From: Alphaproteobacteria bacterium
Lineage (GTDB): Bacteria; Pseudomonadota; Alphaproteobacteria; Caulobacterales; Hyphomonadaceae
Length of the DNA: 64,000 nt
Assembly (NCBI GenBank): GCA_018830285.1
Contig: JAHJSB010000029.1
Span: 62,001 to 126,000 of the forward strand
Direction: 5' to 3'
Part shown: positions 1 to 64,000 of the stretch, piece after piece
Position numbering within the stretch: position 1 is the stretch's first letter
How the letters are laid out: every line of letters begins with the position of its first letter
The notes under the pieces: model-generated
Told to the model about the DNA's origin: nothing
The model's input: only the letters and a program-made list of their open reading frames with translations
The model's database searches: none
Translations under genes and position numbers: made by a program

Positions 1-50
1 ACCGGATTGTCCCGCCCGCGGCGGGTCATGTGCGTTTCGGGCGTGGCCAT
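1..50 (-). CDS. Possible 5' end of a leftward gene, cut by the window edge
   Basis: On the minus strand an ATG at 50-48 opens a frame (M-A-T-P-E-T-H-M-T-R-R-G) that stays open to the window edge. A GAGGGA motif lies about 8 nt upstream, a sensible ribosome-binding site. Only 16 codons are visible, so no product can be named. The AT-rich stretch at about 64-95 just upstream could hold its promoter. The call rests on start plus ribosome-binding site only. Confidence 0.35.
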   Translation of the reverse strand, partial: MATPETHMTRRGRDNP

Positions 51-126
51 TATGTGTCCCTCGAGTAGCTAAAAATATCGAAAAACGATAAAGCACGCCG
101 CTTCCTATGTAAACGGCTCCCGGACG

Positions 127-161
127 AAAAACGGCGGCGGTCCCGCCTGGAACCGCCGCCG
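127..161 (-). terminator. Rho-independent terminator after the SIMPL gene
   Basis: A perfect 10-bp GC-rich stem (132-141 pairs with 152-161, loop about 10 nt) is followed on the minus strand by five T residues (127-131 read as A on the plus strand). It sits 24 nt beyond the stop of the SIMPL-domain gene and is oriented to end its transcript. Confidence 0.85.
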
Positions 162-184
162 CAATCTGTTCAATCGGTCCGGAC

Positions 185-985
185 TTACTTCGCCAGTTCG
201 AACTGGACGTTGACGCTGGCCGTGTAACCCACTTCGCCGCCCGAGATCGGGGTCGAGGCATCCATCGCCATTTCCTTGCCACGCGACATCATCGCCATCG
301 GTTGCGGGCTGTAATCGCCGCCTTCCGAAATGGTCACGATGCGAGCGACCCTGAGGCCGGCTGCGCCGGCATAGAGTTCGGCCTTGGACATCGCATTTTC
401 CATGGCCTTCCGGCGCGCCTCTGTCCGCACTTCATCGTCATTGTCGAGGGCAAAATTGATGCCCGAGAACGTGTTGCCACCAGCCGATACCAGGCTGTCC
501 ATGGTCGCTCCGAGATTGTCGAGGTCACGCACTTTCACGGTCAGCTGGTTGGAGGCCGTGTAACCGTCCAGGCGCTGCTCGCCGCGCGTGCGGCCCTTGC
601 CTTCATCGATCTCGACATAGGTATAGCGTGGCTGCAGCGAGAAGTTTGACGTCTGCATGTCTTTCTTCGCGACACCCGCCTTGGCCAGCGCGTCGAACAC
701 GCCCGTCATGGCATCGGCCTGTTGCTGCATCGCCGCCCTGGCCGTCTCGGCATCGGCCTGCACGCCGGCCGTGATATACGCAATGTCAGGCGCGCGCATC
801 ACTTCGCCCTCGGCAGAAATATCCAGTGTGGTTTCCGGCTGGATTGAATTCGGATTCATCATCGGGTGCCCCATTTCGGCCATTGAAGCGCCCTTCGTGG
901 TCGTTGGAATCTGCGCACAGGCAGCCGGCGCAAGCGCGAGCATGCAGGCACCCATCGCAGCGATCAGTGTTTTTTGATTCAGCAT
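185..985 (-). CDS. SIMPL (DUF541) domain periplasmic protein
   Basis: About 266 aa. The start at 985 is preferred over an upstream in-frame start at 1024, because it places a clean signal peptide (MLNQKTLIAAMG...APAACAQ) at the N-terminus. After a short linker, the rest matches the SIMPL/DUF541 family: the opening 'ISAEGEVMRAPDIAYITAGV', a central 'YTASNQLTVKVRDLDNLG' strand, and a C-terminal 'ISGGEVGYTASVNVQFEL'. The family is periplasmic or envelope-associated and often linked to oxidative or envelope stress, but it has no defined enzymatic activity. The gene stands alone with its own terminator; galE lies upstream on the same strand after 95 nt. The family is firm, the role unknown. Confidence 0.85.
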   Translation of the reverse strand: MLNQKTLIAAMGACMLALAPAACAQIPTTTKGASMAEMGHPMMNPNSIQPETTLDISAEGEVMRAPDIAYITAGVQADAETARAAMQQQADAMTGVFDALAKAGVAKKDMQTSNFSLQPRYTYVEIDEGKGRTRGEQRLDGYTASNQLTVKVRDLDNLGATMDSLVSAGGNTFSGINFALDNDDEVRTEARRKAMENAMSKAELYAGAAGLRVARIVTISEGGDYSPQPMAMMSRGKEMAMDASTPISGGEVGYTASVNVQFELAK

Positions 986-1080
986 GTCTGGATTTCCATT
1001 CTGTTTGATAGCCCTGTTTCCCAAAGGATTAAGGCCGCAAAACGGCAGTCGTTGCGTCGGTCAGAAAATTTATTGCGATA

Positions 1081-2100
1081 TCAGGCCAGCTCAAAGCCGT
1101 TCGGGTTTTGACTTTGCCAGGCCCATTGATCGCGGCACATGTCGGCCAGGCCATATTCGGCCCGCCATCCAAGCAGCGCTTCGGCCTGGCTCGGATCGGC
1201 CCAGAACGCGGCAATGTCGCCGCAGCGCCGGGGCCCGAAATTTATCGGCACCTTGCGCCCGCTCGCGGCCTCGAAGGCCGAGACAAGTTCGAGGACGGAC
1301 GTGCCATGCCCGGTGCCGAGATTGACCGTGATCGCTCCTGGCTCGCGCTCGAACCGCTCCAGCGCCAGGACATGCGCCCGGGCCAGGTCGACAACATGCA
1401 GGTAATCACGCACGCCGGTGCCGTCGGGTGTATCATAATCATTCCCGAACACGTTCAGCGCGGGCCGCCGCCCGACTGCCACCTGCGCGACGAAGGGCAT
1501 CAGATTGTTGGGTACGCCATGCGGGTCTTCGCCGATCTCGCCGCTGGCGTGAGCACCGATCGGGTTGAAATAGCGCAGGATCGCCACATCGGTCATCCCG
1601 CCAGACTCAACAAGATCCTTGAGCATCAATTCAACCGACAGCTTGGTCTGGCCATAGGGGTTCGTCGGGCTCAGGCGATGGGATTCGGTATAGGGTAGGA
1701 ACTCGGGTTCGCCATAGACGGTCGCACTTGAACTGAACACAAATCGCCCTGTTCCCGCTTCCATCATGGCCGACAGCAGGCTGTGCGTACCGATCACATT
1801 GGCACTGTAATAGTCGAGCGGTCTGGCAACCGAATCCCCGACCGCTTTCAGGCCCGCGAAATGGATCACCGCCTCGCAATCATGTTTTTTCAGGATCTCG
1901 GTGATACGGGCCGTATCGCGCACATCGGCTTCATAGGACCGCAATTCGTGATTGGTCAGCCGCCGAACCCGGTCCAGCGCGGCCGGGCTGCTATTGACGA
2001 AATTGTCGACGACAACGGGCGTATAACCGCGGGCAAGCAATTCGACACACGTGTGCGTGCCGATATAGCCCGCCCCTCCTGTGACCAATACTTGCTTCAT
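1081..2100 (-). CDS. galE: UDP-glucose 4-epimerase
   Basis: 339 aa, full length for the family. It interconverts UDP-glucose and UDP-galactose with tightly bound NAD in the cytoplasm. The N-terminus has the Rossmann signature TGGAGYIGTHT. The short-chain-dehydrogenase triad is present as SSSATVYG (Ser/Thr) and NPYGQTK (Tyr-x3-Lys). The GalE-typical 'GTGVRDYLHVVDLARAHVLAL' segment follows. It feeds UDP-galactose to the polysaccharide region further right. It is monocistronic as seen; a 160-nt gap with no clear gene separates its start from the tRNA. Confidence 0.95.
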   Translation of the reverse strand: MKQVLVTGGAGYIGTHTCVELLARGYTPVVVDNFVNSSPAALDRVRRLTNHELRSYEADVRDTARITEILKKHDCEAVIHFAGLKAVGDSVARPLDYYSANVIGTHSLLSAMMEAGTGRFVFSSSATVYGEPEFLPYTESHRLSPTNPYGQTKLSVELMLKDLVESGGMTDVAILRYFNPIGAHASGEIGEDPHGVPNNLMPFVAQVAVGRRPALNVFGNDYDTPDGTGVRDYLHVVDLARAHVLALERFEREPGAITVNLGTGHGTSVLELVSAFEAASGRKVPINFGPRRCGDIAAFWADPSQAEALLGWRAEYGLADMCRDQWAWQSQNPNGFELA

Positions 2101-2261
2101 GTTGGCATCCTTGCAGACGATTCTGGCCGGTTCAATGTGAATTCAACCGAGTCTTGCATTTCATTCCCTATGGAACGTGAACCCTTGCAAATTCATGACC
2201 AGGCCGCATGATTTGCGCCATTGCCACTCGGGATCGGCTTGCTTAAACGGGAACGTCACTG

Positions 2262-2338
2262 GGGCCCGTAGCTCAGTTGGTTAGAGCGGACCGCTCATAA
2301 CGGTTTGGTCGCAGGTTCGAGTCCTGCCGGGCCCACCA
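2262..2338 (+). tRNA. tRNA with CAT anticodon (tRNA-Ile2 or tRNA-Met)
   Basis: A 77-nt cloverleaf with encoded CCA. The acceptor stem GGGCCCG (2262-2268) pairs with CGGGCCC (2328-2334), the T-arm is GCAGG/TTCGAGT/CCTGC, and the anticodon loop is CTCATAA. A CAT anticodon can be elongator Met or lysidine-modified Ile2. The GGTCGCAGGTTCGAGTCCTGC 3' half and the GGGCCC acceptor look more like bacterial tRNA-Ile2 as I remember it. It ends 1 nt before the stop codon of the convergent UXS gene. Confidence 0.93.
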
Positions 2339-2339
2339 T

Positions 2340-3293
2340 TCACAACATCTGCTGAATTTCGTCTTCGAAATAAGCAATGGTGGGCTTCAATCCCTCATCC
2401 AGCTGAACAGTCGGTTCCCAACCGAGCTTGTCCCGCGCCATCGTGATATCCGGCTGGCGCTGCTTGGGATCATCCTGCGGCAGCGGGCGATGAACGAGTC
2501 GGGATTTGGATCCTGTCAGGTCGATCACCCGCTCGGCCAGCTGGCGGATCGTGAATTCGCCAGGATTGCCGATATTCACCGGCCCCACGAATTCCGGCCC
2601 CGTGCCCATCAGCGAGACGAGCCCGGTCACAAGATCCGACACATAGCAGAAACTACGCGTCTGCTGTCCGTCGCCATAGAGCGTGATGTCCTCGCCCTTC
2701 AACGCCTGCACGATGAAGTTCGAGACGACCCGGCCATCGTTCGGATGCATGCGCGGGCCGTATGTATTGAAGATGCGAGCGACCTTTATCTCGACCTTGT
2801 GCTGGCGGTAATAATCAAAGAACAGGGTCTCGGCGCAGCGCTTGCCCTCATCATAGCAGCTGCGCGGCCCGATCGGATTGACGTTGCCCCAATAGTCTTC
2901 GGTCTGCGGGTGTATGACCGGGTCGCCATAGACTTCCGACGTCGAGGCCTGGAGGATGCGCGCCCGCGTGCGCTTGGCGAGGCCCAGCATGTTGATCGCG
3001 CCATGCACACTGGTCTTGGTCGTCTGGACCGGGTCGAACTGATAGTGGATCGGGCTCGCCGGGCAGGCGAGGTTGTAGATCTGGTCAACTTCCACAAACA
3101 GCGGGAACGTCACGTCATGACGCATCACTTCGAATTTCGGATTGTCGAGCAAATGGGCGACATTCGTACGACGCCCGGTGAAGAAATTGTCGACGCAAAG
3201 GACTTCCGCCCCGGTTTCGAGCAGGCGCTCGCACAGGAAGGAGCCGATGAACCCGGCGCCGCCGGTAACGAGGATACGAGGGACATAATGCAT
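2340..3293 (-). CDS. UDP-glucuronate decarboxylase (UDP-xylose synthase)
   Basis: 317 aa. It converts UDP-glucuronate to UDP-xylose with NAD in the cytoplasm. Visible hallmarks are the TGGAGFIGS dinucleotide-binding loop, the UXS-specific '[18 protein letters not shown]', STSEVYGDP, and the catalytic '[10 protein letters not shown]' (Tyr-x3-Lys), followed by '[11 protein letters not shown]' and '[11 protein letters not shown]'. Length matches bacterial UXS. The stop codon lies 1 nt from the tRNA CCA end on the opposite strand. No Ugd (UDP-glucose dehydrogenase) is in the window, so its substrate must come from elsewhere. It probably supplies xylose for the surface glycan. Confidence 0.93.
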
Positions 3294-3347
3294 CGTATCG
3301 GGGTGCGGGCTTTTTCCTGAACGGTCAAGAGGCCTCGGCGGTTGCCT

Positions 3348-4220
3348 CTAAAGACCCGCCTTGCGCTTGCGGAAATAGGCGAGCGTGCCGCGATGGAGAA
3401 CATCGTCCCCCAGCGATATCTCGTGCGCCTCAAAGTCAGGTTTTCCCTTGACGTCGGCATAGACGGTGCCGAAGTCCTTGTAACAGGCCTCCAGCAGCGC
3501 TTCGAAACTGTCGATCACGAAATAGGTCTGCTGGAAATCATCGATGATGTATTTGGTGCGCATGACGCGTGGCAGGTCGAAGGCGACCCGGTTGGGGCTA
3601 TCGGCTTCCAGCGAAAATACGGTCTCGTTCGGACTGGAAAGAATGCCCGCGCCATAGATGCGCAGGCCGCCAGCCTCGCGAATGAGCCCAAACTCCACAG
3701 TATACCAGTAAAGCCGCGCCAGGTTGTGCAGCTGGCCGAGTTGCATCGCGCGCTGGCCACCCTTGCCATAGGCCTCCATGAAATCGGCAAAGACCGGATT
3801 GGCCAGCATCGGCACATGGCCGAAGATATCGTGGAAAATGTCCGGTTCCTGCAGGTAGTCGAACTCCGCCTCCGGGCGGATGAAGGCACCAGCAGGAAAC
3901 CTCCGGTTGGCAAGGTGATTGAAGAAGATGTCGTCAGGGACGAGCTCGGCCACCGGCACGATCCGCCACCCCGTCAGCGGCTCCAGCCGGTCTGACAGCT
4001 GGGCCATGTCAGGTATGCCGGATGCCGACAGTTCCAGAGTCGTCATCGCATCGAGGGCAGCTTGGCAGGCTCGCCCGCGTGTGATCTCCCGCTGGCGCCG
4101 GAATAGCCTGTCCCACCTGTCATGCTCGGCCGCTGAATAGGATCCCCAGTCCTGGTCGATCGTAAAATCGACCGCGCGTTGCGCATTGTGGTACCGGTTT
4201 TTGGGAGCTTGCGTGTTCAT
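3348..4220 (-). CDS. phhA: Phenylalanine 4-monooxygenase
   Basis: 290 aa, the usual size of the bacterial single-domain enzyme. It hydroxylates phenylalanine to tyrosine using tetrahydrobiopterin, O2 and a non-haem iron. The iron ligands are visible: H130 and H135 in HDIFGHVP and E176 in WYTVEFGL. The pterin-dependent hydroxylase segment 'GAFIRPEAEFDYLQEPD' precedes them. A typical C-terminal 'YFVIDSFEALLEAC' helix follows. It lies 54 nt upstream of the UXS gene on the same strand but is functionally unrelated to it. The 180-nt region to the divergent glycosyltransferase presumably carries promoters for both. Confidence 0.95.
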   Translation of the reverse strand: MNTQAPKNRYHNAQRAVDFTIDQDWGSYSAAEHDRWDRLFRRQREITRGRACQAALDAMTTLELSASGIPDMAQLSDRLEPLTGWRIVPVAELVPDDIFFNHLANRRFPAGAFIRPEAEFDYLQEPDIFHDIFGHVPMLANPVFADFMEAYGKGGQRAMQLGQLHNLARLYWYTVEFGLIREAGGLRIYGAGILSSPNETVFSLEADSPNRVAFDLPRVMRTKYIIDDFQQTYFVIDSFEALLEACYKDFGTVYADVKGKPDFEAHEISLGDDVLHRGTLAYFRKRKAGL

Positions 4221-4401
4221 TGCTGGAACCTAACAAGTTTTCACAAAAGGTTCCAGATGTAACTATCTGGCCGATCCACCCTTCTTAAGCTTGTCGGCCT
4301 GATCAACCAGCGGTCGCTTCCAATCGCATCACGCGCCTCGACGATCACATCGGAAAGTGCAAATAAGATAATGGGTCTGGAATGACAGAAATGGAATAAG
4401 A

Positions 4402-5478
4402 ATGACGGCACTTCCGGATACCTCCTCCAGCCAGTCCGAACCAAGCATTCCGACGTTTTCGATCATCATTGTCAATTTCAATGGCGGCGCTTACGTTCAG
4501 CAGGCGCTCGACTCGCTGGCCAGCCAGAACGTGGTGGATTTCGAAGTGCTTGTCGTCGATAATTCATCGACCGACGGCTCCGTGGATCGATTGCATACCG
4601 ACGGGCTGCCGTCTTTCAAGCTCCTGGCGGAGACGAAGAACCATGGTTTTGCAGGCGCTACGAACCTAGCTGCCCAGGAGGCCATCGGTGACTGGATCGT
4701 TTGCCTGAATCCGGACGCAATTGCCGAGCCCAGATGGCTGGAAGAGATCATCTTAGGCCAGGCCCGGCACCCGCAAGTCCGGATGTTCGCATCGGCGCAA
4801 ATGTGCGCGAACGATCCTTTGGTACTCGATGGCGCCGGCGATGCCTACCTCATCTTCGGAATACCCTGGCGTGGGGGGTTTGGACGGGTAGCGAGCGAAT
4901 TGCCAGGAGAAGGGGAGTGCTTCAGTCCGTGCGGTGCCAGCGCTGTTTTTGACCGAAAGCTGTTCCTCGAACATGGCGGTTTCGATGAAGCATTCTTCTG
5001 CTTCTGCGAAGATGTCGATCTGGGGTTTCGCCTCCGTCTGGCGGGGGAGACATGCATGTTCCTGCCCAGGGCAGTCATACACCATGTGGGTGGCGGCCTC
5101 AGCGGACGCGCGAGCGACTTTTCCATCTATCATGGCTGTCGCAACCGCATCTGGACCTATGCCAAAAACATGCCCGCGCCGATATTCTGGCTCACCCTGC
5201 CCGGTCACGTCGGCTTGTCGGTCTACCTGCTCACGCGCAGCCTCATGGCAGGCAAGGTCAGGCAGACCTGGCGAGGCATGCGCGATGGACTGCTTGGCGC
5301 GGCTCGCATGCGTCGCATTGGGCGGGAGGGACGCAGCCACATAAGCTCGACATGGCAGCTCGCCCGCGCAATGGCATGGAACCCGTTCCGCATGAGCCAA
5401 AGACGGGTTCACGTGCGCGAAACCTCGCCGCCAGTCCCGGTTCACATTACCAGGACCAATGCGTCAGCAATCCTTTGA
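4402..5478 (+). CDS. Family 2 glycosyltransferase, rhamnosyltransferase-like
   Basis: 358 aa. The N-terminal GT-A fold is clear: '[21 protein letters not shown]', VDNSSTDGS, then 'CLNPDA' as the variant DxD metal/nucleotide site. '[21 protein letters not shown]' is the family ED(V/I)DLG motif that carries the catalytic base. The C-terminal third has hydrophobic and basic segments typical of membrane-associated rhamnosyltransferase-like GT2 enzymes. A GGA motif lies about 8 nt before the ATG. Its 3' end overlaps the convergent rmlA by 32 nt. Being next to rmlBDA, a rhamnose or related dTDP/UDP-sugar donor is plausible but not proven. Confidence 0.85.
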
Positions 5479-6319
5479 GATAGACGCCATATTCATTCTT
5501 GTATTCTGAAGCCAGCTTCTCCAACTGCGCATCATCAATGAAGCCCTTTCGCCAGGCAACTTCTTCCGGACATGCAATCTTCATGCCCTGGCGCTTCTCC
5601 ACCGTCTGTACAAATTGCGATGCCTGGATCAGACCATCAAATGTTCCGGCATCAAGCCAGGCCGTTCCCCGGGCGAGCCGGTGCACGCGAAGGTCACCCC
5701 GCTTCAGATAGGCCTCATTGACAGACGTGATCTCCAGTTCTCCACGCTCGGAGGGCTGCACGTCACGCGCGATATCAACAACATCTTCGTCATAGAAATA
5801 GAGGCCTGTCACTGCCCAGTTGCTCTTCGGATTTAGTGGCTTTTCTTCAATAGACAGGGCCTTGCCTTCATCATCCATTTCGACAATCCCGAACTGAGAC
5901 GGGTCTTTCACCTGGCAGGCAAACACTTCGGCGCCCTTGCCCATTGCGCCTGCCTTCAGCAATTCACCGCTAAGGCCAGCGCCGTAGAACATGTTGTCCC
6001 CCAGGGCGAGAGCGCTTGGTTGGCCAGCCACAAAGTCTGCGCCAATCAGGAACGCCTCGGCCAGCCCCCTCGGTTCATCCTGCGCGGCATAGGTGAAATT
6101 CATGCCCCAGGCACTGCCGTCGCCGAGCAGGTGCTGGTAGGTTGGCAAGGCATCAGGCATGGAAATGATCAGGATGTCCCGGATACTGGCAAACATGAGT
6201 GTCGTGATCGGGTGAAAGATCATCGGCTTGTCATAGACAGGCAGGAGCTGCTTGGAGACGCCGCGTGTGATCGGATGCAGGCGCGTTCCCTTGCCGCCCG
6301 CCAGAATGATACCTTTCAT
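5447..6319 (-). CDS. rmlA: Glucose-1-phosphate thymidylyltransferase
   Basis: 290 aa. First step of dTDP-L-rhamnose synthesis (dTTP + Glc-1-P to dTDP-glucose). The signature '[27 protein letters not shown]' starts directly at the chosen ATG (6319), and '[10 protein letters not shown]', 'ALGDNMFYG' and '[19 protein letters not shown]' follow. The start at 6319 is preferred over an in-frame start at 6328. It overlaps the rmlD stop as ATGA and has GGAGAG about 10 nt upstream. Last gene of the rmlB-rmlD-rmlA run; the fourth gene, rmlC, is 38 kb away at 44.6-45.1 kb. Confidence 0.95.
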
Positions 6320-7221
6320 GAATTCCACTCTCCGGTTTTCACCAATTGTTCAACGCAGGTTCGCGTGGTGACCTGCCAATGCGGCAACGATATGCCATAA
6401 GTTTGTGCGAGCTTTGAGCAATCCAGCCGCGAATTGGACGGGCGGGTCACCGGCGTGGGGTATTCGTACGAAGTGATCCGCTTCACGCGCGCCACCGGCC
6501 CCCCGGCCCTGGCGCTACAATCAAAGATGTACTCGGCAAACTCGGCCCAGCTCGCTTCACCCTGCGCAGTCATGTGATAAACCCCCGACTTTATCGCCTT
6601 CTCGCCCGACAGGACCTGCGCCGAGATGTCCAGGATGCCTGCGGCAATATCGGCAGCGCTTGTCGGATTGCCTCGCTGGTCGTGGACAACACCCAGTTCA
6701 TCGCGCCCGGCACCGACACGCAGCATGGTCTTGAGAAAATTCTTTCCGACCGTGCTGTATACCCAGGCAGTGCGCAGGATCAAATGGTCAGGATTGGCGC
6801 TGGCCACCGCCACCTCGCCCGCCCGTTTCGAATGACCGTAAACGCCCAGTGGCGCCAGTGGGTCGGCCTCGTTGTAGGGGGCCGTTTTGGTGCCGTCGAA
6901 AACGTAATCCGTGGAAATCTGGAGCAGGGGAACCCCCTTCCGCGCGGCCGCAGCGGCCAGGGCTCCCGGCGCTGCAGTGTTCAGCGCGAAAGCCGCAGCC
7001 TCTTCACTCTCAGCCTGGTCGACGGCTGTATAGGCCGCCGCGTTCACGACCAGGTCCGGCCTCACGGCATCAATCGCAGCCTCGATCGACGAATTGTCGA
7101 GCACGTCCAGGCCCGGACGACCCCTCGCGACAACCCTCTGGCCGGTCAGAGAGGGAATCGTGGCCAGTGCATGCGCGACCTGCCCGGATCGCCCCACAAC
7201 GAGAATGGTTTTTTCTGACAT
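6316..7221 (-). CDS. rmlD: dTDP-4-dehydrorhamnose reductase
   Basis: 301 aa. It reduces dTDP-4-dehydro-L-rhamnose to dTDP-L-rhamnose with NAD(P)H. Markers are the N-terminal '[12 protein letters not shown]', '[20 protein letters not shown]', '[20 protein letters not shown]', the catalytic 'YGHSKRAGE' (Tyr-x3-Lys), and '[10 protein letters not shown]'. Its TGA overlaps the rmlA ATG. A second, divergent rmlD-like gene lies at 57.7-58.6 kb. This copy is the one embedded in the rhamnose operon and is the likely pathway enzyme. Confidence 0.95.
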
Positions 7222-7249
7222 GTTTGAACTCTACCAGTTGCCGGCGGGT

Positions 7250-8335
7250 CTAAGCGTTCTGTGTTTCGGGCAAGCCGAGGCGGTCACCGGAATAGACTGA
7301 CTTGCGCAATGGCGTCCACCAGTCGGCATTGTCGAGATACCAGCGTACCGTCTTGGCAAGCCCCGTTTCGAAACTCTCCTGAGCGCGCCAGCCGAGTTCG
7401 CCTTCCAATTTCGTGGCATCAACGGCGTAGCGATGGTCGTGGCCTGGCCGGTCGGTCACGAATTTGATCAACTCCCGGCGGGGGCGCGCCTGAGGCACGA
7501 TCTTGTCCAGTTCGTCACATATCCGCTCGACGACCTGCAGGTTCGTACGCTCATTTCGTCCGCCGACATTGTACGTCTCGCCGAGGCGGCCCTTGCTGGC
7601 AATCAGCGACAGGGCCCGGGCATGGTCCTCGACATACAACCAGTCTCGGATGTTGGAGCCGTCGCCATAAACAGGCAGCTGCTTGCCCTCAAGCGCGTTC
7701 AGGATGACCAGCGGGATCAGTTTTTCGGGAAAATGATACGGCCCGTAATTATTCGAACAGTTCGAGACGACCACCGGCAGGCCATAGGTGCGGAACCATG
7801 CCTTGGCGAGATGGTCTGATGCCGCTTTCGAGGCCGAATAAGGAGACGAAGGATCGTAGGGTGTCGTCTCTTCGAAGAGCCCATCAGCGCCCAATGAGCC
7901 ATAGACCTCGTCGGTCGACACATGCAGGAAACGAAAGCGTTCTCTGGTATCCCCGGCAGGAAGGCCCGACCAGTAGGCCCGGGCCGCCTCGAGCATGCTG
8001 TAGGTTCCGATGACATTTGTCTCGATGAACGCGCTCGGCCCGGATATTGAACGGTCGACATGGCTTTCGGCTGCCAGGTGCAGGATCTGATCGGGCTGGT
8101 AATCCGCAACGAGCGATGCCATCGCTTGTTGCTCACAGATGTCGGCTATGGCCAGACGGCAGTGCCCCGTCAGTTCCACTTCAGCCAGGTTGGCACGGTT
8201 GGCGGCGTAGGTCATCTTGTCGATAACCAGGACGTCGGCGGCTTCATTGGCAACAAGATGACGGACAAGAGCCGACCCGATGAAGCCGGCGCCGCCGGTC
8301 ACGATGATCTTTTTCATGCGCAAAAAATCGTCCAT
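7250..8335 (-). CDS. rmlB: dTDP-glucose 4,6-dehydratase
   Basis: Up to 361 aa. Second step of the dTDP-rhamnose pathway, NAD-dependent dehydration of dTDP-glucose. It has [15 protein letters not shown], '[12 protein letters not shown]', 'AESHVDRSI', '[12 protein letters not shown]', the catalytic [11 protein letters not shown], and '[12 protein letters not shown]'. The start is uncertain: an ATG at 8317 ([11 protein letters not shown]) fits the family best, while 8335 adds six residues; neither has a strong ribosome-binding site. It is the first of the rmlBDA run, with 28 nt to rmlD. About 100 nt separate it from the upstream ABC transporter gene. Confidence 0.95.
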
Positions 8336-8434
8336 TCTTGGATTGGATTACCTAAAATCAGGTGCCGCGGACCAAGCCCGCCAGACTGCTTCCACTAACG
8401 TGTTGTTTTTAAAGGCGATTGTTTGGGCATCGCA

Positions 8435-9250
8435 CTATCTGGATTTTGCTCTTTGCTGTTCTTCGTACTGGTTGATTATCTGTTCAACATCACCAAACGC
8501 TCGAATTGTTCCTTCATCCAGCCACATCCCCTTCTCACAATTGTCCAACAGCAGTTTTCGACTATGAGACGCCAATACCAGAATGCCTGCCTGCTCAACG
8601 AAATCCTGCATACGCATTGTCGCCTTCTCCTTAAACGAGGCGTCTCCTGCACTCAACCACTCGTCCAGAATCAGGATTTCCGGTTCGAACGCTGTTGCAA
8701 TGGCAAAGGTCAGGCGCATGCGCATGCCCGAGGAATAAGTCTCCATCGGCATGTCCAGAAATTCACCAAGTTCGGAAAACTCAGCTATCTCGCGCCTGCG
8801 CTGCTCGATGAGCTTATGGGAATATCCTGCCGCCAGTCCGCGAAGGGTTATGTTGCGATGCCCCGTCGCCTCGACCTGAATTCCAAGATTGATATTGATC
8901 AGGCTGGTAACCCGCCCTCTGGTCGAGACCTGCCCGACCTCTGGCGAAATAATGCCCGCAAGAACTTGCAGGAGCGTCGTCTTCCCGGATCCGTTTTTCC
9001 CCACAATCGCCAGTCGATCACCCTTTCTGAGACTGAACGAAATGTCATGAAGAGCGCGAATACCCTTGAGCCGACCGGAATTACTCCAGATCAACCTTCG
9101 GTCAGCGTCTGCATTCGCCACCTGGCTGACTGCAGCATGAGCGCGGAATGTGACACCAACGCGATCAGCCACCAGCGAAACGTCCGCGTCCTTCAAACGC
9201 GGCACATCGCGGCGCTCTCGGAAAGCCCTGCTTGAATCGAACGCATTCAT
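8435..9250 (-). CDS. ABC transporter ATP-binding protein for polysaccharide export (Wzt/KpsT type)
   Basis: About 271 aa. Walker A is GKNGSGKTTLLQ, the signature is 'YSSGMRMRLTFA', Walker B is 'EILILDEWLSAGD', and the switch His is in 'LASHSRK'. A stretch of about 60 residues precedes the usual ATPase core. 'IWSNSGRLKGIRALHDISF' is typical of O-antigen/capsule exporters. There is no C-terminal glycan-binding domain, so it resembles short Wzt/KpsT forms. The start at 9250 follows the permease stop by 4 nt; an in-frame upstream start at 9322 would overlap the permease by 68 nt. It powers export of an undecaprenol- or lipid-linked glycan across the inner membrane. Confidence 0.88.
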   Translation of the reverse strand: MNAFDSSRAFRERRDVPRLKDADVSLVADRVGVTFRAHAAVSQVANADADRRLIWSNSGRLKGIRALHDISFSLRKGDRLAIVGKNGSGKTTLLQVLAGIISPEVGQVSTRGRVTSLININLGIQVEATGHRNITLRGLAAGYSHKLIEQRRREIAEFSELGEFLDMPMETYSSGMRMRLTFAIATAFEPEILILDEWLSAGDASFKEKATMRMQDFVEQAGILVLASHSRKLLLDNCEKGMWLDEGTIRAFGDVEQIINQYEEQQRAKSR

Positions 9251-9254
9251 GGCT

Positions 9255-10085
9255 TCATACCCAGTACGCGAGCCGTCTGTGGGACGCTCCGGCCATGCAA
9301 ACCGTTGCAACGAACATGACAACCGTCAGTATTCCCATGATGACCCAGCTCTTCGGGTCCGGCGTATTGCCCATGATCGGCGCTGCAAATATCTCCAGCG
9401 CATGAGTGAAGGGATTGAGTTCCGATATCGTGGTGCGCAGCCCAGGAGCGGTATGCTCGTCACGAACCCACAGAACGGGCGTCGTGAAGTAGAGAATGCG
9501 CATCAAAGACTGAATGAGGTGATCAACATCTGGATAGCGCGCGGCGATATAACCAAATGTCGTCTGAACGAATACGGCGTTGATGAGGAGAACGAGGAAC
9601 GCAGGCACCGCCAGAAGGGCTACCGGATGCAGGGAATACCCGAAGAGGAACAGTATGACGATCGCGACCACGAAATTTATACCGAAAACGAACAGAGACC
9701 GTGCGATACTTTTGAAGACATAGATGGAGTGAGGCAGCGGGGCGCTCTTTATCCATGTCTTGGCTACCTTGAATACGGCACATCCATCCGTGACGTTCCC
9801 CATGAGAAACATGAAAATTGCAAAGTTTACGGCCACGTAGACAGTGAAGTACTTGTGCCCCAAGTCTGAAAAATTACCAAAAAACAGCGATATCGTTGCG
9901 ACGAATATCACGTAGGAAATAACGATCCAGGCGAAGCCAAGTCGACTCCTGCGATAGCGTTGCTGAATTTCATCACTTGCGAACGCGATCCACAGGGCAG
10001 GCCGGCGCGCCCCGGCAATGAGATCACGAATTGCAAGTTTAGGGTCAAAGAGTGCGAGACTTGAGGTGAATCTATCGGTAGTCAC
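9255..10085 (-). CDS. ABC-2 type polysaccharide export permease (Wzm type)
   Basis: 276 aa with about six hydrophobic membrane segments (for example 'LGFAWIVISYVIFVATISLFFG', 'FVVAIVILFLFGY', 'WVIMGILTVVMFVATVCM'). The arginine-rich 'EIQQRYRRSRLGFAWIV' preceding the first membrane span is a hallmark of O-antigen/teichoic-acid ABC permeases, and 'LNPFTHALEIF' is the typical C-terminal loop. A GTG at 10085 is chosen over the longer frame from 10157, because GAGGAG lies 8 nt upstream of it and it gives the family length. It forms the exporter with the ATPase encoded 4 nt downstream. Cytoplasmic membrane. Confidence 0.88.
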   Translation of the reverse strand: MTTDRFTSSLALFDPKLAIRDLIAGARRPALWIAFASDEIQQRYRRSRLGFAWIVISYVIFVATISLFFGNFSDLGHKYFTVYVAVNFAIFMFLMGNVTDGCAVFKVAKTWIKSAPLPHSIYVFKSIARSLFVFGINFVVAIVILFLFGYSLHPVALLAVPAFLVLLINAVFVQTTFGYIAARYPDVDHLIQSLMRILYFTTPVLWVRDEHTAPGLRTTISELNPFTHALEIFAAPIMGNTPDPKSWVIMGILTVVMFVATVCMAGASHRRLAYWV

Positions 10086-10191
10086 GCTTTGTTCTCCTCG
10101 CCGCAGTCTATGCGCCCGACCCAACCGCACCCGACCTGATAGACAAAAGCAGATCATTCAGCAAGCAAAGAACCCAGCCTGCAATGCCATG

Positions 10192-10920
10192 CTAGGCGCG
10201 CTTGAAACTCGCCAGAACTTCAATGAATTCCGCTCTGATGCCACGATCTATATCATCGATCGTGATCATGTGAGTCGCCAGGCCGCTTGCCTCATTGATG
10301 AACGAACTGATGTCGTAGCCCCAATCCATTGTCACGAGCGAGCCGCGGTCATCGACAGGGTTTCCATGGAAGCGCGCTTCTTTGAGATAGGTTACATTGC
10401 CGCTACCATCCATCCTGGCACGCGGCTCTGACGGGCTGGTTTTATTGACCAAGGGTACTGTGAATATGTGGGCCCCGCCAGGCTTAAGCACGCGCGCAAT
10501 CTCGCGAAACGCGGCTGCCGGATCGAAAACATGTTCAAGGACGTCCTGCGTGATGACCAGATCGACGCAATTGCTCGGGTATGTCAGCGCTTCCAGGCTT
10601 TCGCAACGCTCATTGCGAACGGGATGCTTTTTTCCCAACGGGATTTCAGGAAAGAAATGGGAAAAGGTGTAACGCCTGCATTCGCGCTCCAGCTTGGGCG
10701 AAACACCACGGTTACATGGGGACGACTCGTGGATCGAGAGCGACCTGTATTTCGGGAAATAGTGACGCAGGACACTCATAAGCGCGCGCTCGCGAGGCAC
10801 CGAGCCGCAGCCGGAACACACGAGGTGATCCCTGAACCATGAATAGTCTGAGTGAAAGAGCACTGCAGTTTCGCAAATATCGCAGTAGCCTCGGTGACTG
10901 AAACTGAAAGACGGGGTCAT
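10192..10920 (-). CDS. Class I SAM methyltransferase with N-terminal zinc ribbon
   Basis: About 242 aa. The N-terminus has a CxxC...CxxC pair (CDIC and CSGC) followed by 'SVPRERAL', then a methyltransferase core: 'VDLVITQDVLEHVFDP' and 'IARVLKPGGAHIFTVPL'. It is paralogous to the gene at 18204-18947: both share 'SVPRERAL', 'IHESSP..RG.S', 'VFEHVF/VLEHVF' and a 'HGNPV...G.LVT.D.GYDI' C-terminus. ATG at 10920 is preferred over TTG at 10947, because it gives the same spacing to the first Cys pair as that paralogue; no good ribbon-site distinguishes them. It lies upstream of Wzm on the same strand and is probably a glycan-modifying enzyme. Substrate unknown. Confidence 0.8.
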   Translation of the reverse strand: MTPSFSFSHRGYCDICETAVLFHSDYSWFRDHLVCSGCGSVPRERALMSVLRHYFPKYRSLSIHESSPCNRGVSPKLERECRRYTFSHFFPEIPLGKKHPVRNERCESLEALTYPSNCVDLVITQDVLEHVFDPAAAFREIARVLKPGGAHIFTVPLVNKTSPSEPRARMDGSGNVTYLKEARFHGNPVDDRGSLVTMDWGYDISSFINEASGLATHMITIDDIDRGIRAEFIEVLASFKRA

Positions 10921-11080
10921 GAGGCAACAACGCGCGTTCAGGTCCAAGTTTCAAGCAAAATCTGACCCATCCGCTGTCATACCTGCCCGGCGCATGATCG
11001 CGGGGTGTTGAGACTTGGGCAAAAACAGCACAGAGACATCTCCTGAGTCCTGAACAGAAACGGTGCGACCTAGGTAGACG

Positions 11081-12193
11081 ATGAAAAAATACGGCATTCT
11101 TTCGATCCAGAGACGCATTGATCAGAGCCAGGTCACAACTTTTGATAATCTTTATCATCTTGTCGGTCAGAATACGGGCAATCTCCTTTTCACCAATGCC
11201 GTCTGGAACCAGATCGCCGGAGACAAGGTCAGGGTCGGGTTCACGTTCGATCCCGGCCAATTGAATGAAACCCTGGACGGCCTTGTCATACCGGCGGCGA
11301 ACTGGCTCAGCCCGCACGTCGATTTCACGAAACTGGCAGACCTGGTCGAAGGCTTGACAATTCCGGTGGTCCTCGTCGGTCTTGGTGCACAGGATCAGAC
11401 TTTCTCAGGCACGATCGATATCCCCGCCGGTACAGAAAGATTTGTCCGGGCCGTCGCTGATCGCTCCGCCTCGATATCCGTGCGCGGTCACTATACGAAG
11501 GCCATACTCGAAAGGCTTGGCATCATGGACGTCGTCGTTACGGGGTGCCCGTCGCTGTATAACGACTTCAGGCCGTTCGACGCGCCTGATCGTGTCCGGG
11601 TTCGTCTTGATAAGGGCTTGCTGCATTCGACCCGCTTTTCTGCAAGCCACGTCCCATTTGCGCAGAACAAGTCGGTCCACCGCGAGATATTGCGCCTTGC
11701 CTATGCCAACAGGATAGACCTGCTCCTGCAATCCGAGCGGGAGGAAATGGCCCTGCTCACCGCGACAGATTCATCAAGCCTTTTCGATGAAGAACTGCGA
11801 AACCTTCTCCTTGAAAACTATTCCGCACCGGACTGGGCAAGCTTGGAAACCTTCGTCAAGTCGCATTGCCGGCTATTCTTTGACGTCGATCTTTGGTCGA
11901 GAGCGCTTGAGCAATATGACTACGCTTTCGGAACAAGGCTCCACGGAACAATCATGGCGCTCAATTCCGGAATGCCGGCCTTCATGATCCATCATGACAG
12001 CCGCACGAAGGAATTGTGCGATTTCGCAGGGATCCCTTCAGCCGACGCACAGACGTTTCGATTGAACCTGAACAATATCAGGCGATCGATTGAGCGCGCC
12101 GATTTTGGCGCCTACTACACCCGCAGGAACATCAACAAGTTGACCTACAAGAAATTTCTGCAATCGAACCGTCTTCCAGCCAGGGATTTTTAA
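11081..12193 (+). CDS. Polysaccharide pyruvyl transferase family protein
   Basis: 370 aa. The overall pattern fits the PF04230 family (CsaB/WcaK-like): 'GNLLFTNAVW' near the N-terminus, 'VVLVGLGAQDQ', 'ISVRGHYTKAILERLGI.DVVVTGCPSL', and a C-terminal 'YAFGTRLHGTIMALNSGMPAFMIHHDSRTKEL', the GxRLHG signature. Members transfer pyruvate from PEP to form ketals on sugars, or act in related glycan-modifying steps. It is transcribed divergently from the methyltransferase across about 160 nt. The family is fairly sure; the actual acceptor sugar is unknown. Confidence 0.75.
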   Translation: MKKYGILSIQRRIDQSQVTTFDNLYHLVGQNTGNLLFTNAVWNQIAGDKVRVGFTFDPGQLNETLDGLVIPAANWLSPHVDFTKLADLVEGLTIPVVLVGLGAQDQTFSGTIDIPAGTERFVRAVADRSASISVRGHYTKAILERLGIMDVVVTGCPSLYNDFRPFDAPDRVRVRLDKGLLHSTRFSASHVPFAQNKSVHREILRLAYANRIDLLLQSEREEMALLTATDSSSLFDEELRNLLLENYSAPDWASLETFVKSHCRLFFDVDLWSRALEQYDYAFGTRLHGTIMALNSGMPAFMIHHDSRTKELCDFAGIPSADAQTFRLNLNNIRRSIERADFGAYYTRRNINKLTYKKFLQSNRLPARDF

Positions 12194-12199
12194 AATCCC
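12183..12199. repeat. Perfect inverted repeat over the stop codon of the pyruvyl transferase gene
   Basis: GGGATTTT-T-AAAATCCC, 8-bp arms around a single central T, overlapping the TAA stop (12191-12193). There is no GC-rich stem or T-tract, so it is not a standard terminator. It could be a protein-binding palindrome or chance. Confidence 0.5.
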
Positions 12200-12367
12200 G
12201 CACGACCTTGACTTGCGCAGGGCTCAGCTCGCGACATATTTCGCAGGCTAAGCGTCCAGGCGTCGCTATTGTCAGACGACACGGGCAAAAGCCAGCCGAC
12301 ATTCAATGATTGATCGCAGCAGACTGGATGCCTAGAAAGGCTGAAAATCGACAGGTCGGGACGAAAA

Positions 12368-15300
12368 TTGCCAAAAGCATCAAATCAGACGCGGAAGAGA
12401 CCTGCAAAGCCTGCTTCGGGACCCGCGCAGCTTGTCATCCTCGGCATGCACCGTTCCGGAACGTCGGCTCTGGCAGGGGCCCTCCACGCCATGGGGGCAT
12501 TTGTTGGCACTGAAGACGAAATGACTGGCTCGAACTGGGAGAACCCACTCGGCTTCTTCGAGCGAAAAGATGCCCGCGCGATTTGCGACAGAATTCTCCA
12601 GGGCAACAATGCCGACTGGTGGAAGGTTGCCAACTTCGATGCGGACAGGGTCCCCTACTCCGCTGCGCGAGCGCGCCTGGCAGAGTTCAGCGCAGTCGTG
12701 TCCAGACTGGATGAAGGCGCCGGCAACGGGGGCGCCTGGGTCATCAAAGAGCCGCGACTGTGTGTGCTGTATCCGCTCTTGCAGCGCACATTGCTCAATC
12801 CGCATGTCGTGATTATTTCACGCAATCCACTTGAGGTGGCAAAATCCCTGAGGCGTCGAAATGGCTTTACCCTGGATGCGGGCCTGGCACTCTGGGAGGC
12901 CTACATGGTATCGGCCATTCGAGGCTCTGCATCGTGCGACCCCCTCTTGGTCGCCTACGACGCGCTCGTATCGGATCCCGAAACCACACTGGAACACCTG
13001 GCCAATGACCTCGCCGCAAGAGGGGTGACAAAGCTGGATGCCAAAGCAGGTGCAAGCGCGATCCTGGGCAGCCTTCACCGGGAAGAAGCCGACGACGACA
13101 AGACCGGGCAGCGACTGACCCGCGCGCAAGCCGGGCTCTGGGACGCTTTCAAGGCCAACACTCTGCCGGACAAGTCCGTGCGGCTCTCGGATGAAGGCCG
13201 CGAGACACTACTGGACTTCGAGTCTGATGAAACGGCACGAAAAAGTCTGGAAGCGGAAGTGCGCAGTGTCAGGCAACAGTTGCAAGACATGAATCGGCTC
13301 GCCGATCAGCTGAAAAAGGAAACCGCTCGGGCAGACGCATCAGCCAACGATCTCGAGCGACAGTCTGCGCAGATTGAAGACCTGAACGCCCAGCTGAACC
13401 GTATGGCCCTGGATCTGGAAGCCGCCACAGAGGCTTTCGCCCTTTCAGAAGCACAAGCTGCAGACCTGCGCGTTCAGGAAAGCCATCTCGATGAGAAGAT
13501 CAGGAGGTATGAATCTGATCTGGCTCGATTGCAGACTAGCGTCGAGCGCCTCGAACGCGAGAAGCAGGAAAGTCAGGCTTCCTTGAACGAACTGCAGCGG
13601 CAATCGGATGTCATCCAGGCAAATGGCGCAAAGGCCGTGTCGGAGGCCATTGAAAGATTGCAGGCATCCGTTCGATGGAAGCTTGGGGGCCTGCTCCTGG
13701 CGCCCCTGGGTCTCGTCCGTCACCTGACAGCCCGGCTGAACAGGCGACGGAGCAGGCAGGACAAGCTGCTGATAGAGGTTTCCGGCCTGTTCGAACATGA
13801 TCGCTACCTGGCGGAGAATCCGGATATCGCAGGCAGCGGGCTCGACCCGCTTGATCACTATGTCGCAAGGGGCTGGCGCGAAGGGCGTGAGCCCGGTTCG
13901 AAGTTTTCGGCAAAAGCCTATCTTGCCGCCTATCCAGATGTGGCGGCGCTCAAGACCAGTCCCCTGCTTCACTATCTCAAGCACGGCAAGGCGGAAGGCC
14001 GATCGCCAACGCCCGTCATGACAGGCTCAGGCGCGATGCCTTGCGAAGACCTGGCACTGGTACGCGCGTCGGGGCTTTTCGACGCGGCGTTCTACCTGTC
14101 CACATACCCAGACGTCAAATCGGCTAGTATCGACCCATTGGAACACTTTGTCCTGAACGGATGGCGCGAAGGGCGCGACCCAGGACCATCATTCTCCTGC
14201 CGAGGCTACCTCTACCTGAACCCCGATGTGGCGGCCGCAGATATCAATCCCCTTGTCCATTACCTGACGAATGGCGCGTCCGAGGGCAGAGCCACGCTTT
14301 CGCGTTCCGACTTTTCGGCCGCTGCGCCGAGCGGGAGTCTTCATTCATCATCTCCGCCTGATCTTTTTTCATTTCGGGCCGCCCGGAGGAGCTCGAACAA
14401 GCTGGTTGTTTTCAACGCGCCAGGCATCGAAGCGGTTGAAGCAGTCAAAAAGCTTGCCCGCACATCCCTCTCGAACACTGACATCGTCATCGTGCATTCT
14501 AATGCGATCGCATCTCCTGAGCCTTCGACTCGGCCGGGCCGCGATTCAAGCATGTTCATACTCGCTTATCCTCAAGCCTTTCTGTCCGCAAAGGCCCTGA
14601 TCCACCTGATCAACAATGGACCGGTCGGCGAATACGAACAGGTCTTGTGGGTTCGAGAAGCGAGCAAGGATGTGATCGCAAGTGATGCATTCAAGTCGGA
14701 CATACAGAGCGCACTTTCAGAAAAATCCGATACACGCCATCTGGCGGCCAGCACTTTTACATCTTTCGATATCGACGATGATCGCGCCGTGCGGGGCGCG
14801 CTTGGAAAATATTTCGGACGCCTCGGCAGGGCGCGCCCGCATGGATGCATAGACCTTCCGGATGGCGAGATTATCTGCATACCGGCCTTGATCTGCGCTC
14901 AGATCAGGGCCTACCAGATCAGCGCACACGAACTGCCGGCGGGCCCGGATTCCGAACGTCTGCTGCGGTCGATCATTTCCGCGATAGCCGATGAAGCCGA
15001 TATCCAGAAAATTCGCCTGGGTGAGGCATCTGAAGTCACTGCTTTAAAGTCAGGAAGCGGGCGCACCGTAAAGGCAATTGCCTTCTATCTACCGCAATTC
15101 CACCCCATTGAGGAAAATGACAGGTGGTGGGGCAAAGGCTTCACCGAATGGACGAACGTGACAAAGGCACGGCCTTTGTTTCGCAGCCACTACCAGCCAC
15201 AGCTTCCGGCCGATCTTGGCTTCTATGATTTGAGATCCCCCCAGACGCAACTCGACCAGGCCAACCTGGCCCATGACTACGGCCTTCACGGGTTCTGCTA

Positions 15301-18184
15301 TTATTATTACTGGTTTGACGGCAGGAAAGTGCTCAACCAACCAATCGAGCAAATGCTTGAATCGGGCAGCCCCAATTTTCCGTTCTGCGTTTGCTGGGCA
15401 AATGAAAACTGGTCCAGAAACTGGGACGGGCAGAACAGGCATGTCCTTCTGGAGCAGCATTATTCGGAGGAATCAAATCGCGGCCTGATCCAGGAATTCA
15501 TCAGCCTGATGCGCGACGAGCGATATATCCGGCACAATGGCAAGCCAGTACTTCTTGTTTACCGCATTCGCATCATTCCCAACTGGCTCCAGACCGCTGA
15601 AATGTGGCGCGAAGAATGTCGCAAGGCCGGGATCGGCGAGATCCATCTTTGCGCAGTCCGATTTGGTCTTGAACCCCTTGACGGACAGCCGGCCGAATTT
15701 GGTCTCGATTCCTTCGTGATTTTCCCTCCCCACGAGTCCGAGAAAGTTGACGCGCGAAATTCAGTCCTCGACCTTGCAGCGGACTTCAACGGCACCATTT
15801 TCGATTATGATGCGGCGTTGCATGCGGATCTGCGACGCTTCGACGAGGCCTATCCCTGGCCCGTCCACCGGGGCGTTATGCTCGGATGGGACAATACCGC
15901 GCGCCGGCAACGCGATTCCCGCATTTTCCTGGGGTCAACGCCGGCAAGGCTTCATCGCTGGCTGAAAGGCATCGTTTCCCAGGAAAACCGGCACAACGCG
16001 AACCCGGAAAGCCTGGTCTTCGTAAATGCCTGGAATGAGTGGGCCGAAGGCACGATGCTCGAACCGTCAGTCAAGTTCGGCCGGGGATATCTCGAGGCGC
16101 TGCGCGCGGTTGTCGGGCCCCTGGCTCTGGCATCGGAACGGCCATCGCCTGTCATTGAAGACGATGCACGCGTGATCGAGCCATCGAAGGCATGCGTCGA
16201 GACCAGGTGGTTTGAAGGATCGAAGGAACGAAAGGATGGCATCCCGACTGTGCTCGTTTGCGCCCATGTGGTCAGCCACCACTTGTTTGGCGCCGAACGA
16301 AGCTTCCTCGATGTCCTGGACGCCCTTGGCAAGCTGGATGTCAATGTCATTGTCGCCCTGCCAACGGACGTCCACGCCTTCTATACAAGACTCTGCCAGG
16401 AAAGATCCTGCGGGGTTGCCATCATCCCTTACGTGCAATGGCGGGACAATCGCGATCCTGATGATGCAATTGTCGAGGCCTTCAAGGCGCTTATCGCGCG
16501 ATACAGGGTGGACAGCGTTTACGCCAACACGATTGTCCTGCTCGAGCCTCTGGTTGCAGCCAGGGACGCGGCATGTTCCACGATTATCCACGTTCGCGAG
16601 CTCATCGATCGGGACGAAGGCCTGATAGCGCAGATTGGCCTGGAGCAAGACAGGATAATCGGCAAGGTGGAAAGCCTCGCGGATGGCATAGTCGCAAACT
16701 CCCGGGAAACGAAGCGTCTGTTCCAGAGCCATGCCAATTGTGTCTTTGCGCCAAATGTCGTGGAACCTGTTGAACTCGACATCCCCAACCCTGTGGGCGA
16801 CAAGGTCAGGTTTGTGATGGCCAGCAGCAACATCCCCAAGAAGGGACTTGATGATTTCATGGAAATCGCAAGGGCATGCGAACAGACAGTGCCTTGCGCC
16901 GAGTTTGTTCTGGTCGGGCCAGAGAACGCTCACACGGCAGCCTTGAAAGCGAACGCGGTTCCAGGAAATGTTGTGTTTGCCGGGTATGCTGCTTCACCAA
17001 AAAACGCGATGGCACTTGGCAACGTCGTCCTCAGCCTGTCTCAGTTTGCCGAGTCCTTTGGCAGGACGGTCGCGGAAGCGCAGGCGGCCAGGCGGCCCGT
17101 GATTGCCTATGACTGGGGCGCGGTTCCAGAACTGGTAAGCCACGCAGAGACAGGTTTCCTTGCACCTTATCGCGATATCGACGCTGTGTGCGGATATATC
17201 AAAGCGATGTGCGAGAACCCAGGAATGATATCGGTCATGGGCGAGACTGGCCGGGCCAGCATGGTGGCTCACTACACGCCGCCTGTCCTGGTCGACGGAT
17301 TGTGGCGGGTTCTCGAAGCCACTTTGAAAAGGCCCGTCGGCTTGCTTGAGGCGGTGCGACGCGTGACGATCATCGTTCCTGTCTACAATGCCTTCGACGC
17401 GACGAAAGCGTGCCTGGAATCCCTTCAGGCTCAGGACGACCATCCCGTCGCCACGCGTATCCTCATGCTCAATGACGCCAGTACCGATTCACGCATCGCT
17501 CCCTTGCTGGAGACGTTTTCGAACCTGCCGAATTTTCACCTGCAGGCAAATGAGCACAATTGCGGTTACACCCGGACGATCAATATCGGCATCGACTGGG
17601 CGAACGGGGACGACGTCGTTCTTCTCAACAGCGACACCGTAGTTACCAGCGGTTGGCTCACGGGCCTCATGCGTGCGGCCTATTCGGGCGTCACCGTCGC
17701 GACGGCGACGGCCATGAGCGACAATGCGGGTGCGTTCTCGTTTCCTGCCCATAACGCACACAACCCGAAGCCTTCTGATGTCTCCTTTGACGACTTTGCG
17801 GGTGCGATCATTGCGCAAACGACAAAATTGTCTCCGGTCAATGTCCCGACCGGATCCGGGTTCTGCATGTATATTCGACGCGACGCGCTGGACGAAATCG
17901 GCGCATTTGATGAAGACGCCTTCCCCAGGGGCTATGGTGAGGAGAATGATTTCTGCATGCGGGCCGTCAAGACAGGGTTGCGCAACGTGATCTCTCCGTA
18001 CGCCTATGTTTTCCATGTGCGCAGCGCCAGCTTTGGCAAGGAGAAGGAAACCCTTATCAAGGGCGCCGTCGATACGGTCACGGCGCGTTACCCGGAATAT
18101 GCGCGCCTTGTGAAAGAGGCATTTGATTCTGCAGAAATGGGGGCGCTGCGACACGCATCCCGTGAGGCTGTTGAACAACTCTGA
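12368..18184 (+). CDS. Giant fused sulfotransferase / WbsX / GT4 / GT2 glycan-assembly protein
   Basis: 1938 aa, TTG start with GGGAC about 8 nt upstream. Domains in order: residues about 20-265, a PAPS-dependent sulfotransferase-like domain with P-loop LGMHRSGTSALAG and 'VIKEPRLCVLYPLL'; about 284-430, a long heptad-rich coiled coil; about 470-645, four copies of a 'YLxxxPDV...PLxHYxxxGxxEGR' repeat; about 675-890, unrecognised; about 900-1245, a WbsX-type domain (AFYLPQFHPIEENDRWWGKG, 'CVCWANENWSRNWDG', 'NAWNEWAEG'); about 1293-1650, a GT4 domain ('VLSLSQFAESFGRTVAEAQA'); about 1665-1911, a GT2 domain ('TIIVPVYNAFDATKACLESL', 'LLNSDTVV', 'GYGEENDFCMRA'). It probably adds several sugars and sulfate to one surface glycan. 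No signal peptide is visible, so it should act on the cytoplasmic side. Domain calls are firm for the sulfotransferase, WbsX, GT4 and GT2. Confidence 0.85.
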   Translation: MPKASNQTRKRPAKPASGPAQLVILGMHRSGTSALAGALHAMGAFVGTEDEMTGSNWENPLGFFERKDARAICDRILQGNNADWWKVANFDADRVPYSAARARLAEFSAVVSRLDEGAGNGGAWVIKEPRLCVLYPLLQRTLLNPHVVIISRNPLEVAKSLRRRNGFTLDAGLALWEAYMVSAIRGSASCDPLLVAYDALVSDPETTLEHLANDLAARGVTKLDAKAGASAILGSLHREEADDDKTGQRLTRAQAGLWDAFKANTLPDKSVRLSDEGRETLLDFESDETARKSLEAEVRSVRQQLQDMNRLADQLKKETARADASANDLERQSAQIEDLNAQLNRMALDLEAATEAFALSEAQAADLRVQESHLDEKIRRYESDLARLQTSVERLEREKQESQASLNELQRQSDVIQANGAKAVSEAIERLQASVRWKLGGLLLAPLGLVRHLTARLNRRRSRQDKLLIEVSGLFEHDRYLAENPDIAGSGLDPLDHYVARGWREGREPGSKFSAKAYLAAYPDVAALKTSPLLHYLKHGKAEGRSPTPVMTGSGAMPCEDLALVRASGLFDAAFYLSTYPDVKSASIDPLEHFVLNGWREGRDPGPSFSCRGYLYLNPDVAAADINPLVHYLTNGASEGRATLSRSDFSAAAPSGSLHSSSPPDLFSFRAARRSSNKLVVFNAPGIEAVEAVKKLARTSLSNTDIVIVHSNAIASPEPSTRPGRDSSMFILAYPQAFLSAKALIHLINNGPVGEYEQVLWVREASKDVIASDAFKSDIQSALSEKSDTRHLAASTFTSFDIDDDRAVRGALGKYFGRLGRARPHGCIDLPDGEIICIPALICAQIRAYQISAHELPAGPDSERLLRSIISAIADEADIQKIRLGEASEVTALKSGSGRTVKAIAFYLPQFHPIEENDRWWGKGFTEWTNVTKARPLFRSHYQPQLPADLGFYDLRSPQTQLDQANLAHDYGLHGFCYYYYWFDGRKVLNQPIEQMLESGSPNFPFCVCWANENWSRNWDGQNRHVLLEQHYSEESNRGLIQEFISLMRDERYIRHNGKPVLLVYRIRIIPNWLQTAEMWREECRKAGIGEIHLCAVRFGLEPLDGQPAEFGLDSFVIFPPHESEKVDARNSVLDLAADFNGTIFDYDAALHADLRRFDEAYPWPVHRGVMLGWDNTARRQRDSRIFLGSTPARLHRWLKGIVSQENRHNANPESLVFVNAWNEWAEGTMLEPSVKFGRGYLEALRAVVGPLALASERPSPVIEDDARVIEPSKACVETRWFEGSKERKDGIPTVLVCAHVVSHHLFGAERSFLDVLDALGKLDVNVIVALPTDVHAFYTRLCQERSCGVAIIPYVQWRDNRDPDDAIVEAFKALIARYRVDSVYANTIVLLEPLVAARDAACSTIIHVRELIDRDEGLIAQIGLEQDRIIGKVESLADGIVANSRETKRLFQSHANCVFAPNVVEPVELDIPNPVGDKVRFVMASSNIPKKGLDDFMEIARACEQTVPCAEFVLVGPENAHTAALKANAVPGNVVFAGYAASPKNAMALGNVVLSLSQFAESFGRTVAEAQAARRPVIAYDWGAVPELVSHAETGFLAPYRDIDAVCGYIKAMCENPGMISVMGETGRASMVAHYTPPVLVDGLWRVLEATLKRPVGLLEAVRRVTIIVPVYNAFDATKACLESLQAQDDHPVATRILMLNDASTDSRIAPLLETFSNLPNFHLQANEHNCGYTRTINIGIDWANGDDVVLLNSDTVVTSGWLTGLMRAAYSGVTVATATAMSDNAGAFSFPAHNAHNPKPSDVSFDDFAGAIIAQTTKLSPVNVPTGSGFCMYIRRDALDEIGAFDEDAFPRGYGEENDFCMRAVKTGLRNVISPYAYVFHVRSASFGKEKETLIKGAVDTVTARYPEYARLVKEAFDSAEMGALRHASREAVEQL

Positions 18185-18203
18185 CGATGAACAGGATACT
18201 AAA

Positions 18204-18947
18204 TTGGCCGATGATTATCTTCTGACCTATGAAGGCGACTGCCCGATTTGCGAAGCGCCAACGACTTTCGTTTCGAAGGACCGCTGGCTTCGCGGCGGTT
18301 TGACCTGCCGGTCGTGCACCAATGGGTCGGTTCCACGCGAACGGGCTCTGGCCCATGTGCTCAATCGTGTGCGCCCGGACTGGCGCGATCTTACCATCCA
18401 TGAATCATCGCCAGCAAGCCGCGGCATCTCCCTGAAGATGAGCGACCAGTGCAGGAACTATACCGGGTCGCACTATTATCCCGACAAGCCTTTCGGCGAG
18501 ATGGTCGACGGCTTTCGAAACGAGTCGCTCGATGAGCAGACGTTTGCTGACGAGTCCTTTGACCTTGTCGTGACCCTTGATGTGTTTGAACACGTCTTCC
18601 AGCCCGGGAAAATGATCAAGGAAATCTACCGAACGCTCAAGCCAGGGGGGCTCTACCTGTGCACGTTCCCAATCCGCAAGCATCAGGTGACGTCTCACAG
18701 GCCACGCGTGCGCAAGGAGGCGGACGGCTCGCTGACGCATCTCGACACGGTCGAAATACACGGAAATCCCGTGAGCGGTGACGGCGCTCTTGTGACCTTC
18801 GATTATGGGTATGATATCCACAACATGCTGGCATACTGGGTGCCCTTCGAAGTCGAGATATCCAGGTTCAACATCAGACGCCTTGGGATACTTGGTGAGT
18901 ACACAGAGGTTATCACCTGTGAAAAGCCGAAGGGAGAGGCGCGCTGA
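18204..18947 (+). CDS. Class I SAM methyltransferase with N-terminal zinc ribbon
   Basis: About 247 aa from TTG at 18204, chosen because AGGA lies 7 nt upstream; the frame is open back to 18123, inside the preceding gene. The N-terminus has CPIC...CRSC and 'GSVPRERALAHVL'. The methyltransferase core has 'FDLVVTLDVFEHVFQPGKM' and 'IYRTLKPGGLYLCTFPI'. It is clearly paralogous to the gene at 10192-10920. It begins 19 nt after the giant fusion gene and its TGA overlaps the next ATG (TGATG), so three genes form an operon. Presumed methylation of a sugar or glycan terminus; substrate unknown. Confidence 0.8.
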   Translation: MADDYLLTYEGDCPICEAPTTFVSKDRWLRGGLTCRSCTNGSVPRERALAHVLNRVRPDWRDLTIHESSPASRGISLKMSDQCRNYTGSHYYPDKPFGEMVDGFRNESLDEQTFADESFDLVVTLDVFEHVFQPGKMIKEIYRTLKPGGLYLCTFPIRKHQVTSHRPRVRKEADGSLTHLDTVEIHGNPVSGDGALVTFDYGYDIHNMLAYWVPFEVEISRFNIRRLGILGEYTEVITCEKPKGEAR

Positions 18948-19642
18948 TGAGCGTGAGGTGCAACCTCTGCGGATGCGAAGAATTCCGGGACATGGGCAAC
19001 CGCAAGAATTGCATATGTACCAAGTGCGGATCTTACGAGCGCACGCGCGTGATGAAGCTTTTTCTCGATGCCCATAGCCATCTTGAGGGCGCTTCAATTT
19101 TCCACTTGGCTCCGGAGCGCGGACTATTTGCCCATCTGTCTAAAATTGCCGGAGAGTACGTCACGGGAGATATTGATCTTGAGCGGTATTCTCACATCCC
19201 TGCAATCCAGAGGGTCGACCTGTGCGATCCAGAAACGTTCAGGAACCTTGGCCGCTTTGACTTGATCATTCACTCCCATGTCATCGAACATGTGCCATGC
19301 AACTACACGGCTGTATTGATCAACCTTCATCGTCTTCTGAAGCCAGGCGGCATTCATATGTTTGCCATGCCCATCTACGGATCTGCGTTTGAAGAAGACC
19401 TCAGGGAAATGAGTGAAGCGGAGAAAGAAAGGCGTTTCGGACAGTACGACCATTGCCGGAAGTTCTCGCCGGTCGATCTTGATCGCACGCTCGGTGCAAT
19501 TTTCCCAATACCGCACGAATACAACCTTCTAGACCATTTTTCGGAGTCGACACTTGACGAAGCCAACATTCCCAGTATCGCCAGGCAGGGTTACACAGGT
19601 CATTCAGTCTTTCGAATTCCGGACGTCGCTCTGCGGCTTTGA
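18947..19642 (+). CDS. SAM methyltransferase with N-terminal zinc ribbon
   Basis: 231 aa. It starts in a TGATG overlap with the upstream methyltransferase, with GGGAGAGG as ribosome-binding site. The N-terminal 'VRCNLCGCEEF...NCICTKCGSYERTRVMKLFL' is a CxxC...CxxC zinc ribbon. The core reads 'IFHLAPERGLFAHLSKIAGEYVTGDID', 'FDLIIHSHVIEHVPCNYT' and 'LHRLLKPGGIHMFAMPIY'. It is more distant from the two other zinc-ribbon methyltransferases here but shares the layout. It converges with the 1136-aa glycosyltransferase after 23 nt. Likely a glycan-tailoring enzyme. Confidence 0.75.
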   Translation: MSVRCNLCGCEEFRDMGNRKNCICTKCGSYERTRVMKLFLDAHSHLEGASIFHLAPERGLFAHLSKIAGEYVTGDIDLERYSHIPAIQRVDLCDPETFRNLGRFDLIIHSHVIEHVPCNYTAVLINLHRLLKPGGIHMFAMPIYGSAFEEDLREMSEAEKERRFGQYDHCRKFSPVDLDRTLGAIFPIPHEYNLLDHFSESTLDEANIPSIARQGYTGHSVFRIPDVALRL

Positions 19643-19665
19643 GAACACGCTGCCACAGGCAGATC

Positions 19666-22600
19666 TCAGTCGTCATCCATCCGTTGCGTGAGTGCAGCCA
19701 AATAGTCTTTCGCCTTCTGTGTGAACGCTGCAGGCACATCGACGATCTCAGAGACTCTTTTCTGCATCCGCTGGATCTCCTCCCATTCCTGCCGCCCAAA
19801 CCTTGAAATCGTGACGCTTTGTCCATGACGCCGATGATAGTTGAGCGGACGCGGGTCAAACGCGACGCGGCCCATCGTGGCCAGATGCATGTAGACGCAC
19901 CAATCCCCGGCCACGCGATAGGTCGAAATTTCTTCAAAATGAGACGTCAGGACCTGCGCCAGGGCGGCGCGGCGAAACACGACGCCACTCACATTCGGAA
20001 GCGTGTTCTTGACGGACAGCCCTTCTGCAAGCTCGCTCAGACCCTCCGTTACAAAAGGCCGTCGCCACCGATCACGATCCACGTCGCTTACATAGTCGAG
20101 ATAATCGGGACAAAGTATCGCGCCATCAGCGTTGACCTGATTGGATTGTGTAAATGAGACGACCACCTGCTGGTCGTCGAAGGCTTGTGCTGCCACCTCA
20201 ATGAAATTGCTTGCCGCCCAGTCATCCGCCTCGGCGATCCAGACAAGATCCCCCTGAGCAAGACCTACTCCCTTCTTCCATTGCGCAAAGACCGATCCGG
20301 AATTGGCATCATTCCTGATAATCCTGCATCGGATCGAGCAATTGTGCAGGTAGCGGCGCGCTATCTCCAGGCTGTCATCATCAGAAGCATCATCCAGGAC
20401 GATGATTTCCCAAACAGGCATGCTTTGGTTCAAGATCGTCGCAAGGCGCTGGGGAAGGAAGCGCGCATAGTTGAAACTCGGGACGATCACCGACACTTTC
20501 GGAATGGGCTCACCGAGCAATCGCAGGATATCACCAACAAAACTCTTGAAACCAAATCTCTCTCGCACCACGTCCAGCCCCGCCTCTGCGGCTTTCCTCA
20601 CTTCGCACTGGTCAGACAAGAATTCAGTCAGCGCCAGTGCGAATGCCGCGGCGTCACTGCTCGCCAGCACACGGACAGCGCCAGTCGGCTGAAGGTCCTC
20701 TATCCCTGTGGCACCAGCGACGACGAATGCTGGCGTACCTGCAGAAAGTGCCTCCAGCACAGTTGAAGGATACGGATCCTCGCGAGACGTCAGTGCGTAG
20801 GCGCATGCGGCAGCGTAAAAGATGGATGTATCGTTGCGAAATCCGATCAGGTGAACCTGACCGGACACATCGGGCGATCTGTCAATAATGTTGCGACACG
20901 CCTTCAACATGCCGCTGTCGACATCACCCACCCATATGAAATGCAGTGACGGATCCTCGCGGGCTGCAGCGACTGCCCACTGGCAGAACAGGTCGACACC
21001 CTTGCGCCGATCCCCGAAACCGACCCCGATCACGAAGTTCGCGTTCTCATCGACGTTCATATCCGCGCAGATCCTTGTCCGCGCGCGTTCCTTGTCATCG
21101 AAACCCAGAACGCCTTCACGCTTGTACAGGCCTTGCGGAAGAATTTTCGGATTGCGCCATGCGTGGCCAAGGATGTTCGATGCCGTGCGATCCCTGACCA
21201 TTTCAGTGGCGAAAACGGTAACGCCCGCGAACTGGTCAAGTGCCAGCATGCCGTCGCGCAGCTTCATCTTCTTGGCGATGTCAGGCATCTCGTGGACGAG
21301 ACCGACTGAGGCGATCCCGACCGCGTCCATATATGGCGCGATCCAACCCGATGCGGACGAATTGATGACGGCGTGGCAAAAGCCCTCGTCCCGAAGCCCG
21401 GCCAGCTGCTCAAGAATCCCATCGCGCGACTGGCGCTTTTCGCTCAGCTCGAGGATCCGCCCATAGGTTCGAAAGTTTGGACCGAGATCCCCCTCGCCCG
21501 ATGTGATCGTTATGACGTCATAGCCAAAGTCTTTTCTCAGAGAGCGTACAAAGCTCAGGGACAGGTATTGCGCCCCATTCCTGTGCAGATCATGAACCAT
21601 CACGATTATCTTGCGTGACACGGGCACTTCGACCGGACGCTCGAGCGGAACAAGCTCAGAAGGCTCGACAAGCATTTCGCCTGGGCCTGCCAATAAAGCG
21701 CGCCGGGTTGCTGCCAGCCAGGCGTAACCCTGGGCGACGTCCGGTTCGAGATAGCAGCCTTCTGCCCACTCATTCCACGCATTGATAAAGACCAGCCGCT
21801 CATCGAATGGGGTCTGGCGCGCCGCGGTATGTGTTGCCGCCTGCTTCAGCCACAGCTCGTAGGCCTCAGGCGAACTTCCAAGCAGGATCGTACCTGCATT
21901 CATCCGGCGGGGTGTATTGTCCCATTGCGGCGTGACCCCATGAAAGAGGGTGTAGTCTTTCTCAACCGGATGTCCCTCGAAGCCACGGTTCAGGCTTTTC
22001 CAGTCATATATCCGGCAATTGAACTGGTCTGACGTAGGCGCAACCACATTGTCCTGAGGCTCCAGTCCCATATTGTTGGGCGGAAACTCAATCGCGGAAT
22101 CAAAGCCGTATTCAGCAGGGTCTGCGGTATCGAAGGATTGCGTATAGGCAAGATGGATCTCGCCTATGCCATTGTCACGGCACCATTGCCTCCAGCGCAG
22201 AGCCGTTGCCCTGGCATCCGGCAAAAGACCGGGCCGGTAGACAATTACCAGGGGCCGTAAGCCAATGCGAATATATTTCGCATTCTTCAGGTATTCCGAC
22301 AAATGACGAATGATGGCCAGGTCATCTTCTTCTGAGTGATCTTGAGCGATCAGGACATCATCGTCACGACCATCCCAGCGCCGGCTCCAGTTCTCGTTGG
22401 CCCAGCACAGGCAGAAAGGGAACTTGACCGACGGGTCATCTGCGTAGGCCCTTACCGGCGTCTCGAGCAATCGCTTGCCGGCAAACCAGTAGAAATAGAA
22501 GCAAAAGCCCGACAGCCCGTACTGACTTGCAAGCGCTGCCTGGCGCCGGCGAATGGCTGGGTTTTCGACCAGGTCATAATAGCCGAGTTCTCCTGGAACC

Positions 22601-23076
22601 CGTGGTTGCGCATGGCCTTCGAATTGCGGCTGGCTTCGGCGAACATTCGTCCATTCGGTAAAACCCTTCCCCCACCAACGATCATTTTCCGCAATAGGAT
22701 GAAACTGTGGGAGATAGAATGCGATGGCCCTGGCCAGCAGCCTTGGCGGACGGCCGAGCGCTGACAATTCCTGATAGGTGCCTGACTGATGCGCATGGTC
22801 AGCCCTGTTCTTCAGGTCTTCGATATAGGCCTGGAACCGGTCCGTTTGCGCTTTCCAGTTCCTGTAGGTCGCGCTCCAGCTCACGGCCCATGACGCCCGG
22901 CGAAAGACGATTCCGACCATCTGGTCCTTGGCCCGCTCCGAAAGGGGGGCCTTGTGCCACACAGTCCTCAAGAACCGGGACAACCAGCGCCGGACAACTC
23001 GGATTTGCTCGTTCCGCAATTCGGTATCACTCCCAGACTTGCCCAGACGCCGACATGTTTTTTCCAAGTCCACCAT
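19666..23076 (-). CDS. Multidomain WbsX / GT4 / GT2 glycosyltransferase
   Basis: 1136 aa from ATG 23076 (1156 aa if a TTG at 23136 is used; neither has a good ribosome-binding site). Order from the ATG: about 1-110, basic/helical; about 115-480, a WbsX-type domain ('AIAFYLPQFHPIAENDRWWGKG', 'CLCWANENWSRRWDG', 'INAWNEWAEGCYLEPD'); about 510-850, a GT4 domain ('YALTSREDPYPSTVLEALSAG'); about 870-1110, a GT2 domain ('VSVIVPSFNYARFLPQRLATIL', 'VLDDASDDDS', 'IAEADDW'). The same three-module order occurs in the C-terminal half of the giant protein at 12.4-18.2 kb, so the two are related tools in one pathway. Cytoplasmic, polysaccharide assembly. Confidence 0.85.
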   Translation of the reverse strand: MVDLEKTCRRLGKSGSDTELRNEQIRVVRRWLSRFLRTVWHKAPLSERAKDQMVGIVFRRASWAVSWSATYRNWKAQTDRFQAYIEDLKNRADHAHQSGTYQELSALGRPPRLLARAIAFYLPQFHPIAENDRWWGKGFTEWTNVRRSQPQFEGHAQPRVPGELGYYDLVENPAIRRRQAALASQYGLSGFCFYFYWFAGKRLLETPVRAYADDPSVKFPFCLCWANENWSRRWDGRDDDVLIAQDHSEEDDLAIIRHLSEYLKNAKYIRIGLRPLVIVYRPGLLPDARATALRWRQWCRDNGIGEIHLAYTQSFDTADPAEYGFDSAIEFPPNNMGLEPQDNVVAPTSDQFNCRIYDWKSLNRGFEGHPVEKDYTLFHGVTPQWDNTPRRMNAGTILLGSSPEAYELWLKQAATHTAARQTPFDERLVFINAWNEWAEGCYLEPDVAQGYAWLAATRRALLAGPGEMLVEPSELVPLERPVEVPVSRKIIVMVHDLHRNGAQYLSLSFVRSLRKDFGYDVITITSGEGDLGPNFRTYGRILELSEKRQSRDGILEQLAGLRDEGFCHAVINSSASGWIAPYMDAVGIASVGLVHEMPDIAKKMKLRDGMLALDQFAGVTVFATEMVRDRTASNILGHAWRNPKILPQGLYKREGVLGFDDKERARTRICADMNVDENANFVIGVGFGDRRKGVDLFCQWAVAAAREDPSLHFIWVGDVDSGMLKACRNIIDRSPDVSGQVHLIGFRNDTSIFYAAACAYALTSREDPYPSTVLEALSAGTPAFVVAGATGIEDLQPTGAVRVLASSDAAAFALALTEFLSDQCEVRKAAEAGLDVVRERFGFKSFVGDILRLLGEPIPKVSVIVPSFNYARFLPQRLATILNQSMPVWEIIVLDDASDDDSLEIARRYLHNCSIRCRIIRNDANSGSVFAQWKKGVGLAQGDLVWIAEADDWAASNFIEVAAQAFDDQQVVVSFTQSNQVNADGAILCPDYLDYVSDVDRDRWRRPFVTEGLSELAEGLSVKNTLPNVSGVVFRRAALAQVLTSHFEEISTYRVAGDWCVYMHLATMGRVAFDPRPLNYHRRHGQSVTISRFGRQEWEEIQRMQKRVSEIVDVPAAFTQKAKDYLAALTQRMDDD

Positions 23077-23186
23077 GCACACAACGGGCGTCAGGGGTAC
23101 GCATTTTCCACTCCCACTATCGCGCGACCGCTTCAAGCGCCATGGTCACATGGCATGGGTTGGAACTTGCCATTCAGCAGTGCTAG

Positions 23187-24476
23187 ATGCGCGCGATGAA
23201 AACAGCCTTTTTCACTATATGTTCCAGAAATTACCTGGCTTACGCCCTGACGCTGCGTGAGAGCCTCCTCGCGGCCGAGCCGGACCATGAGCTTGTCATA
23301 TTCCTGGCCGACGAGGCGGTTGGCTCCAATGCGCTGGAAGGTATCGAAACGATCGCCGTTGCAGCGCTCGGCCGCCCTGAAATTGCGTCCATGGCACTGA
23401 GATATTCGATCATGGAGTTCAACACCGCGATCAAGCCCTTCTGCTTCCAGCATCTGTTCAGCAAGATGGATTTCGAGGCCGCCATATACCTTGATCCTGA
23501 TATTGCGGTCTTCGGTCCGCTGTCGCAGGTTCACGACGCCCTGCAGGCTGGGGCGTCGTGCATTCTTACGCCGCATATCCTTGAGCCGCTGGCGGATGAA
23601 TGCTCGCCGTCGGACATGGACATCTTGAAGTGCGGCACCTTCAATCTGGGTTTCGCAGCCTTCGCCAGGACACCCGAAGCCGAAGACTTCCTTTCATGGT
23701 GGGCTAGGCGATTGATCGAGCATTGCTTCTCAGACATTGAACACGGCCTGTTTGTCGACCAGAAGTTTGTCGAGTTTGCGCCGAGTTTCATCGGCGCGCT
23801 CCAGGTGCTGCGCGATCCAGGCTATAATGTTGCTTACTGGAATCTCGCGCATCGCAAAGTCGACAGGGCGGGTAATGCGTGGCAGGTCAATGGCCAGCCG
23901 CTCGTCTTTTTCCATTTCAGCGGGATCGCCCCTGGCAGGCCGGAATTGCTGTCAAAGCATCAGGATCGCTTTGGGTCGGCGAACGAGGCTGGCGCCCGGT
24001 TCCTGGTCGAGGCCTATCTCGGCAAACTGAATGAACATGGCCATGCGACCTGGTCGAAAGTCCCCTACGCTTTCAACGCCGGTCCCGATGGGCAGAAGAT
24101 ACCCGATACCCTCCGGCGCCACCTGGCTGTCAGGAACACGATCGACGCACCCCTCTCGCCATCTGATGTCGCCTACTGGAATACGCCATCCGAACGCGTG
24201 GACCAGGTCTCCGGAACCGTGATCACGCGTCTGATGCTGGCCATATACGAGTCCCGGCCCGACCTCAGGACAGAATTTCCGCTTTCCAGAGCCGAGGGCC
24301 GGCGAAATTTCCACGCCTGGTTCCTGGCCTATGGCGCTGGAGAGTACGGTCTGCCAGACGTGTGGATCAAAGCAGCGCTTGCCCGCTCTGCGCTGCGATC
24401 ACCTGCCATTTCCAGGCGGCTGGCCTGGCTGCGGTTCGCGCTTGCCAGGCTGAAGCGCCGCAGGCCGGGCGAATGA
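23187..24476 (+). CDS. Putative GT-A glycosyltransferase (GT8-like)
   Basis: 429 aa. The N-terminus 'KTAFFTICSRNYLAYALTLRESLL' and the DxD-like 'AIYLDPDIAVFGPL' resemble retaining GT8/GT24-type transferases. 'GTFNLGFAAFARTPEAEDFLSWWARRL' and 'LFVDQKFVEFAPSF' match the second half of that fold. The C-terminal part (about 300-429) is not recognised. It is transcribed divergently from the 1136-aa glycosyltransferase (110 nt between starts). Two start codons (23187 ATG, 23196 ATG) are possible. Glycosyl transfer is likely; sugar and acceptor are unknown. Confidence 0.65.
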   Translation: MRAMKTAFFTICSRNYLAYALTLRESLLAAEPDHELVIFLADEAVGSNALEGIETIAVAALGRPEIASMALRYSIMEFNTAIKPFCFQHLFSKMDFEAAIYLDPDIAVFGPLSQVHDALQAGASCILTPHILEPLADECSPSDMDILKCGTFNLGFAAFARTPEAEDFLSWWARRLIEHCFSDIEHGLFVDQKFVEFAPSFIGALQVLRDPGYNVAYWNLAHRKVDRAGNAWQVNGQPLVFFHFSGIAPGRPELLSKHQDRFGSANEAGARFLVEAYLGKLNEHGHATWSKVPYAFNAGPDGQKIPDTLRRHLAVRNTIDAPLSPSDVAYWNTPSERVDQVSGTVITRLMLAIYESRPDLRTEFPLSRAEGRRNFHAWFLAYGAGEYGLPDVWIKAALARSALRSPAISRRLAWLRFALARLKRRRPGE

Positions 24477-24779
24477 TCTGGTCTGCAGCCTGGCAAGGCG
24501 CCTGCCCTGCCAACCTGCCACGGGCGACACGATGGGCCTCCCGAGCCGGGAGGTTTGCGGCGACAATCTCAGGATCGAAGGCTGGATGACAGCCCATCGC
24601 GATGGCTTTTGGCCGGTATGGCTGCCGTCGCCCCGAACACACGGGAGGCATGTCTTGCCGAGCCGTCCGCGCCAGGCCTTCGAACAATCGCATGGACGCT
24701 CTGGACGCAGGCTTCTGTGATAACTTATGAAGCCTTGGACGCGGAACAGGCAAGCACGTCACCAGCAGTGGAAACAGGA
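24477..24779 (+). other. Apparent 303-nt gap with open frames but no assignable gene
   Basis: The frame of the downstream GT2 gene is open back to 24555 (75 extra codons), but those residues show no GT2 features. Another 62-codon frame (24532-24720) has an ATG start. I find no convincing ribosome-binding site, hairpin or RNA. It is either a long leader or a decayed gene end. Confidence 0.4.
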
Positions 24780-25697
24780 ATGCCAAAAGTATCAGTGATT
24801 ATCATCGCCTATAATATGGCGCGGGAAGTGCCAAGGACCGTGCAATCGTTCCTGCCGCCCTATCAGGAAAAACTTGAAGCGGGTGATGTCGAGATACTCG
24901 TGATGGAGAACGGCTCTTCCTCGCCGATCCCTGAGACCGTCCGGTCAGGCTGGCCGCCGGCGGTGCGATACATAAATGTCCCCTCGCCGTCCGCGTCGCC
25001 TGCAGCTGCGCTCAATCTTGGTGTCGACATGGCAAGCGCGCCCGTCGTGGTGCCTGTCATAGATGGCGCGCGCATGGCATCTCCAGGCCTGCTCCATAAC
25101 GGTCTGTCTGTGCTGCGCCAGGAGCCGGATGCGTTTGTCGGCACGACCGGATTTCATCTGGGATCCCAGCGGCAACCGATTGCGGTTCTGTCCGGATACA
25201 ATCAACAGGTCGAAGACGAATTGCTCGCATCGATCGGCTGGCCGAAACAGGGCTATCGCCTGTTCGAGATCTGCTCGCCCGGCGGATCGGCAGGTGGCGC
25301 CTGGTTCGGCGGAGCGTCGGAATCCAATGCTCCCCTCCTGCTCAAGGCACGCTATCTCGAACTTGGTGGCTTTGACCCGGCTTTCGACATCCCTGGCGGA
25401 GGCCTCGTCAACCTCGATTTCTACGAACGCGCCGTCACCTCCGGCAAGCCGTATTACATGCTGGTTGGCGAAGGCACTTTTCATCAGATCCATGGCGGCG
25501 TGACGACATCGAAATCTGTTCGCGAAGTCGAGGCCGATGGCCGAACGACATTCCAACGCTACACAGACCAATATGAAGCCATCCGCTCGCGCCCCTGGAA
25601 AATCCCGCAAAGGCTGCCGATCCTCTATGGTATTCACCGGCCCCAATGCAGCAAGATTTCGCTGGCCGCACTCAAATCCATCTCGGGCCTGGCTTGA
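24780..25697 (+). CDS. Family 2 glycosyltransferase
   Basis: About 305 aa from ATG 24780. The GT2 fold starts directly with 'MPKVSVIIIAYNMAREVPRTVQSFL', then 'EILVMENGSSSP' and 'PVVVPVIDGARMASPGLL' (a D-G-A in the usual DxD place). 'LGGFDPAFDIPGGGLVNLDFYERAV' replaces the common ED motif. The frame continues upstream to 24555, so a longer protein cannot be excluded. It is the last gene of the plus-strand polysaccharide group before the T2SS locus. Donor and acceptor are unknown. Confidence 0.75.
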   Translation: MPKVSVIIIAYNMAREVPRTVQSFLPPYQEKLEAGDVEILVMENGSSSPIPETVRSGWPPAVRYINVPSPSASPAAALNLGVDMASAPVVVPVIDGARMASPGLLHNGLSVLRQEPDAFVGTTGFHLGSQRQPIAVLSGYNQQVEDELLASIGWPKQGYRLFEICSPGGSAGGAWFGGASESNAPLLLKARYLELGGFDPAFDIPGGGLVNLDFYERAVTSGKPYYMLVGEGTFHQIHGGVTTSKSVREVEADGRTTFQRYTDQYEAIRSRPWKIPQRLPILYGIHRPQCSKISLAALKSISGLA

Positions 25698-26002
25698 TTC
25701 CAGGAGTTGCGGCCGCCCGGACGATTGCATCGCTCGCCCGGGCGGGCAGATCCCGTCCGGGCGCGAGAGACTTGGCCTTGTAATCATAACGCGGTAGGAG
25801 AAAGGTCAATGCTCGGGTGACAGCGTGCAAGCGTTCCTGCATTGGCTCATTCTGGAAAAAGCGTCATCGACCTGAGGCGATCGCGCGTCGGAAACAGAGG
25901 CTGAAACGTCAAAAACACGGATCTTGTAGCGTGGCTGAAAAGAGAACTGACAGGCCTGGGCCCTGCAATGGACGACCTGACACGCGAGCAGGGGCTGCGC
26001 AG
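25698..26002. other. 305-nt gap before gspH
   Basis: It contains an imperfect GC-rich inverted repeat around 25711-25765 (GCCCGGAC / GTCCGGGC units), which could end the glycosyltransferase transcript. It also has a very good ribosome-binding site (GTAGGAG, 25794-25800) followed at 25809 by a three-codon frame ATG-CTC-GGG-TGA. The gspH frame is open from GTG 25817, but the translated stretch before 26003 looks non-coding (many Cys/Arg). Confidence 0.5.
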
Positions 26003-26455
26003 GTGCCGCAAGGGCGCGCTTTCATCCTGTCCTGCGGGATCAAGCCTGCCCAAACGCGCGGTACGGACGCCGGGTTCTCACTCCTGGAGATGACCGTGGC
26101 CCTCTTCCTGGGCGCCCTCTTGCTGACGCTGGTGGCCGAATCAGGCGTATCCATGCTTGATCGCTGGCAGCTGTCCATTGCCGAACGAAACCTGCGCAAC
26201 CAGATCAGCGCGCTACCGCTGAAAGCGCATGCTTCGCGGCGGGCCTTTACCCTTGACCAGGCGATTGGATCGGATGTCATACTGCCGGAAGGCTGGGCGA
26301 TTTTGGCCGATGACGAAATATTCTATGCCGATTCCGGCATCTGCAGCGGTGGAGCCGTGGAAATCCGATCCCCGCAAGACCGGGTCTGGCGCTATCGCCT
26401 GGAAGCGCCGTTCTGCCGGGCTAGGTCAGGGTCGGGTGTGCCCCGGCAAGGCTGA
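26003..26455 (+). CDS. gspH: Type II secretion pseudopilin, GspH-like
   Basis: About 150 aa. A GTG at 26003 is preferred: AGGGG lies 8 nt upstream and gives a 24-residue leader before the prepilin motif 'DAGFSLLEMTVALFLGALLLTLVAESG' (cleavage after G, methylated F, E at +5). The open frame extends to 25817 but would give an implausible 86-residue leader. The body (C-terminal 'AILADDEIFYADSGICSGGAVEIRSP') fits a minor pseudopilin of GspH type, by length and exclusion since G, I, J and K are assigned elsewhere. It overlaps the convergent sulfotransferase by 35 nt. Inner membrane and periplasm. Confidence 0.65.
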   Translation: MPQGRAFILSCGIKPAQTRGTDAGFSLLEMTVALFLGALLLTLVAESGVSMLDRWQLSIAERNLRNQISALPLKAHASRRAFTLDQAIGSDVILPEGWAILADDEIFYADSGICSGGAVEIRSPQDRVWRYRLEAPFCRARSGSGVPRQG

Positions 26456-27143
26456 GGGCCTCCAGCTGGCTCCAGACAGATGCACACTGTTCCGGGACCT
26501 GCATGTCTGCGGTGTCATTGTGAATCAGTTCGGCACTGTAGAAGCTGACGGCTGCGCCTGCATCCAGTCCAAGTCCTGAGGCGATATCAGCAACCGAAGA
26601 CTGGTACTGGTCCGGCCGGCAATCGTACCTGATGCATGGCACAGCTGCGTCCCGCACAAGGGCCAGAATTTGCGTATTATAAGCGCTCCAGAGATCGATA
26701 GCCGTCTCGCGGGTCATTGGTTGTTTCCACGCCAGCGACCTGTTGACGAGGCTCGCCGCAACCGCTTCCGGGTGGCGAAAGGTGACGACCATTCGCGGCG
26801 CGAACAGTGACTGCCAGCCCGCCATGCAGAACACCGTCCTTGGATCCTTCAATCCCCAGAAGGCTTCGCCGCGCAAGGCTTCGGTCTCGAGACTGAGAGC
26901 ATCCAGGTCCTCGCTGCGCCAGGCCAGCTGTCCTGCCGGCGGCTTGTCCCAGCTGTAACCGTGAAACGCCAGGAGCCGGTCATGGATGCTGCGTATGCGC
27001 TCGTGTTCCCGGTTGCCTTTCCTGTTGAAAGGCGCCGACGTATTGACATCGCCGAGCGTCAGTCCGCCGGCCTCCAGGCATCCGGCGAGACAGGAGGTGC
27101 CCGATCTGTGCATTCCGAGAATCAGGAGTGGCGACAGGTTCAT
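26421..27143 (-). CDS. Sulfotransferase family protein coupled to gspE
   Basis: 240 aa. The N-terminal P-loop for PAPS is 'LLILGMHRSGTSCLAGCLEAGG', with 'FWGLKDPRTVFCMAGW' and 'RMVVTFRHPEAVAASLVNR' as the 3'-phosphate-binding segments. 'YDCRPDQYQSSVADIASGLGL' is the typical C-terminal part. It resembles the N-terminal domain of the giant fusion at 12.4 kb. The start codon overlaps the gspE stop (ATGA), so the two are translationally coupled. A cytoplasmic enzyme that would sulfate a glycan or protein with PAPS from CysD/CysNC. Target unknown. Confidence 0.82.
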   Translation of the reverse strand: MNLSPLLILGMHRSGTSCLAGCLEAGGLTLGDVNTSAPFNRKGNREHERIRSIHDRLLAFHGYSWDKPPAGQLAWRSEDLDALSLETEALRGEAFWGLKDPRTVFCMAGWQSLFAPRMVVTFRHPEAVAASLVNRSLAWKQPMTRETAIDLWSAYNTQILALVRDAAVPCIRYDCRPDQYQSSVADIASGLGLDAGAAVSFYSAELIHNDTADMQVPEQCASVWSQLEALSLAGAHPTLT

Positions 27144-28891
27144 GCCAGCGCTTCTTCAGTACGCGCGCCCACCACGCGGACGACTTCTTCAACTGAGGTA
27201 AGGCCTCTTCTCGCCTTTATCAGCCCGTCTTCCATCAATGTCTGGAACCCTTTCCTGCGCGCGGCCGCCACGATTTCACTCATCGGCGCCTTTCGCGTGA
27301 TCGCGCCCTGCATGTCCGCATCGACCAGCGCGACCTCGAACAGGCCGAGGCGATCTAAATATCCTGATTGATTGCATGCCGGGCATCCATTCGGCGCTCT
27401 CCAGTCAGGCGTCTCGGCCATGATGGCCGAAAGGTCGGCCCCATCCCGGATCGCAGTTGCCATTAATTGTTCGCCGAGGCTGTTGCTGCCGGCAGGCAGG
27501 GCGCAATGGCGGCAAAGGCGCCTGACCAGCCGCTGCGCGGCGAATGCCCTGACGGATGAAGCAATCAGGAAAGGCTCAAGCCCGAGATCCATGAGGCGTT
27601 CGATCGCGCCGAGCGCTGAATTCGTGTGAAGGGTCGAAAGTACAAGGTGGCCGGTGAGGGCAGCTCGTGCCGCAATTTCGGCCGTCTCCCCGTCGCGGAT
27701 CTCTCCGACCATGACGATATCCGGGTCGTGCCGGAGGATGGCTCTCAGGCCCCGCGCAAAGGTGTATCCGATATCTGCCCGGATCTGAACCTGGGTAATA
27801 TTGGCCATGTTGTATTCGACCGGGTCTTCGACCGTTATGATCTTGCGAAGGCCATCATTGAGGTCTTCCAACATCCTGTAGAGCGTTGTCGACTTTCCCG
27901 ATCCGGTCGGACCCGTGACGAGGATGACGCCATTGTGAAACTGCCGCGCTGCATCGAATGCCCGGGCCGGCTGGCCGCCGAGGCCAAGACCCACAAGGTC
28001 TGGCAGGGACTTTTCCTTTCGCAGCAAGCGCAGAACAAGGCTCTCGCCCCAGGTTCCGGGCAGGGACGAAACCCGCAGGTCGAGGTTTTCACCGCCCAGC
28101 CTGACAGACTGGCGACCATCCTGGGGCAGCCTCTGCTCGGCAATATCCATGCCGCTCAGGAGCTTGATCCGGCTTGCGATTGCGTTGAATTTCCCGCGCG
28201 GATGAGTGGCCAGCGTCGAAAGGATGCCGTCCACTCTCAATCGCACTTCGAAGGCGTGCTCGTAGGGTTCGATATGAATGTCGGACGCATTGCGCTTCAG
28301 GGAGGCTTCGAAAAGCCTGTTGACGAAGTCGATGACGGGAGCTTCCTGCGCCATTTCCTTGAGACGCTGCATGCTGACATCGTCGCCGCCCAGATCGACG
28401 GCATCGTCGATCCCCATGGCCGACTGGAGCTGTTCAATCTGGATACGGGTTGCGAGGCGATAGCACAGCCTGTCCGGCTTGTTGTCCGGAACGGCCTCGG
28501 CGATCGCCGCCTCGAGGGTTTCACGCAGTTCAGGTTGAAGCGGATGCAGGCTGGCGACGAACAGCGTCCGGGCGTCCCCGGTTGCCGTCCACAGGACGGC
28601 GCTTTGGGCGTTCAGCCAGCGGGGCGTCAGTGCCAGCATCCTGGCTGCGTCGCTGATCTGGTGTGTCGCGTCAGGAATTTCCTCCTGGCGAAGCAGGTCG
28701 ACACCCATCTGGTCTGCCAGCACGACGACCAGGTCATCTTCCGACAAGGCGCCGATCTTGATAAGGGTCTCTCCGAGATAGCCACCGATTTCGAACTGGG
28801 CCGCGATAGCCTGGTCCACGTCGCCAGTGGTCACCAGGCCCCTGGCGACGAGCAGTTCTCCGATACGCTTTTCGATCATTTCTTGAGGCAA
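27140..28891 (-). CDS. gspE: Type II secretion ATPase GspE
   Basis: 583 aa (579 if ATG 28879 is used instead of TTG 28891). It has an N-terminal GspE/PilB-type domain ('GELLVARGLVTTGDVDQAIAAQFEIGGYLGETLIKIGALS'), then the ATPase: Walker A GPTGSGKSTTLYRML, Asp box 'KIITVEDPVEYNM', Walker B 'DIVMVGEIRDGETAEIAARAALTGHLVLSTLHTN'. The zinc tetracysteine CRHC...CPAC follows. It energises pseudopilus assembly at the inner membrane. Divergent from gspF across 82 nt, and coupled to a downstream sulfotransferase. Confidence 0.93.
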   Translation of the reverse strand: MPQEMIEKRIGELLVARGLVTTGDVDQAIAAQFEIGGYLGETLIKIGALSEDDLVVVLADQMGVDLLRQEEIPDATHQISDAARMLALTPRWLNAQSAVLWTATGDARTLFVASLHPLQPELRETLEAAIAEAVPDNKPDRLCYRLATRIQIEQLQSAMGIDDAVDLGGDDVSMQRLKEMAQEAPVIDFVNRLFEASLKRNASDIHIEPYEHAFEVRLRVDGILSTLATHPRGKFNAIASRIKLLSGMDIAEQRLPQDGRQSVRLGGENLDLRVSSLPGTWGESLVLRLLRKEKSLPDLVGLGLGGQPARAFDAARQFHNGVILVTGPTGSGKSTTLYRMLEDLNDGLRKIITVEDPVEYNMANITQVQIRADIGYTFARGLRAILRHDPDIVMVGEIRDGETAEIAARAALTGHLVLSTLHTNSALGAIERLMDLGLEPFLIASSVRAFAAQRLVRRLCRHCALPAGSNSLGEQLMATAIRDGADLSAIMAETPDWRAPNGCPACNQSGYLDRLGLFEVALVDADMQGAITRKAPMSEIVAAARRKGFQTLMEDGLIKARRGLTSVEEVVRVVGARTEEALA

Positions 28892-28973
28892 CTCTGTCGC
28901 AGCTTGCTGATAGTGGGGCTGTCATACTAAAACATGACCGGGTGAGCGAGACAAATCGGAACGGGAGTCACTA

Positions 28974-30170
28974 TTGGCCAACTTTAAATTCAGCGCGCTG
29001 GACAGCCTCGGTCAGAACGTGCGCGGCCAGGTCGAGGCCCGCGATGAAAGCAGTGCCTTTTCCACGCTGATTGCCCGTGGCCTGAGCCCGATCTCCGTTC
29101 AGGCGCGGGGGGACGGAACGGGGCTGTCGCGCCTGAAGAGTATCCGCCCCAAGGACCTTGCCATGATGACGCGCCAGATTGCCGTGCTCCTGTCGGCCGG
29201 CATCAGCCTGACCGAAACCATGTCGAGCCTGGCGAACGGATCGTCGCATCCGGCGCTGGCCGAGCGGGCCGGACGGGTGCGTTCCGGCCTGCGGGCGGGT
29301 GAGCCCTTCTCGAAATGCCTCGCACGCGAATTTCCGACCCTTCCGCCTTACGTGCCGCAACTGGCCGAACTTGGCGAAGCCACGGGGCGCCTCGGGCCGG
29401 CCCTGATGGAAGCGGCCGACCAGTATGATTATGATCAGGAAATTGCCAGTGAAGTCCGCTCGGCCCTGACCTATCCGCTATTCCTGCTTGGCGCGGGCTC
29501 GCTCATTGTCGGCATCATGTTCGTCTTCGTGGTCCCGCGCTTTGCAGACCTCGTGACGCAATCCAATGCGTCTGTTCCAACCATTTCGCGCTGGGTGATC
29601 GGGTTTTCGATGTGGTTCAGTACAAACTGGTTGCTGGCATTGGTCGGCGCAGCGCTTCTGGGAGCCGCTGGCGTCTGGGCGGTGCGCTCCATGCAGGGCG
29701 GCCTCGCAGGCGTCGCCGAGCACATTCCCGTCATCAGGAAGTACCAGGCCGTCAGCACGCTGGCGCGCTGGTGCCGCATACTCGGGGGCGCCCTGCAGCA
29801 GGGATCGGGCATTCTGCCGGCGCTGGAGCTCGCTGAGCGGGGCGTCAATGCTCCCCAGCTTCGCGCCGGGCTTGTCGCTGCGCGCTCTTCGGTTCGCAGT
29901 GGCGAGGGTCTTGATGAGGCCATTGCCCGCAACCTGCCAGAATTTGACAGCGTCGCCATCGACATGATCCGGACCGGACGCACGTCCGGCCAGCTCGCCG
30001 ACATGATGATTTTTGCGGCCGAAATCTATCGGCGCGAAACACAGGAACGCACGAAAAAACTGACCGCGCTGGTAGAACCGCTGGCGATTGTGTCGATTTC
30101 GCTTATTGTCGGCACGATCGTTATCAGCATTGTTCTTGCCATGACCAGCCTCTACGAGATTGCCCCATGA
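28974..30170 (+). CDS. gspF: Type II secretion inner-membrane platform protein GspF
   Basis: 398 aa, TTG start with GGGAG 7 nt upstream. Two T2SSF repeats are visible: 'MMTRQIAVLLSAGISLTETMSSLA' at about 60-85 and 'LARWCRILGGALQQGSGILPALELAERG' at about 263-290. Three membrane spans occur at about 165-190, 215-240 and 372-392. It begins with 'ANFKFSALDSLGQNVRGQVEARDE', a typical GspF opening. It organises the pseudopilus platform with GspE, L and M. The stop overlaps the gspG start (ATGA). Confidence 0.93.
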   Translation: MANFKFSALDSLGQNVRGQVEARDESSAFSTLIARGLSPISVQARGDGTGLSRLKSIRPKDLAMMTRQIAVLLSAGISLTETMSSLANGSSHPALAERAGRVRSGLRAGEPFSKCLAREFPTLPPYVPQLAELGEATGRLGPALMEAADQYDYDQEIASEVRSALTYPLFLLGAGSLIVGIMFVFVVPRFADLVTQSNASVPTISRWVIGFSMWFSTNWLLALVGAALLGAAGVWAVRSMQGGLAGVAEHIPVIRKYQAVSTLARWCRILGGALQQGSGILPALELAERGVNAPQLRAGLVAARSSVRSGEGLDEAIARNLPEFDSVAIDMIRTGRTSGQLADMMIFAAEIYRRETQERTKKLTALVEPLAIVSISLIVGTIVISIVLAMTSLYEIAP

Positions 30171-30661
30171 CCCATTCACGCGTCGCAAAAGACGAAAAAG
30201 CACCAACCGCCGTCAAGGAGGGCCGGGATGACGGGTTCTCCCTGCTTGAAATGCTCGTGGTCCTCGCGATAATGGGCATTATCGCCGCAATGGTTGCCCC
30301 CCGCCTGTTCAACCAGGTCGACAAGTCGAAGCAGACGGTCGCAGAAGCGCAGACGAAAGCCCTGATAACGGCGCTTTCGACGATGCGGCTTGATATCGGA
30401 CGCTATCCCACGGCCGACGAGTCGCTCAATCTGCTCATCCAGCGCCCGACGGACCCGGCAGCGGCGGCAACGTGGTATGGCCCTTACATGGACGATGGCC
30501 TGCCAACCGATCCCTGGGGGCAGCCTTACCGCTATACGCCGCCACTGAAGGATGCCGGAGGCCTCGATCGCACCCCGTTTGTCTATTCGCTGGGCGCCGA
30601 CCAGCAACCTGGAGGCAGCGGACTGGACACAGACATCGGCCGCGTGCCATCTGGACCATGA
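30167..30661 (+). CDS. gspG: Major pseudopilin GspG
   Basis: 164 aa. A 22-residue leader ends at the cleavage motif 'DDGFSLLEMLVVLAIMGIIAAMVAPRLF', with Glu at +5. The GspG C-terminal signature 'GPYMDDGLPTDPWGQPYRYTPP' and 'FVYSLGADQQPGGSGLDTDIG' (calcium loop region) are present, which distinguishes it from the minor pseudopilins. It is translationally coupled to gspF. After processing by a prepilin peptidase (gspO is not in this window) it forms the periplasmic pseudopilus. Confidence 0.93.
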   Translation: MTHSRVAKDEKAPTAVKEGRDDGFSLLEMLVVLAIMGIIAAMVAPRLFNQVDKSKQTVAEAQTKALITALSTMRLDIGRYPTADESLNLLIQRPTDPAAAATWYGPYMDDGLPTDPWGQPYRYTPPLKDAGGLDRTPFVYSLGADQQPGGSGLDTDIGRVPSGP

Positions 30662-30740
30662 GGGTCGCCATTCGCCAAAAGCCCTGATAATTCTCGCCAA
30701 TTCCGTCACTGGCGGCCCGGCTTAACCGAAGAACCCGCTC

Positions 30741-32978
30741 ATGCCTGTACAGTCAAAACACCTCCAACGCGCGCTTCTTGCTGCCAGATGGGCCAGCGTG
30801 TCGATCCTGCTCGTCCTGCCAGCCTGCTCCAACACCTCTGCGCGCCGTCCTGATCCCATGGCAGGGGCAATCCGGGTTGATCCGGGTGCAAACCCCTACA
30901 AGGTGACGGACCCGGGCGCTCTGCAGGCAATTTCCGGGAAAAACCCACAGCCGAGACAGGCCCAGGACGGATCCAGGGAATTTTCTGTTCCTTCGATTGC
31001 AACCTCATCGGAAGCAGAAGGACCGCAATCCGGTTCCAGGCCGCCTGCGCCTCACACGAAGACGGTCGATGCCGCCGTCCAGGAGCTCCCGCTTCCCGAT
31101 TTCATCGATACCGTGTTTGGGCAGATGCTCCAGGTGCCATACTATACCGGTCCCGGGGTCGCTGATCGCAAGGACGTCATTATCAAGTTGCGCACCTCTG
31201 GCGAGCTGAAATCGACCGATTTTCTTGCGCTCGTATCGGGCGCACTGACAGAGTATGGCGTATCGGTCGTCGCTGAAGACGGCGTCTACAAGATACTTGA
31301 TGATGTCTCACTTCGCGCGAGGATACCGCGATTCGTCAGATCCAGGTCGGCTCCGGACACGCCGAGCGCACTGCGCCCGCTCGTGATGTTCGTCGAGCTT
31401 GATGCGATCTCGGCGGCGGACATGGCAACAATCCTCAAGCAGGCTTTCCCGGACAAGTCACGCCTGACGATCGAACCGAACCAGGCGATCAATGTGCTGA
31501 CATTGAACGGCCTGCCTGAAGATGTCGAAGCGGCGCTGAACATCATCGATGAAATGGACGAGCTTGCCTATGCCGGCACCGAACTGCTGCGTTACTCGCC
31601 AGACTATGTCGGCGCCAAGGAACTGGCAGAGCAGATGGCGAGGCTGCTGACGATTGAAGGGTGGCAATCGAGTTCAAACCCCAGCATCCAGAGAACCATC
31701 GTGACAATCCCGGTCGAGTTCACGAACGACCTGTTCGTGTTCTCCAAGAGCCCGGTTGCGCTTGAGCGCGCGCGGTTCTGGCTCAACGAACTCGACAAGC
31801 CCGCCAAGACCGGCGATGTGGCGCAATTGTTTGTCTATTCAGTCCAGAATGTTGACGCTGAAACACTGGCCAATACGGTGAATGCTGTCCTTTCTGGCGG
31901 GAAAGGCGGAACTCGTCGCGGCACAGGACAGGATGGCAGTGATGGTGCCGGCCTCAACGGCCAGGGGGCCGGGCTCGCCTCTCCGGTGGCAGGCAGCCTC
32001 AGCGGAGGGAATATCCCGGGCGCGCTGGTCGTCGATGTCATCTCCAATCGCCTGATCTATTCAGGCGCATCTTCTGACTATGCCCGCCTCAAGCCGCTGC
32101 TTGAGCAACTCGACCGGCCACCGGGCGAGGTGCTCATCCTGGTGACAATTGCGGAAATAACCCTGACGGACGAGACCCAGTACGGCCTTGAATTCTTCGT
32201 CGACAGTATCGGGAACGCGGATTTCAGGGCAACGACAGGTACGTCTGGCCTCGGCCTCGGCTCGTCGGGCCTGAACGTTGGCGTTTTCTCGGGTAATGTC
32301 GAGGTTGCGCTCAATGCGTTTGCGTCGAACTCGCAGGTCAACGTCCTGTCAAAACCCAAACTGATTGCCCGGTCGGGCGGAGCGGCCCGGCTCCAGGTCG
32401 GCACCGACGTTCCCGTCATCACATCCCAAAGGGCCGCCTCCGCCCAGGACGGGGACGGTGTGACCGATGTCCTGCAGCAGGTCGAGTACCGCAAGACCGG
32501 CGTGCTCCTGTCGATCGAGCCGATCATTTTCAGTGAAAACAGGGTCGACCTGACCATTTCGCAGGAAGTTTCCACAGCCCTTCCAAACAATGCCTCGGCC
32601 ATTGCGAGCCCGACAATTTCCAACCGGACGCTGGACACACAATTGTCTATCCAGGATGGAGAAACCGTCGTCCTTGGCGGCCTGATCCAGACGACTACGA
32701 CAGACGGCGAGACGGGTATTCCATTCCTCAAGGACGTTCCGATTGCGGGCAACCTCTTCCGGAACAATTCGATCAGCCAGACGCGTACGGAACTCCTGGT
32801 CCTGATCACAGCCTATATCCTCAAGGACACGGATGAAAAAGCCGGGTTTACCAATAAACTGGTCGACGAACTCGACCGATCGAGCAGGGCAACCGACAAT
32901 ATGAAAACCCTGCTTCGCCCCCGTCCCCGGCCCGTCACGCCTGAACCGGGCAGCAAGGCACCCGCAACGAACCGATGA
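30741..32978 (+). CDS. gspD: Type II secretion secretin GspD
   Basis: 745 aa. The N-terminus carries a lipobox-like signal (ILLVLPACSN), so it may be a self-piloting lipoprotein secretin. N0/N1-type modules follow ('LPLPDFIDTVFGQMLQVPYYTG', 'VMFVELDAISAADMATILKQAFPD', 'LTIEPNQAINVLTLNGLPEDVEAALNIIDEMD'). The secretin core has 'VLSKPKLIARSGGAARLQVGTDVPV' and 'LDTQLSIQDGETVVLGGLIQTTTTDGETGIPFLKDVPIAGNLF'. It forms the outer-membrane gate. It lies 79 nt after gspG, and its stop overlaps the gspI start (ATGA). Confidence 0.93.
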   Translation: MPVQSKHLQRALLAARWASVSILLVLPACSNTSARRPDPMAGAIRVDPGANPYKVTDPGALQAISGKNPQPRQAQDGSREFSVPSIATSSEAEGPQSGSRPPAPHTKTVDAAVQELPLPDFIDTVFGQMLQVPYYTGPGVADRKDVIIKLRTSGELKSTDFLALVSGALTEYGVSVVAEDGVYKILDDVSLRARIPRFVRSRSAPDTPSALRPLVMFVELDAISAADMATILKQAFPDKSRLTIEPNQAINVLTLNGLPEDVEAALNIIDEMDELAYAGTELLRYSPDYVGAKELAEQMARLLTIEGWQSSSNPSIQRTIVTIPVEFTNDLFVFSKSPVALERARFWLNELDKPAKTGDVAQLFVYSVQNVDAETLANTVNAVLSGGKGGTRRGTGQDGSDGAGLNGQGAGLASPVAGSLSGGNIPGALVVDVISNRLIYSGASSDYARLKPLLEQLDRPPGEVLILVTIAEITLTDETQYGLEFFVDSIGNADFRATTGTSGLGLGSSGLNVGVFSGNVEVALNAFASNSQVNVLSKPKLIARSGGAARLQVGTDVPVITSQRAASAQDGDGVTDVLQQVEYRKTGVLLSIEPIIFSENRVDLTISQEVSTALPNNASAIASPTISNRTLDTQLSIQDGETVVLGGLIQTTTTDGETGIPFLKDVPIAGNLFRNNSISQTRTELLVLITAYILKDTDEKAGFTNKLVDELDRSSRATDNMKTLLRPRPRPVTPEPGSKAPATNR

Positions 32979-33418
32979 CCGGGACGACGCTTGAGCCAGG
33001 TATAGACAGTGAAGCGGGGTTTTCCCTGCTCGAGACGATCGCTGCCCTGGCCATCCTGTCGATGGCGCTTGTGCCCCTGCTTGCATTACAGTTCCAGCTC
33101 GCGTCGGGCGCGGCAAGGCTTGAGCAGCAGAGCGAGTTGTCACGCGCCGTGTCGGTCGCGCGTGTCATGCTCTCGGCGACGAACCCGGTCATTGAACCTG
33201 AGGGCCGCCGCGATCTTGGCGGCGGCTGGCAGGTCGGCTGGACATCGCAGCCACTGGGTCCGCCCGAAGCGGCCCGGTACGGCCTCGGCGTGAGTTCCCG
33301 CTATCGGATGCAGGTCTTCCGCGTGACCGCAGACGTGATCGACCAGGACAACCGGACAAGTCCGCTGTCACTGCAGACGCTCGGCTGGGTCGAAACCGCC
33401 CCCTTTGGATATGAGTAG
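32975..33418 (+). CDS. gspI: Type II secretion minor pseudopilin, GspI-like
   Basis: 147 aa. A 14-residue leader precedes the prepilin motif 'EAGFSLLETIAALAILSMALVPLLALQFQ' (Glu at +5). 'ARVMLSATNPVIEPEGRRDLGGGWQVGWTSQP' and 'YRMQVFRVTADV' fit the GspI globular domain ('A..G....G...W'). The start overlaps the gspD stop. It is the last gene of the gspF-G-D-I unit; 254 nt then separate it from the secreted-protein gene. Confidence 0.82.
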   Translation: MTGTTLEPGIDSEAGFSLLETIAALAILSMALVPLLALQFQLASGAARLEQQSELSRAVSVARVMLSATNPVIEPEGRRDLGGGWQVGWTSQPLGPPEAARYGLGVSSRYRMQVFRVTADVIDQDNRTSPLSLQTLGWVETAPFGYE

Positions 33419-33546
33419 CGCAATAAAATTGCGCAGATCCATTATTCCGGCGACTGAAATCTCGACAAAGCGTGGGTAAAAATACAACAGAGCCTGAATT
33501 CTTGGATCAAATCCCGCCATTACGAAAAACTGTCATCAACCGTCGC

Positions 33547-33576
33547 TTGACACACCAGAGGGGGGAATCCTAAGGT
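33547..33576 (+). promoter_or_regulatory. Candidate sigma-70-type promoter of the secreted-protein gene
   Basis: TTGACA at 33547-33552 is followed after 18 nt by TAAGGT (33571-33576). The -35 box is perfect, the -10 weak. It lies about 95 nt upstream of the start codon in an otherwise gene-free 254-nt gap. Confidence 0.5.
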
Positions 33577-33619
33577 CATCTCGCGCGGCTGGGATTCGCC
33601 AATCGCAGCGAACCATAGT

Positions 33620-33639
33620 CTCGCCGAATGTCCGGCGAG
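33620..33639 (+). promoter_or_regulatory. Hairpin in the 5' leader of the secreted-protein gene
   Basis: CTCGCCG / CGGCGAG form a perfect 7-bp stem with a 6-nt loop, without a following T-tract. It lies 33 nt before the ATG. A leader hairpin of this kind can protect an abundant mRNA; that role is inference. Confidence 0.5.
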
Positions 33640-33672
33640 GCCTAGTTTAGCTTCCTTAGTAGGGGAATTTAT

Positions 33673-35169
33673 ATGATTAAGAAACTTTTGGCGGCAACAT
33701 CCGTTGCGGCGCTCATCGCAGGCGGCGCCCAGGCGCAGCTGGCACTCGAGCAGACTTCCGTGACTTCGTCGAGCGGCGCTGTGACGACGATCGCCTCACC
33801 TTACGTTCTTGCAGATGAAGTAGATCTCGTCGCCCTGAACGCAACACCGGCAGGTATCGGCCAGTTTGGCCTCGAAGTCCTCACTGAGGGCGTTATTCCT
33901 CCCGGCCAGAATATCTTCCTGGCTATTCAGGTCACAAACGGGACAATCGCGTCCAACCTGAATGGCTCAGAGTTTCCAGCGCTGGCCAGCGGCATTACTG
34001 GTGCCGTCGTGAATCAGGGTGGTACGACAGGTGCGACCTCTGTGCGTTACCTGATCACAACCGACGCAGCCGACAATTCGACAAGCGACTTGACCCGTGA
34101 CGGTATCGCGCTCAACCTTCCTGTGCGTGCAGCATCATGCGGAGATGTGACGTTTGCCGTCACCATGTTCCAGACTGAAACCGGTGGAACGAAGATCGAA
34201 GGCGGAACGGCAGTCCTGACCAGCGCCGCAGTACCGATCGCAGCCATGACCTGCGAAAGCGTTTTTGATGCATCGCTGACACCTGATACGGCCATGTCGG
34301 TCCTCGACCTGCAGACGCCACCAGCCTTCTCGACATTCGACATTGCAAACGACGCTCCTTCGGTTGCGACGCTTGGCGACTTTGCCCTGGCGTTTACTCC
34401 GGGCTTCCTCGACTTGGCAGGCACACCTGCTGTGATCGGGAACGTCTTGGGCTTTGTGGCTGACATCGATTTCCAGAATACTGACGAAATCGTTAGCGGT
34501 CAGGCGATCGCTGGAGCTGGTGCTGTGTTTGCAACAGCTGCAACAGTCGCCACCGGCAGCGATATTAACCTGGTCAGCACGACTGCTGCTACTGCGCCAG
34601 CAACCGGCACCTTCGATCTGACCATCTCGACCACTGCCCCTGTTGCCGCTCAGACTGTGTCAGTCAGCGATGCCGTTCTGACCCTCGACACAAGCGTTGG
34701 TTTGAAAGCGACAGATGCGTTCACAATCGCCGATGTTGAAGACCTGAAATACGAAGGCAATGTCTTCGGACCCTTCGACTGGGTGTCAGACAGCACCAAG
34801 GCCGTGAATTCGATCTTCCGCATCACCGGTCTCGACCCAGCCGAAGACGTTCCAGCGCAGATCATTGTTACGAACTCGCGTAACGGCTCTGCGTTTAACG
34901 GTGTCTATCCGTTCACTATCCTCGGTTCTTCGGTCCAGGGTAGCGAAGTTCGTCTGAACAGCTCACAGCTTGAAGCGGTCGCAGGCCAGTTCGGAACAGC
35001 TGATATTTCAATGGTCTTCTCGACGACCCTTGACCTTGATGTTGATCGTCTGAATGCAAGCCCATCCTCCTCGGTTGTGACGCCATTCGGCGACAATTCG
35101 AACTCGGACAGCACGCCAGATACGACAACTCCGGCAACGACCCTCAACGACGACCAGGGCAACTTCTAA
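33673..35169 (+). CDS. Secreted Ala/Thr-rich protein, candidate T2SS substrate or surface-layer component
   Basis: 498 aa. A Sec signal peptide is clear (MIKKLLAATSVAALIAGGAQA). The mature chain is acidic, rich in Ala, Thr, Val and Ser, poor in Cys (two: 'RAASCGDV', 'AMTCES') and in basic residues, and ends in a low-complexity Ser/Asp/Thr tail ('NSNSDSTPDTTTPATT'). It has no catalytic motif I recognise. Codons such as GCT, GGT, CGT and GTT are more frequent than in neighbours, as in highly expressed genes. It has its own candidate promoter, leader hairpin, GGGGA ribosome-binding site and strong terminator, inside the T2SS locus between gspI and gspJ. That position suggests it is a cargo or structural surface protein. 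Function unknown. Confidence 0.7.
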   Translation: MIKKLLAATSVAALIAGGAQAQLALEQTSVTSSSGAVTTIASPYVLADEVDLVALNATPAGIGQFGLEVLTEGVIPPGQNIFLAIQVTNGTIASNLNGSEFPALASGITGAVVNQGGTTGATSVRYLITTDAADNSTSDLTRDGIALNLPVRAASCGDVTFAVTMFQTETGGTKIEGGTAVLTSAAVPIAAMTCESVFDASLTPDTAMSVLDLQTPPAFSTFDIANDAPSVATLGDFALAFTPGFLDLAGTPAVIGNVLGFVADIDFQNTDEIVSGQAIAGAGAVFATAATVATGSDINLVSTTAATAPATGTFDLTISTTAPVAAQTVSVSDAVLTLDTSVGLKATDAFTIADVEDLKYEGNVFGPFDWVSDSTKAVNSIFRITGLDPAEDVPAQIIVTNSRNGSAFNGVYPFTILGSSVQGSEVRLNSSQLEAVAGQFGTADISMVFSTTLDLDVDRLNASPSSSVVTPFGDNSNSDSTPDTTTPATTLNDDQGNF

Positions 35170-35195
35170 GCCCCAATTCGTCTAAGATAATTTGG

Positions 35196-35225
35196 AAGGG
35201 GCGGCCTCTTGGCCGCCCCTTTTTT
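35196..35225 (+). terminator. Strong Rho-independent terminator
   Basis: An 11-bp stem (35196-35206 with 35211-35221), TCTT loop and a T-tract. It lies 26 nt after the secreted-protein stop and should isolate that gene from the downstream sulfotransferase. Confidence 0.93.
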
Positions 35226-35275
35226 GTTGTCATCAAGGCGTTTGAGAACGCGCAACTTGCCTGTAGGATTGAGCG

Positions 35276-36070
35276 ATGATGACGACAGCCGACCTGACAC
35301 TTGATTTTGCCATTGCAGGTGTCCAGAAGGCCGGCACCACGGCTCTTGCGCAATATCTGGGACAAAACCCTGAAATCTACCTGCCGCCGACAAAGGAAAC
35401 ACATTATTTTCGCCGGGCACCCACAGCCGGCCGACCGGCCGACCGGCCTTTCTCCCACCTGACACGGCACTTTGCCGACGCTCCGCAGGGCGCATTGCTG
35501 GGCGACGCGACACCGGTTTATCTCTATTGGCCAAATGCGCTTGAGCTACTCCAGGCCCACAACCAGGCGCTTCGTATCGTGATCAGCCTGCGCCACCCGG
35601 TTGCCCGCGCCTATTCGGCCTGGTCGATGCAGGTAAGGCGCGGACGCGAGACGCTGTCGTTCGGCGAGGCCATCCGGGACGGTCGCGAACGGGTCAGGCA
35701 ATCGCCCTTTGGCGTTGACCTTTTCTATTCCTATGTGGAGCGCGGTTTCTATTCCAATCAGATGGCCCGCCTGTACTCACTATTCCCAAAGGCCCAGGTA
35801 TTCGTACTCCGCAGCGATGACATCCGCGCTGACAGTCCTGTCCTGGGCAATCTCCAGTCCTTTCTCGGAGCGGCGCCATGCCGCCTGACACCGCTCGTCC
35901 ACAACGTCCAGCCGGGCAGCCTGCCAGCCCCTCCAGGCCTCGCCGCTGACTTTGAATACCTGCAAGGCGTTTTCGAAAAGGATATGCATGAAACAGCAAT
36001 CCTGACAGGTCTTGACCTGGCCGACTGGATGGCGTGTCCACCACCCGTTCCTGAGCTTGACCTGTTGTGA
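35276..36070 (+). CDS. Sulfotransferase coupled to gspJ
   Basis: 264 aa, ATG with AGGA 7 nt upstream. The PAPS 5'-phosphosulfate loop is 'FAIAGVQKAGTTALAQYLGQNPEIYLP', followed by 'KETHYF', and the 3'-phosphate site 'RIVISLRHPVARAYSAWSMQVRRGRETLSF'. These are hallmarks of heparan/N-sulfotransferase-like PF00685 proteins. 'GFYSNQMARLYSLFPKAQVFVLRSDDI' is equally typical. Its stop overlaps the gspJ start (GTGA), placing a sulfation enzyme inside a secretion operon. Cytoplasmic; the acceptor could be a glycan or the neighbouring secreted protein's glycan, but that is open. Confidence 0.9.
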   Translation: MMTTADLTLDFAIAGVQKAGTTALAQYLGQNPEIYLPPTKETHYFRRAPTAGRPADRPFSHLTRHFADAPQGALLGDATPVYLYWPNALELLQAHNQALRIVISLRHPVARAYSAWSMQVRRGRETLSFGEAIRDGRERVRQSPFGVDLFYSYVERGFYSNQMARLYSLFPKAQVFVLRSDDIRADSPVLGNLQSFLGAAPCRLTPLVHNVQPGSLPAPPGLAADFEYLQGVFEKDMHETAILTGLDLADWMACPPPVPELDLL

Positions 36071-36690
36071 ATAGGGTTGATCGATCTGACCAGGGTTTCA
36101 GCCTTATGGAGATGCTGGTCGCGCTGGCGATACTCTCCATCTCCGCAGTGCTGATCTTCCAGTCACTGCTGGCGCAATCGGCACTGACGGCGAGGATCGA
36201 AACCCTGTCGCTGGAAGCAGGCAGGGACGCAATCCGGCGCGCCGGGTTTACTGAGGTCGTGGGGGGCATCTTGCCGTCCTGGCCGGAAGAGGAGGAGACA
36301 GCCTTTATCGCGACTGACCGGCAATTGAGCGGCCTGTCGAGCCGGGCCCTTGCGACAACATCGGAAGGCTTGACGGCTTTCCGTTTCGACCTTTCAGGGT
36401 CTCCCTCGGAACTCGTCTATTCTTCAGGTGGACAACAGGTCCAGCTCGGCACGTTTTCCGAGGACGCAACCTTCTCCTATCTCGGCGCGGACGGGAACTG
36501 GTACGATAAATGGCCGCCTGAAAAGACACCCGATTTTGGTCCTTTTGATGACTCAGGCTCGTATCGCACGCCGCCGCTCCCGGTCGCGGTTCGCATCCAG
36601 ACAGCCACCCGCGCCGACCTCGACTGGATCGCCAAACTTGAATGGCAGGCTCCCCTGATGGCCCGCCGGCAGGACCTGGACCTTGAATAG
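36067..36690 (+). CDS. gspJ: Type II secretion minor pseudopilin, GspJ-like
   Basis: 207 aa, GTG start in a GTGA overlap with the sulfotransferase stop. A 9-residue leader precedes 'DQGFSLMEMLVALAILSISAVLIFQSLL', with Glu at +5. The length (about 200 aa) and 'FRFDLSGSPSELVYSSGGQQ', 'ATFSYLGADGNWYDKWPPEK' and 'LPVAVRIQTATR' fit GspJ, the largest of the H/I/J pseudopilins. It converges with the sulfatase gene. Confidence 0.82.
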   Translation: MNRVDRSDQGFSLMEMLVALAILSISAVLIFQSLLAQSALTARIETLSLEAGRDAIRRAGFTEVVGGILPSWPEEEETAFIATDRQLSGLSSRALATTSEGLTAFRFDLSGSPSELVYSSGGQQVQLGTFSEDATFSYLGADGNWYDKWPPEKTPDFGPFDDSGSYRTPPLPVAVRIQTATRADLDWIAKLEWQAPLMARRQDLDLE

Positions 36691-36739
36691 GGTCTCCGGG
36701 TCGTGCTGGACGAACGCAATCGCGCGGCACGCCCCTGTC

Positions 36740-36755
36740 ATTCCCTGCAGGGAAT
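36740..36755. repeat. Perfect 16-nt palindrome between gspJ and the sulfatase gene
   Basis: ATTCCCTGCAGGGAAT lies in the 128-nt convergent gap. There is no loop and no T-tract, so it is not a typical terminator; it could be a binding site or chance. Confidence 0.5.
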
Positions 36756-36818
36756 CATCACCGGGCCGCCTGCAACGCCGCCCCACCCCCTGCCCTCATC
36801 TGGACGTTTGGGTGGTCT

Positions 36819-38357
36819 TCATTGGGTTTCGCTGGCGCACCGGGAGGCCAGACCGGCAAGATGTGACCGGTAGGGATCAGGAGAAAATGTCGTATGCTTC
36901 TGAGGTTCAGAAGCATGCAACCTGGTAATCTCTTCCAACATGAAACCAACACGGGAAAGATCGGCGCTGCATGTCGACACGAGCAGGTTGCTCGTTTCAC
37001 CAGGATCACGGGCCGTGTCGTAGAACTCCATGAGCACATCCCCGGCATATCCGGTCGGCCGCACGGGATCGCGCAGGATGAGCTTGAAGCCGGCGGCGTC
37101 GACAAGTCCGTACGCGAATGGCATCATGGCGAGGTTTCCGCGCTCGACATAGGCAAAGTCCCGTTTCCCCGGACGATCGGTGTCTTTGAGTATGCCGGCG
37201 AAACTGACACTGTCGAGGGTCCGGCCTGAGCCTTCGCTCGCCGCAATTCGAGATCCTGTCAGCTCAGAAATCGTGAGAAACAAATCACTCAGATGAACGA
37301 GCGCATCGCTGCGTCCTGTTTCCACGGCGCCATTCCCATCATGGCTCGACCATATCTGGACGGGGACACGTATGCCGCCCTCGTAAAGACTTGCCTTGGC
37401 GCGATAGCCGGCAGAGCCTGGTCCGCGATACACTTCGGCTGCCGATCCGTTATCTCCAAGGAAAATGTATATGATCGGCCGGGTCGCGACCTCATCCATC
37501 CTGGTGACCAGTCGCTCGATCTCGTTGTCAAGCGCTTCAAGCATCGCGTTGTATTGCCTGTCGAGCCGCGGTTCTCGCCGGTTGGCGTGATATTCGTCCG
37601 GGCCGGGCTGCCTTTTCGAGATTTCCCTGAGCATTGTGCCGGAAAGATCGCCCTGTGAGTGCAGCGCTGACGGGGGGATATGATAGGGCTTATGGGGGTT
37701 GGTAAAACTCACCCAATAGAGGCTTGGCCTCGATGACGGGGACGAGATGAAATTTTCGATGACCGCGTCGACAATCCGCGTTGTCCGGTAGGTCGACTGG
37801 TTACCGACAGATACGCCATTGCGCATCCAGTCGTAATCATAGAAGCGATAGGTATCATGCTGGCGCGGTGTGCCTTCGAAGATATCAAACCCCTGGAGTC
37901 CAGGATTGTGTTCTGCGCCATTCTCATCGTCGGCCAGGTGCCATTTGCCGAACGCACCCATGATATAATTGCCCGGACTGTTCGCCCTGACACGTTCTGC
38001 AAGCGTCTCCTCGTCCAGTGAGAGCTTGCGCGCTGATTGCCTGACATCGCCGGTCCCGGTGCGAAACGGATGACGGCCCGTCATCAGGCTGGCGCGACTT
38101 GGTGTACATACCGGGTGCGCATAGGCCCGGTCAAACACCAGGGACGCCTCACACCGTGCAGCGAGATGTTTCATAACGCTGTCAGGGTCATGACAGGGCG
38201 CGACATCCAGGCCGAGATCATCAGCAATCAACAGGACAATCGTCGGATAGTCCCTCTCATTGTCGGGCAGCGCTTGTTGCGTACAGGCCGGAAGCAGGGC
38301 CACCACCAAACCGATGGCAATCCTGCCAGGCAAGTTGCGCATCGATTGCGGTTTCAT
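36819..38357 (-). CDS. Sulfatase lipoprotein coupled to gspC-like gene
   Basis: 512 aa. It has a signal peptide with lipobox (LLPAC, Cys25). The sulfatase core is unmistakable: 'IVLLIADDLGLDV' (metal ligands D46, D47), then HPVCTPSRASLMTGRHPFRTG with Cys84 in C-x-P-S-R, the residue converted to formylglycine by the aerobic maturase. 'GAFGKWHLADDENGAEHNPGLQGF' and 'FLGDNGSAAEVYRGPGSAGYRAKASLYEGGIRVP' are further active-site stretches. It would hydrolyse sulfate esters at the envelope. The ATG overlaps the gspC-like stop (ATGA), so it ends the gspK-L-M-C operon. No formylglycine-generating enzyme is in the window. Confidence 0.93.
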   Translation of the reverse strand: MKPQSMRNLPGRIAIGLVVALLPACTQQALPDNERDYPTIVLLIADDLGLDVAPCHDPDSVMKHLAARCEASLVFDRAYAHPVCTPSRASLMTGRHPFRTGTGDVRQSARKLSLDEETLAERVRANSPGNYIMGAFGKWHLADDENGAEHNPGLQGFDIFEGTPRQHDTYRFYDYDWMRNGVSVGNQSTYRTTRIVDAVIENFISSPSSRPSLYWVSFTNPHKPYHIPPSALHSQGDLSGTMLREISKRQPGPDEYHANRREPRLDRQYNAMLEALDNEIERLVTRMDEVATRPIIYIFLGDNGSAAEVYRGPGSAGYRAKASLYEGGIRVPVQIWSSHDGNGAVETGRSDALVHLSDLFLTISELTGSRIAASEGSGRTLDSVSFAGILKDTDRPGKRDFAYVERGNLAMMPFAYGLVDAAGFKLILRDPVRPTGYAGDVLMEFYDTARDPGETSNLLVSTCSADLSRVGFMLEEITRLHASEPQKHTTFSPDPYRSHLAGLASRCASETQ

Positions 38358-38830
38358 GCAGGTGGTTCACTCGCCGTCAGATCGAAAACCTCAATAATTC
38401 CATCTTGTTCTGCGACCACCTTGTCGAGCGTGATCTCCCGGATGATCCAGTCTCCCGGCAGCGTGTCATTGGCGCCGGCATTCAGGATCGCACCATCGGG
38501 CATGCGGATCTGGAGCTTGTATTCTCCATCAATTTTCGCCGCTGACAGGATGGGTGGAAATGCTGCCTGGCCTGGTTCATCTGTATCGGTGACCTCGCCG
38601 TCTGGTGTCACGCTTTGATCGGAATAGGGTTGCGGGAAAAGCTTGCTCCCAAACAAATCCTGCAGGAACCGGTCCTTGGAGACAGAATAATCGATCGGCA
38701 GGGATTGCGGGACCCATTGCGCCGCGATCCCGCTCGCTGCGGCATCAGCCGAGCGCGATCCGGACACGAATCCGAGCGCGGCGCCGATGCCTGCCAGCGC
38801 GAGCAGCAAGATAAGGAACGACCTGTTCAA
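38354..38830 (-). CDS. GspC-like inner-membrane T2SS protein
   Basis: 158 aa. TTG start overlapping the gspM stop (TTGA), with GGAGG 7 nt upstream. One N-terminal membrane span ('SFLILLLALAGIGAALGFVSG') is followed by a periplasmic region ending in an HR-like module: 'FPPILSAAKIDGEYKLQIRMPDGAILNAGANDTLPGDWIIREITLDKVVAEQDGIIEVFDL'. The pattern (G-D-x-I/L...I..D.V....G) resembles the GspC/PulC homology region that contacts the secretin. It lacks a PDZ or coiled-coil C-terminus. It could instead be a short GspN/GspP type component. Its place after gspK-L-M supports a T2SS role. Confidence 0.6.
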   Translation of the reverse strand: MNRSFLILLLALAGIGAALGFVSGSRSADAAASGIAAQWVPQSLPIDYSVSKDRFLQDLFGSKLFPQPYSDQSVTPDGEVTDTDEPGQAAFPPILSAAKIDGEYKLQIRMPDGAILNAGANDTLPGDWIIREITLDKVVAEQDGIIEVFDLTASEPPA

Positions 38831-39414
38831 GGCGCTTCCTCCAAAACAGCGTCGCTGGGCAGGTAGGGCAGGTAACCGCCGAGCGAGAGGCGCGTTCGCT
38901 GCTTGTCCCTGAGGGGCGCTGAAACCTCGGTTATGATGAAAGACTTGCTAGCGGTCGATAGTTCGACAAGCAGTGACATCAGGACATGGGAATCGCCAAC
39001 ACCGGCAATTTCATATCGCAGCAGATCTTCAGAGCCGACCCTGACAGGATCACTCGACACCGATAGTTTGACGCTTTCCAGCCCTGTCTTGGCAAGAAGG
39101 GCCGCGGCGGCAGCCTGCGCTTCGGCCGAGGCGATGCCAGGCGTTGCACCGCGCCATCGACGCTCGATCCATGCCTCGCGCGCAATTCTCGCCTGCTCGG
39201 CGCGTTCCTTCCAAAGATCAACACCGTCTGTCTGGGACACGAGGGCAAGTTCGCTTCTGGCCGCCGACACATCGGCCTCGGCTGCTTTCCTGGCATCATG
39301 CAATTGCAGAAGCCCGTAACCGAGCCCCAAAGCAAGGAAAGCCGAAAGGCCGTAAGCCAGGCGCGGTGTCATCTGCGCCGCGAGTGCGGCCTGAATATCC
39401 TTTAAACGGCTCAT
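38827..39414 (-). CDS. GspM-like T2SS inner-membrane protein
   Basis: About 195 aa from ATG 39414, which overlaps the gspL stop as ATGA; the frame extends to 39501 but that would lie inside gspL. It has an N-terminal cytoplasmic stub, a membrane span ('LAYGLSAFLALGLGYGLLQL'), a coiled segment, and a C-terminal alpha/beta ferredoxin-like part ('VLMSLLVELSTASKSFIITEVSAPL'), the GspM/PilO layout. Sequence identity with known GspM is low; the call rests on topology and position between gspL and the gspC-like gene. Confidence 0.65.
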   Translation of the reverse strand: MSRLKDIQAALAAQMTPRLAYGLSAFLALGLGYGLLQLHDARKAAEADVSAARSELALVSQTDGVDLWKERAEQARIAREAWIERRWRGATPGIASAEAQAAAAALLAKTGLESVKLSVSSDPVRVGSEDLLRYEIAGVGDSHVLMSLLVELSTASKSFIITEVSAPLRDKQRTRLSLGGYLPYLPSDAVLEEAP

Positions 39415-40502
39415 TGCGCTGGCACCGTGTCCGGGCGCGCGCCGGTTTCGACCTTCCCGACGATCTGGCGAGTCGCCGGATCGTAGCGGACCCGCGTCCA
39501 ACTGGCACTCTGTTCGAGACCTGAAACCATGGAAACGACATTCTGTGTTTCGGAAGACTGGAGGGTGACGCGCAATTCGCCGTCAAGGTATTCAATCCGT
39601 TCGACCGGCGATGTAACTGACGCAAGGGCCGAATCAAGATCCATCAATGCGAACACGAGCGAGACCGGGTCACCGGGCGCTGACATATCAGAGACGAGCT
39701 TCTGATCGGCCAGAGCCTGGCGCCGAAGGTTCAGCCAGGGCTCTGCAGCGACCCGTTGTTTTGTCAACGCTGCCTGGATCGAAGACCTTTCCTGGACCAG
39801 GCGCGCATATTGCGTCGCTTCACAGCCGGCTGGAACCGCAGCAAGGGCGAGGACCGTCATCGCCAGTTGCAACGGCCCGATCGATTGCAGCCGGTCATTC
39901 AGGTCACGCCGCACCCAGAAGATATTCGTGTTCCATTGAGCCGGTTCAGGCTCGGGCATGGAAAATGCCAGCGGGTTGCCATCTATATCGACCGGCCAGT
40001 CGCGCGACCTGGCGCCTGCAATGAACTGGTTCCAGTCATCCACGCCCGGCCGCTGGGCCCACCATCTCGAAGCGATGCAGGTTTCATTCAACCAGATTTC
40101 CCCGTCATAGCCCTCGCTGGCTTCAACGATACGCGCCCCGTTGGCCAGAGGACGTCGCGCGAGCGGCTCCGGGATGACACGCGCGCGACGTGTGCCCGTG
40201 AGCGCCTCGATGGCATTCCTGTCCCAACTCCAGATCGACGCTTCTGTCGGCCGCGGTCCCGGTGTCCGGACCGTGACAAGGAAGTCCGGATCGCGGTATC
40301 GCGATTCAAATGCGGCCTGCGCGAGCGCGGCACGCCGGCCCTTCTGGTCTCCACGAGGAATCTTGCGCCGCGCATGGGTAAAATACCGGTTCGGCAAAAC
40401 AACGATACGCCCGAGCAATCTCGGCCCTGGCAGCAATGCCACGGGTCGGTCATCGCTATCGGGAATCCATAGCTGCGGAAAAAATAGACTGAAGAGGGGC
40501 AT
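39411..40502 (-). CDS. GspL-like T2SS assembly platform protein
   Basis: About 363 aa from ATG 40502 (the frame is open to 40688 inside gspK). An actin-like cytoplasmic part comes first (about 1-220, low conservation), then a membrane-proximal 'LQLAMTVLALAAVPAGCEATQYARLV' and a periplasmic part with 'LDLDSALASVTSPVERIEYLDGELRVTLQSSETQNVVSMVSGLE', the ferredoxin-like domain typical of GspL. It overlaps gspK by 47 nt and gspM by 4 nt. It bridges GspE to the periplasmic machinery. The call depends partly on gene order. Confidence 0.65.
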   Translation of the reverse strand: MPLFSLFFPQLWIPDSDDRPVALLPGPRLLGRIVVLPNRYFTHARRKIPRGDQKGRRAALAQAAFESRYRDPDFLVTVRTPGPRPTEASIWSWDRNAIEALTGTRRARVIPEPLARRPLANGARIVEASEGYDGEIWLNETCIASRWWAQRPGVDDWNQFIAGARSRDWPVDIDGNPLAFSMPEPEPAQWNTNIFWVRRDLNDRLQSIGPLQLAMTVLALAAVPAGCEATQYARLVQERSSIQAALTKQRVAAEPWLNLRRQALADQKLVSDMSAPGDPVSLVFALMDLDSALASVTSPVERIEYLDGELRVTLQSSETQNVVSMVSGLEQSASWTRVRYDPATRQIVGKVETGARPDTVPAQ

Positions 40503-41493
40503 GGCGTTCTGCTGGGTCTCCGGTGCCGGCGGGTACGGGGTATTCCGCAACGCAGCGCCTGGTAAAGGGTTGATCTGCCGCTCCTGCGGTTCTCTCAATT
40601 TCGACGACCCTGCGCAACCCGAAGCGCGCGTTGGGCGAAGTCGCGGTAAGAACAAACTGAGCCCGTTCGCTCGGAAAACGGCTGTCAATCAGCTGGGTTT
40701 CCACCAGATCGTCCGAATATCCGGTGAGATTCCCAGTAAAAGCCGACAATATGGGCAGGAGCTGCACCGGAATGCCTGCTTTGCGGGGCATGCCTGATGT
40801 CGCAAAGAGCGTCGTATACATGAACGCTTCCCTGTCCAGTGATCGCTTCTGGGCAAAGCCGAATATGTGCCCGATCTCCTCGAAACTCCTGAGATTGGAA
40901 TTGGAGGGAGGCGAAAGGCGCGCCAATCGGTAATCGGCGCGCTCAGCCCCAAGAAACTGCCGCATCGAATCTGCATCCCGATAGTCGGCTATCCGGGCTG
41001 ACAGGATGCGCGCCTCTTCGCCATCGCCGATGACCGACTTCAGCCAGGCAGTCAGGACCGGCAAATCGGCCGAGTTCAGGGAGATCAGCCCGTCGGCGTC
41101 CTGATAGGCGATTTCGACGACATTATCCCCGATCACAGCTTGCCGGACCCCGCCTGTCGCCGACCATATGTCGGCCTGATCAAGACCTTCCTCGCTGAGT
41201 GGTTCACCCATCATCAGCTCCGCTTCGTCCACGGGACGGTTTGACAGGTCCAGGCCAGCGCTCACCATGGGCCGTGTCAGGAAGACATGGGTTGCTCCGG
41301 CTTCAGCTTCATCGAGCGCCCAGACGAGCGTATTGCGATCTGCCATTTCTCCAATCGCGCCCTGGCTTCGCATCAAGGCTTCTGCGCCAAGTGCCGTCAA
41401 CAGGGACAAAATGGCAACCACAGCCAGAACATAGGGGAGTACGAACCCTGACTCCTTCGTATCTGGCAACCGCCGGGCATGGAACGACAACAT
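40456..41493 (-). CDS. gspK: Type II secretion minor pseudopilin GspK
   Basis: About 345 aa. ATG 41493 is preferred over 41499, because the AGGA motif lies just before and overlaps the latter. The leader ends at 'ESGFVLPYVLAVVAILSLLTALGAEAL', in which the usual Glu at +5 is not in place; this is normal for GspK. The inserted alpha domain is present: 'YQDADGLISLNSADLPVLTAWLK', 'ARIADYRDADS', 'FEEIGHIFGF', and 'YTTLFATSG'. It is a pseudopilus tip subunit with GspI and GspJ, and the first gene of the minus-strand K-L-M-C-sulfatase unit. Confidence 0.88.
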   Translation of the reverse strand: MLSFHARRLPDTKESGFVLPYVLAVVAILSLLTALGAEALMRSQGAIGEMADRNTLVWALDEAEAGATHVFLTRPMVSAGLDLSNRPVDEAELMMGEPLSEEGLDQADIWSATGGVRQAVIGDNVVEIAYQDADGLISLNSADLPVLTAWLKSVIGDGEEARILSARIADYRDADSMRQFLGAERADYRLARLSPPSNSNLRSFEEIGHIFGFAQKRSLDREAFMYTTLFATSGMPRKAGIPVQLLPILSAFTGNLTGYSDDLVETQLIDSRFPSERAQFVLTATSPNARFGLRRVVEIERTAGAADQPFTRRCVAEYPVPAGTGDPAERHAPLQSIFSAAMDSR

Positions 41494-41499
41494 GATCAT

Positions 41500-42085
41500 C
41501 CTGTTTATTCGAGCACAATTTCTGCCCCTTTGCCAATCGATCTGTCAGGGGAGAACACAGTCAAACGAAGCCACTTCGGCTGGCTGGATCCATTTTCAAC
41601 CGGCTAGCCCACCTGTTCGGTCTGCGCGAAACGGTTTATCGGACCACCTCTTCATTGAACTCTCATCGATGAACAAAAGCCGCCCCGGCTCGATGCGTAT
41701 GGCCGGCTGCCTCGCCAGCTGCCTTTCTAATTGAAGCGACCCCTCAGGCTACGAATGCAGATCCAACTATAGCCCCCGATTGGGGTCCAAATTCACTGGC
41801 GAGCGAGGTACCTGAATATATCAATCAACGCCAAATTACCTCCTATAGTCGCGAGAGCTAACTTTGAGGAGGGGCCAGAACCTGCAATGGAATATTCTAC
41901 AGAGTATTGGATAAAAGTAGCCTAGATTTGCTATTGCCTGTGCGATGACTTTTAGGTCTACCCAGATGAGCTATCTCCCATATTCCCACACGCGGGGCTG
42001 GAATAGTCTGATGGCGCTGGGATCCGTTAATTTTAGCAATCATCGGTTTATTACTGGATTCACCGAATAGAGGTCAGGAGCCTGC
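41500..42085. other. 586-nt gene-free region, AT-richer in its right half
   Basis: It must contain the gspK promoter (leftward) and that of the sulfotransferase-like gene (rightward). From about 41740 to 42080 the base composition turns AT-rich compared with the rest. A GAGGAGG motif at about 41872 precedes a 12-codon frame (41887-41925) too far away to be convincing. No RNA or hairpin was recognised. Confidence 0.5.
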
Positions 42086-43075
42086 TTGCATACAATATTC
42101 CATATTGGAGCGCCGAAAACGGGCACGACAGCGATTCAGTTCGCGTTGGCAACCGCGCGTGAAGCTTTGCTTCAGCAAGGAATATGCTACCCACAAAGCG
42201 TACGTGGCGTTGTCCATCATGGTTTTTTCGCTGCCTCGTTCCAGCCGCGACTGTCGCGTGGCTACCAATTCGTCCAGTCGCTCGACCCTGATCAATTCAA
42301 TTTGGACGTCGAGGAGCAAAGCGCATTCATAAACGCCGCCGCGACCAGCGGCGAATTTGAAACACTAATCGTAAGTTCGGAAGACTTCTTCTTCGATATC
42401 ATCTTTCGCGCCAACAAGAGCGGCTTCGACACTATCCGGGCCAATTCGAACTCATTCACCGTCGCTGCCTATGTGCGCTCGCCGGCAGATCACTATCTCT
42501 CAGTTGCACAGCAAATTCTCAAAGCTTCTCACATTTTGCCCGAACCTCTGTACCGTATGCGACCGGCGCTCTCGGGTTGGGCAAGTTTGTTTCCGGATAG
42601 TCTCAGGGTCAGAGTGTTCGTACAAAATGTCGCGGCAGACTTTTGCCAGGCATTTGTACCCGAACTGGCACCCGATTTCATGCAGTCGCAATCGCGCAAG
42701 AATGAAACGATGAGTTCGGAAGCTATGTACCTTCTCCAGGAATATCGGCGCGAAAACTTCCCTGATGTACCGAACATGCTCAATCGGGAAACAACAGTCT
42801 TCATCACCGCATTGCAACGCGCTGATCGTTCGATTGAAGGATATAGAAAGCCAATCTTGCGGCAAAGTATCATCGCTGCAGTCGAATCGCTGGCAGAAGA
42901 CGCATATTGGCTCCGTGACAATCTCGGCATCCAGTTCGAAGGGTTTGAATACAGTCCAAATCGCCCGAAGCCCCAGTTCGCGTTTGGTGATCTGAATGTC
43001 GCGGACATATGTAATATCGATCACGAGCGACTTAGTGTTCTACGGGCAACGATTTCTGGGCTACCGTTAAGATGA
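42086..43075 (+). CDS. Sulfotransferase-like P-loop protein
   Basis: 329 aa, TTG start with AGGAG 5 nt upstream. The N-terminal 'TIFHIGAPKTGTTAIQFALATAREALLQQGICYP' is the PAPS-binding loop pattern of bacterial sulfotransferase-like proteins (GxxKTGTT). 'SFTVAAYVRSPADHYLSVAQQILK' matches the 3'-phosphate segment (R-x-P). 'FVQNVAADFCQAF' and a poorly conserved C-terminus follow. Probably a glycan sulfotransferase; some such proteins are inactive or use other substrates. It lies in a locally AT-richer patch with a methyltransferase and an IS remnant, suggesting acquisition by transfer. Confidence 0.7.
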   Translation: MHTIFHIGAPKTGTTAIQFALATAREALLQQGICYPQSVRGVVHHGFFAASFQPRLSRGYQFVQSLDPDQFNLDVEEQSAFINAAATSGEFETLIVSSEDFFFDIIFRANKSGFDTIRANSNSFTVAAYVRSPADHYLSVAQQILKASHILPEPLYRMRPALSGWASLFPDSLRVRVFVQNVAADFCQAFVPELAPDFMQSQSRKNETMSSEAMYLLQEYRRENFPDVPNMLNRETTVFITALQRADRSIEGYRKPILRQSIIAAVESLAEDAYWLRDNLGIQFEGFEYSPNRPKPQFAFGDLNVADICNIDHERLSVLRATISGLPLR

Positions 43076-43158
43076 CAGTGCAGGAATAGAGCACCCGCTC
43101 ATTCATCGATCCAAGTATCGAGACCTCTAAACTTGAAGTCCTTGCAGGACCATTCTGT

Positions 43159-44004
43159 ATGATGGAAGAAGCGGATAATCATTCCCAAGCTGAAAGATTT
43201 TTGCGCAAGATGAATATGGCATTCCAGCTTCTCACAGACGAACAATGGTTTGATCACGTTGTGAGCGATTTCCAGGTTCCGACCGAAGACGTTCAAACAG
43301 GTACGGTTGGCCGCGCCGGCCTTCCTGTTTTGCGGGACGGATTCCTGTTCTGGCAGTTCGCCCGGCAAATGCTACAGCAACACGGCAACGGACTTTCGGG
43401 AGATACGAAGGTCATGGATTTTGGTTGCGCATGGGGCCGCATTCTCCGGTTCTGGCTGAAGGATGTCCCACGATCCAACCTTTATGGTTTCGATGTCCAG
43501 GAGCGGCTGCTCGCCTTTGCGCGCCAGCATGTGGCAGGCTGTCACTATTCGGTCAGCGATCCTTTCCCGCCGATCCATGCGGAAAACAACACCTTCGACA
43601 TGATCTACGCATTCTCTGTTTTCTCGCACCTCCCGGCAAATGTTGCTGACCAATGGATAGACGAGTTCGCCCGCGTCCTTAAACCTGGTGGCATTGCCTG
43701 CCTGACCACTCGCCCTCGGGCGCATATCGACCGGCCCAGCACGAAGGCCGCCAAGGAATCGAAAGCAGGTGCGTTTTCGGCAATGTACAGCGCCCGCGAG
43801 GAGAATCTAAAGCGCTATGATGCAGGCGAGTTCATCTATTATCCAGGCGGAAGCGCCGGGGAGCTGTCTGCTGAGACTTATGGTGAAGCGGTGATTCCGG
43901 AGGCCTACGCGCGCAAGAACTGGCAATCTCTCGAACTGGTCGGGTTCTTCGAAAACTACACGCAGGCATACATGCAACCCTGTTTCGTGTTGCGGAAAAC
44001 CTAG
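43159..44004 (+). CDS. Class I SAM-dependent methyltransferase
   Basis: 281 aa. SAM-binding motif I is 'TKVMDFGCAWGRILRFWL', with 'LYGFDVQERLLAFAR' as motif II, 'TFDMIYAFSVFSHLPANVADQWIDEFARVLKPGGIACLTTRP' as motifs III-IV. There is no zinc ribbon, unlike the three methyltransferases at 10-20 kb. It follows the sulfotransferase-like gene by 83 nt. AGGA about 9 nt before the ATG supports the start. The substrate is probably a surface sugar. Confidence 0.78.
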   Translation: MMEEADNHSQAERFLRKMNMAFQLLTDEQWFDHVVSDFQVPTEDVQTGTVGRAGLPVLRDGFLFWQFARQMLQQHGNGLSGDTKVMDFGCAWGRILRFWLKDVPRSNLYGFDVQERLLAFARQHVAGCHYSVSDPFPPIHAENNTFDMIYAFSVFSHLPANVADQWIDEFARVLKPGGIACLTTRPRAHIDRPSTKAAKESKAGAFSAMYSAREENLKRYDAGEFIYYPGGSAGELSAETYGEAVIPEAYARKNWQSLELVGFFENYTQAYMQPCFVLRKT

Positions 44005-44067
44005 GCAGCGCACTACGTCCTCACCGATGCCAATATAATGAAGGCCATGCCTGGACGACGGCGGGAG

Positions 44068-44360
44068 TCACTGGACCTGGCGGGCATCCAGGGTCTCGGC
44101 GCCCAGCAGCCACCAGATTCGGGTGGCTGCGAGTCTGATTCCAGCCATGACGTTGGTGCTGCAGGGTCGTAGCGGATGGCGATGCGCTGCCAGTCCTTGC
44201 GACCGCAGAACATGCGCTCAACCACGTCGCATTGGCGACAGATAGCCTTGTCATCGTCACACGGTACCTTGCGACTGGACACGGACAGGATGACGGGCTC
44301 GGTGCCTCGTACTTCCAGCCGCTCTCGAAACCGCTTGCTAGCATACCCCCTTGTTGTAAA
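44068..44360 (-). pseudogene. Decayed IS5-family transposase, C-terminal remnant
   Basis: Read on the minus strand the pieces are 'GGYASKRFRERLEVRGTEPVI', then 'KAICRQCDVVERMFCGRKDWQRIAIRYD', and after a frame change 'NVMAGIRLAATRIWWLLG', ending in TGA at 44070-44068. This follows the IS5/IS427-type DDE transposase end (YRQR..VERMFGRLKDWRRIATRYD...). The frame is broken at least twice, and the N-terminal two thirds and both terminal repeats are missing. It lies between the methyltransferase and rmlC, marking an old insertion or recombination point. Confidence 0.75.
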
Positions 44361-44576
44361 CTTCCTCGCCCATGGCGGAAGTCACGTCTGCTGCATAGGC
44401 GTGGGTGTGATCCGTCTAGTTTGGGAGGGATGGTAGGGACGTCCCCGGGCAAGTCAGGTTACGATCCCTACGATGAAATCCCTCTCTGGAAAAATCAGGA
44501 TCCGCCAATCGGGCGATCGTCCTCTCAGGCACGAATCTGTCAGGAAGCTCGTATGATTTGCCAGGGAGAAGGGCGA

Positions 44577-45134
44577 TTAGAACGGTGTCCTGAACGTCGC
44601 GAAGCGCTGCGCCTGCGCGTCCTTGCCCGACAGCAAAGCCGCGTCGACTGGCAAGCCCCACTCGATGGCCAGTTCTGCATCGTTCCACAACACGCCGCCG
44701 TCACATTCCCTGGAATAGTAATTGTCCACCTTGTAGGCGATCTCGGTGTCGGGCTCGCGTGTCACAAAGCCATGCAGGAATCCGCGCGGCACGAAGATCT
44801 GTACGCCATTGGCCGCCGACAGCTCGGCGCTTACCCACTTGCCATAGGTCGGCGACGCGCTGCGCGCATCAACTGCCACATCGCGAATCCTGCCGCGCAA
44901 TACGCGCACGAGCTTGGCCTGAGCAAAAGGCGGCGCCTGGAAATGCAACCCTCTGACTGTGCCTGACTTAATTGACAACGACTGGTTGTCCTGCACAAAA
45001 TCAGCATTGATTCCGGCATTCTTGAACGCCTCGGCATTATAGGTCTCCGAGAAGAACCCGCGATCATCCCTGAAACGCGGCGGGGTCACCAGTTTAACGT
45101 CAGGTATGGCGAGCGGCTCGACAATCAGAGGCAT
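44577..45134 (-). CDS. rmlC: dTDP-4-dehydrorhamnose 3,5-epimerase
   Basis: 185 aa from ATG 45134; the frame is open to 45350 but the family begins 'MPLIVEPLAIPDVKLVTPPRFRDDRGFFSETYN' there, with AAGGAA upstream. The cupin core has 'FVQDNQSLSIKSGTVRGLHFQ' with catalytic His, 'LVRVLRGRIRDVAVDAR', 'IFVPRGFLHGFVT' and 'YKVDNYYSRECDGG', full length. Third step of dTDP-L-rhamnose synthesis. It is 38 kb from rmlBDA, unusual since the four are normally together. It faces a GT4 gene whose frame overlaps only at the unused upstream part. Confidence 0.93.
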   Translation of the reverse strand: MPLIVEPLAIPDVKLVTPPRFRDDRGFFSETYNAEAFKNAGINADFVQDNQSLSIKSGTVRGLHFQAPPFAQAKLVRVLRGRIRDVAVDARSASPTYGKWVSAELSAANGVQIFVPRGFLHGFVTREPDTEIAYKVDNYYSRECDGGVLWNDAELAIEWGLPVDAALLSGKDAQAQRFATFRTPF

Positions 45135-45340
45135 TGAGCAATTCCTTTCAGGGATCCAGTCGTGATGGCCGATTGCACATCTGGCCCGGACAGGCCAGCC
45201 ATTATCCTGTAGGCGAACCTCACCGACCGAAACCAAGGCGGCAGCATTCGCGTGAGGATCTTGCGCGCCATGCCGCTGGCAGGCATACAAAAAGCGAGCG
45301 CTGGGTGCAAATACCGGAAAGTGTCGTATCAGCTTTGCAG

Positions 45341-46555
45341 ATGAAATCATCCGTCAGACGTGGAAAATCGGCTGTTCGTCGCTTCATCCTGCCGCGTTCA
45401 ACGACACCCGGATATTTCGCCGGGCCGGGCGACCAGATCGTCGTGGCCGGGATGTTCCGCACTGCCAATGGTGTTGGACGCGCCGCGCTGAGCTGCTATC
45501 GCGCGCTGCTTAAGTCGGGCCATACGCCGATTGCTGTCGACCTCAGTGGCATGTTCAACCAGGTCGATGTTGCCAGCGAAGTGCCTTTGGAGGAAATGCC
45601 TCTGGGTGGCAGGGGTACGCTGATACTCTATGCAAATGCACCTGAAACCGAACGCGCCCTGATGGGGCTCGGCCTGCGGCGCTGGCACAAGTGGCGGGTG
45701 ATTGGCGCATGGGCCTGGGAATTGTCGATCGTTCCTGCCGACTGGGTGCGTCAGACCTGTTTCCTGTCGGAGATCTGGGCCCCCAGCCGATTTGTCCAAC
45801 AGGCTTTCCAGGATGCGTTTTCCGTGCCTGTCCGCAATGTACCCCACTTCGTTGCGGTCGACCCGCACGCCAAGGCCTGGCCGAGCCCGGCCAGCAGGGG
45901 AGACACGACGCTTCGTGTACTCACAATTGCCGATGGGCGCTCGTCCCTTCATCGCAAGAACCTGCTCACGACAATGGAGATGTTCTCCACGGCCTTCCCC
46001 GTAAAGGAGGCGGCACGCCTGACTGTGAAGTGTCGCAACCTGTCGCTTTACAGGCAATACGAAGCTGAGGTGATGGATTGCGCCCGGCGTGATCCAAGGA
46101 TTGACGTGATCGACCGCAGCTTTTCCGAGGAAGAACAGAGGCAGCTATTGTGGAACAGTGACTTGCTTGTGTCATCGCATCGATCGGAAGGTTTCGGCAT
46201 GCATCTCGCAGAAGCCATGGCCGCAGGCCGCGCGACGATCGCCACGGGCTGGTCGGGCAATCTTGAGTTCATGACCGAAAACAATTCGGTCCTTCTTCCG
46301 TTCGTGCTGGAACCGGTCAGCGATCCAACCGGCATCTACGATTCCATTCCAGGCGCCCGGTGGGCCAAAGTCGATGTCGGCGCCGGCGCCAGGGCCTTGC
46401 GCGAACTGGGCGGGTCACCGGCAAGGCGCGAGGCGCTTGCGTCGAGGTCACGCGCGGACATCCGCACCATGCTGCGATCACACGCTTACTCGGAAGCCCT
46501 CGGTTTTGCTCATAGCGATTTGCCCCCGGCCGGGAAAAAGCGACATAGACTGTAA
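45341..46555 (+). CDS. Family 4 glycosyltransferase
   Basis: About 404 aa from ATG 45341 (frame open to 45134, where it would overlap the rmlC start). The C-terminal GT4 signature is 'SDLLVSSHRSEGFGMHLAEAMAAGRATIATGWSGNLEFM', with the E-x7-E donor-binding motif. 'GDQIVVAGMFRTANGVGRAALSCYRAL' is the N-terminal Rossmann part, and 'GAWAWELSIVPADWVR...IWAPSRFVQQAF' is typical of mannosyl/glucosyl GT4 enzymes. Part of the surface-glycan set with rmlC and the aminotransferase downstream. The sugar is unknown. Confidence 0.82.
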   Translation: MKSSVRRGKSAVRRFILPRSTTPGYFAGPGDQIVVAGMFRTANGVGRAALSCYRALLKSGHTPIAVDLSGMFNQVDVASEVPLEEMPLGGRGTLILYANAPETERALMGLGLRRWHKWRVIGAWAWELSIVPADWVRQTCFLSEIWAPSRFVQQAFQDAFSVPVRNVPHFVAVDPHAKAWPSPASRGDTTLRVLTIADGRSSLHRKNLLTTMEMFSTAFPVKEAARLTVKCRNLSLYRQYEAEVMDCARRDPRIDVIDRSFSEEEQRQLLWNSDLLVSSHRSEGFGMHLAEAMAAGRATIATGWSGNLEFMTENNSVLLPFVLEPVSDPTGIYDSIPGARWAKVDVGAGARALRELGGSPARREALASRSRADIRTMLRSHAYSEALGFAHSDLPPAGKKRHRL

Positions 46556-46631
46556 TCAGGCGTTACTTGCTGGCCCGGTGAGGGGTTCGTATGGGCTGCT
46601 CATTCCATGCGCCATTTGCGGAGCCCACGCC

Positions 46632-47792
46632 ATGTCCCTTCCTTTCATCGACCTTCATGCCCAGCGCAGACGCATCGAGACCGAGATCAACGCGGCCATA
46701 CAGGGCGTGGTGGAAAGCGGGCGCTTTGTTCTCGGCCCGGAAGTGACCGAACTGGAACGCCAGCTCGCGGCCTGGTGCAACGCGTCACACGCGGTCAGCT
46801 GCGCAAACGGCACCGATGCGCTCGCACTCGCTCTCATGGCTTGGGAACTGAAACCCGGCGACGCCGTGTTCTGCCCGAGCTTCACCTTTGTGGCCACTGC
46901 GCAGGTCGTGCCCTGGCTTGGCGCCACACCTGTCTTTGTCGATATTGATGCGGCGACCTACAACATGGACCCGGCCTCGCTGCGCGCTGAAATCGAACGG
47001 ACGGTCAGCGATGGCAAGCTCAAGCCGAAGGTCGTGATCGCGGTGGACCTGTTCGGCCAACCGGCAAACTACCCTGAAATCAAGGCGATATGTGACGAAT
47101 TCGGGCTAAAGCTGATCGCCGATACCGCGCAGGGCTTCGGCTGCACCCTGCATGGCAAGCACCCGTCCGACTGGGCGGATATTGCGACGACCAGCTTTTT
47201 CCCGGCCAAGCCGCTGGGGTGCTATGGCGATGGCGGCGCAGTCGTGACCAATGACGCAAAGCTGGCAGAGCTCATTGAGTCTCTTCGGGTTTATGGCAAG
47301 GTCACACCGTCGGATGCCGCCACGCGCAATTTCCACCATGACCCCAAATACCTCAGCCTCCGGGTCGGCATGAACTCACGCCTGGACACGATCCAGGCCG
47401 CTATCCTGCTGGAAAAGCTAAAGATTTTCCCCGACGAGATCGACCGGCGGCAAGAGGTCGCCGGCCGGTATGCAAGTGGGCTGCGCGGGGGCGTCAAGGG
47501 TGTGCCAGGGGTGATTGAAGGGGGGCGTTCGGTCTGGGCCCAGTACGTCATCGAGCACGACAACCGCGACGGCCTGCAGGCACATCTCACGGCGCAGGGC
47601 ATCCCGAGCATGGTCTACTACCCGGTGCCGATCCACCAGCAGGACTTCGCCCTGCGCTTTGCGCCGCCCAAGGGTCATCTCAAAGTCACCGAGGCGGCCA
47701 GCCAGCACGTCCTGGCCCTGCCGATGCATCCCTATCTCGGCGAGGCCGACCAGGACCGCATCATCGAGACGGTCCTCGGCTTCAACGGCTAG
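46632..47792 (+). CDS. DegT/DnrJ/EryC1 family aminotransferase
   Basis: 386 aa from ATG 46632, with GGAG about 9 nt upstream; the frame extends back to 46374 within the GT4 gene. The family opening 'SLPFIDLHAQRRRIETEINAAIQGVVESGRFVLGPEVTELE', the PLP pocket 'CANGTDALALAL', 'DTAQGFGC' and the PLP lysine in 'TTSFFPAKPLGCYGDGGAVVT' are all present. The C-terminus 'VYYPVPIHQQDFALRF' is typical. It transfers an amino group to a keto-sugar nucleotide (QdtB/WbpE-like), making an amino sugar for the surface glycan. The exact sugar is not deducible. Confidence 0.92.
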   Translation: MSLPFIDLHAQRRRIETEINAAIQGVVESGRFVLGPEVTELERQLAAWCNASHAVSCANGTDALALALMAWELKPGDAVFCPSFTFVATAQVVPWLGATPVFVDIDAATYNMDPASLRAEIERTVSDGKLKPKVVIAVDLFGQPANYPEIKAICDEFGLKLIADTAQGFGCTLHGKHPSDWADIATTSFFPAKPLGCYGDGGAVVTNDAKLAELIESLRVYGKVTPSDAATRNFHHDPKYLSLRVGMNSRLDTIQAAILLEKLKIFPDEIDRRQEVAGRYASGLRGGVKGVPGVIEGGRSVWAQYVIEHDNRDGLQAHLTAQGIPSMVYYPVPIHQQDFALRFAPPKGHLKVTEAASQHVLALPMHPYLGEADQDRIIETVLGFNG

Positions 47793-47895
47793 ATCGCGCC
47801 AAGCCAAACCGAATATTGCAGGCGCGCCTTCACACGGCGTTGCCTTTGCCTGTGCGTCATGCTAACGCCGCATAAACATATAAAGGAACATTGAT

Positions 47896-49290
47896 ATGGC
47901 CAAGGACTACCACGTCGCCGACATCAAGCTTGCTGAATTCGGCAACAAGGAAATCGACATTGCCGAGACCGAAATGCCGGGCCTCATGGCCGCGCGCGAA
48001 GAATTCGGACCAACGCAGCCCCTCAAGGGCGCGAAAATCTGCGGCTCGCTGCACATGACGATCCAGACGGCCGTCCTGATCCAGACACTGGAAGCCCTTG
48101 GCGCAGAAGTGCGCTGGGTTTCGTGCAACATCTATTCGACCCAGGACCATGCCGCCGCCGCGATTGCCGCGAACGGCACGCCCGTCTTCGCCTACAAGGG
48201 TGAGACACTGGAAGAATACTGGGACTATACCGACCGCATGTTCCAATGGCCGCACGGCGACGGCCCGAACCTGATCCTCGACGATGGCGGCGACGCCACG
48301 ATGTACCTGATCCTGGGTGAGCGCGCCGAAACCAACCCGGCCTTCCTCGAGAAGCCCGGTTCGGAAGAAGAGAAATTCCTGTTCGCCCAGATCAAGAAGC
48401 GCATGAAATCCAGCCCCGGCTGGTTCGCCAAGACCAAGGCCGGGATCCGCGGCGTTTCGGAAGAAACCACGACCGGCGTCAACCGCCTGTACCAACTCGA
48501 GAAGAAGGGTGAACTGCCCTTCCCCGCGATCAACGTCAACGACTCGGTCACCAAGTCCAAGTTCGACAACAAGTATGGCTGCAAGGAATCGCTCGTCGAC
48601 GCGATCCGCCGCGGTACCGATGTCATGATGGCCGGCAAGAAGGCGTTCGTCGCCGGCTATGGCGATGTCGGCAAGGGCTCGGCCGCGTCGCTCGCCGGTG
48701 CCGGCGCCCGCGTCTCCGTCTCCGAGATCGATCCGATCTGCGCCCTGCAGGCGGCCATGGACGGCTATGACGTCCTGACAATGGACGAAGCGTGCTCGAA
48801 GTTCGACATCTTCGTCACCGCGACCGGCAACAAGGACATCCTGACCGTCGACCATATGCGCGCGATGAAGGACATGGCCATCGTCTGCAACATCGGCCAC
48901 TTCGACAACGAGATCCAGGTCGAAGGCCTGCGCAATTTCGAGTGGACGAACATCAAGCCGCAAGTCGACATGATCACGTTCCCTGATGGCAAGCGCATCC
49001 TGCTCCTGTCGGAAGGCCGCCTGGTCAATCTCGGCAATGCCACAGGTCACCCGAGCTTCGTCATGTCGGCCTCGTTCACGAACCAGACCCTGGCGCAGCT
49101 CGAACTCCACCTGCGCGCCGACGAATACGAGAACAAGGTCTACACGCTGCCCAAGCACCTCGACGAGAAAGTGGCCATGCTGCACCTCGACAAGCTGGGC
49201 GTGAAACTGACCGAACTCTCGACCGAACAGGCCGACTATATCGGCGTGACGACCGAAGGCCCGTTCAAGCCGGAACATTACCGCTACTAG
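47896..49290 (+). CDS. ahcY: Adenosylhomocysteinase
   Basis: 464 aa. It hydrolyses S-adenosylhomocysteine to adenosine and homocysteine with bound NAD. It has '[26 protein letters not shown]', '[15 protein letters not shown]', NAD fold '[20 protein letters not shown]', and '[14 protein letters not shown]'; the C-terminal '[10 protein letters not shown]' is diagnostic. Highly biased codons suggest strong expression. It removes the product inhibitor of the several methyltransferases in this window. It is followed after 18 nt by purU. Confidence 0.97.
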
Positions 49291-49308
49291 GCGGCGCCGG
49301 GAGACAGA

Positions 49309-50166
49309 GTGGGCCAGGAACACATCCTCACGCTTGCCTGCCCGGACCGGGTGGGACTGGTCGCGACAGTGGCGCGGTTGATGGAGCGGCATGGCTGCTT
49401 CATCGCTTCGTCGCGCACGTTCGGCGATCCGGAAACGGGGCAGTTCTTTGCCCGCGTCGTTTTCCAGTCCGAAGCCGACGACGATGTGCCGACCGGCCTG
49501 CTCGCCGACCTTGAAGACGCCGCAGGTGAACTCGATGGCACCTGGGGCGTCCACAAAGTGGGCCAGCCGGTCAAGACGCTGCTGCTCGTGTCGAAGTCAG
49601 ACCATTGCGCCAATACGCTGCTCTATGCCGCGCGGCGCGGTGAACTGCCCATCGAACTCGTCGGCATCGTGTCCAACCACCGCACACTGGAAGCCGGGTT
49701 TGCACATTGGGGGCTGCCCTTCTTCCATGTGCCCGTGACGGCTGCGACCAAGCAGGATGCGGAAGCCCGCATGTTCGACCTCGTCGAAGAGACCGGTGCT
49801 GAACTGGTCGTGCTCGCGCGCTACATGCAGGTGCTCAGCAATCATGCCTGCACCCGCCTCGCCGGGCGTTGCATCAATATCCACCATTCCTTCCTGCCCA
49901 GCTTCAAGGGTGCCCAGCCCTATCACCAGGCGCACGCACGCGGCGTGAAGGTCATCGGTGCGTCAGCACACTACGTGACGCCGGACCTCGACGAAGGCCC
50001 GATCATCACGCAGGTCACCGAGGGCATCGACCACACGTTCAGCCCGGCGGACATGATCGAACTGGGCCGCCATCTTGAAGGCACCGCCCTGCTGCGCGCC
50101 GTCAAGGCGCATGCCGAACACAGAATATTCATCAACGCTGGCAAGACCGTCGTCTTTGCCAGATAG
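49309..50166 (+). CDS. purU: Formyltetrahydrofolate deformylase
   Basis: 285 aa, GTG start with GGGAG upstream. An N-terminal ACT domain ('HILTLACPDRVGLVATVARLMERHGCFIASSRTF') precedes a formyltransferase-fold hydrolase: 'LLVSKSDHCANTLLYAARRGELPIELVGIVSNH', 'LARYMQVLSNHACTRLAGRCINIHHSFLPSFKGAQPYHQA', the N/H/D catalytic set of the family. It releases formate from 10-formyl-THF, balancing one-carbon units. Placed between ahcY and metK, so the methyl cycle and folate pool are likely co-regulated. Confidence 0.95.
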   Translation: MGQEHILTLACPDRVGLVATVARLMERHGCFIASSRTFGDPETGQFFARVVFQSEADDDVPTGLLADLEDAAGELDGTWGVHKVGQPVKTLLLVSKSDHCANTLLYAARRGELPIELVGIVSNHRTLEAGFAHWGLPFFHVPVTAATKQDAEARMFDLVEETGAELVVLARYMQVLSNHACTRLAGRCINIHHSFLPSFKGAQPYHQAHARGVKVIGASAHYVTPDLDEGPIITQVTEGIDHTFSPADMIELGRHLEGTALLRAVKAHAEHRIFINAGKTVVFAR

Positions 50167-50199
50167 TCCCGATTACATTGTTTCCGAGGAACCGAGCCC

Positions 50200-51381
50200 A
50201 TGAAAATGAACGACTTTGAATTCACCAGCGAAAGCGTTGCCGAAGGTCACCCGGACAAGGTGTCGGACCAGATCTCCGATGCAATCGTCGACCTCTTCCT
50301 CACCAAGGACCCGAACGCCAAGGTTGCCGTCGAAACCCTGACAACGACCAATCGTGTCGTCCTGGCTGGCGAAGTGCGCACCAACAATGGCGCCGTCGTC
50401 ACGCATGACGAAATGATCCAGACCGCTCGCGATGTGGTGAAGAAGATCGGCTATGAGCAGGACGGCTTCCACTGGGAAAAGATGGACGTCAATTGCTACG
50501 TGCACGGCCAGTCTGCCGAAATCGCACAAGGCGTTGAAGAAGGCCAGGGCCTGTTTGCCGAAGAAGGCGCCGGCGACCAGGGCATCATGTTCGGCTATGC
50601 CGCCGACGAGACGCCCGAACTGATGCCGGCCACACTCGTCTATTCGCACCAGATTCTCCAGAAAATGGCTGCGCTGCGCCATTCGGGCGAACGTCCCGAA
50701 TTCGAGCCCGACGCCAAGAGCCAGGTGACGCTCCGCTATGTGAACGAAAAGCCGGTCGGGGTAAACGCAGTCGTCGTCTCGACCCAGCACAAGGAAAGCG
50801 CGACGCTGGAACAGCTGCGCGAGCTGGTACGCCCGATCGTGCAGGGCGTCCTGCCCGAGGGCTGGTTCCCGCCGGAAGACAAGTTCTACGTCAACCCGAC
50901 CGGCAAGTTCGTGATTGGCGGCCCCGACGGCGATGCCGGCCTCACTGGCCGCAAGATCATCGTCGACACGTATGGTGGTGCAGCCCCGCATGGCGGCGGC
51001 GCCTTCTCCGGCAAGGATCCGTCCAAGGTTGACCGTTCAGCCGCCTATGCCACGCGCTACCTCGCCAAGAATGTCGTCGCGTCGGGCCTCGCCAAGCGCT
51101 GCACGATCCAGGTGTCTTACGCCATCGGCGTGTCGCAACCATTGTCCGTCTATGTCGATACGCACGGCACGGGCCTGGCTGATGAAGCCCGTATCGCGAA
51201 AACGCTTCGCGAGCTGTTTGACCTTTCACCGAAGGGCATTCGCACGCACCTGAAGCTGAACAACCCGATCTATGCCGGCACGGCAGCCTATGGCCACTTC
51301 GGCCGCAAGCCGGGTGCTGATGGCACGTTCACATGGGAAAAGACCGACCTCATCGACGAACTCAAGCGCCTGATCAACTAG
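50200..51381 (+). CDS. metK: S-adenosylmethionine synthetase
   Basis: 393 aa, family length. Markers: '[24 protein letters not shown]', '[21 protein letters not shown]', the phosphate loop '[27 protein letters not shown]', and C-terminal '[22 protein letters not shown]'. It makes SAM from methionine and ATP, the donor for all methyltransferases here. It follows purU by 33 nt, forming an ahcY-purU-metK unit, ended by the hairpin at 51389-51408. Confidence 0.97.
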
Positions 51382-51388
51382 GCCTCGT

Positions 51389-51408
51389 CCCGGCGCTTCG
51401 GCGCCGGG
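51389..51408. terminator. UUCG-capped hairpin between metK and a convergent lipoprotein gene
   Basis: CCCGGCGC-TTCG-GCGCCGGG, an 8-bp perfect stem with a stable C(UUCG)G loop, 7 nt after the metK stop. There is no T-tract on either side, so it may act as an RNA-stability element or a weak terminator for both convergent genes. Confidence 0.55.
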
Positions 51409-51412
51409 GGCC

Positions 51413-51796
51413 TCACATCGCGATCGTTATCTTGTCTATACGCGCGCGCTCTTCACCGCCGCAGACTATGCTGACCGCCTCGCGCAGCCCCTTGCCGACG
51501 GGTTCGCGATAGCTGGCATTGCCCGCAAATGCCGGACCACCGGGGGACAGTTCAAGCATCAGCACGCCAGGTTGGTCCGCCGGCACAGGCGTCAGCAGCC
51601 ATGGACGATCATCGTCCAGCTTTACCGCGACGATCAACTTGTGCGCGCCCGACCCGACCTTGGGCATCTGGTCGACCCAGGCCGAGGCCCGTGTCACGAC
51701 GGGGCAATCGGCGACCGGCTTCGGCGTCATGATGTTGTTCCACGTTGTGCAAGCGCCAAGCGGCGCGAACAGAAGTGCCAGAATGCCAGCCCGCAT
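51413..51796 (-). CDS. Small predicted lipoprotein
   Basis: About 127 aa. ATG 51796 is chosen because GGGAGGA lies 8 nt upstream and it shares a base with the subtilase stop (TGATG). The signal peptide 'RAGILALLFAPLGACTTW' has a lipobox (LGAC). The rest ('CPVVTRASAWVDQMPKVGSGAHKLIVAVKLDDDRPWLLTPVPADQPGVLMLELSPGG') is not a family I recognise. Coupled to the subtilase, it may be a chaperone, inhibitor or partner of it in the envelope; that is only inference from position. Confidence 0.7.
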   Translation of the reverse strand: MRAGILALLFAPLGACTTWNNIMTPKPVADCPVVTRASAWVDQMPKVGSGAHKLIVAVKLDDDRPWLLTPVPADQPGVLMLELSPGGPAFAGNASYREPVGKGLREAVSIVCGGEERARIDKITIAM

Positions 51797-54282
51797 CACC
51801 ATTTCCTCCCAACTGCCAGCCACGCGACGCTTTCGTCGTCCGCGCCGGTAATGTGGCTCGGAGACGTTGACAGGGCCGCCGAAGCTTCGCCCGTCCAGGT
51901 GCCGAACAGGTTGAACCGATAGCGCGTTTCATAGTCGATCTGGCGTCCGCTCGGCGTCAGGCCAGCTTCGATCTCTGAGCGCAGGATGATCCCCTGATCG
52001 TCGATGCCGGTCGGCGCGAGGAAACGAATTGTCCCTGCTTCGGCGCGGCGCGGCTGGGCAATAACAAGGCTGAGCGCGCCCGGTCCCGCAGGGTGGGTTG
52101 CGCCCACAGACCAGCGACTTGTCCAGATGTCCTGAACGTCGACACCCGGAAGATCGACGTTCGCCATTTCCAACCCGGATGACAGGGTTAGACGGCCAAA
52201 CGGGCTCCATGCGCCTTCGAGCGACCAGGCTGTCATGTCGGCCTGGTCGGCTTCGCCAAACCGTTCCTGCAAGCTGCCGCCCAGCGACGTCTCGTCATCC
52301 GCCGCTGAGGATATGCCGGCCCGGACCGACCAAAACCGCGCGTCGCGTCCGACGCTGACACCGGTCAATGAGCGGGATTCTTCGGTGGCTGTGAACACGT
52401 CCATGGTCAGGCCGAATTCGATCTCGTGGCTGACCCGCGCCCAGCTGCCGCTGGTCGAGAAAGCGTTGCCGATACCAGGCTCGTTGAACAGTGTGACATC
52501 GGGCGCGAGGCGCGAAATGCCGCCGCCACGCCCGAATTCGACCTCGCCGCCATTGAAGCCGTAAGCCGCCTGGAAATTCGTGACGGGCTCAGCCTGATAG
52601 GGTGCCAGACGATCCTCCTGAACACGCGGCGTGAACCAGGCCAGCGACACATCCCCAATGGCCACGGCGCGTGACTGGCTCGCCGCCCAGTCGGCCCGCA
52701 TGTTCATGTCAACGACTCGCGATGCGATCAGGCCATTCGGCAGGCTCTTTGCCGTCGCATCGGCATCGAGACGGAAGCCCCGGTCATACTTGTCCTGGAA
52801 CACGAGCCCATTGAACGCGCCGGAATTTGACGCCCAGTCACCGAACGCTCCTCCCGTCGGCGCAAGCGCTTCGCCGAGACTGACCCGCTCGACGGACAGG
52901 CTGAGCGTCTGTTGCCCTTGGGGGCGAAAGGCCTCTGCCAGGTTCATGATGCCAACGCCCGACACCGCGTCGATGCCCACACCCGCCGCCTGTCCCGTGA
53001 TCGCATCGGGATTCGCATCGACATAGTCATCCGCTGTATCCAGCAGGATCTGCAGCGCGAGTTCCGGGTTCTGTTTCAGGTTCGGGAATGCGTCCAACAG
53101 CAGGGCAAGCGCGCCAGCGACATAGGGCGCCGAAAAGGACGTTCCGGACACACTGTAATAGTCACCCTCAGAATCGGCATCATTGGTTGGATCGCCCGGA
53201 AACATGATGTCGTCATCAAGACCGGTCGTCACGATGCCTTCGCCCGGGGCCAAAAGGTAATAATTTTTCGCCGAATCCCCGGCCCGGTTCGAAAAATCCG
53301 AAATGATTCGTTCCTGATTCGGATCGAGTGGATCGACATAGAACGACCCGACAGCCACGACCCGGCCAAGCGAGGCACTTTCGCCCGCGATATAGGCTGG
53401 TTCACTGGGCGTCTGACCGACAGCATCCACTGGGTTGCCCATGCCATCGGTTCCGGCCGGTTCTGCCTCATTGCCAGCGGAAATGACCACAAGAATACCG
53501 GCTGCTGCCGCGCGGCGCACGGCGTTTTCCAGCGACTGGTCGGCATCAACCTCACCGCCAAGCGACATGTTGATGATGGTGACCCCTTGCGCGATGGCAT
53601 GGTCGATCGCCAGGACGAGGTTGCTGTCGGCAAAGGCACACTCGTCATCCACTCCGGTGAGCGCGCAGCTGCCCGGCGAATCGGCCCGGATGTCGAGCAC
53701 TGAGGCCTCGTAGGCGATGCCCTGGATGCCATTCGGCACGCCGTTGTCGGTCACAGTCGTAAAATCATCTTGCCGGACAGCGGCGATAACGCCTGTGACG
53801 AGCGTGCCATGGCCGCCTGTATCAATGTCGCCCGGCTGGCGGACCTGGGTCAGCGGATCGCCGCTCGCATCGTATCCGGGGCAAGCCGTGCTGGCACAGA
53901 CATCATAGGTGGTGATCGACGCGCCGAGGAAATCCGGATGATCCGTGATCGATCCGGTATCGATGACCGCGACCTTGATGCCCTGCCCCGTCGCCCCGAT
54001 CGCATAGGCCGTTGAGGCGCCGATCAATGGCAGCCCCACCGTGAAACTGTATTCAGAGGTTTCGAAGGCGCTGGCTGGCGCGATCGTCGCCGGAAACGGA
54101 GGTGGTGGCGGCGGGGGTGGTGGGGGCGGAGGCGGTGGAGGGGGTGGCAAAGGCGTTGCCGAACTGCTGCCGCCACCGCCGCCACTGGCACAGGCCCCCA
54201 GCATCAATGCTGCCGGCACCAGCAGCGCGGCTGTCAGAACGATCTGAATGGTCGTCGTTCGGTTCTTGTGAAATCCAGCCAC
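51796..54282 (-). CDS. Subtilisin-family (S8) surface lipoprotein protease with autotransporter-like C-terminus
   Basis: 828 aa. Lipoprotein signal with lipobox (LGAC, Cys31), then a Gly/Ser linker and an uninterrupted run of 17 prolines (residues 46-62). The S8 catalytic triad is visible: D108 in VAVIDTG, H158 in GGHGTLVTGV, S382 in GTSFSAPYVAGAL. The C-terminal about 350 residues look like repeated amphipathic beta strands, ending in '...DDESVAWLAVGRKW', which may be an autotransporter-like barrel or beta-sandwich; this is uncertain. A cell-surface protease, possibly processing exported proteins. Its stop overlaps the small lipoprotein start. Confidence 0.88.
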   Translation of the reverse strand: MAGFHKNRTTTIQIVLTAALLVPAALMLGACASGGGGGSSSATPLPPPPPPPPPPPPPPPPPFPATIAPASAFETSEYSFTVGLPLIGASTAYAIGATGQGIKVAVIDTGSITDHPDFLGASITTYDVCASTACPGYDASGDPLTQVRQPGDIDTGGHGTLVTGVIAAVRQDDFTTVTDNGVPNGIQGIAYEASVLDIRADSPGSCALTGVDDECAFADSNLVLAIDHAIAQGVTIINMSLGGEVDADQSLENAVRRAAAAGILVVISAGNEAEPAGTDGMGNPVDAVGQTPSEPAYIAGESASLGRVVAVGSFYVDPLDPNQERIISDFSNRAGDSAKNYYLLAPGEGIVTTGLDDDIMFPGDPTNDADSEGDYYSVSGTSFSAPYVAGALALLLDAFPNLKQNPELALQILLDTADDYVDANPDAITGQAAGVGIDAVSGVGIMNLAEAFRPQGQQTLSLSVERVSLGEALAPTGGAFGDWASNSGAFNGLVFQDKYDRGFRLDADATAKSLPNGLIASRVVDMNMRADWAASQSRAVAIGDVSLAWFTPRVQEDRLAPYQAEPVTNFQAAYGFNGGEVEFGRGGGISRLAPDVTLFNEPGIGNAFSTSGSWARVSHEIEFGLTMDVFTATEESRSLTGVSVGRDARFWSVRAGISSAADDETSLGGSLQERFGEADQADMTAWSLEGAWSPFGRLTLSSGLEMANVDLPGVDVQDIWTSRWSVGATHPAGPGALSLVIAQPRRAEAGTIRFLAPTGIDDQGIILRSEIEAGLTPSGRQIDYETRYRFNLFGTWTGEASAALSTSPSHITGADDESVAWLAVGRKW

Positions 54283-54538
54283 GCGGCACTCCTGATGTGT
54301 CAGTTTGATACGTATCCAATGCCCAATTGGTTGGCTCGTTTGCGTGTTGCCGAAGCGTTGCTGCGCGCTGGTGAGGTGTCAAGACACCGGGTGCGGCTGG
54401 CGTCTGGCGGATCGCAGCTGGACTTGGCAAACCGCCCGTCTAGGGTGGAATATCGCCAAGGTCTCTGAAATAAGGATGAAGCGGTGTGAGTCGCGCTTTC
54501 GAACGTCCCAATCGCATTCATCAGGAGCGGCCCGGCCC

Positions 54539-55609
54539 ATGAAAATCTATCCTGTCATCATGTGCGGCGGCTCCGGAACGCGCCTGTGGCCCGTGTCGAC
54601 GTCGCGCACGCCGAAGCAATTCGTCAACCTGGTCTCTGACACGTCCCTGTTCAGCCAGACGGTCACGCGCCTGGCACCGGGCAGCGACGGTCTCGACCTG
54701 GCTGAACCCATCATTATCAGCAATGCACGCTATCTCGACCTGATCGAGACACAGCTGGACGCGGCAGGCACTTCGCCCCTCGCGATATTGCTTGAGCCTT
54801 GCGCACGCAACACTGCGGCTGTGGCGGCTCTCGCCGCCGAATTTGTCGGCCGGATCGACCCGGACGGCCTGGTCCTGTTGCTGCCGTCGGACCATTTCAT
54901 CGGCGATCCCGGGGCTTTCCGGAAGGCGATTGCGGATGCTGTCGACGTCGCAAACGCTGGCCGGATCGTGACCTTCGGCATCGCGCCGGACCGGCCTGAG
55001 ACCGGGTTTGGCTATATCCGGGCCGGGGCACAGATAGGCCCTTCGGCGTTTGCCGTCGACTCGTTCCGCGAGAAGCCCGACCATGCGACGGCCCTCACCT
55101 ATCTCGCGGACGGCCATTATTCCTGGAATGCCGGCATCTTCCTGTTCCAGGCCGGCCAGATGCGCGCCGAGCTCGCGACCCATGCGCCTGACGTGCTCAC
55201 CAGCACGCAGGCGGCACTGGACAAGACGGTCGCAGACGGCCCGGTTCACCGGATCGACGACGTGGCATTTGCAGCGGTCCGCTCGGTCTCGATCGATTAT
55301 GCGGTGATGGAACACACGACGAATGCCGCCGTGTTCGGACCGCTGTCCTGTGCGTGGAGCGATGTCGGGACCTGGCCAGCCGTCGGGGACCTACAAATCG
55401 TAGGCGGGTCGGTTCAGCCCGTGTTGATCGACTCTGAAAATTGCACGGTTCACTCTGAACAGGGAACGCTAATTGCGGCCCTCGGCGTCGAAGACCTCGT
55501 CATTGCCGTCCATGATGGCACCGTACTCGTAATGTCGAAATCACGCGCCCAGGATGTCAGCCTCGTGATAGAAGCCCTGAAAGTGCGCGGCTTGACCGAC
55601 AAGTATTAA
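54539..55609 (+). CDS. manC: Mannose-1-phosphate guanylyltransferase
   Basis: 356 aa from ATG 54539, with AGGAG 12 nt upstream; the frame is open to 54305 but the family starts 'MKIYPVIMCGGSGTRLWPVSTSRTPKQFV' here. 'VLLLPSDHFIGDPGAF', 'GFGYIRAG' and 'FREKPDHATALTYLADGHYSWNAGIFLF' are typical. GMP-type nucleotidyltransferase domain only; the C-terminal cupin isomerase of the bifunctional ManC/AlgA is absent. It makes GDP-mannose for the surface glycan. It is followed by the UDP-glucuronate epimerase gene. Confidence 0.9.
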   Translation: MKIYPVIMCGGSGTRLWPVSTSRTPKQFVNLVSDTSLFSQTVTRLAPGSDGLDLAEPIIISNARYLDLIETQLDAAGTSPLAILLEPCARNTAAVAALAAEFVGRIDPDGLVLLLPSDHFIGDPGAFRKAIADAVDVANAGRIVTFGIAPDRPETGFGYIRAGAQIGPSAFAVDSFREKPDHATALTYLADGHYSWNAGIFLFQAGQMRAELATHAPDVLTSTQAALDKTVADGPVHRIDDVAFAAVRSVSIDYAVMEHTTNAAVFGPLSCAWSDVGTWPAVGDLQIVGGSVQPVLIDSENCTVHSEQGTLIAALGVEDLVIAVHDGTVLVMSKSRAQDVSLVIEALKVRGLTDKY

Positions 55610-55704
55610 CGCCAAATAGAACCAGCAAGCTCCGGCGGGGTACATAACAACGAGGGCGCTACTTCATCGAAAATATCATCGAACGCGGTACAGGAAACCA
55701 AGAG

Positions 55705-56727
55705 ATGAACACCAAATATTCCTCTCCAGACGTTTCGCCGAAGTCGGAAACCGTTTTGGTCACCGGCGCGGCCGGCTTCATCGGGTATTTTGTATCGCTG
55801 GCCCTGCTTGAGCGGGGCATCAACGTCATCGGGGTGGACAACCTCAACGACTACTATCCCGTGGCTCTGAAGCAAGCCCGGCTGGAACGCCTGACGACGC
55901 ATGACGGGTTTTCCTTTCATTGCCACGACATCTCGGATCATGTCGGGCTCCTGGCATTGACCGGTGTGAGAGATGTGGACGTTGTCATCCACCTGGCGGC
56001 GCAGGCGGGCGTGCGCTACTCGCTCGAAAACCCCTTCGCCTATGCTGCATCGAACCTAATTGGACATCTGTCGGTACTGGAATTCGTGCGGCACGCGCCA
56101 AAACGACCGCTACTTGTCTACGCCTCATCCAGCTCCGTATACGGCGCCAATACAAAAGTGCCGTTCAGCGAGTCGGATCCCGTAAACAGTCCCGTTTCGC
56201 TCTATGCTGCGACCAAGCGCGCCGACGAATTGATGAGCGAGTCGTATGCCCGACTCTATGACATGCGTCAGGTTGGACTAAGGTTTTTTACCGTGTACGG
56301 CCCTTGGGGACGCCCCGACATGGCATATTGGTCATTCACAGAGAAAATTCTCGCCGGCGAACCGATCAAGGTCTTCAATCATGGCCAACTGGAGCGTGAT
56401 TTTACCTATGTCGACGATGTGGTTTCTGGTGTCGTCGCTGCCGCCCTGCAGCCGATGCGGCCCATCGGCGACGTACCACACCGGATCTACAATATCGGAA
56501 ACAACACACCGGTTCAGCTTCTGCGATTTATTGAAATACTTGAACAGGCAATTGGCAAGACGGCGCAAATGCAGTTCGAACCGATGCAACCTGGCGACGT
56601 CCATTCGACCTATGCCGACATTTCTGCGATCACTGCAGATTATGGGTTTTCACCATCCACGCCGCTCGAGATCGGCATTCCAATCTTTGTTGACTGGTTG
56701 CGTGCATACAAAGGCTCGCGACTTTAG
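55705..56727 (+). CDS. UDP-glucuronate 4-epimerase (NAD-dependent epimerase)
   Basis: 340 aa. Rossmann motif TGAAGFIGYFVSLALLERG, 'GVDNLNDYYPVALKQARLERL', 'VIHLAAQAGVRYSLENPFAYAASNLIGHLSVLE', 'YASSSSVYGANTKVPFSE', the catalytic YAATKRADELM, and 'FTVYGPWGRPDMAYWSFTEKIL'. This is the CapI/LspL subgroup that makes UDP-galacturonate. It uses the same UDP-GlcA as UXS at 2.3 kb. It is downstream of manC, 95 nt apart, on the same strand. Confidence 0.92.
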   Translation: MNTKYSSPDVSPKSETVLVTGAAGFIGYFVSLALLERGINVIGVDNLNDYYPVALKQARLERLTTHDGFSFHCHDISDHVGLLALTGVRDVDVVIHLAAQAGVRYSLENPFAYAASNLIGHLSVLEFVRHAPKRPLLVYASSSSVYGANTKVPFSESDPVNSPVSLYAATKRADELMSESYARLYDMRQVGLRFFTVYGPWGRPDMAYWSFTEKILAGEPIKVFNHGQLERDFTYVDDVVSGVVAAALQPMRPIGDVPHRIYNIGNNTPVQLLRFIEILEQAIGKTAQMQFEPMQPGDVHSTYADISAITADYGFSPSTPLEIGIPIFVDWLRAYKGSRL

Positions 56728-56734
56728 GGTAACC

Positions 56735-57661
56735 TCAGGTGAACTCGACCCTTTCCTGGGAAAAGTAGAACAGCGAGCGGGTTTCCTCATCGATGTCATC
56801 GCTCGAAGCGAGCAGGAGTTTCTGCATCGCATGCTTGCGATCCTTGAGCGCGTGCTCGAAATCCTGCTCGATCAGCCGGTCGACGCCGGTCGAGATCATC
56901 GCATCGCGCACTTCCATATAGAGGGTCAGCGAGCCGCCGAGGAACATGGATTCATAGGCAATCTTGCTGGCGATCTTGTCGTGGATGTCGGTGTAGTGGA
57001 GCTGCTTCTCCATGGTCGACTTGCGTTTGGTAATGAAGTCGATTTCATGCCGGTACTGGGGGTGACGCAGATAATAGTTCTTCAGGGCGATCATGTCCGT
57101 GTCGATCTTGCGCTGGACCGTATCGGGCAGGTCATCGCTCAGTATGATGACAATATCGATATCGGAACCCTTGACCATCTCGCCGGAGACGAGATGTTCG
57201 CGCGGCTCGTTATGGGCGAGGAAATAGGCGAGGTCGCCCGCAATGAAGGCGCACATGGACGAGCGGGTTTCACGCGGCAGGTCGAGGAAGAGCGACTTCA
57301 TCACCTGCTGGGCGAGGCCGATCTTCTCGCGGCTGATCTCGCGGTGCATGTTGGACAACGTGCCCTGACGCTCGATCATCTGGTCGCGTTGCCCCGGCAG
57401 GCCGAACAGCGAGAAGGACAGGAAATCGCGCAGGATCGACGGGCTGAGCCGCACCTGGTCGTCACGGGTAACATCAAAGCGCAGGTAATAGCTGGCAAAG
57501 TGCGAAACGTGCAGCACCCGGCTCTGGTAGCAGGCCTGCCAGAGCGCCAGCACGGGAATCTCAGGCAAGGCGGCGGCGAGTTCCTTGCCGATCATCGGGC
57601 CCTGCTCATCCAGCAGCGCGGTGATCAGGACCTCGACTTCGGCAATATCGGGGGCGGGCAT
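56735..57661 (-). CDS. Nucleotidyltransferase-fold protein of unknown role
   Basis: 308 aa. An acidic motif 'VKGSDIDIVIILSDDLPD' near the middle (about residues 165-182) is the G-S-D-x-D of nucleotidyltransferase-fold proteins. The following 'HEIDFITKRKSTMEKQLHYTD' supplies a third acidic residue. An N-terminal winged-helix-like part ('AEVEVLITALLDEQGPMIGKELAAALPEIPVLALWQACY') precedes it. I do not recognise the family. It lies after the second rmlD on the same strand. Confidence 0.6.
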   Translation of the reverse strand: MPAPDIAEVEVLITALLDEQGPMIGKELAAALPEIPVLALWQACYQSRVLHVSHFASYYLRFDVTRDDQVRLSPSILRDFLSFSLFGLPGQRDQMIERQGTLSNMHREISREKIGLAQQVMKSLFLDLPRETRSSMCAFIAGDLAYFLAHNEPREHLVSGEMVKGSDIDIVIILSDDLPDTVQRKIDTDMIALKNYYLRHPQYRHEIDFITKRKSTMEKQLHYTDIHDKIASKIAYESMFLGGSLTLYMEVRDAMISTGVDRLIEQDFEHALKDRKHAMQKLLLASSDDIDEETRSLFYFSQERVEFT

Positions 57662-57747
57662 CCATCAGCTTTCGGATAGGTTGGCAAAATGTGTCTGGGT
57701 GACTTCTCGCACCTGAACGCAGGGATTTCCAGTGCGATGACCGGAAT

Positions 57748-58647
57748 TCACCCTCCTTCAAGTTCCCGGACCAGTGTCGGAACTGCGTCGGCCATTCCTG
57801 CCTGCCACTCTGGCAGCGTAACACCGAACATGTCCATCGTGCGCGTCATGTCCAGCCGCGCGTTCAGCGGGCGCCTCGCGGGGGTGGAAAAGTCGGCCGT
57901 CAGCACGCCTTTGACTGAAGCGGCCGGGCCGCCATGCTGCCGGCTGAGCTCGAATATATGCCGCGCGAAGCTCGCCCGATCGATCTCACCACTTCCGGCG
58001 AGATGATACGTGCCCCAGCCGGAGAAGCCGATTGTACAGGCCGTATCCGCTATCGCCAGCAAGGCATTGGCCAGCGCAGGCGCATGGGTCGGGCAGCCGA
58101 TCTGGTCGGAAACAACCGTTACCGTTTCCCGCGACTGGGCGAGCGTCAGCATGGTGCGCACGAAATTCCCGGCAAGGTGCGAAAAAACCCATGAGACCCG
58201 GACAATGATATGCTGGGCCGCAGCGTCGGCGACGGCCCACTCTCCCGCCAGTTTGCTACGGCCGTAGGCGCTGAGCGGCGCTGGCGGATCCTCCGGACGG
58301 TAGGGGCGCGCCAGCATCCCGTCGAACACGCAATCCGTCGACAGATGCACCAGCGGGATGTCCTGGCGCGCGCATGCCACCGCGAGCGCACGAGGGCCGT
58401 CCACATTCAGGGCCAAAGCCGCATCCGGCTCTGCTTCGGCCTGGTCCACTTTGGTGAACCCGCCGGCATTGATCACGATATCCGGCGCGTGACGCTCAAT
58501 CGCGCGGAACAGCGAGACCGCATCACGCAGGTCGAGGTCCGGTCGACCCACATTAACAATACGGCCTGCTCCGGCATGCGCGAGGGCCTGCGCAACCTGA
58601 CCTGTGCGTCCGATCACCAGAACCTTACGGGAATGTGAGTTGCTCAT
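57748..58647 (-). CDS. dTDP-4-dehydrorhamnose reductase-like protein (second copy)
   Basis: 299 aa. 'KVLVIGRTGQVAQALAHAG', 'DIVINAGGFTKVDQAEAEPDAALALN', 'HLSTDCVFDG', the Tyr-Lys motif 'YGRSKLAGEWAV', and 'IIVRVSWVFSHLAGNFVRTM' identify an RmlD-type reductase. It differs clearly from the rmlD at 6.3 kb, for example in the 'FTKVDQ' and 'TDCVFDG' replacements, so it may reduce another 4-keto sugar nucleotide or be an isoenzyme. It lies between glmS and the nucleotidyltransferase-like gene on the same strand. Confidence 0.85.
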   Translation of the reverse strand: MSNSHSRKVLVIGRTGQVAQALAHAGAGRIVNVGRPDLDLRDAVSLFRAIERHAPDIVINAGGFTKVDQAEAEPDAALALNVDGPRALAVACARQDIPLVHLSTDCVFDGMLARPYRPEDPPAPLSAYGRSKLAGEWAVADAAAQHIIVRVSWVFSHLAGNFVRTMLTLAQSRETVTVVSDQIGCPTHAPALANALLAIADTACTIGFSGWGTYHLAGSGEIDRASFARHIFELSRQHGGPAASVKGVLTADFSTPARRPLNARLDMTRTMDMFGVTLPEWQAGMADAVPTLVRELEGG

Positions 58648-58709
58648 GCACCCGACTGTAGGGCAACCGACCCCGCCGAGGCAATCAGACCGGCGGTACG
58701 CTCAGCGCC

Positions 58710-60536
58710 TCACTCAACCGTGACGGATTTGGCCAGGTTGCGCGGCTGGTCGACGTCCGTGCCCTTGGCCACAGCGACGAAATAGGCGAGCAGCTGCATC
58801 GGGATCGCGGCCAGGATCGGCATGGCAATCTCGTCGGCATCCGGCAGGCGGATGACGTGATCGGCCCGGTTCCCGGCGGCCTTGATGCCCTTGTCGTCTG
58901 ACACGAGAATGATCCGCCCGCCACGCGCACGCACTTCCTCGACGTTCGACAGCGTCTTCTCGAACAGGTCGTCATAAGGCGCCACCACGACAATCGGCAG
59001 GTCCTGCTCGATCAGGGCAATGGGCCCATGCTTCAGTTCGCCGGCCGCATAGCCTTCGGCATGAATATAGGAGACTTCCTTCAGCTTCAGCGCACCTTCG
59101 AGCGCCAATGGGAAATAGCGTCCCCGGCCAAGGAACAACACGTCCTTCGCCTTGGTCAGTGTCTGGGCGACGGCCTTGATATCGGCCTCGGCTTCCAGCG
59201 CCTCGGTGACCTTGCGCGGCAGCGATAGCAGGCTTTTGACATACCGGGCCTCATCGCCCGGCTTGAGGTGGCCGCGTGCCTTGGCCGCCGAGAGAGCGAG
59301 CACGGCCAGAACGGAAAGCTGGGCCGTGAAGGCCTTGGTCGAAGCGACGCCGATCTCCGGGCCGGCATGGGTCGGCACGATCGCCTTGGCTTCACGGGCA
59401 ATCGAGCTTTCCGGTACGTTGACCACGGCTATCGCAGGGGACTTGTTGTCCCGGCAATAGCGCAGCGCGGCCAGTGTATCGGCGGTTTCGCCCGACTGGC
59501 TGACAAACAGGGCCGGACCGGTCACCGGCAAGACAGGCTTGCGATAGCGGAATTCGGACGCGATGTCGGTTTCCACGGCCAGGTGCGCAATTTGCTCGAA
59601 CCAGTATTTTGCCGTCATGGCGGCGTAATAGGCCGTACCGCAGGCGATTGCGACGGCCCGGTCGGCATCGGCGAAGATCTGGTCGGCGGCCTCACCCGCC
59701 TGGATCGTCTGCGTCGCCTGGTCGATATAGGGCAGGATCGAGCGGGCCAGCGATTCCGGCTGCTCATGAATCTCTTTCAACATGAAATGATCGTATTCGC
59801 CGCGCTCGATCAGGGCGTCATTCACGGCAGACTTCACCCGCGGCCGGTTCACCCGGTCGCCGCGTGCATTGCGGATATCGACACTGTCCGGACGCAGAAC
59901 GGCCCAGTCACCTTCTTCCAGATAGGTCACGTCCCGCGTCAGCGGCGCGAGCGCGATGGCGTCCGATCCGAGATACATTTCGCCTTCGCCATAGCCGAGC
60001 ACGAGCGGGCTGCCTTTACGGGCGCCCATCAGCACACTTTCCTCACCCGAAAAGATCACGGCGATCGCGAAGGCGCCGCGTAATTGGCCCAGGGTTGCTT
60101 CGAACGCATCCACTGCATTGAGGCCCTCGTCCATCTTCTGGGCGATCAGCTGCGCGATCACTTCACTGTCGGTTTCGGATTCGAACACACGGCCTGCCGC
60201 TTCAAGTTCGGCGCGCAGGTCGCGGAAGTTCTCGATGATCCCATTATGGACGATGGCGACATCGCCGGACATGTGCGGATGAGCGTTCGCCTCGTTCGGC
60301 TTGCCATGCGTGGCCCAGCGCGTGTGGGCAATTCCGGTCAGGCCATCCATCGGCATGTCTTCCAGCCGGGCCTGCAGGTTGACGATCTTGCCCTTGGCGC
60401 GGCGGCGTTCGATCTTGCCGAGACTCGAAATGGCGATACCCGCGCTGTCATAGCCGCGATACTCAAGCCGCTTCAGGCCTTCGATCAGCCGGTTTGCAAC
60501 AGGTTCGGATCCCGCAATCGCAACAATTCCACACAT
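58710..60536 (-). CDS. glmS: Glutamine-fructose-6-phosphate transaminase (isomerizing)
   Basis: 608 aa, full length. N-terminal glutaminase with Cys2 nucleophile (MCGIVAIAG), 'RLEYRGYDSAGIAI' and 'THGKPNEANAHPH'. Two SIS sugar-isomerase domains follow ('ACGTAYYAAMTAKYWFEQ', 'VSQSGETADTLAALRY', 'FLGRGRYFPLALEGALKLKEVSYIHAEGYAAGELKHGPIALI'), ending in the canonical 'VDQPRNLAKSVTVE'. It makes glucosamine-6-phosphate for peptidoglycan, LPS and other amino sugars. It is divergent from cysD across 250 nt and precedes the second rmlD by 62 nt. Confidence 0.97.
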   Translation of the reverse strand: MCGIVAIAGSEPVANRLIEGLKRLEYRGYDSAGIAISSLGKIERRRAKGKIVNLQARLEDMPMDGLTGIAHTRWATHGKPNEANAHPHMSGDVAIVHNGIIENFRDLRAELEAAGRVFESETDSEVIAQLIAQKMDEGLNAVDAFEATLGQLRGAFAIAVIFSGEESVLMGARKGSPLVLGYGEGEMYLGSDAIALAPLTRDVTYLEEGDWAVLRPDSVDIRNARGDRVNRPRVKSAVNDALIERGEYDHFMLKEIHEQPESLARSILPYIDQATQTIQAGEAADQIFADADRAVAIACGTAYYAAMTAKYWFEQIAHLAVETDIASEFRYRKPVLPVTGPALFVSQSGETADTLAALRYCRDNKSPAIAVVNVPESSIAREAKAIVPTHAGPEIGVASTKAFTAQLSVLAVLALSAAKARGHLKPGDEARYVKSLLSLPRKVTEALEAEADIKAVAQTLTKAKDVLFLGRGRYFPLALEGALKLKEVSYIHAEGYAAGELKHGPIALIEQDLPIVVVAPYDDLFEKTLSNVEEVRARGGRIILVSDDKGIKAAGNRADHVIRLPDADEIAMPILAAIPMQLLAYFVAVAKGTDVDQPRNLAKSVTVE

Positions 60537-60786
60537 ACTCTACCTCCACGAATCTGATCGTGTAGATAGACCTGCTTATTCGGTCTGAATAATGACAGTT
60601 TGTTGGGAAATGCGACAATCTCGGGGTTTTTTGGGAAAACGGGCCTATATTCAACAGTCTGAGCCGCCAGGCCTTGATCACGACCGTATAGCATCGCTTA
60701 CAAGTGTGTTTGCTACCGATTGCCCCCTTCCATCCCCATTCTTTGGGCTCTAGGACGACGCAACGCGAAAGAGGACATCTCGACCC

Positions 60787-61689
60787 TTGGCCAAAATGAC
60801 CCATCTCGACCGGCTCGAAGCCGAAAGCCTGCACATCCTGCGTGAAGTCGCCTCGGAATGCGAAAACCCCGTCATGCTCTACTCGGTGGGCAAGGACTCG
60901 GCGGTGATGCTGCACCTGGCGATGAAGGCCTTCTATCCCTCGCGCCCGCCGTTTCCCCTGATGCATGTTGATACGACGTGGAAATTCCGGGAGATGATCG
61001 AATTCCGTGACCGCAAGGCCGCCGAGCTCGGCTTCGACCTGCTGGTCCATATCAACGAAGACGGTGTCCGCGATGGCGTCGGCCCGTTTACGCACGGCTC
61101 GGCCATGCACACCGACGTCATGAAAACAGCTGGCCTGAAGCAGGCGCTCGACAAGTACAAGTTCGACGCAGCCTTCGGCGGCGCGAGGCGCGACGAGGAA
61201 AAGTCCCGCGCCAAGGAGCGCGTCTTCTCGTTCCGTTCGGCCGAACACCGCTGGGACCCGAAGAAACAGCGCCCCGAGCCGTGGAACCTCTACAATACCC
61301 GTATCCATCCCGGCGAAAGCATCCGGGTCTTCCCTCTGTCGAACTGGACCGAACTCGACATCTGGCAATATATCCGCCGCGAGCAGATCGAGATCGTGCC
61401 GCTCTATTTCGCTGCGCCGCGCCCGGTCGTGAACTGGAATGGCGTCGATATCCTGGTCGATGATGACCGCGTGCCAGAGGAAATCGCAAAGACGGCCGTC
61501 ATCAAATCGGTCCGCTTCCGTACGCTCGGCTGCTACCCGCTGACCGGCGCGGTGGAAAGCACCGCCGCCACGCTCGAAGACATCATACAGGAAATGCTGC
61601 TGACCCGAACGTCAGAGCGCCAGGGCCGTGTCATCGACGCTGACCAGTCGGCGTCCATGGAGAAGAAGAAACAGGAAGGCTATTTCTAG
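60787..61689 (+). CDS. cysD: Sulfate adenylyltransferase subunit 2
   Basis: 300 aa. TTG 60787 is the likely start (GAGGA 11 nt upstream); ATG 60796 is possible. PP-loop '[21 protein letters not shown]', '[20 protein letters not shown]', '[23 protein letters not shown]', and '[14 protein letters not shown]'. It makes APS from sulfate and ATP together with CysN. The stop abuts cysNC (TAG then ATG). APS feeds both sulfur assimilation and PAPS for the sulfotransferases of this window. Confidence 0.96.
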
Positions 61690-63597
61690 ATGCGCCTCAC
61701 CGACGACCTTATCGAGACAGATATCAGCGCCTACCTGCAAAAGCACGAGGACAAGTCCCTCCTGCGCTTCATCACCTGCGGTAGCGTGGATGACGGCAAG
61801 TCGACCCTGATCGGCCGCTTGCTCTACGATTCGAAGATGATCTTCGAGGACCAGCTGGCCTCGCTGGAGGCCGATTCCAAACGCGTCGGCACGCAAGGCG
61901 AGAATATCGACTTCGCCCTGCTCGTGGATGGCCTCGCCGCCGAGCGCGAACAAGGCATCACGATTGATGTCGCCTATCGCTTTTTCGCCACGGACAAGCG
62001 CAAGTTCATCGTCGCCGACACGCCCGGCCACGAACAATACACCCGCAACATGGCGACCGGCGCCTCGACCGCCGATGTCGCGATCCTGATGATCGACGCG
62101 CGCAAGGGCATCCTGACCCAGACGCGCCGCCACAGCTTCATTACCACGCTGCTCGGCATCCGACGCCTGGTCCTGGCCGTGAACAAGATGGACCTGGTTG
62201 GCTACAGCCAGCAGGTCTTTGACGATATCGTCGACGATTTCTACGACTTCGCCGACGAGCTTGCGACCGACCTCGAAATCCAGGCGATCCCGATGTCGGC
62301 GCTTGCCGGAATCAACATCACCGAACGCTCGCGCGAGACCGAATGGTATGACGGTCCGAACCTGATGGAATATCTCGAGACCGTGCCGATCGGCGACAAG
62401 CGTCTCGACGCGCCCTTCCGGATGCCGGTCCAATGGGTCAACCGCCCGAACCTCGACTTCCGCGGCTTCTCCGGCCAGATCGCGGCTGGCACCATCAAGC
62501 CGGGCGACCGGATCAAGACACTGCCGTCCGGCCGCCAGTCCACGATCGACCGCATCGTCACAGCCGATGGCGATCTCGACGAGGCCTTCGCCGGTCAGTC
62601 CGTCACCCTGACCTTGAGCGATGAAGTCGACAGCTCGCGCGGCGACGTGATCGTATCGGCAGACGACCCGGCCGAAGTCTCCGACCAGTTCCAGGTCCGC
62701 ATCCTCTGGATGAGCGACACGCCTCTCCTGCCCGGCCGTCGCTACCTGCTCAAGATCGGCGCCAAGACCGTGACCGCCACGATCAACGCGCCAAAATACG
62801 GTATCGACATCAACACGCTGAACGACGTGCCCGCCAAGACGCTCGAACTCAACCAGATCGGCGTCACCACGCTCTCGCTCGACCAGGCCATCGCATTTGA
62901 TCCGTATGACGAGAACCGCGAAATGGGCGGCTTCATCCTGATCGACCGGCAGACCAATGACACGGTCGGTCTCGGCCTGATCGACTTTGCCTTGCGCCGC
63001 GCCTCGAACATTCACTGGCAGGCCATCGATATCGACCGCGCCGTGCTTGCCGAGCAGAAGGGCCAGAAGCCTGCCGTGCTCTGGTTCACCGGCCTGTCCG
63101 GTTCCGGCAAGTCGACCATCGCCAACGCCCTGCAAAAGCGCCTCTTCGCGCTCGGCAAGCACACGTTCATCCTCGACGGCGACAATGTCCGCCACGGTCT
63201 CAACCGCGACCTCGGCTTCACCGATGTCGACCGGGTCGAGAACATTCGCCGGGTGTCAAACGTCGCCCGCCTGATGACCGATGCCGGCCTGATCACGCTC
63301 GTCTCGTTCATCTCTCCGTTCCGGGACGAGCGGCAGATGGCCCGCAATCTCATGGCAGACGGCGAATTCATCGAAATCCATGTCGACACGCCGCTCGACG
63401 TTGCTGAACAGCGCGATGTGAAGGGCCTCTACAAGAAGGCCCGGGCTGGCGAGATCAAGAACTTCACCGGCATCGACAGCCCGTATGAGCCGCCGCTCAA
63501 TCCGGAGCTGCGGATCAACACGGTGGGCCAGTCCCCGGAAGGCGCCGCCGAGGAAATCCTGAACTTTCTCAAGGAAAAAGGCTTTCTTGCAGACTAG
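61690..63597 (+). CDS. cysNC: Bifunctional sulfate adenylyltransferase GTPase subunit / adenylylsulfate kinase
   Basis: 635 aa. Residues about 1-450 are the CysN GTPase: P-loop [20 protein letters not shown], '[17 protein letters not shown]' and 'NKMDL'. Residues about 460-635 are the APS kinase: P-loop [19 protein letters not shown], '[21 protein letters not shown]', ending in '[15 protein letters not shown]'. The fusion gives PAPS directly. It immediately follows cysD. PAPS supply matters here because at least four sulfotransferase domains are encoded in the same 64 kb. Confidence 0.96.
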
Positions 63598-63685
63598 GCG
63601 GCTACCCTGCCCCAGCGGCAACCAGTGGCAAATCCGCGACCCGTGATAGTGTCGCCTCCAAACCATTGCCAGGGGAGGATTGGTC

Positions 63686-64000
63686 ATGGCGCAGAGCAGA
63701 CCCGTCGAGGCGGCCGAAAAGGCCCCGGACGAATTGGACGCAGTGATCGTCGGAGCCGGCTTTGCCGGGCTCTATATGTTGCATCGCCTGCACGGTCTGG
63801 GCCTGACGGCCCGTGTGTTCGAGGCGGGTAACGGCGTCGGCGGCACCTGGTTTTGGAATCGCTATCCCGGCGCCCGTGTCGATATCGAGAGCCAGGAATA
63901 TTCCTTTTCCTTCTCCGAGGATCTCGAGATGGACTGGGAATGGACAGAGCGCTACGCGCCCCAGCCAGAATTGCTCGCTTATGCCAATCATGTTGCCGAT
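63686..64000 (+). CDS. Flavin-containing monooxygenase, Baeyer-Villiger type, 5' part
   Basis: 105 codons visible, running off the window. AGGGGAGGA lies 6 nt before the ATG. After a short leader, 'AVIVGAGFAGLYMLHRLHGLGLTARVFEAGNGVGGTWFWNRYPGARVDIESQEYSFSFSEDL' is the FAD-binding GxGxxG plus the second 'GGTWxxNRYPGARxD' fingerprint of Baeyer-Villiger monooxygenases. It would oxidise a ketone or similar compound using NADPH and O2. It is separated from cysNC by 88 nt with no clear terminator. Substrate unknown. Confidence 0.88.
   Translation, partial: MAQSRPVEAAEKAPDELDAVIVGAGFAGLYMLHRLHGLGLTARVFEAGNGVGGTWFWNRYPGARVDIESQEYSFSFSEDLEMDWEWTERYAPQPELLAYANHVAD

Follow-up and report, generated by a model that had tools for sequence, protein, structure and literature searches.

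Gene content of the locus

The window, by which we mean the whole 64,000-nt stretch of DNA that was analysed, contains a type II secretion system (T2SS) locus together with two predicted sulfotransferase genes (ST1 and ST2), a predicted sulfatase gene, and the gene for a 498-residue protein, S498, which sits between the gspI-like gene and ST2 (Table 1). The flanks of the locus are polysaccharide genes, including WbsX-type and other glycosyltransferases and a pyruvyltransferase. The original prediction for this DNA listed all T2SS core genes except that of the prepilin peptidase, and this is borne out by Pfam and NCBIfam matches and by recurrence of the families; the ORFs scanned, a part of those in the window, did not include one for a prepilin peptidase. 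S498, the role of the glycosyltransferase GT24, and the sulfate-activation genes (60787-63597) were omitted from that prediction.

Table 1. Features of the T2SS locus and its surroundings, in window coordinates
Feature	Position	Strand	Basis and remarks
GT24, GT2-type glycosyltransferase, recurring ST1 partner	24555-25697	+	Pfam Glycos_transf_2 31.6 bits
GspH-like pseudopilin within ORF	25817-26455	+	N_methyl E 1.5e-4; type IV leader from ~26069; start uncertain
ST1, small PAPS-type sulfotransferase (predicted)	26421-27143	-	Sulfotransfer_3 PF13469 E 9.4e-4, below Pfam cut-off; overlaps gspE stop by 4 nt
GspE ATPase	27140-28891	-	T2SSE 415 bits; MshE-like c-di-GMP motif at N terminus (NF053729 46.4 bits, cut-off 38)
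GspF	28974-30170	+	T2SSF 170 bits
GspG major pseudopilin	30167-30661	+	TIGR01710 145 bits, above GspG equivalog cut-off
GspD secretin	30741-32978	+	Secretin and Secretin_N; TIGR02517 296 bits, below cut-off 351
GspI-like minor pseudopilin	32975-33418	+	XpsI E 1.5e-4; GspI E 1e-3
S498, 498 aa, acidic, all-beta, Sec-type signal	33673-35169	+	No Pfam family; profile search of order genomes
ST2 sulfotransferase (predicted), downstream of S498	35276-36070	+	PF00685/PF13469 above cut-off; overlaps gspJ-like start by 4 nt
GspJ-like minor pseudopilin	36067-36690	+	N_methyl 31 bits; GspJ E 2.8e-3; family in 42/55 subtype loci
Lipoprotein sulfatase, type I (predicted)	36819-38357	-	PF00884 102 bits, lipobox, CTPSR site; locus-specific addition
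GspC/PilP-like small protein	38354-38830	-	PilP family E 9e-4, below cut-off; family in 44/55 subtype loci
GspM-like	38827-39414 (ORF open to 39501)	-	Position and family only; family in 32/55 subtype loci
GspL-like	39411-40502 (ORF open to 40688)	-	GspL E 0.063; family in 37/55 subtype loci
GspK-like minor pseudopilin	40456-41499	-	PF21687 T2SSK_1st E 1.1e-4, 23.4 bits, cut-off 26.2
CysD-type sulfate adenylyltransferase small subunit (context: PAPS supply)	60787-61689	+	PF01507 194 bits
CysNC sulfate adenylyltransferase/APS kinase (context: PAPS supply)	61690-63597	+	NF004035 1046 bits, above cut-off

The predicted machine has the make-up of a T2SS, with GspD, GspE, GspF and GspG and putative minor pseudopilins of the I, J, K and H-like types; homologues of the GspH-like pseudopilin adjoin the T2SS in relatives. 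The best models for GspE and GspD are those of the respective families, yet both proteins score under the NCBIfam equivalog cut-offs (496.5 versus 630 bits and 296 versus 351 bits), which makes this a divergent T2SS subtype. The GspC-, GspL- and GspM-like proteins are barely detected by public models, which gave no credible match for the GspM-like protein, and they are provisionally assigned through weak model matches and the recurrence of their families in a clustering of 55 subtype loci.

ST1 and ST2 both retain PAPS-site motifs in the family alignments (A3 and A4), and in the nine rows of the ST1 alignment GMHRSGTS and RHP are invariant. We take the conserved motifs to be the 5'-PSB loop and the 3'-PB motif, and both proteins are predicted to be PAPS-dependent sulfotransferases. 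The PF01507 protein near the end of the window is read as CysD because CysNC comes next. Type I sulfatases are recognized by a C-x-P-S-R formylglycine site; the window lipoprotein, with its CTPSR and PF00884 match, is predicted to be such an enzyme, and two matches to the FGE family of maturation enzymes occur elsewhere in the genome.

Three 4-nt start/stop overlaps had been proposed to couple these sulfur-ester genes to T2SS genes, and all three are present: TCAT (ATGA on the minus strand) at 27140-27143 and 38354-38357, and GTGA at 36067-36070. Among the genes called in the window, 34 neighbouring pairs run in the same direction, and six of these overlap by exactly 4 nt; all six lie in the T2SS locus, and three join T2SS genes only. 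Such overlaps being usual in this locus, we rejected them as evidence of coupling in themselves.

Distribution of S498 and sulfotransferases in Caulobacterales

In a sample of 398 genomes of the window's order, taken to be Caulobacterales, 53 carry the T2SS subtype of the window. An S498 profile finds 26 of the 398, and all 26 also have the T2SS subtype (hypergeometric 2e-26, relatedness ignored); this count, like that for ST1 below, carries a seeding bias because all rows of the underlying alignments (A2 and A3) are T2SS-linked. The co-occurrence is also seen within genera (two genomes of the window's genus and one of a second genus, g3), and it persists in three genomes where the S498 gene is distant from the T2SS (G333, G355 and G382). 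In 27 of 55 subtype loci versus 0 of 12 other-type T2SS loci, S498 is no more than 10 kb away from gspD; the other-type loci were hand-picked from 19 secretin loci at roughly 30% identity. The state of S498 changes only five times on a GspD tree, which leaves out three genomes (G310, G348 and G266) and the second of the G276 loci, and on which S498 is unscored in G202 and sulfotransferase is unscored in eight genomes with near contig ends. The groups that bear S498 are Hyphomonas, Henriciella, Ponticaulis, Marinicauda/Oceanicaulis/Maricaulis, Robiginitomaculum, Parvularculaceae and Brevundimonas. The S498 gene is linked to the T2SS and co-occurs with it, as in dedicated loci of the VapA, Slr4 and NpdA type.

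Coupling of sulfotransferases to the T2SS, also part of the original prediction, is enriched far over genome background in relatives but variable, some T2SS loci having none. In 24 of 55 subtype genomes, from 12 genera, gspD has a PF13469 match no more than 15 kb away, and 40 of 268 PF13469 matches are near gspD, versus about 2.6 expected. The Pfam model was used here because the 0/12 control for local profiles is biased, these having been seeded from subtype loci. Among other-type T2SS loci of the same family, only one of 12 has PF13469 near gspD (15 kb, Fisher 0.02; at 10 kb, 20/55 versus 1/12, Fisher 0.09; both limits were chosen after looking at the data). S498 is present in 23 of 24 genomes with a nearby sulfotransferase and in 8 of 20 without (44 scored; Fisher 1e-4). 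On the GspD tree this link comes down to three independent pairs and loses significance once kinship is allowed for, so that the association is not established beyond kinship.

The individual pairs differ in their reach. The ST1 profile, with its seeding bias, finds 23 of the 398 genomes, 18 of them with the T2SS subtype, and the claimed pairing of gspE with a sulfotransferase recurs in relatives, where the spacing from gspE to ST1 is again tight (-1 nt in Henriciella, -4 nt in Brevundimonas). Eleven of 55 subtype loci, versus 0 of 12 controls, have a GT24 homologue no more than 10 kb from gspD, a comparison biased by a local profile that was seeded from the subtype loci. In the order sample, five T2SS-subtype genomes have ST2, and in each of them it adjoins S498, as it does in a Henriciella MAG; it is downstream of S498 in the window and in the Henriciella, Robiginitomaculum and Marinicaulis records, and divergent in Brevundimonas G228. 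As a genome-level companion of the T2SS, ST2 was rejected, five of the 52 genomes with its family having this T2SS (6.9 expected).

The original prediction would regard the coupling as incidental if relatives carry the T2SS without the sulfur-ester genes. Some do: in family f3, all 12 genomes have the T2SS without S498 or a nearby sulfotransferase (two loci cut). This suggests that the coupling follows the cargo or glycan context rather than the T2SS itself.

S498 and known surface-layer proteins

S498 has a signal peptide, a net charge of -38 and two cysteines, and T, S, V, A, G and N make up 58% of its residues. Its AF2 model consists of Ig-like sandwiches, with moderate confidence (mean pLDDT 67.8). 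Among the 50 matches listed of 772 in a structure search with this model, the closest neighbours are Ig-like adhesins and pilins, most are Ig-like surface proteins, and none is an S-layer entry. PDB sequences contain no S498 homologue (best E 0.22), and a Pfam scan of S498 and five relatives gave no match, the Slr4 model PF19526 included. The S498 C-terminal domain is present four times in tandem on a subtilase of a Maricaulis genome, and so could be a surface or sorting module of wider use; it was not found in the window subtilase (51796-54282). S-layer proteins of the RsaA type use type I export, have an RTX-type C terminus and lack a Sec signal. S498, with an N-terminal Sec-like signal and no RTX match in the Pfam scan, is not of this type.

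A direct homology of S498 to Slr4, suggested by a first hhalign match (81%), was withdrawn: the match is mostly signal peptide, which the first control (reversed alignments and 30 shuffles) also retained. With the signal peptide removed, as it was from a second set of 40 shuffles, core S498 versus Slr4 gives E 0.02 over the full length and 0.18 for the C terminus (not significant). The seven Brevundimonas-type members, of which four are Brevundimonas, two are Caulobacteraceae MAGs and one is another genome, match the core S498 C terminus with E 1.9e-16 and that of Slr4 with E 1.1e-4, with a score of 35 versus at most 18.4 in 40 shuffles; a longer comparison with Slr4 reaches E 0.0024 only, and about ten S498-type/Slr4 pairings were tried in all. 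Any family likeness would be indirect, C-terminal, and seen through the Brevundimonas-type members only.

Slr4, NpdA and VapA are S-layer proteins exported from T2SS loci of like plan, as described in excerpts of three papers (PMC7821379, PMC10765051, PMC4483657). In Pseudoalteromonas tunicata and marine Gammaproteobacteria, the slr4 gene (PF19526) lies beside a T2SS operon, as S498 does; both proteins are beta-rich with a Sec signal (PMC7821379, in part). In fetched gammaproteobacterial loci, the gene after gspD matches Pfam Slr4 in three of three tested, and polysaccharide genes follow, as judged from sequence starts. These loci differ from the window in gene order, their secretins share only 27-30% identity with the window GspD, and their family model does not recognize S498. 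The NpdA gene of Paracidovorax/Delftia likewise adjoins a 12-gene gsp cluster, a likeness taken from the description (PMC10765051, excerpt). The word sulfotransferase does not occur in the Slr4 paper (PMC7821379), nor does "sulfo" in the NpdA paper (PMC10765051).

A further parallel is Aeromonas salmonicida, where the VapA A-layer gene and the Sps T2SS set lie between wzm and wzt of the O-antigen cluster. As in the window, T2SS and S-layer gene share a polysaccharide context, here an ABC-type O-antigen cluster, with a sulfotransferase domain in ORF19, after wzt; unlike the window, there is a single such ORF (its role unassigned there) and a different cargo, and no sulfated residue of the ORF19 kind was found in the O-antigen (all PMC4483657, excerpt). 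In the open-licence literature, as far as excerpted, this paper alone brings together a sulfotransferase, an S-layer protein and type II secretion, and the Hyphomonas literature, searched for type II secretion, sulfotransferase and surface layer, holds no description of the window locus. Besides Aeromonas (PMC4483657, excerpt), Luteimonas too has sulfotransferases with a locus of this kind.

Within the order, RsaA of Caulobacter crescentus resembles S498 in that a coat gene lies beside its own exporter (PMC7821379 and PMC12700997, in part), but RsaA leaves by a T1SS, whereas S498 carries a Sec-type signal and lies beside a T2SS. The Caulobacter T2SS, of the same order as that of the window, differs in its cargo, a lipoprotein secreted under phosphate starvation (PMC2996285, excerpt). 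Two Caulobacter loci with long flanks (L153 and L159) have neither S498 nor a sulfotransferase.

A candidate coat-export system and its alternatives

We consider S498 a probable T2SS cargo of S-layer-like character. The reading that we favour, with some reserve, is of a T2SS dedicated to S498 as an S-layer-like coat or matrix protein and located in an island of surface-glycan genes, where either glycan or cargo would be sulfated. S498 would be made with a Sec signal and fold in the periplasm, and the pseudopilus would push it out through GspD; given the c-di-GMP motif on GspE, this export may be linked to life on surfaces. In the cytoplasm, ST1 (with GT24) and ST2 would use PAPS for sulfation. 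Their target could be a sugar either of the O-antigen or capsule, as the surface glycan to which the coat is held, or of a glycan attached to S498, and sulfation would yield an acidic coat. The sulfatase, acting outside the cytoplasm, would be a local, strain-level addition.

S498 might instead be a T2SS-exported adhesin or biofilm-matrix protein, with the sulfated glycan or cargo serving adhesion, a reading that overlaps ours except for the lattice. The adhesins and pilins among its top structural neighbours and the fourfold domain on the Maricaulis subtilase are in keeping with this, but there is usually one such acidic beta-protein gene per locus (two in G262), placed as in the Slr4, NpdA and VapA loci, and the indirect link to Slr4 also argues against it; we regard it as somewhat unlikely.

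Mere co-residence, in which a T2SS/S498 cassette sits in glycan islands rich in sulfotransferases and the sulfated polysaccharide is unrelated to T2SS or cargo, we judge unlikely. It would account for the flanking polysaccharide genes, for the four sequence clusters of locus sulfotransferases at differing places, and for the ST1-GT24 pairs also found without a T2SS (G127 and G155). It would also suit the 11 of 34 S498 genomes without a Pfam-detected sulfotransferase near gspD; three of these are cut by contig ends, leaving 8 of 31 scored loci, and in two of the eight (G045 and G350) the local profile detects an ST1-type domain. Against it stand the overlapping or abutting gspE and ST1 genes in Hyphomonas, Henriciella and Brevundimonas, the position of ST2, which adjoins S498 in each subtype genome where ST2 was found, and the scarcity of PF13469 near other-type T2SS loci of the same family.

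The pathway first proposed, with cytoplasmic sulfation, T2SS export, and desulfation or remodelling outside by the linked sulfatase, is very improbable: the window has all the genes, overlapping, and FGE-family proteins are encoded, but a sulfatase near this gspD is found in one of 55 subtype genomes (that of the window), and in the syntenic Henriciella locus gspJ abuts the gspC-like gene with no sulfatase, so that the gspC-sulfatase pair and a "sulfate, export, desulfate" sequence are not conserved. What survives of it is a dedicated pathway whose likely product is the S498 family, with desulfation incidental and the sulfatase a one-off. The S498 gene and sulfotransferases are grouped with the T2SS in many relatives; the sulfatase is not.

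More tentatively, under the reading of S498 as a coat protein, it could found a new T2SS-exported S-layer family across Caulobacterales, unrelated to RsaA, with a coat on or with sulfated glycan, sulfotransferases as recurrent companions of T2SS/S-layer loci, and the S498 C-terminal domain as a portable surface module. A 2025 survey of the order by rsaADEF, as excerpted, reports that most members, including all families but Caulobacteraceae, are without S-layer genes (PMC12700997). Should S498 prove to be an S-layer protein, at least 26 of the 398 sampled genomes would have a second coat, exported by a T2SS and unrelated to RsaA, 22 of the 26 lying outside the family matched to Brevundimonas and Caulobacter (f2), and this would qualify the rsaA-based view of Caulobacterales as mostly without S-layer potential. 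With named strains in which single deletions can separate T2SS, coat and sulfation, the locus would also make the possible use of sulfated surface glycans by Gram-negative surface layers accessible to genetics.

The T2SS locus and its glycan flanks

The source genome (3.56 Mb; the window lies on contig C23) had been predicted to hold a type II secretion system (T2SS) locus coupled by three start/stop overlaps to two sulfotransferases and a lipoprotein sulfatase; every gene named is present, and all three overlaps are found in the sequence. However, overlaps by themselves say little: a 4-nt overlap occurs in six of the 34 co-directional gene pairs of the window, all six within the T2SS locus (including F-G, D-I and C-M). 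Among the window ORFs scanned, the prepilin peptidase is the sole T2SS component not found, and the C/L/M-like parts are divergent. NF053729, a model of the MshE-related c-di-GMP motif, matches the N terminus of GspE (residues 9–61) above its cut-off; the system may thus respond to c-di-GMP.

The locus is flanked by surface-glycan genes, methyltransferase genes among them. The larger WbsX-type protein is a giant fusion in a single 1938-aa frame (Sulfotransfer_3, a coiled-coil-like stretch, WbsX, GT4 and GT2), and its 1156-aa WbsX-GT4-GT2 relative lies on the opposite strand.

Features of the window, with strand where given
Feature	Position	Remark
Polysaccharide pyruvyltransferase	11081-12193	Glycan flank
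WbsX-type glycosyltransferase protein, large	12368-18184	First domain Sulfotransfer_3
WbsX-type glycosyltransferase protein, second large one	19666-23136	
GT24, GT2 enzyme	24555-25697 (+)	Glycan flank
ST1, sulfotransferase	26421-27143 (-)	By gspE
GspE	27140-28891	
S498, signal-peptide protein	33673-35169 (+)	
ST2, sulfotransferase	35276-36070 (+)	After S498
Sulfate-activation genes, CysD-like and CysNC	60787-63597	

S498 and the T2SS subtype

The original prediction did not include the gene for a 498-residue protein, S498, which sits between ST2 and the gspI-like gene. It has a Sec-type signal, two cysteines, a net charge of -38 and a composition of 58% T/S/V/A/G/N, and matched no Pfam family. 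AlphaFold2 modelled it from 23 sequences as a string of Ig-like beta sandwiches, with a mean pLDDT of 67.8 and about 90 for residues 370–460; the nearest structures are Ig-like surface proteins.

We defined the T2SS subtype by GspD relatives of the window's protein (E <= 1e-70). Among 398 genomes from the order, 53 have one, and these represent 21 of 59 genera; two genomes from a family search bring the set to 55, whose loci were examined about 10 kb to either side of gspD, some being cut by contig ends. S498 (profile, E <= 1e-10) is found in 26 of the 398 genomes, all 26 among the 53 with the subtype, although distant unlinked members could be missed because only T2SS-linked members went into the profile. 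It was found in none of 12 control loci, which hold other-type T2SSs of the same family. Three congeneric genomes (G333, G355 and G382) have the T2SS but carry S498 away from gspD; in a fourth (G297) the search found S498 only as fragments, on other contigs.

Seven loci of family f3 (L073, L074, L084-L086, L090 and L102) have the same subtype, and S498 was not found there; a subtilase gene recurs beside the T2SS, and several of the loci also carry SCO1/cytochrome families and an ECF sigma factor. This suggests that the subtype may serve another cargo in this family. Separately, Maricaulis G218 encodes a 1204-aa subtilase with four tandem S498 C-terminal domains (L203:11199-14813, minus strand), two genes away from a flagellin-like gene, and S498-profile fragments of the same kind match 1000-1200-aa frames in G278 and G325. 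One locus occurs near both ends of a chromosome contig (L097/L098; G276, contig C1), probably an untrimmed end overlap of the assembly.

Sulfotransferases and the sulfatase

The proposed linkage of sulfotransferases to the T2SS stands out against the genome background. Of 268 Sulfotransfer_3 matches in the 55 genomes (PF13469, E <= 1e-3; one gene may hold several), 40 share a contig with the subtype gspD and lie no more than 15 kb from it, against about 2.6 expected; the duplicated contig end of G276 was entered once. They come from 24 of the 55 genomes, 12 of 22 genera and four of five families. With a 10 kb limit, 20 genomes contribute 32 matches (1.8 expected); with a 20 kb limit, 25 contribute 47 (3.5 expected). 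Among the 37 matches listed for the 12 control genomes, a single one, in G028 at 9.8 kb, is closer than 10 kb to the control gspD; Fisher tests of subtype against control (1/12) give 0.09 at 10 kb and 0.02 at 15 kb, values that overstate the significance since genomes and matches are related.

These sulfotransferases form four sequence clusters in different positions: ST1 is found by gspE/F and ST2 beside S498, the G333 group has a pair upstream of gspF, and the fourth cluster belongs to loci of Oceanicaulis, Maricaulis and Ponticaulis. The GspD tree shows at least nine changes of the sulfotransferase state and five of the S498 state. S498 is present in 23 of 24 genomes with a nearby sulfotransferase versus 8 of 20 without (44 scored), but with only three independent pairs on the tree this association is not established beyond kinship. 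In genus g13 (L055, L056, L058 and L060) the region upstream of gspF holds a tight cluster of two sulfotransferases, one GT2 and a membrane protein of the LPG_synthase_TM type (Pfam check in L055 only). Three of the four genomes have S498 at another place; the search did not find it in the remaining one, G392.

The gspE-ST1 pair of the original prediction, spaced at -4 nt in the window, is tight again in Henriciella (-1 nt) and Brevundimonas (-4 nt), and ST1 also adjoins T2SS genes in the contig-split genomes G202, G400 and G334. ST1 and GT24 are spaced at -4 in Brevundimonas; they also pair in two genomes without the subtype T2SS (G127 and G155), which marks them as an independent glycan tool. 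ST2 lies downstream of S498 in the window, Henriciella, Robiginitomaculum and Marinicaulis, and adjoins it divergently in Brevundimonas G228. The wider ST2 family is also common among genomes of the order that lack this T2SS: of the 398 genomes, 52 have it, and five of these 52 belong to the subtype. Local profiles place a Wzt-like ABC ATPase and an adjacent membrane protein, which matches no Pfam family and which we take as its permease, near gspD in 10 of the 55 genomes.

The gspC-sulfatase coupling did not recur: a sulfatase (PF00884) lies near the subtype gspD only in the window's genome (1/55), while 38 of the 55 genomes encode one somewhere, and in the Henriciella locus gspJ is followed directly by the gspC-like gene. 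The window's sulfatase gene is apparently intact, has an unremarkable GC content for the window (57.6%), and shares its genome with FGE-family proteins, but it is a local addition.

Likeness to S-layer loci

A T2SS beside its own S-layer cargo gene is a known kind of locus. Known loci of similar plan export the S-layer proteins Slr4 (PMC7821379), NpdA (PMC10765051) and VapA (PMC4483657); dependence on the linked T2SS is shown for Aeromonas (PMC4483657) and proposed for Slr4 (PMC7821379) and NpdA (PMC10765051). In all three gammaproteobacterial loci tested, a Pfam Slr4 gene directly follows gspD. S498 resembles these cargo proteins in T2SS linkage, signal, composition and fold class. A direct S498-Slr4 match by hhalign (81%) turned out to be mostly signal peptide and was rejected. 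Brevundimonas-type S498 members are firm homologs of the core family (E 1.9e-16), and their match to the C terminus of Slr4 has E 1.1e-4 and scores 35, where 40 shuffles reached 18.4 at most. Sequence homology between S498 and Slr4 thus appears to be only indirect.

The Aeromonas cluster has the same neighbors, namely a T2SS, an S-layer gene, wzm/wzt and a sulfotransferase-domain ORF (PMC4483657), for which its authors, in their account of the O-antigen, report no matching residue (PMC4483657). Luteimonas terrae (L149) has, in a row, T2SS genes, a signal-peptide protein of S498-like composition with no Pfam match, Wzm/Wzt-like genes and a PF13469 protein.

Together, linkage, signal, composition, fold class and the indirect Slr4 match make S498 a likely T2SS cargo and plausibly an S-layer protein; that the anchoring glycan or the cargo is sulfated is a reasoned guess. 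As far as our literature searches show, three things are new: S498 as a cargo family, its distribution across Caulobacterales, and the finding that sulfotransferases have been recruited repeatedly. A 2025 survey, judging by rsaADEF, described most Caulobacterales as without S-layer potential (PMC12700997); if S498 is indeed an S-layer protein, this rsaADEF-based view of the order would need qualifying.
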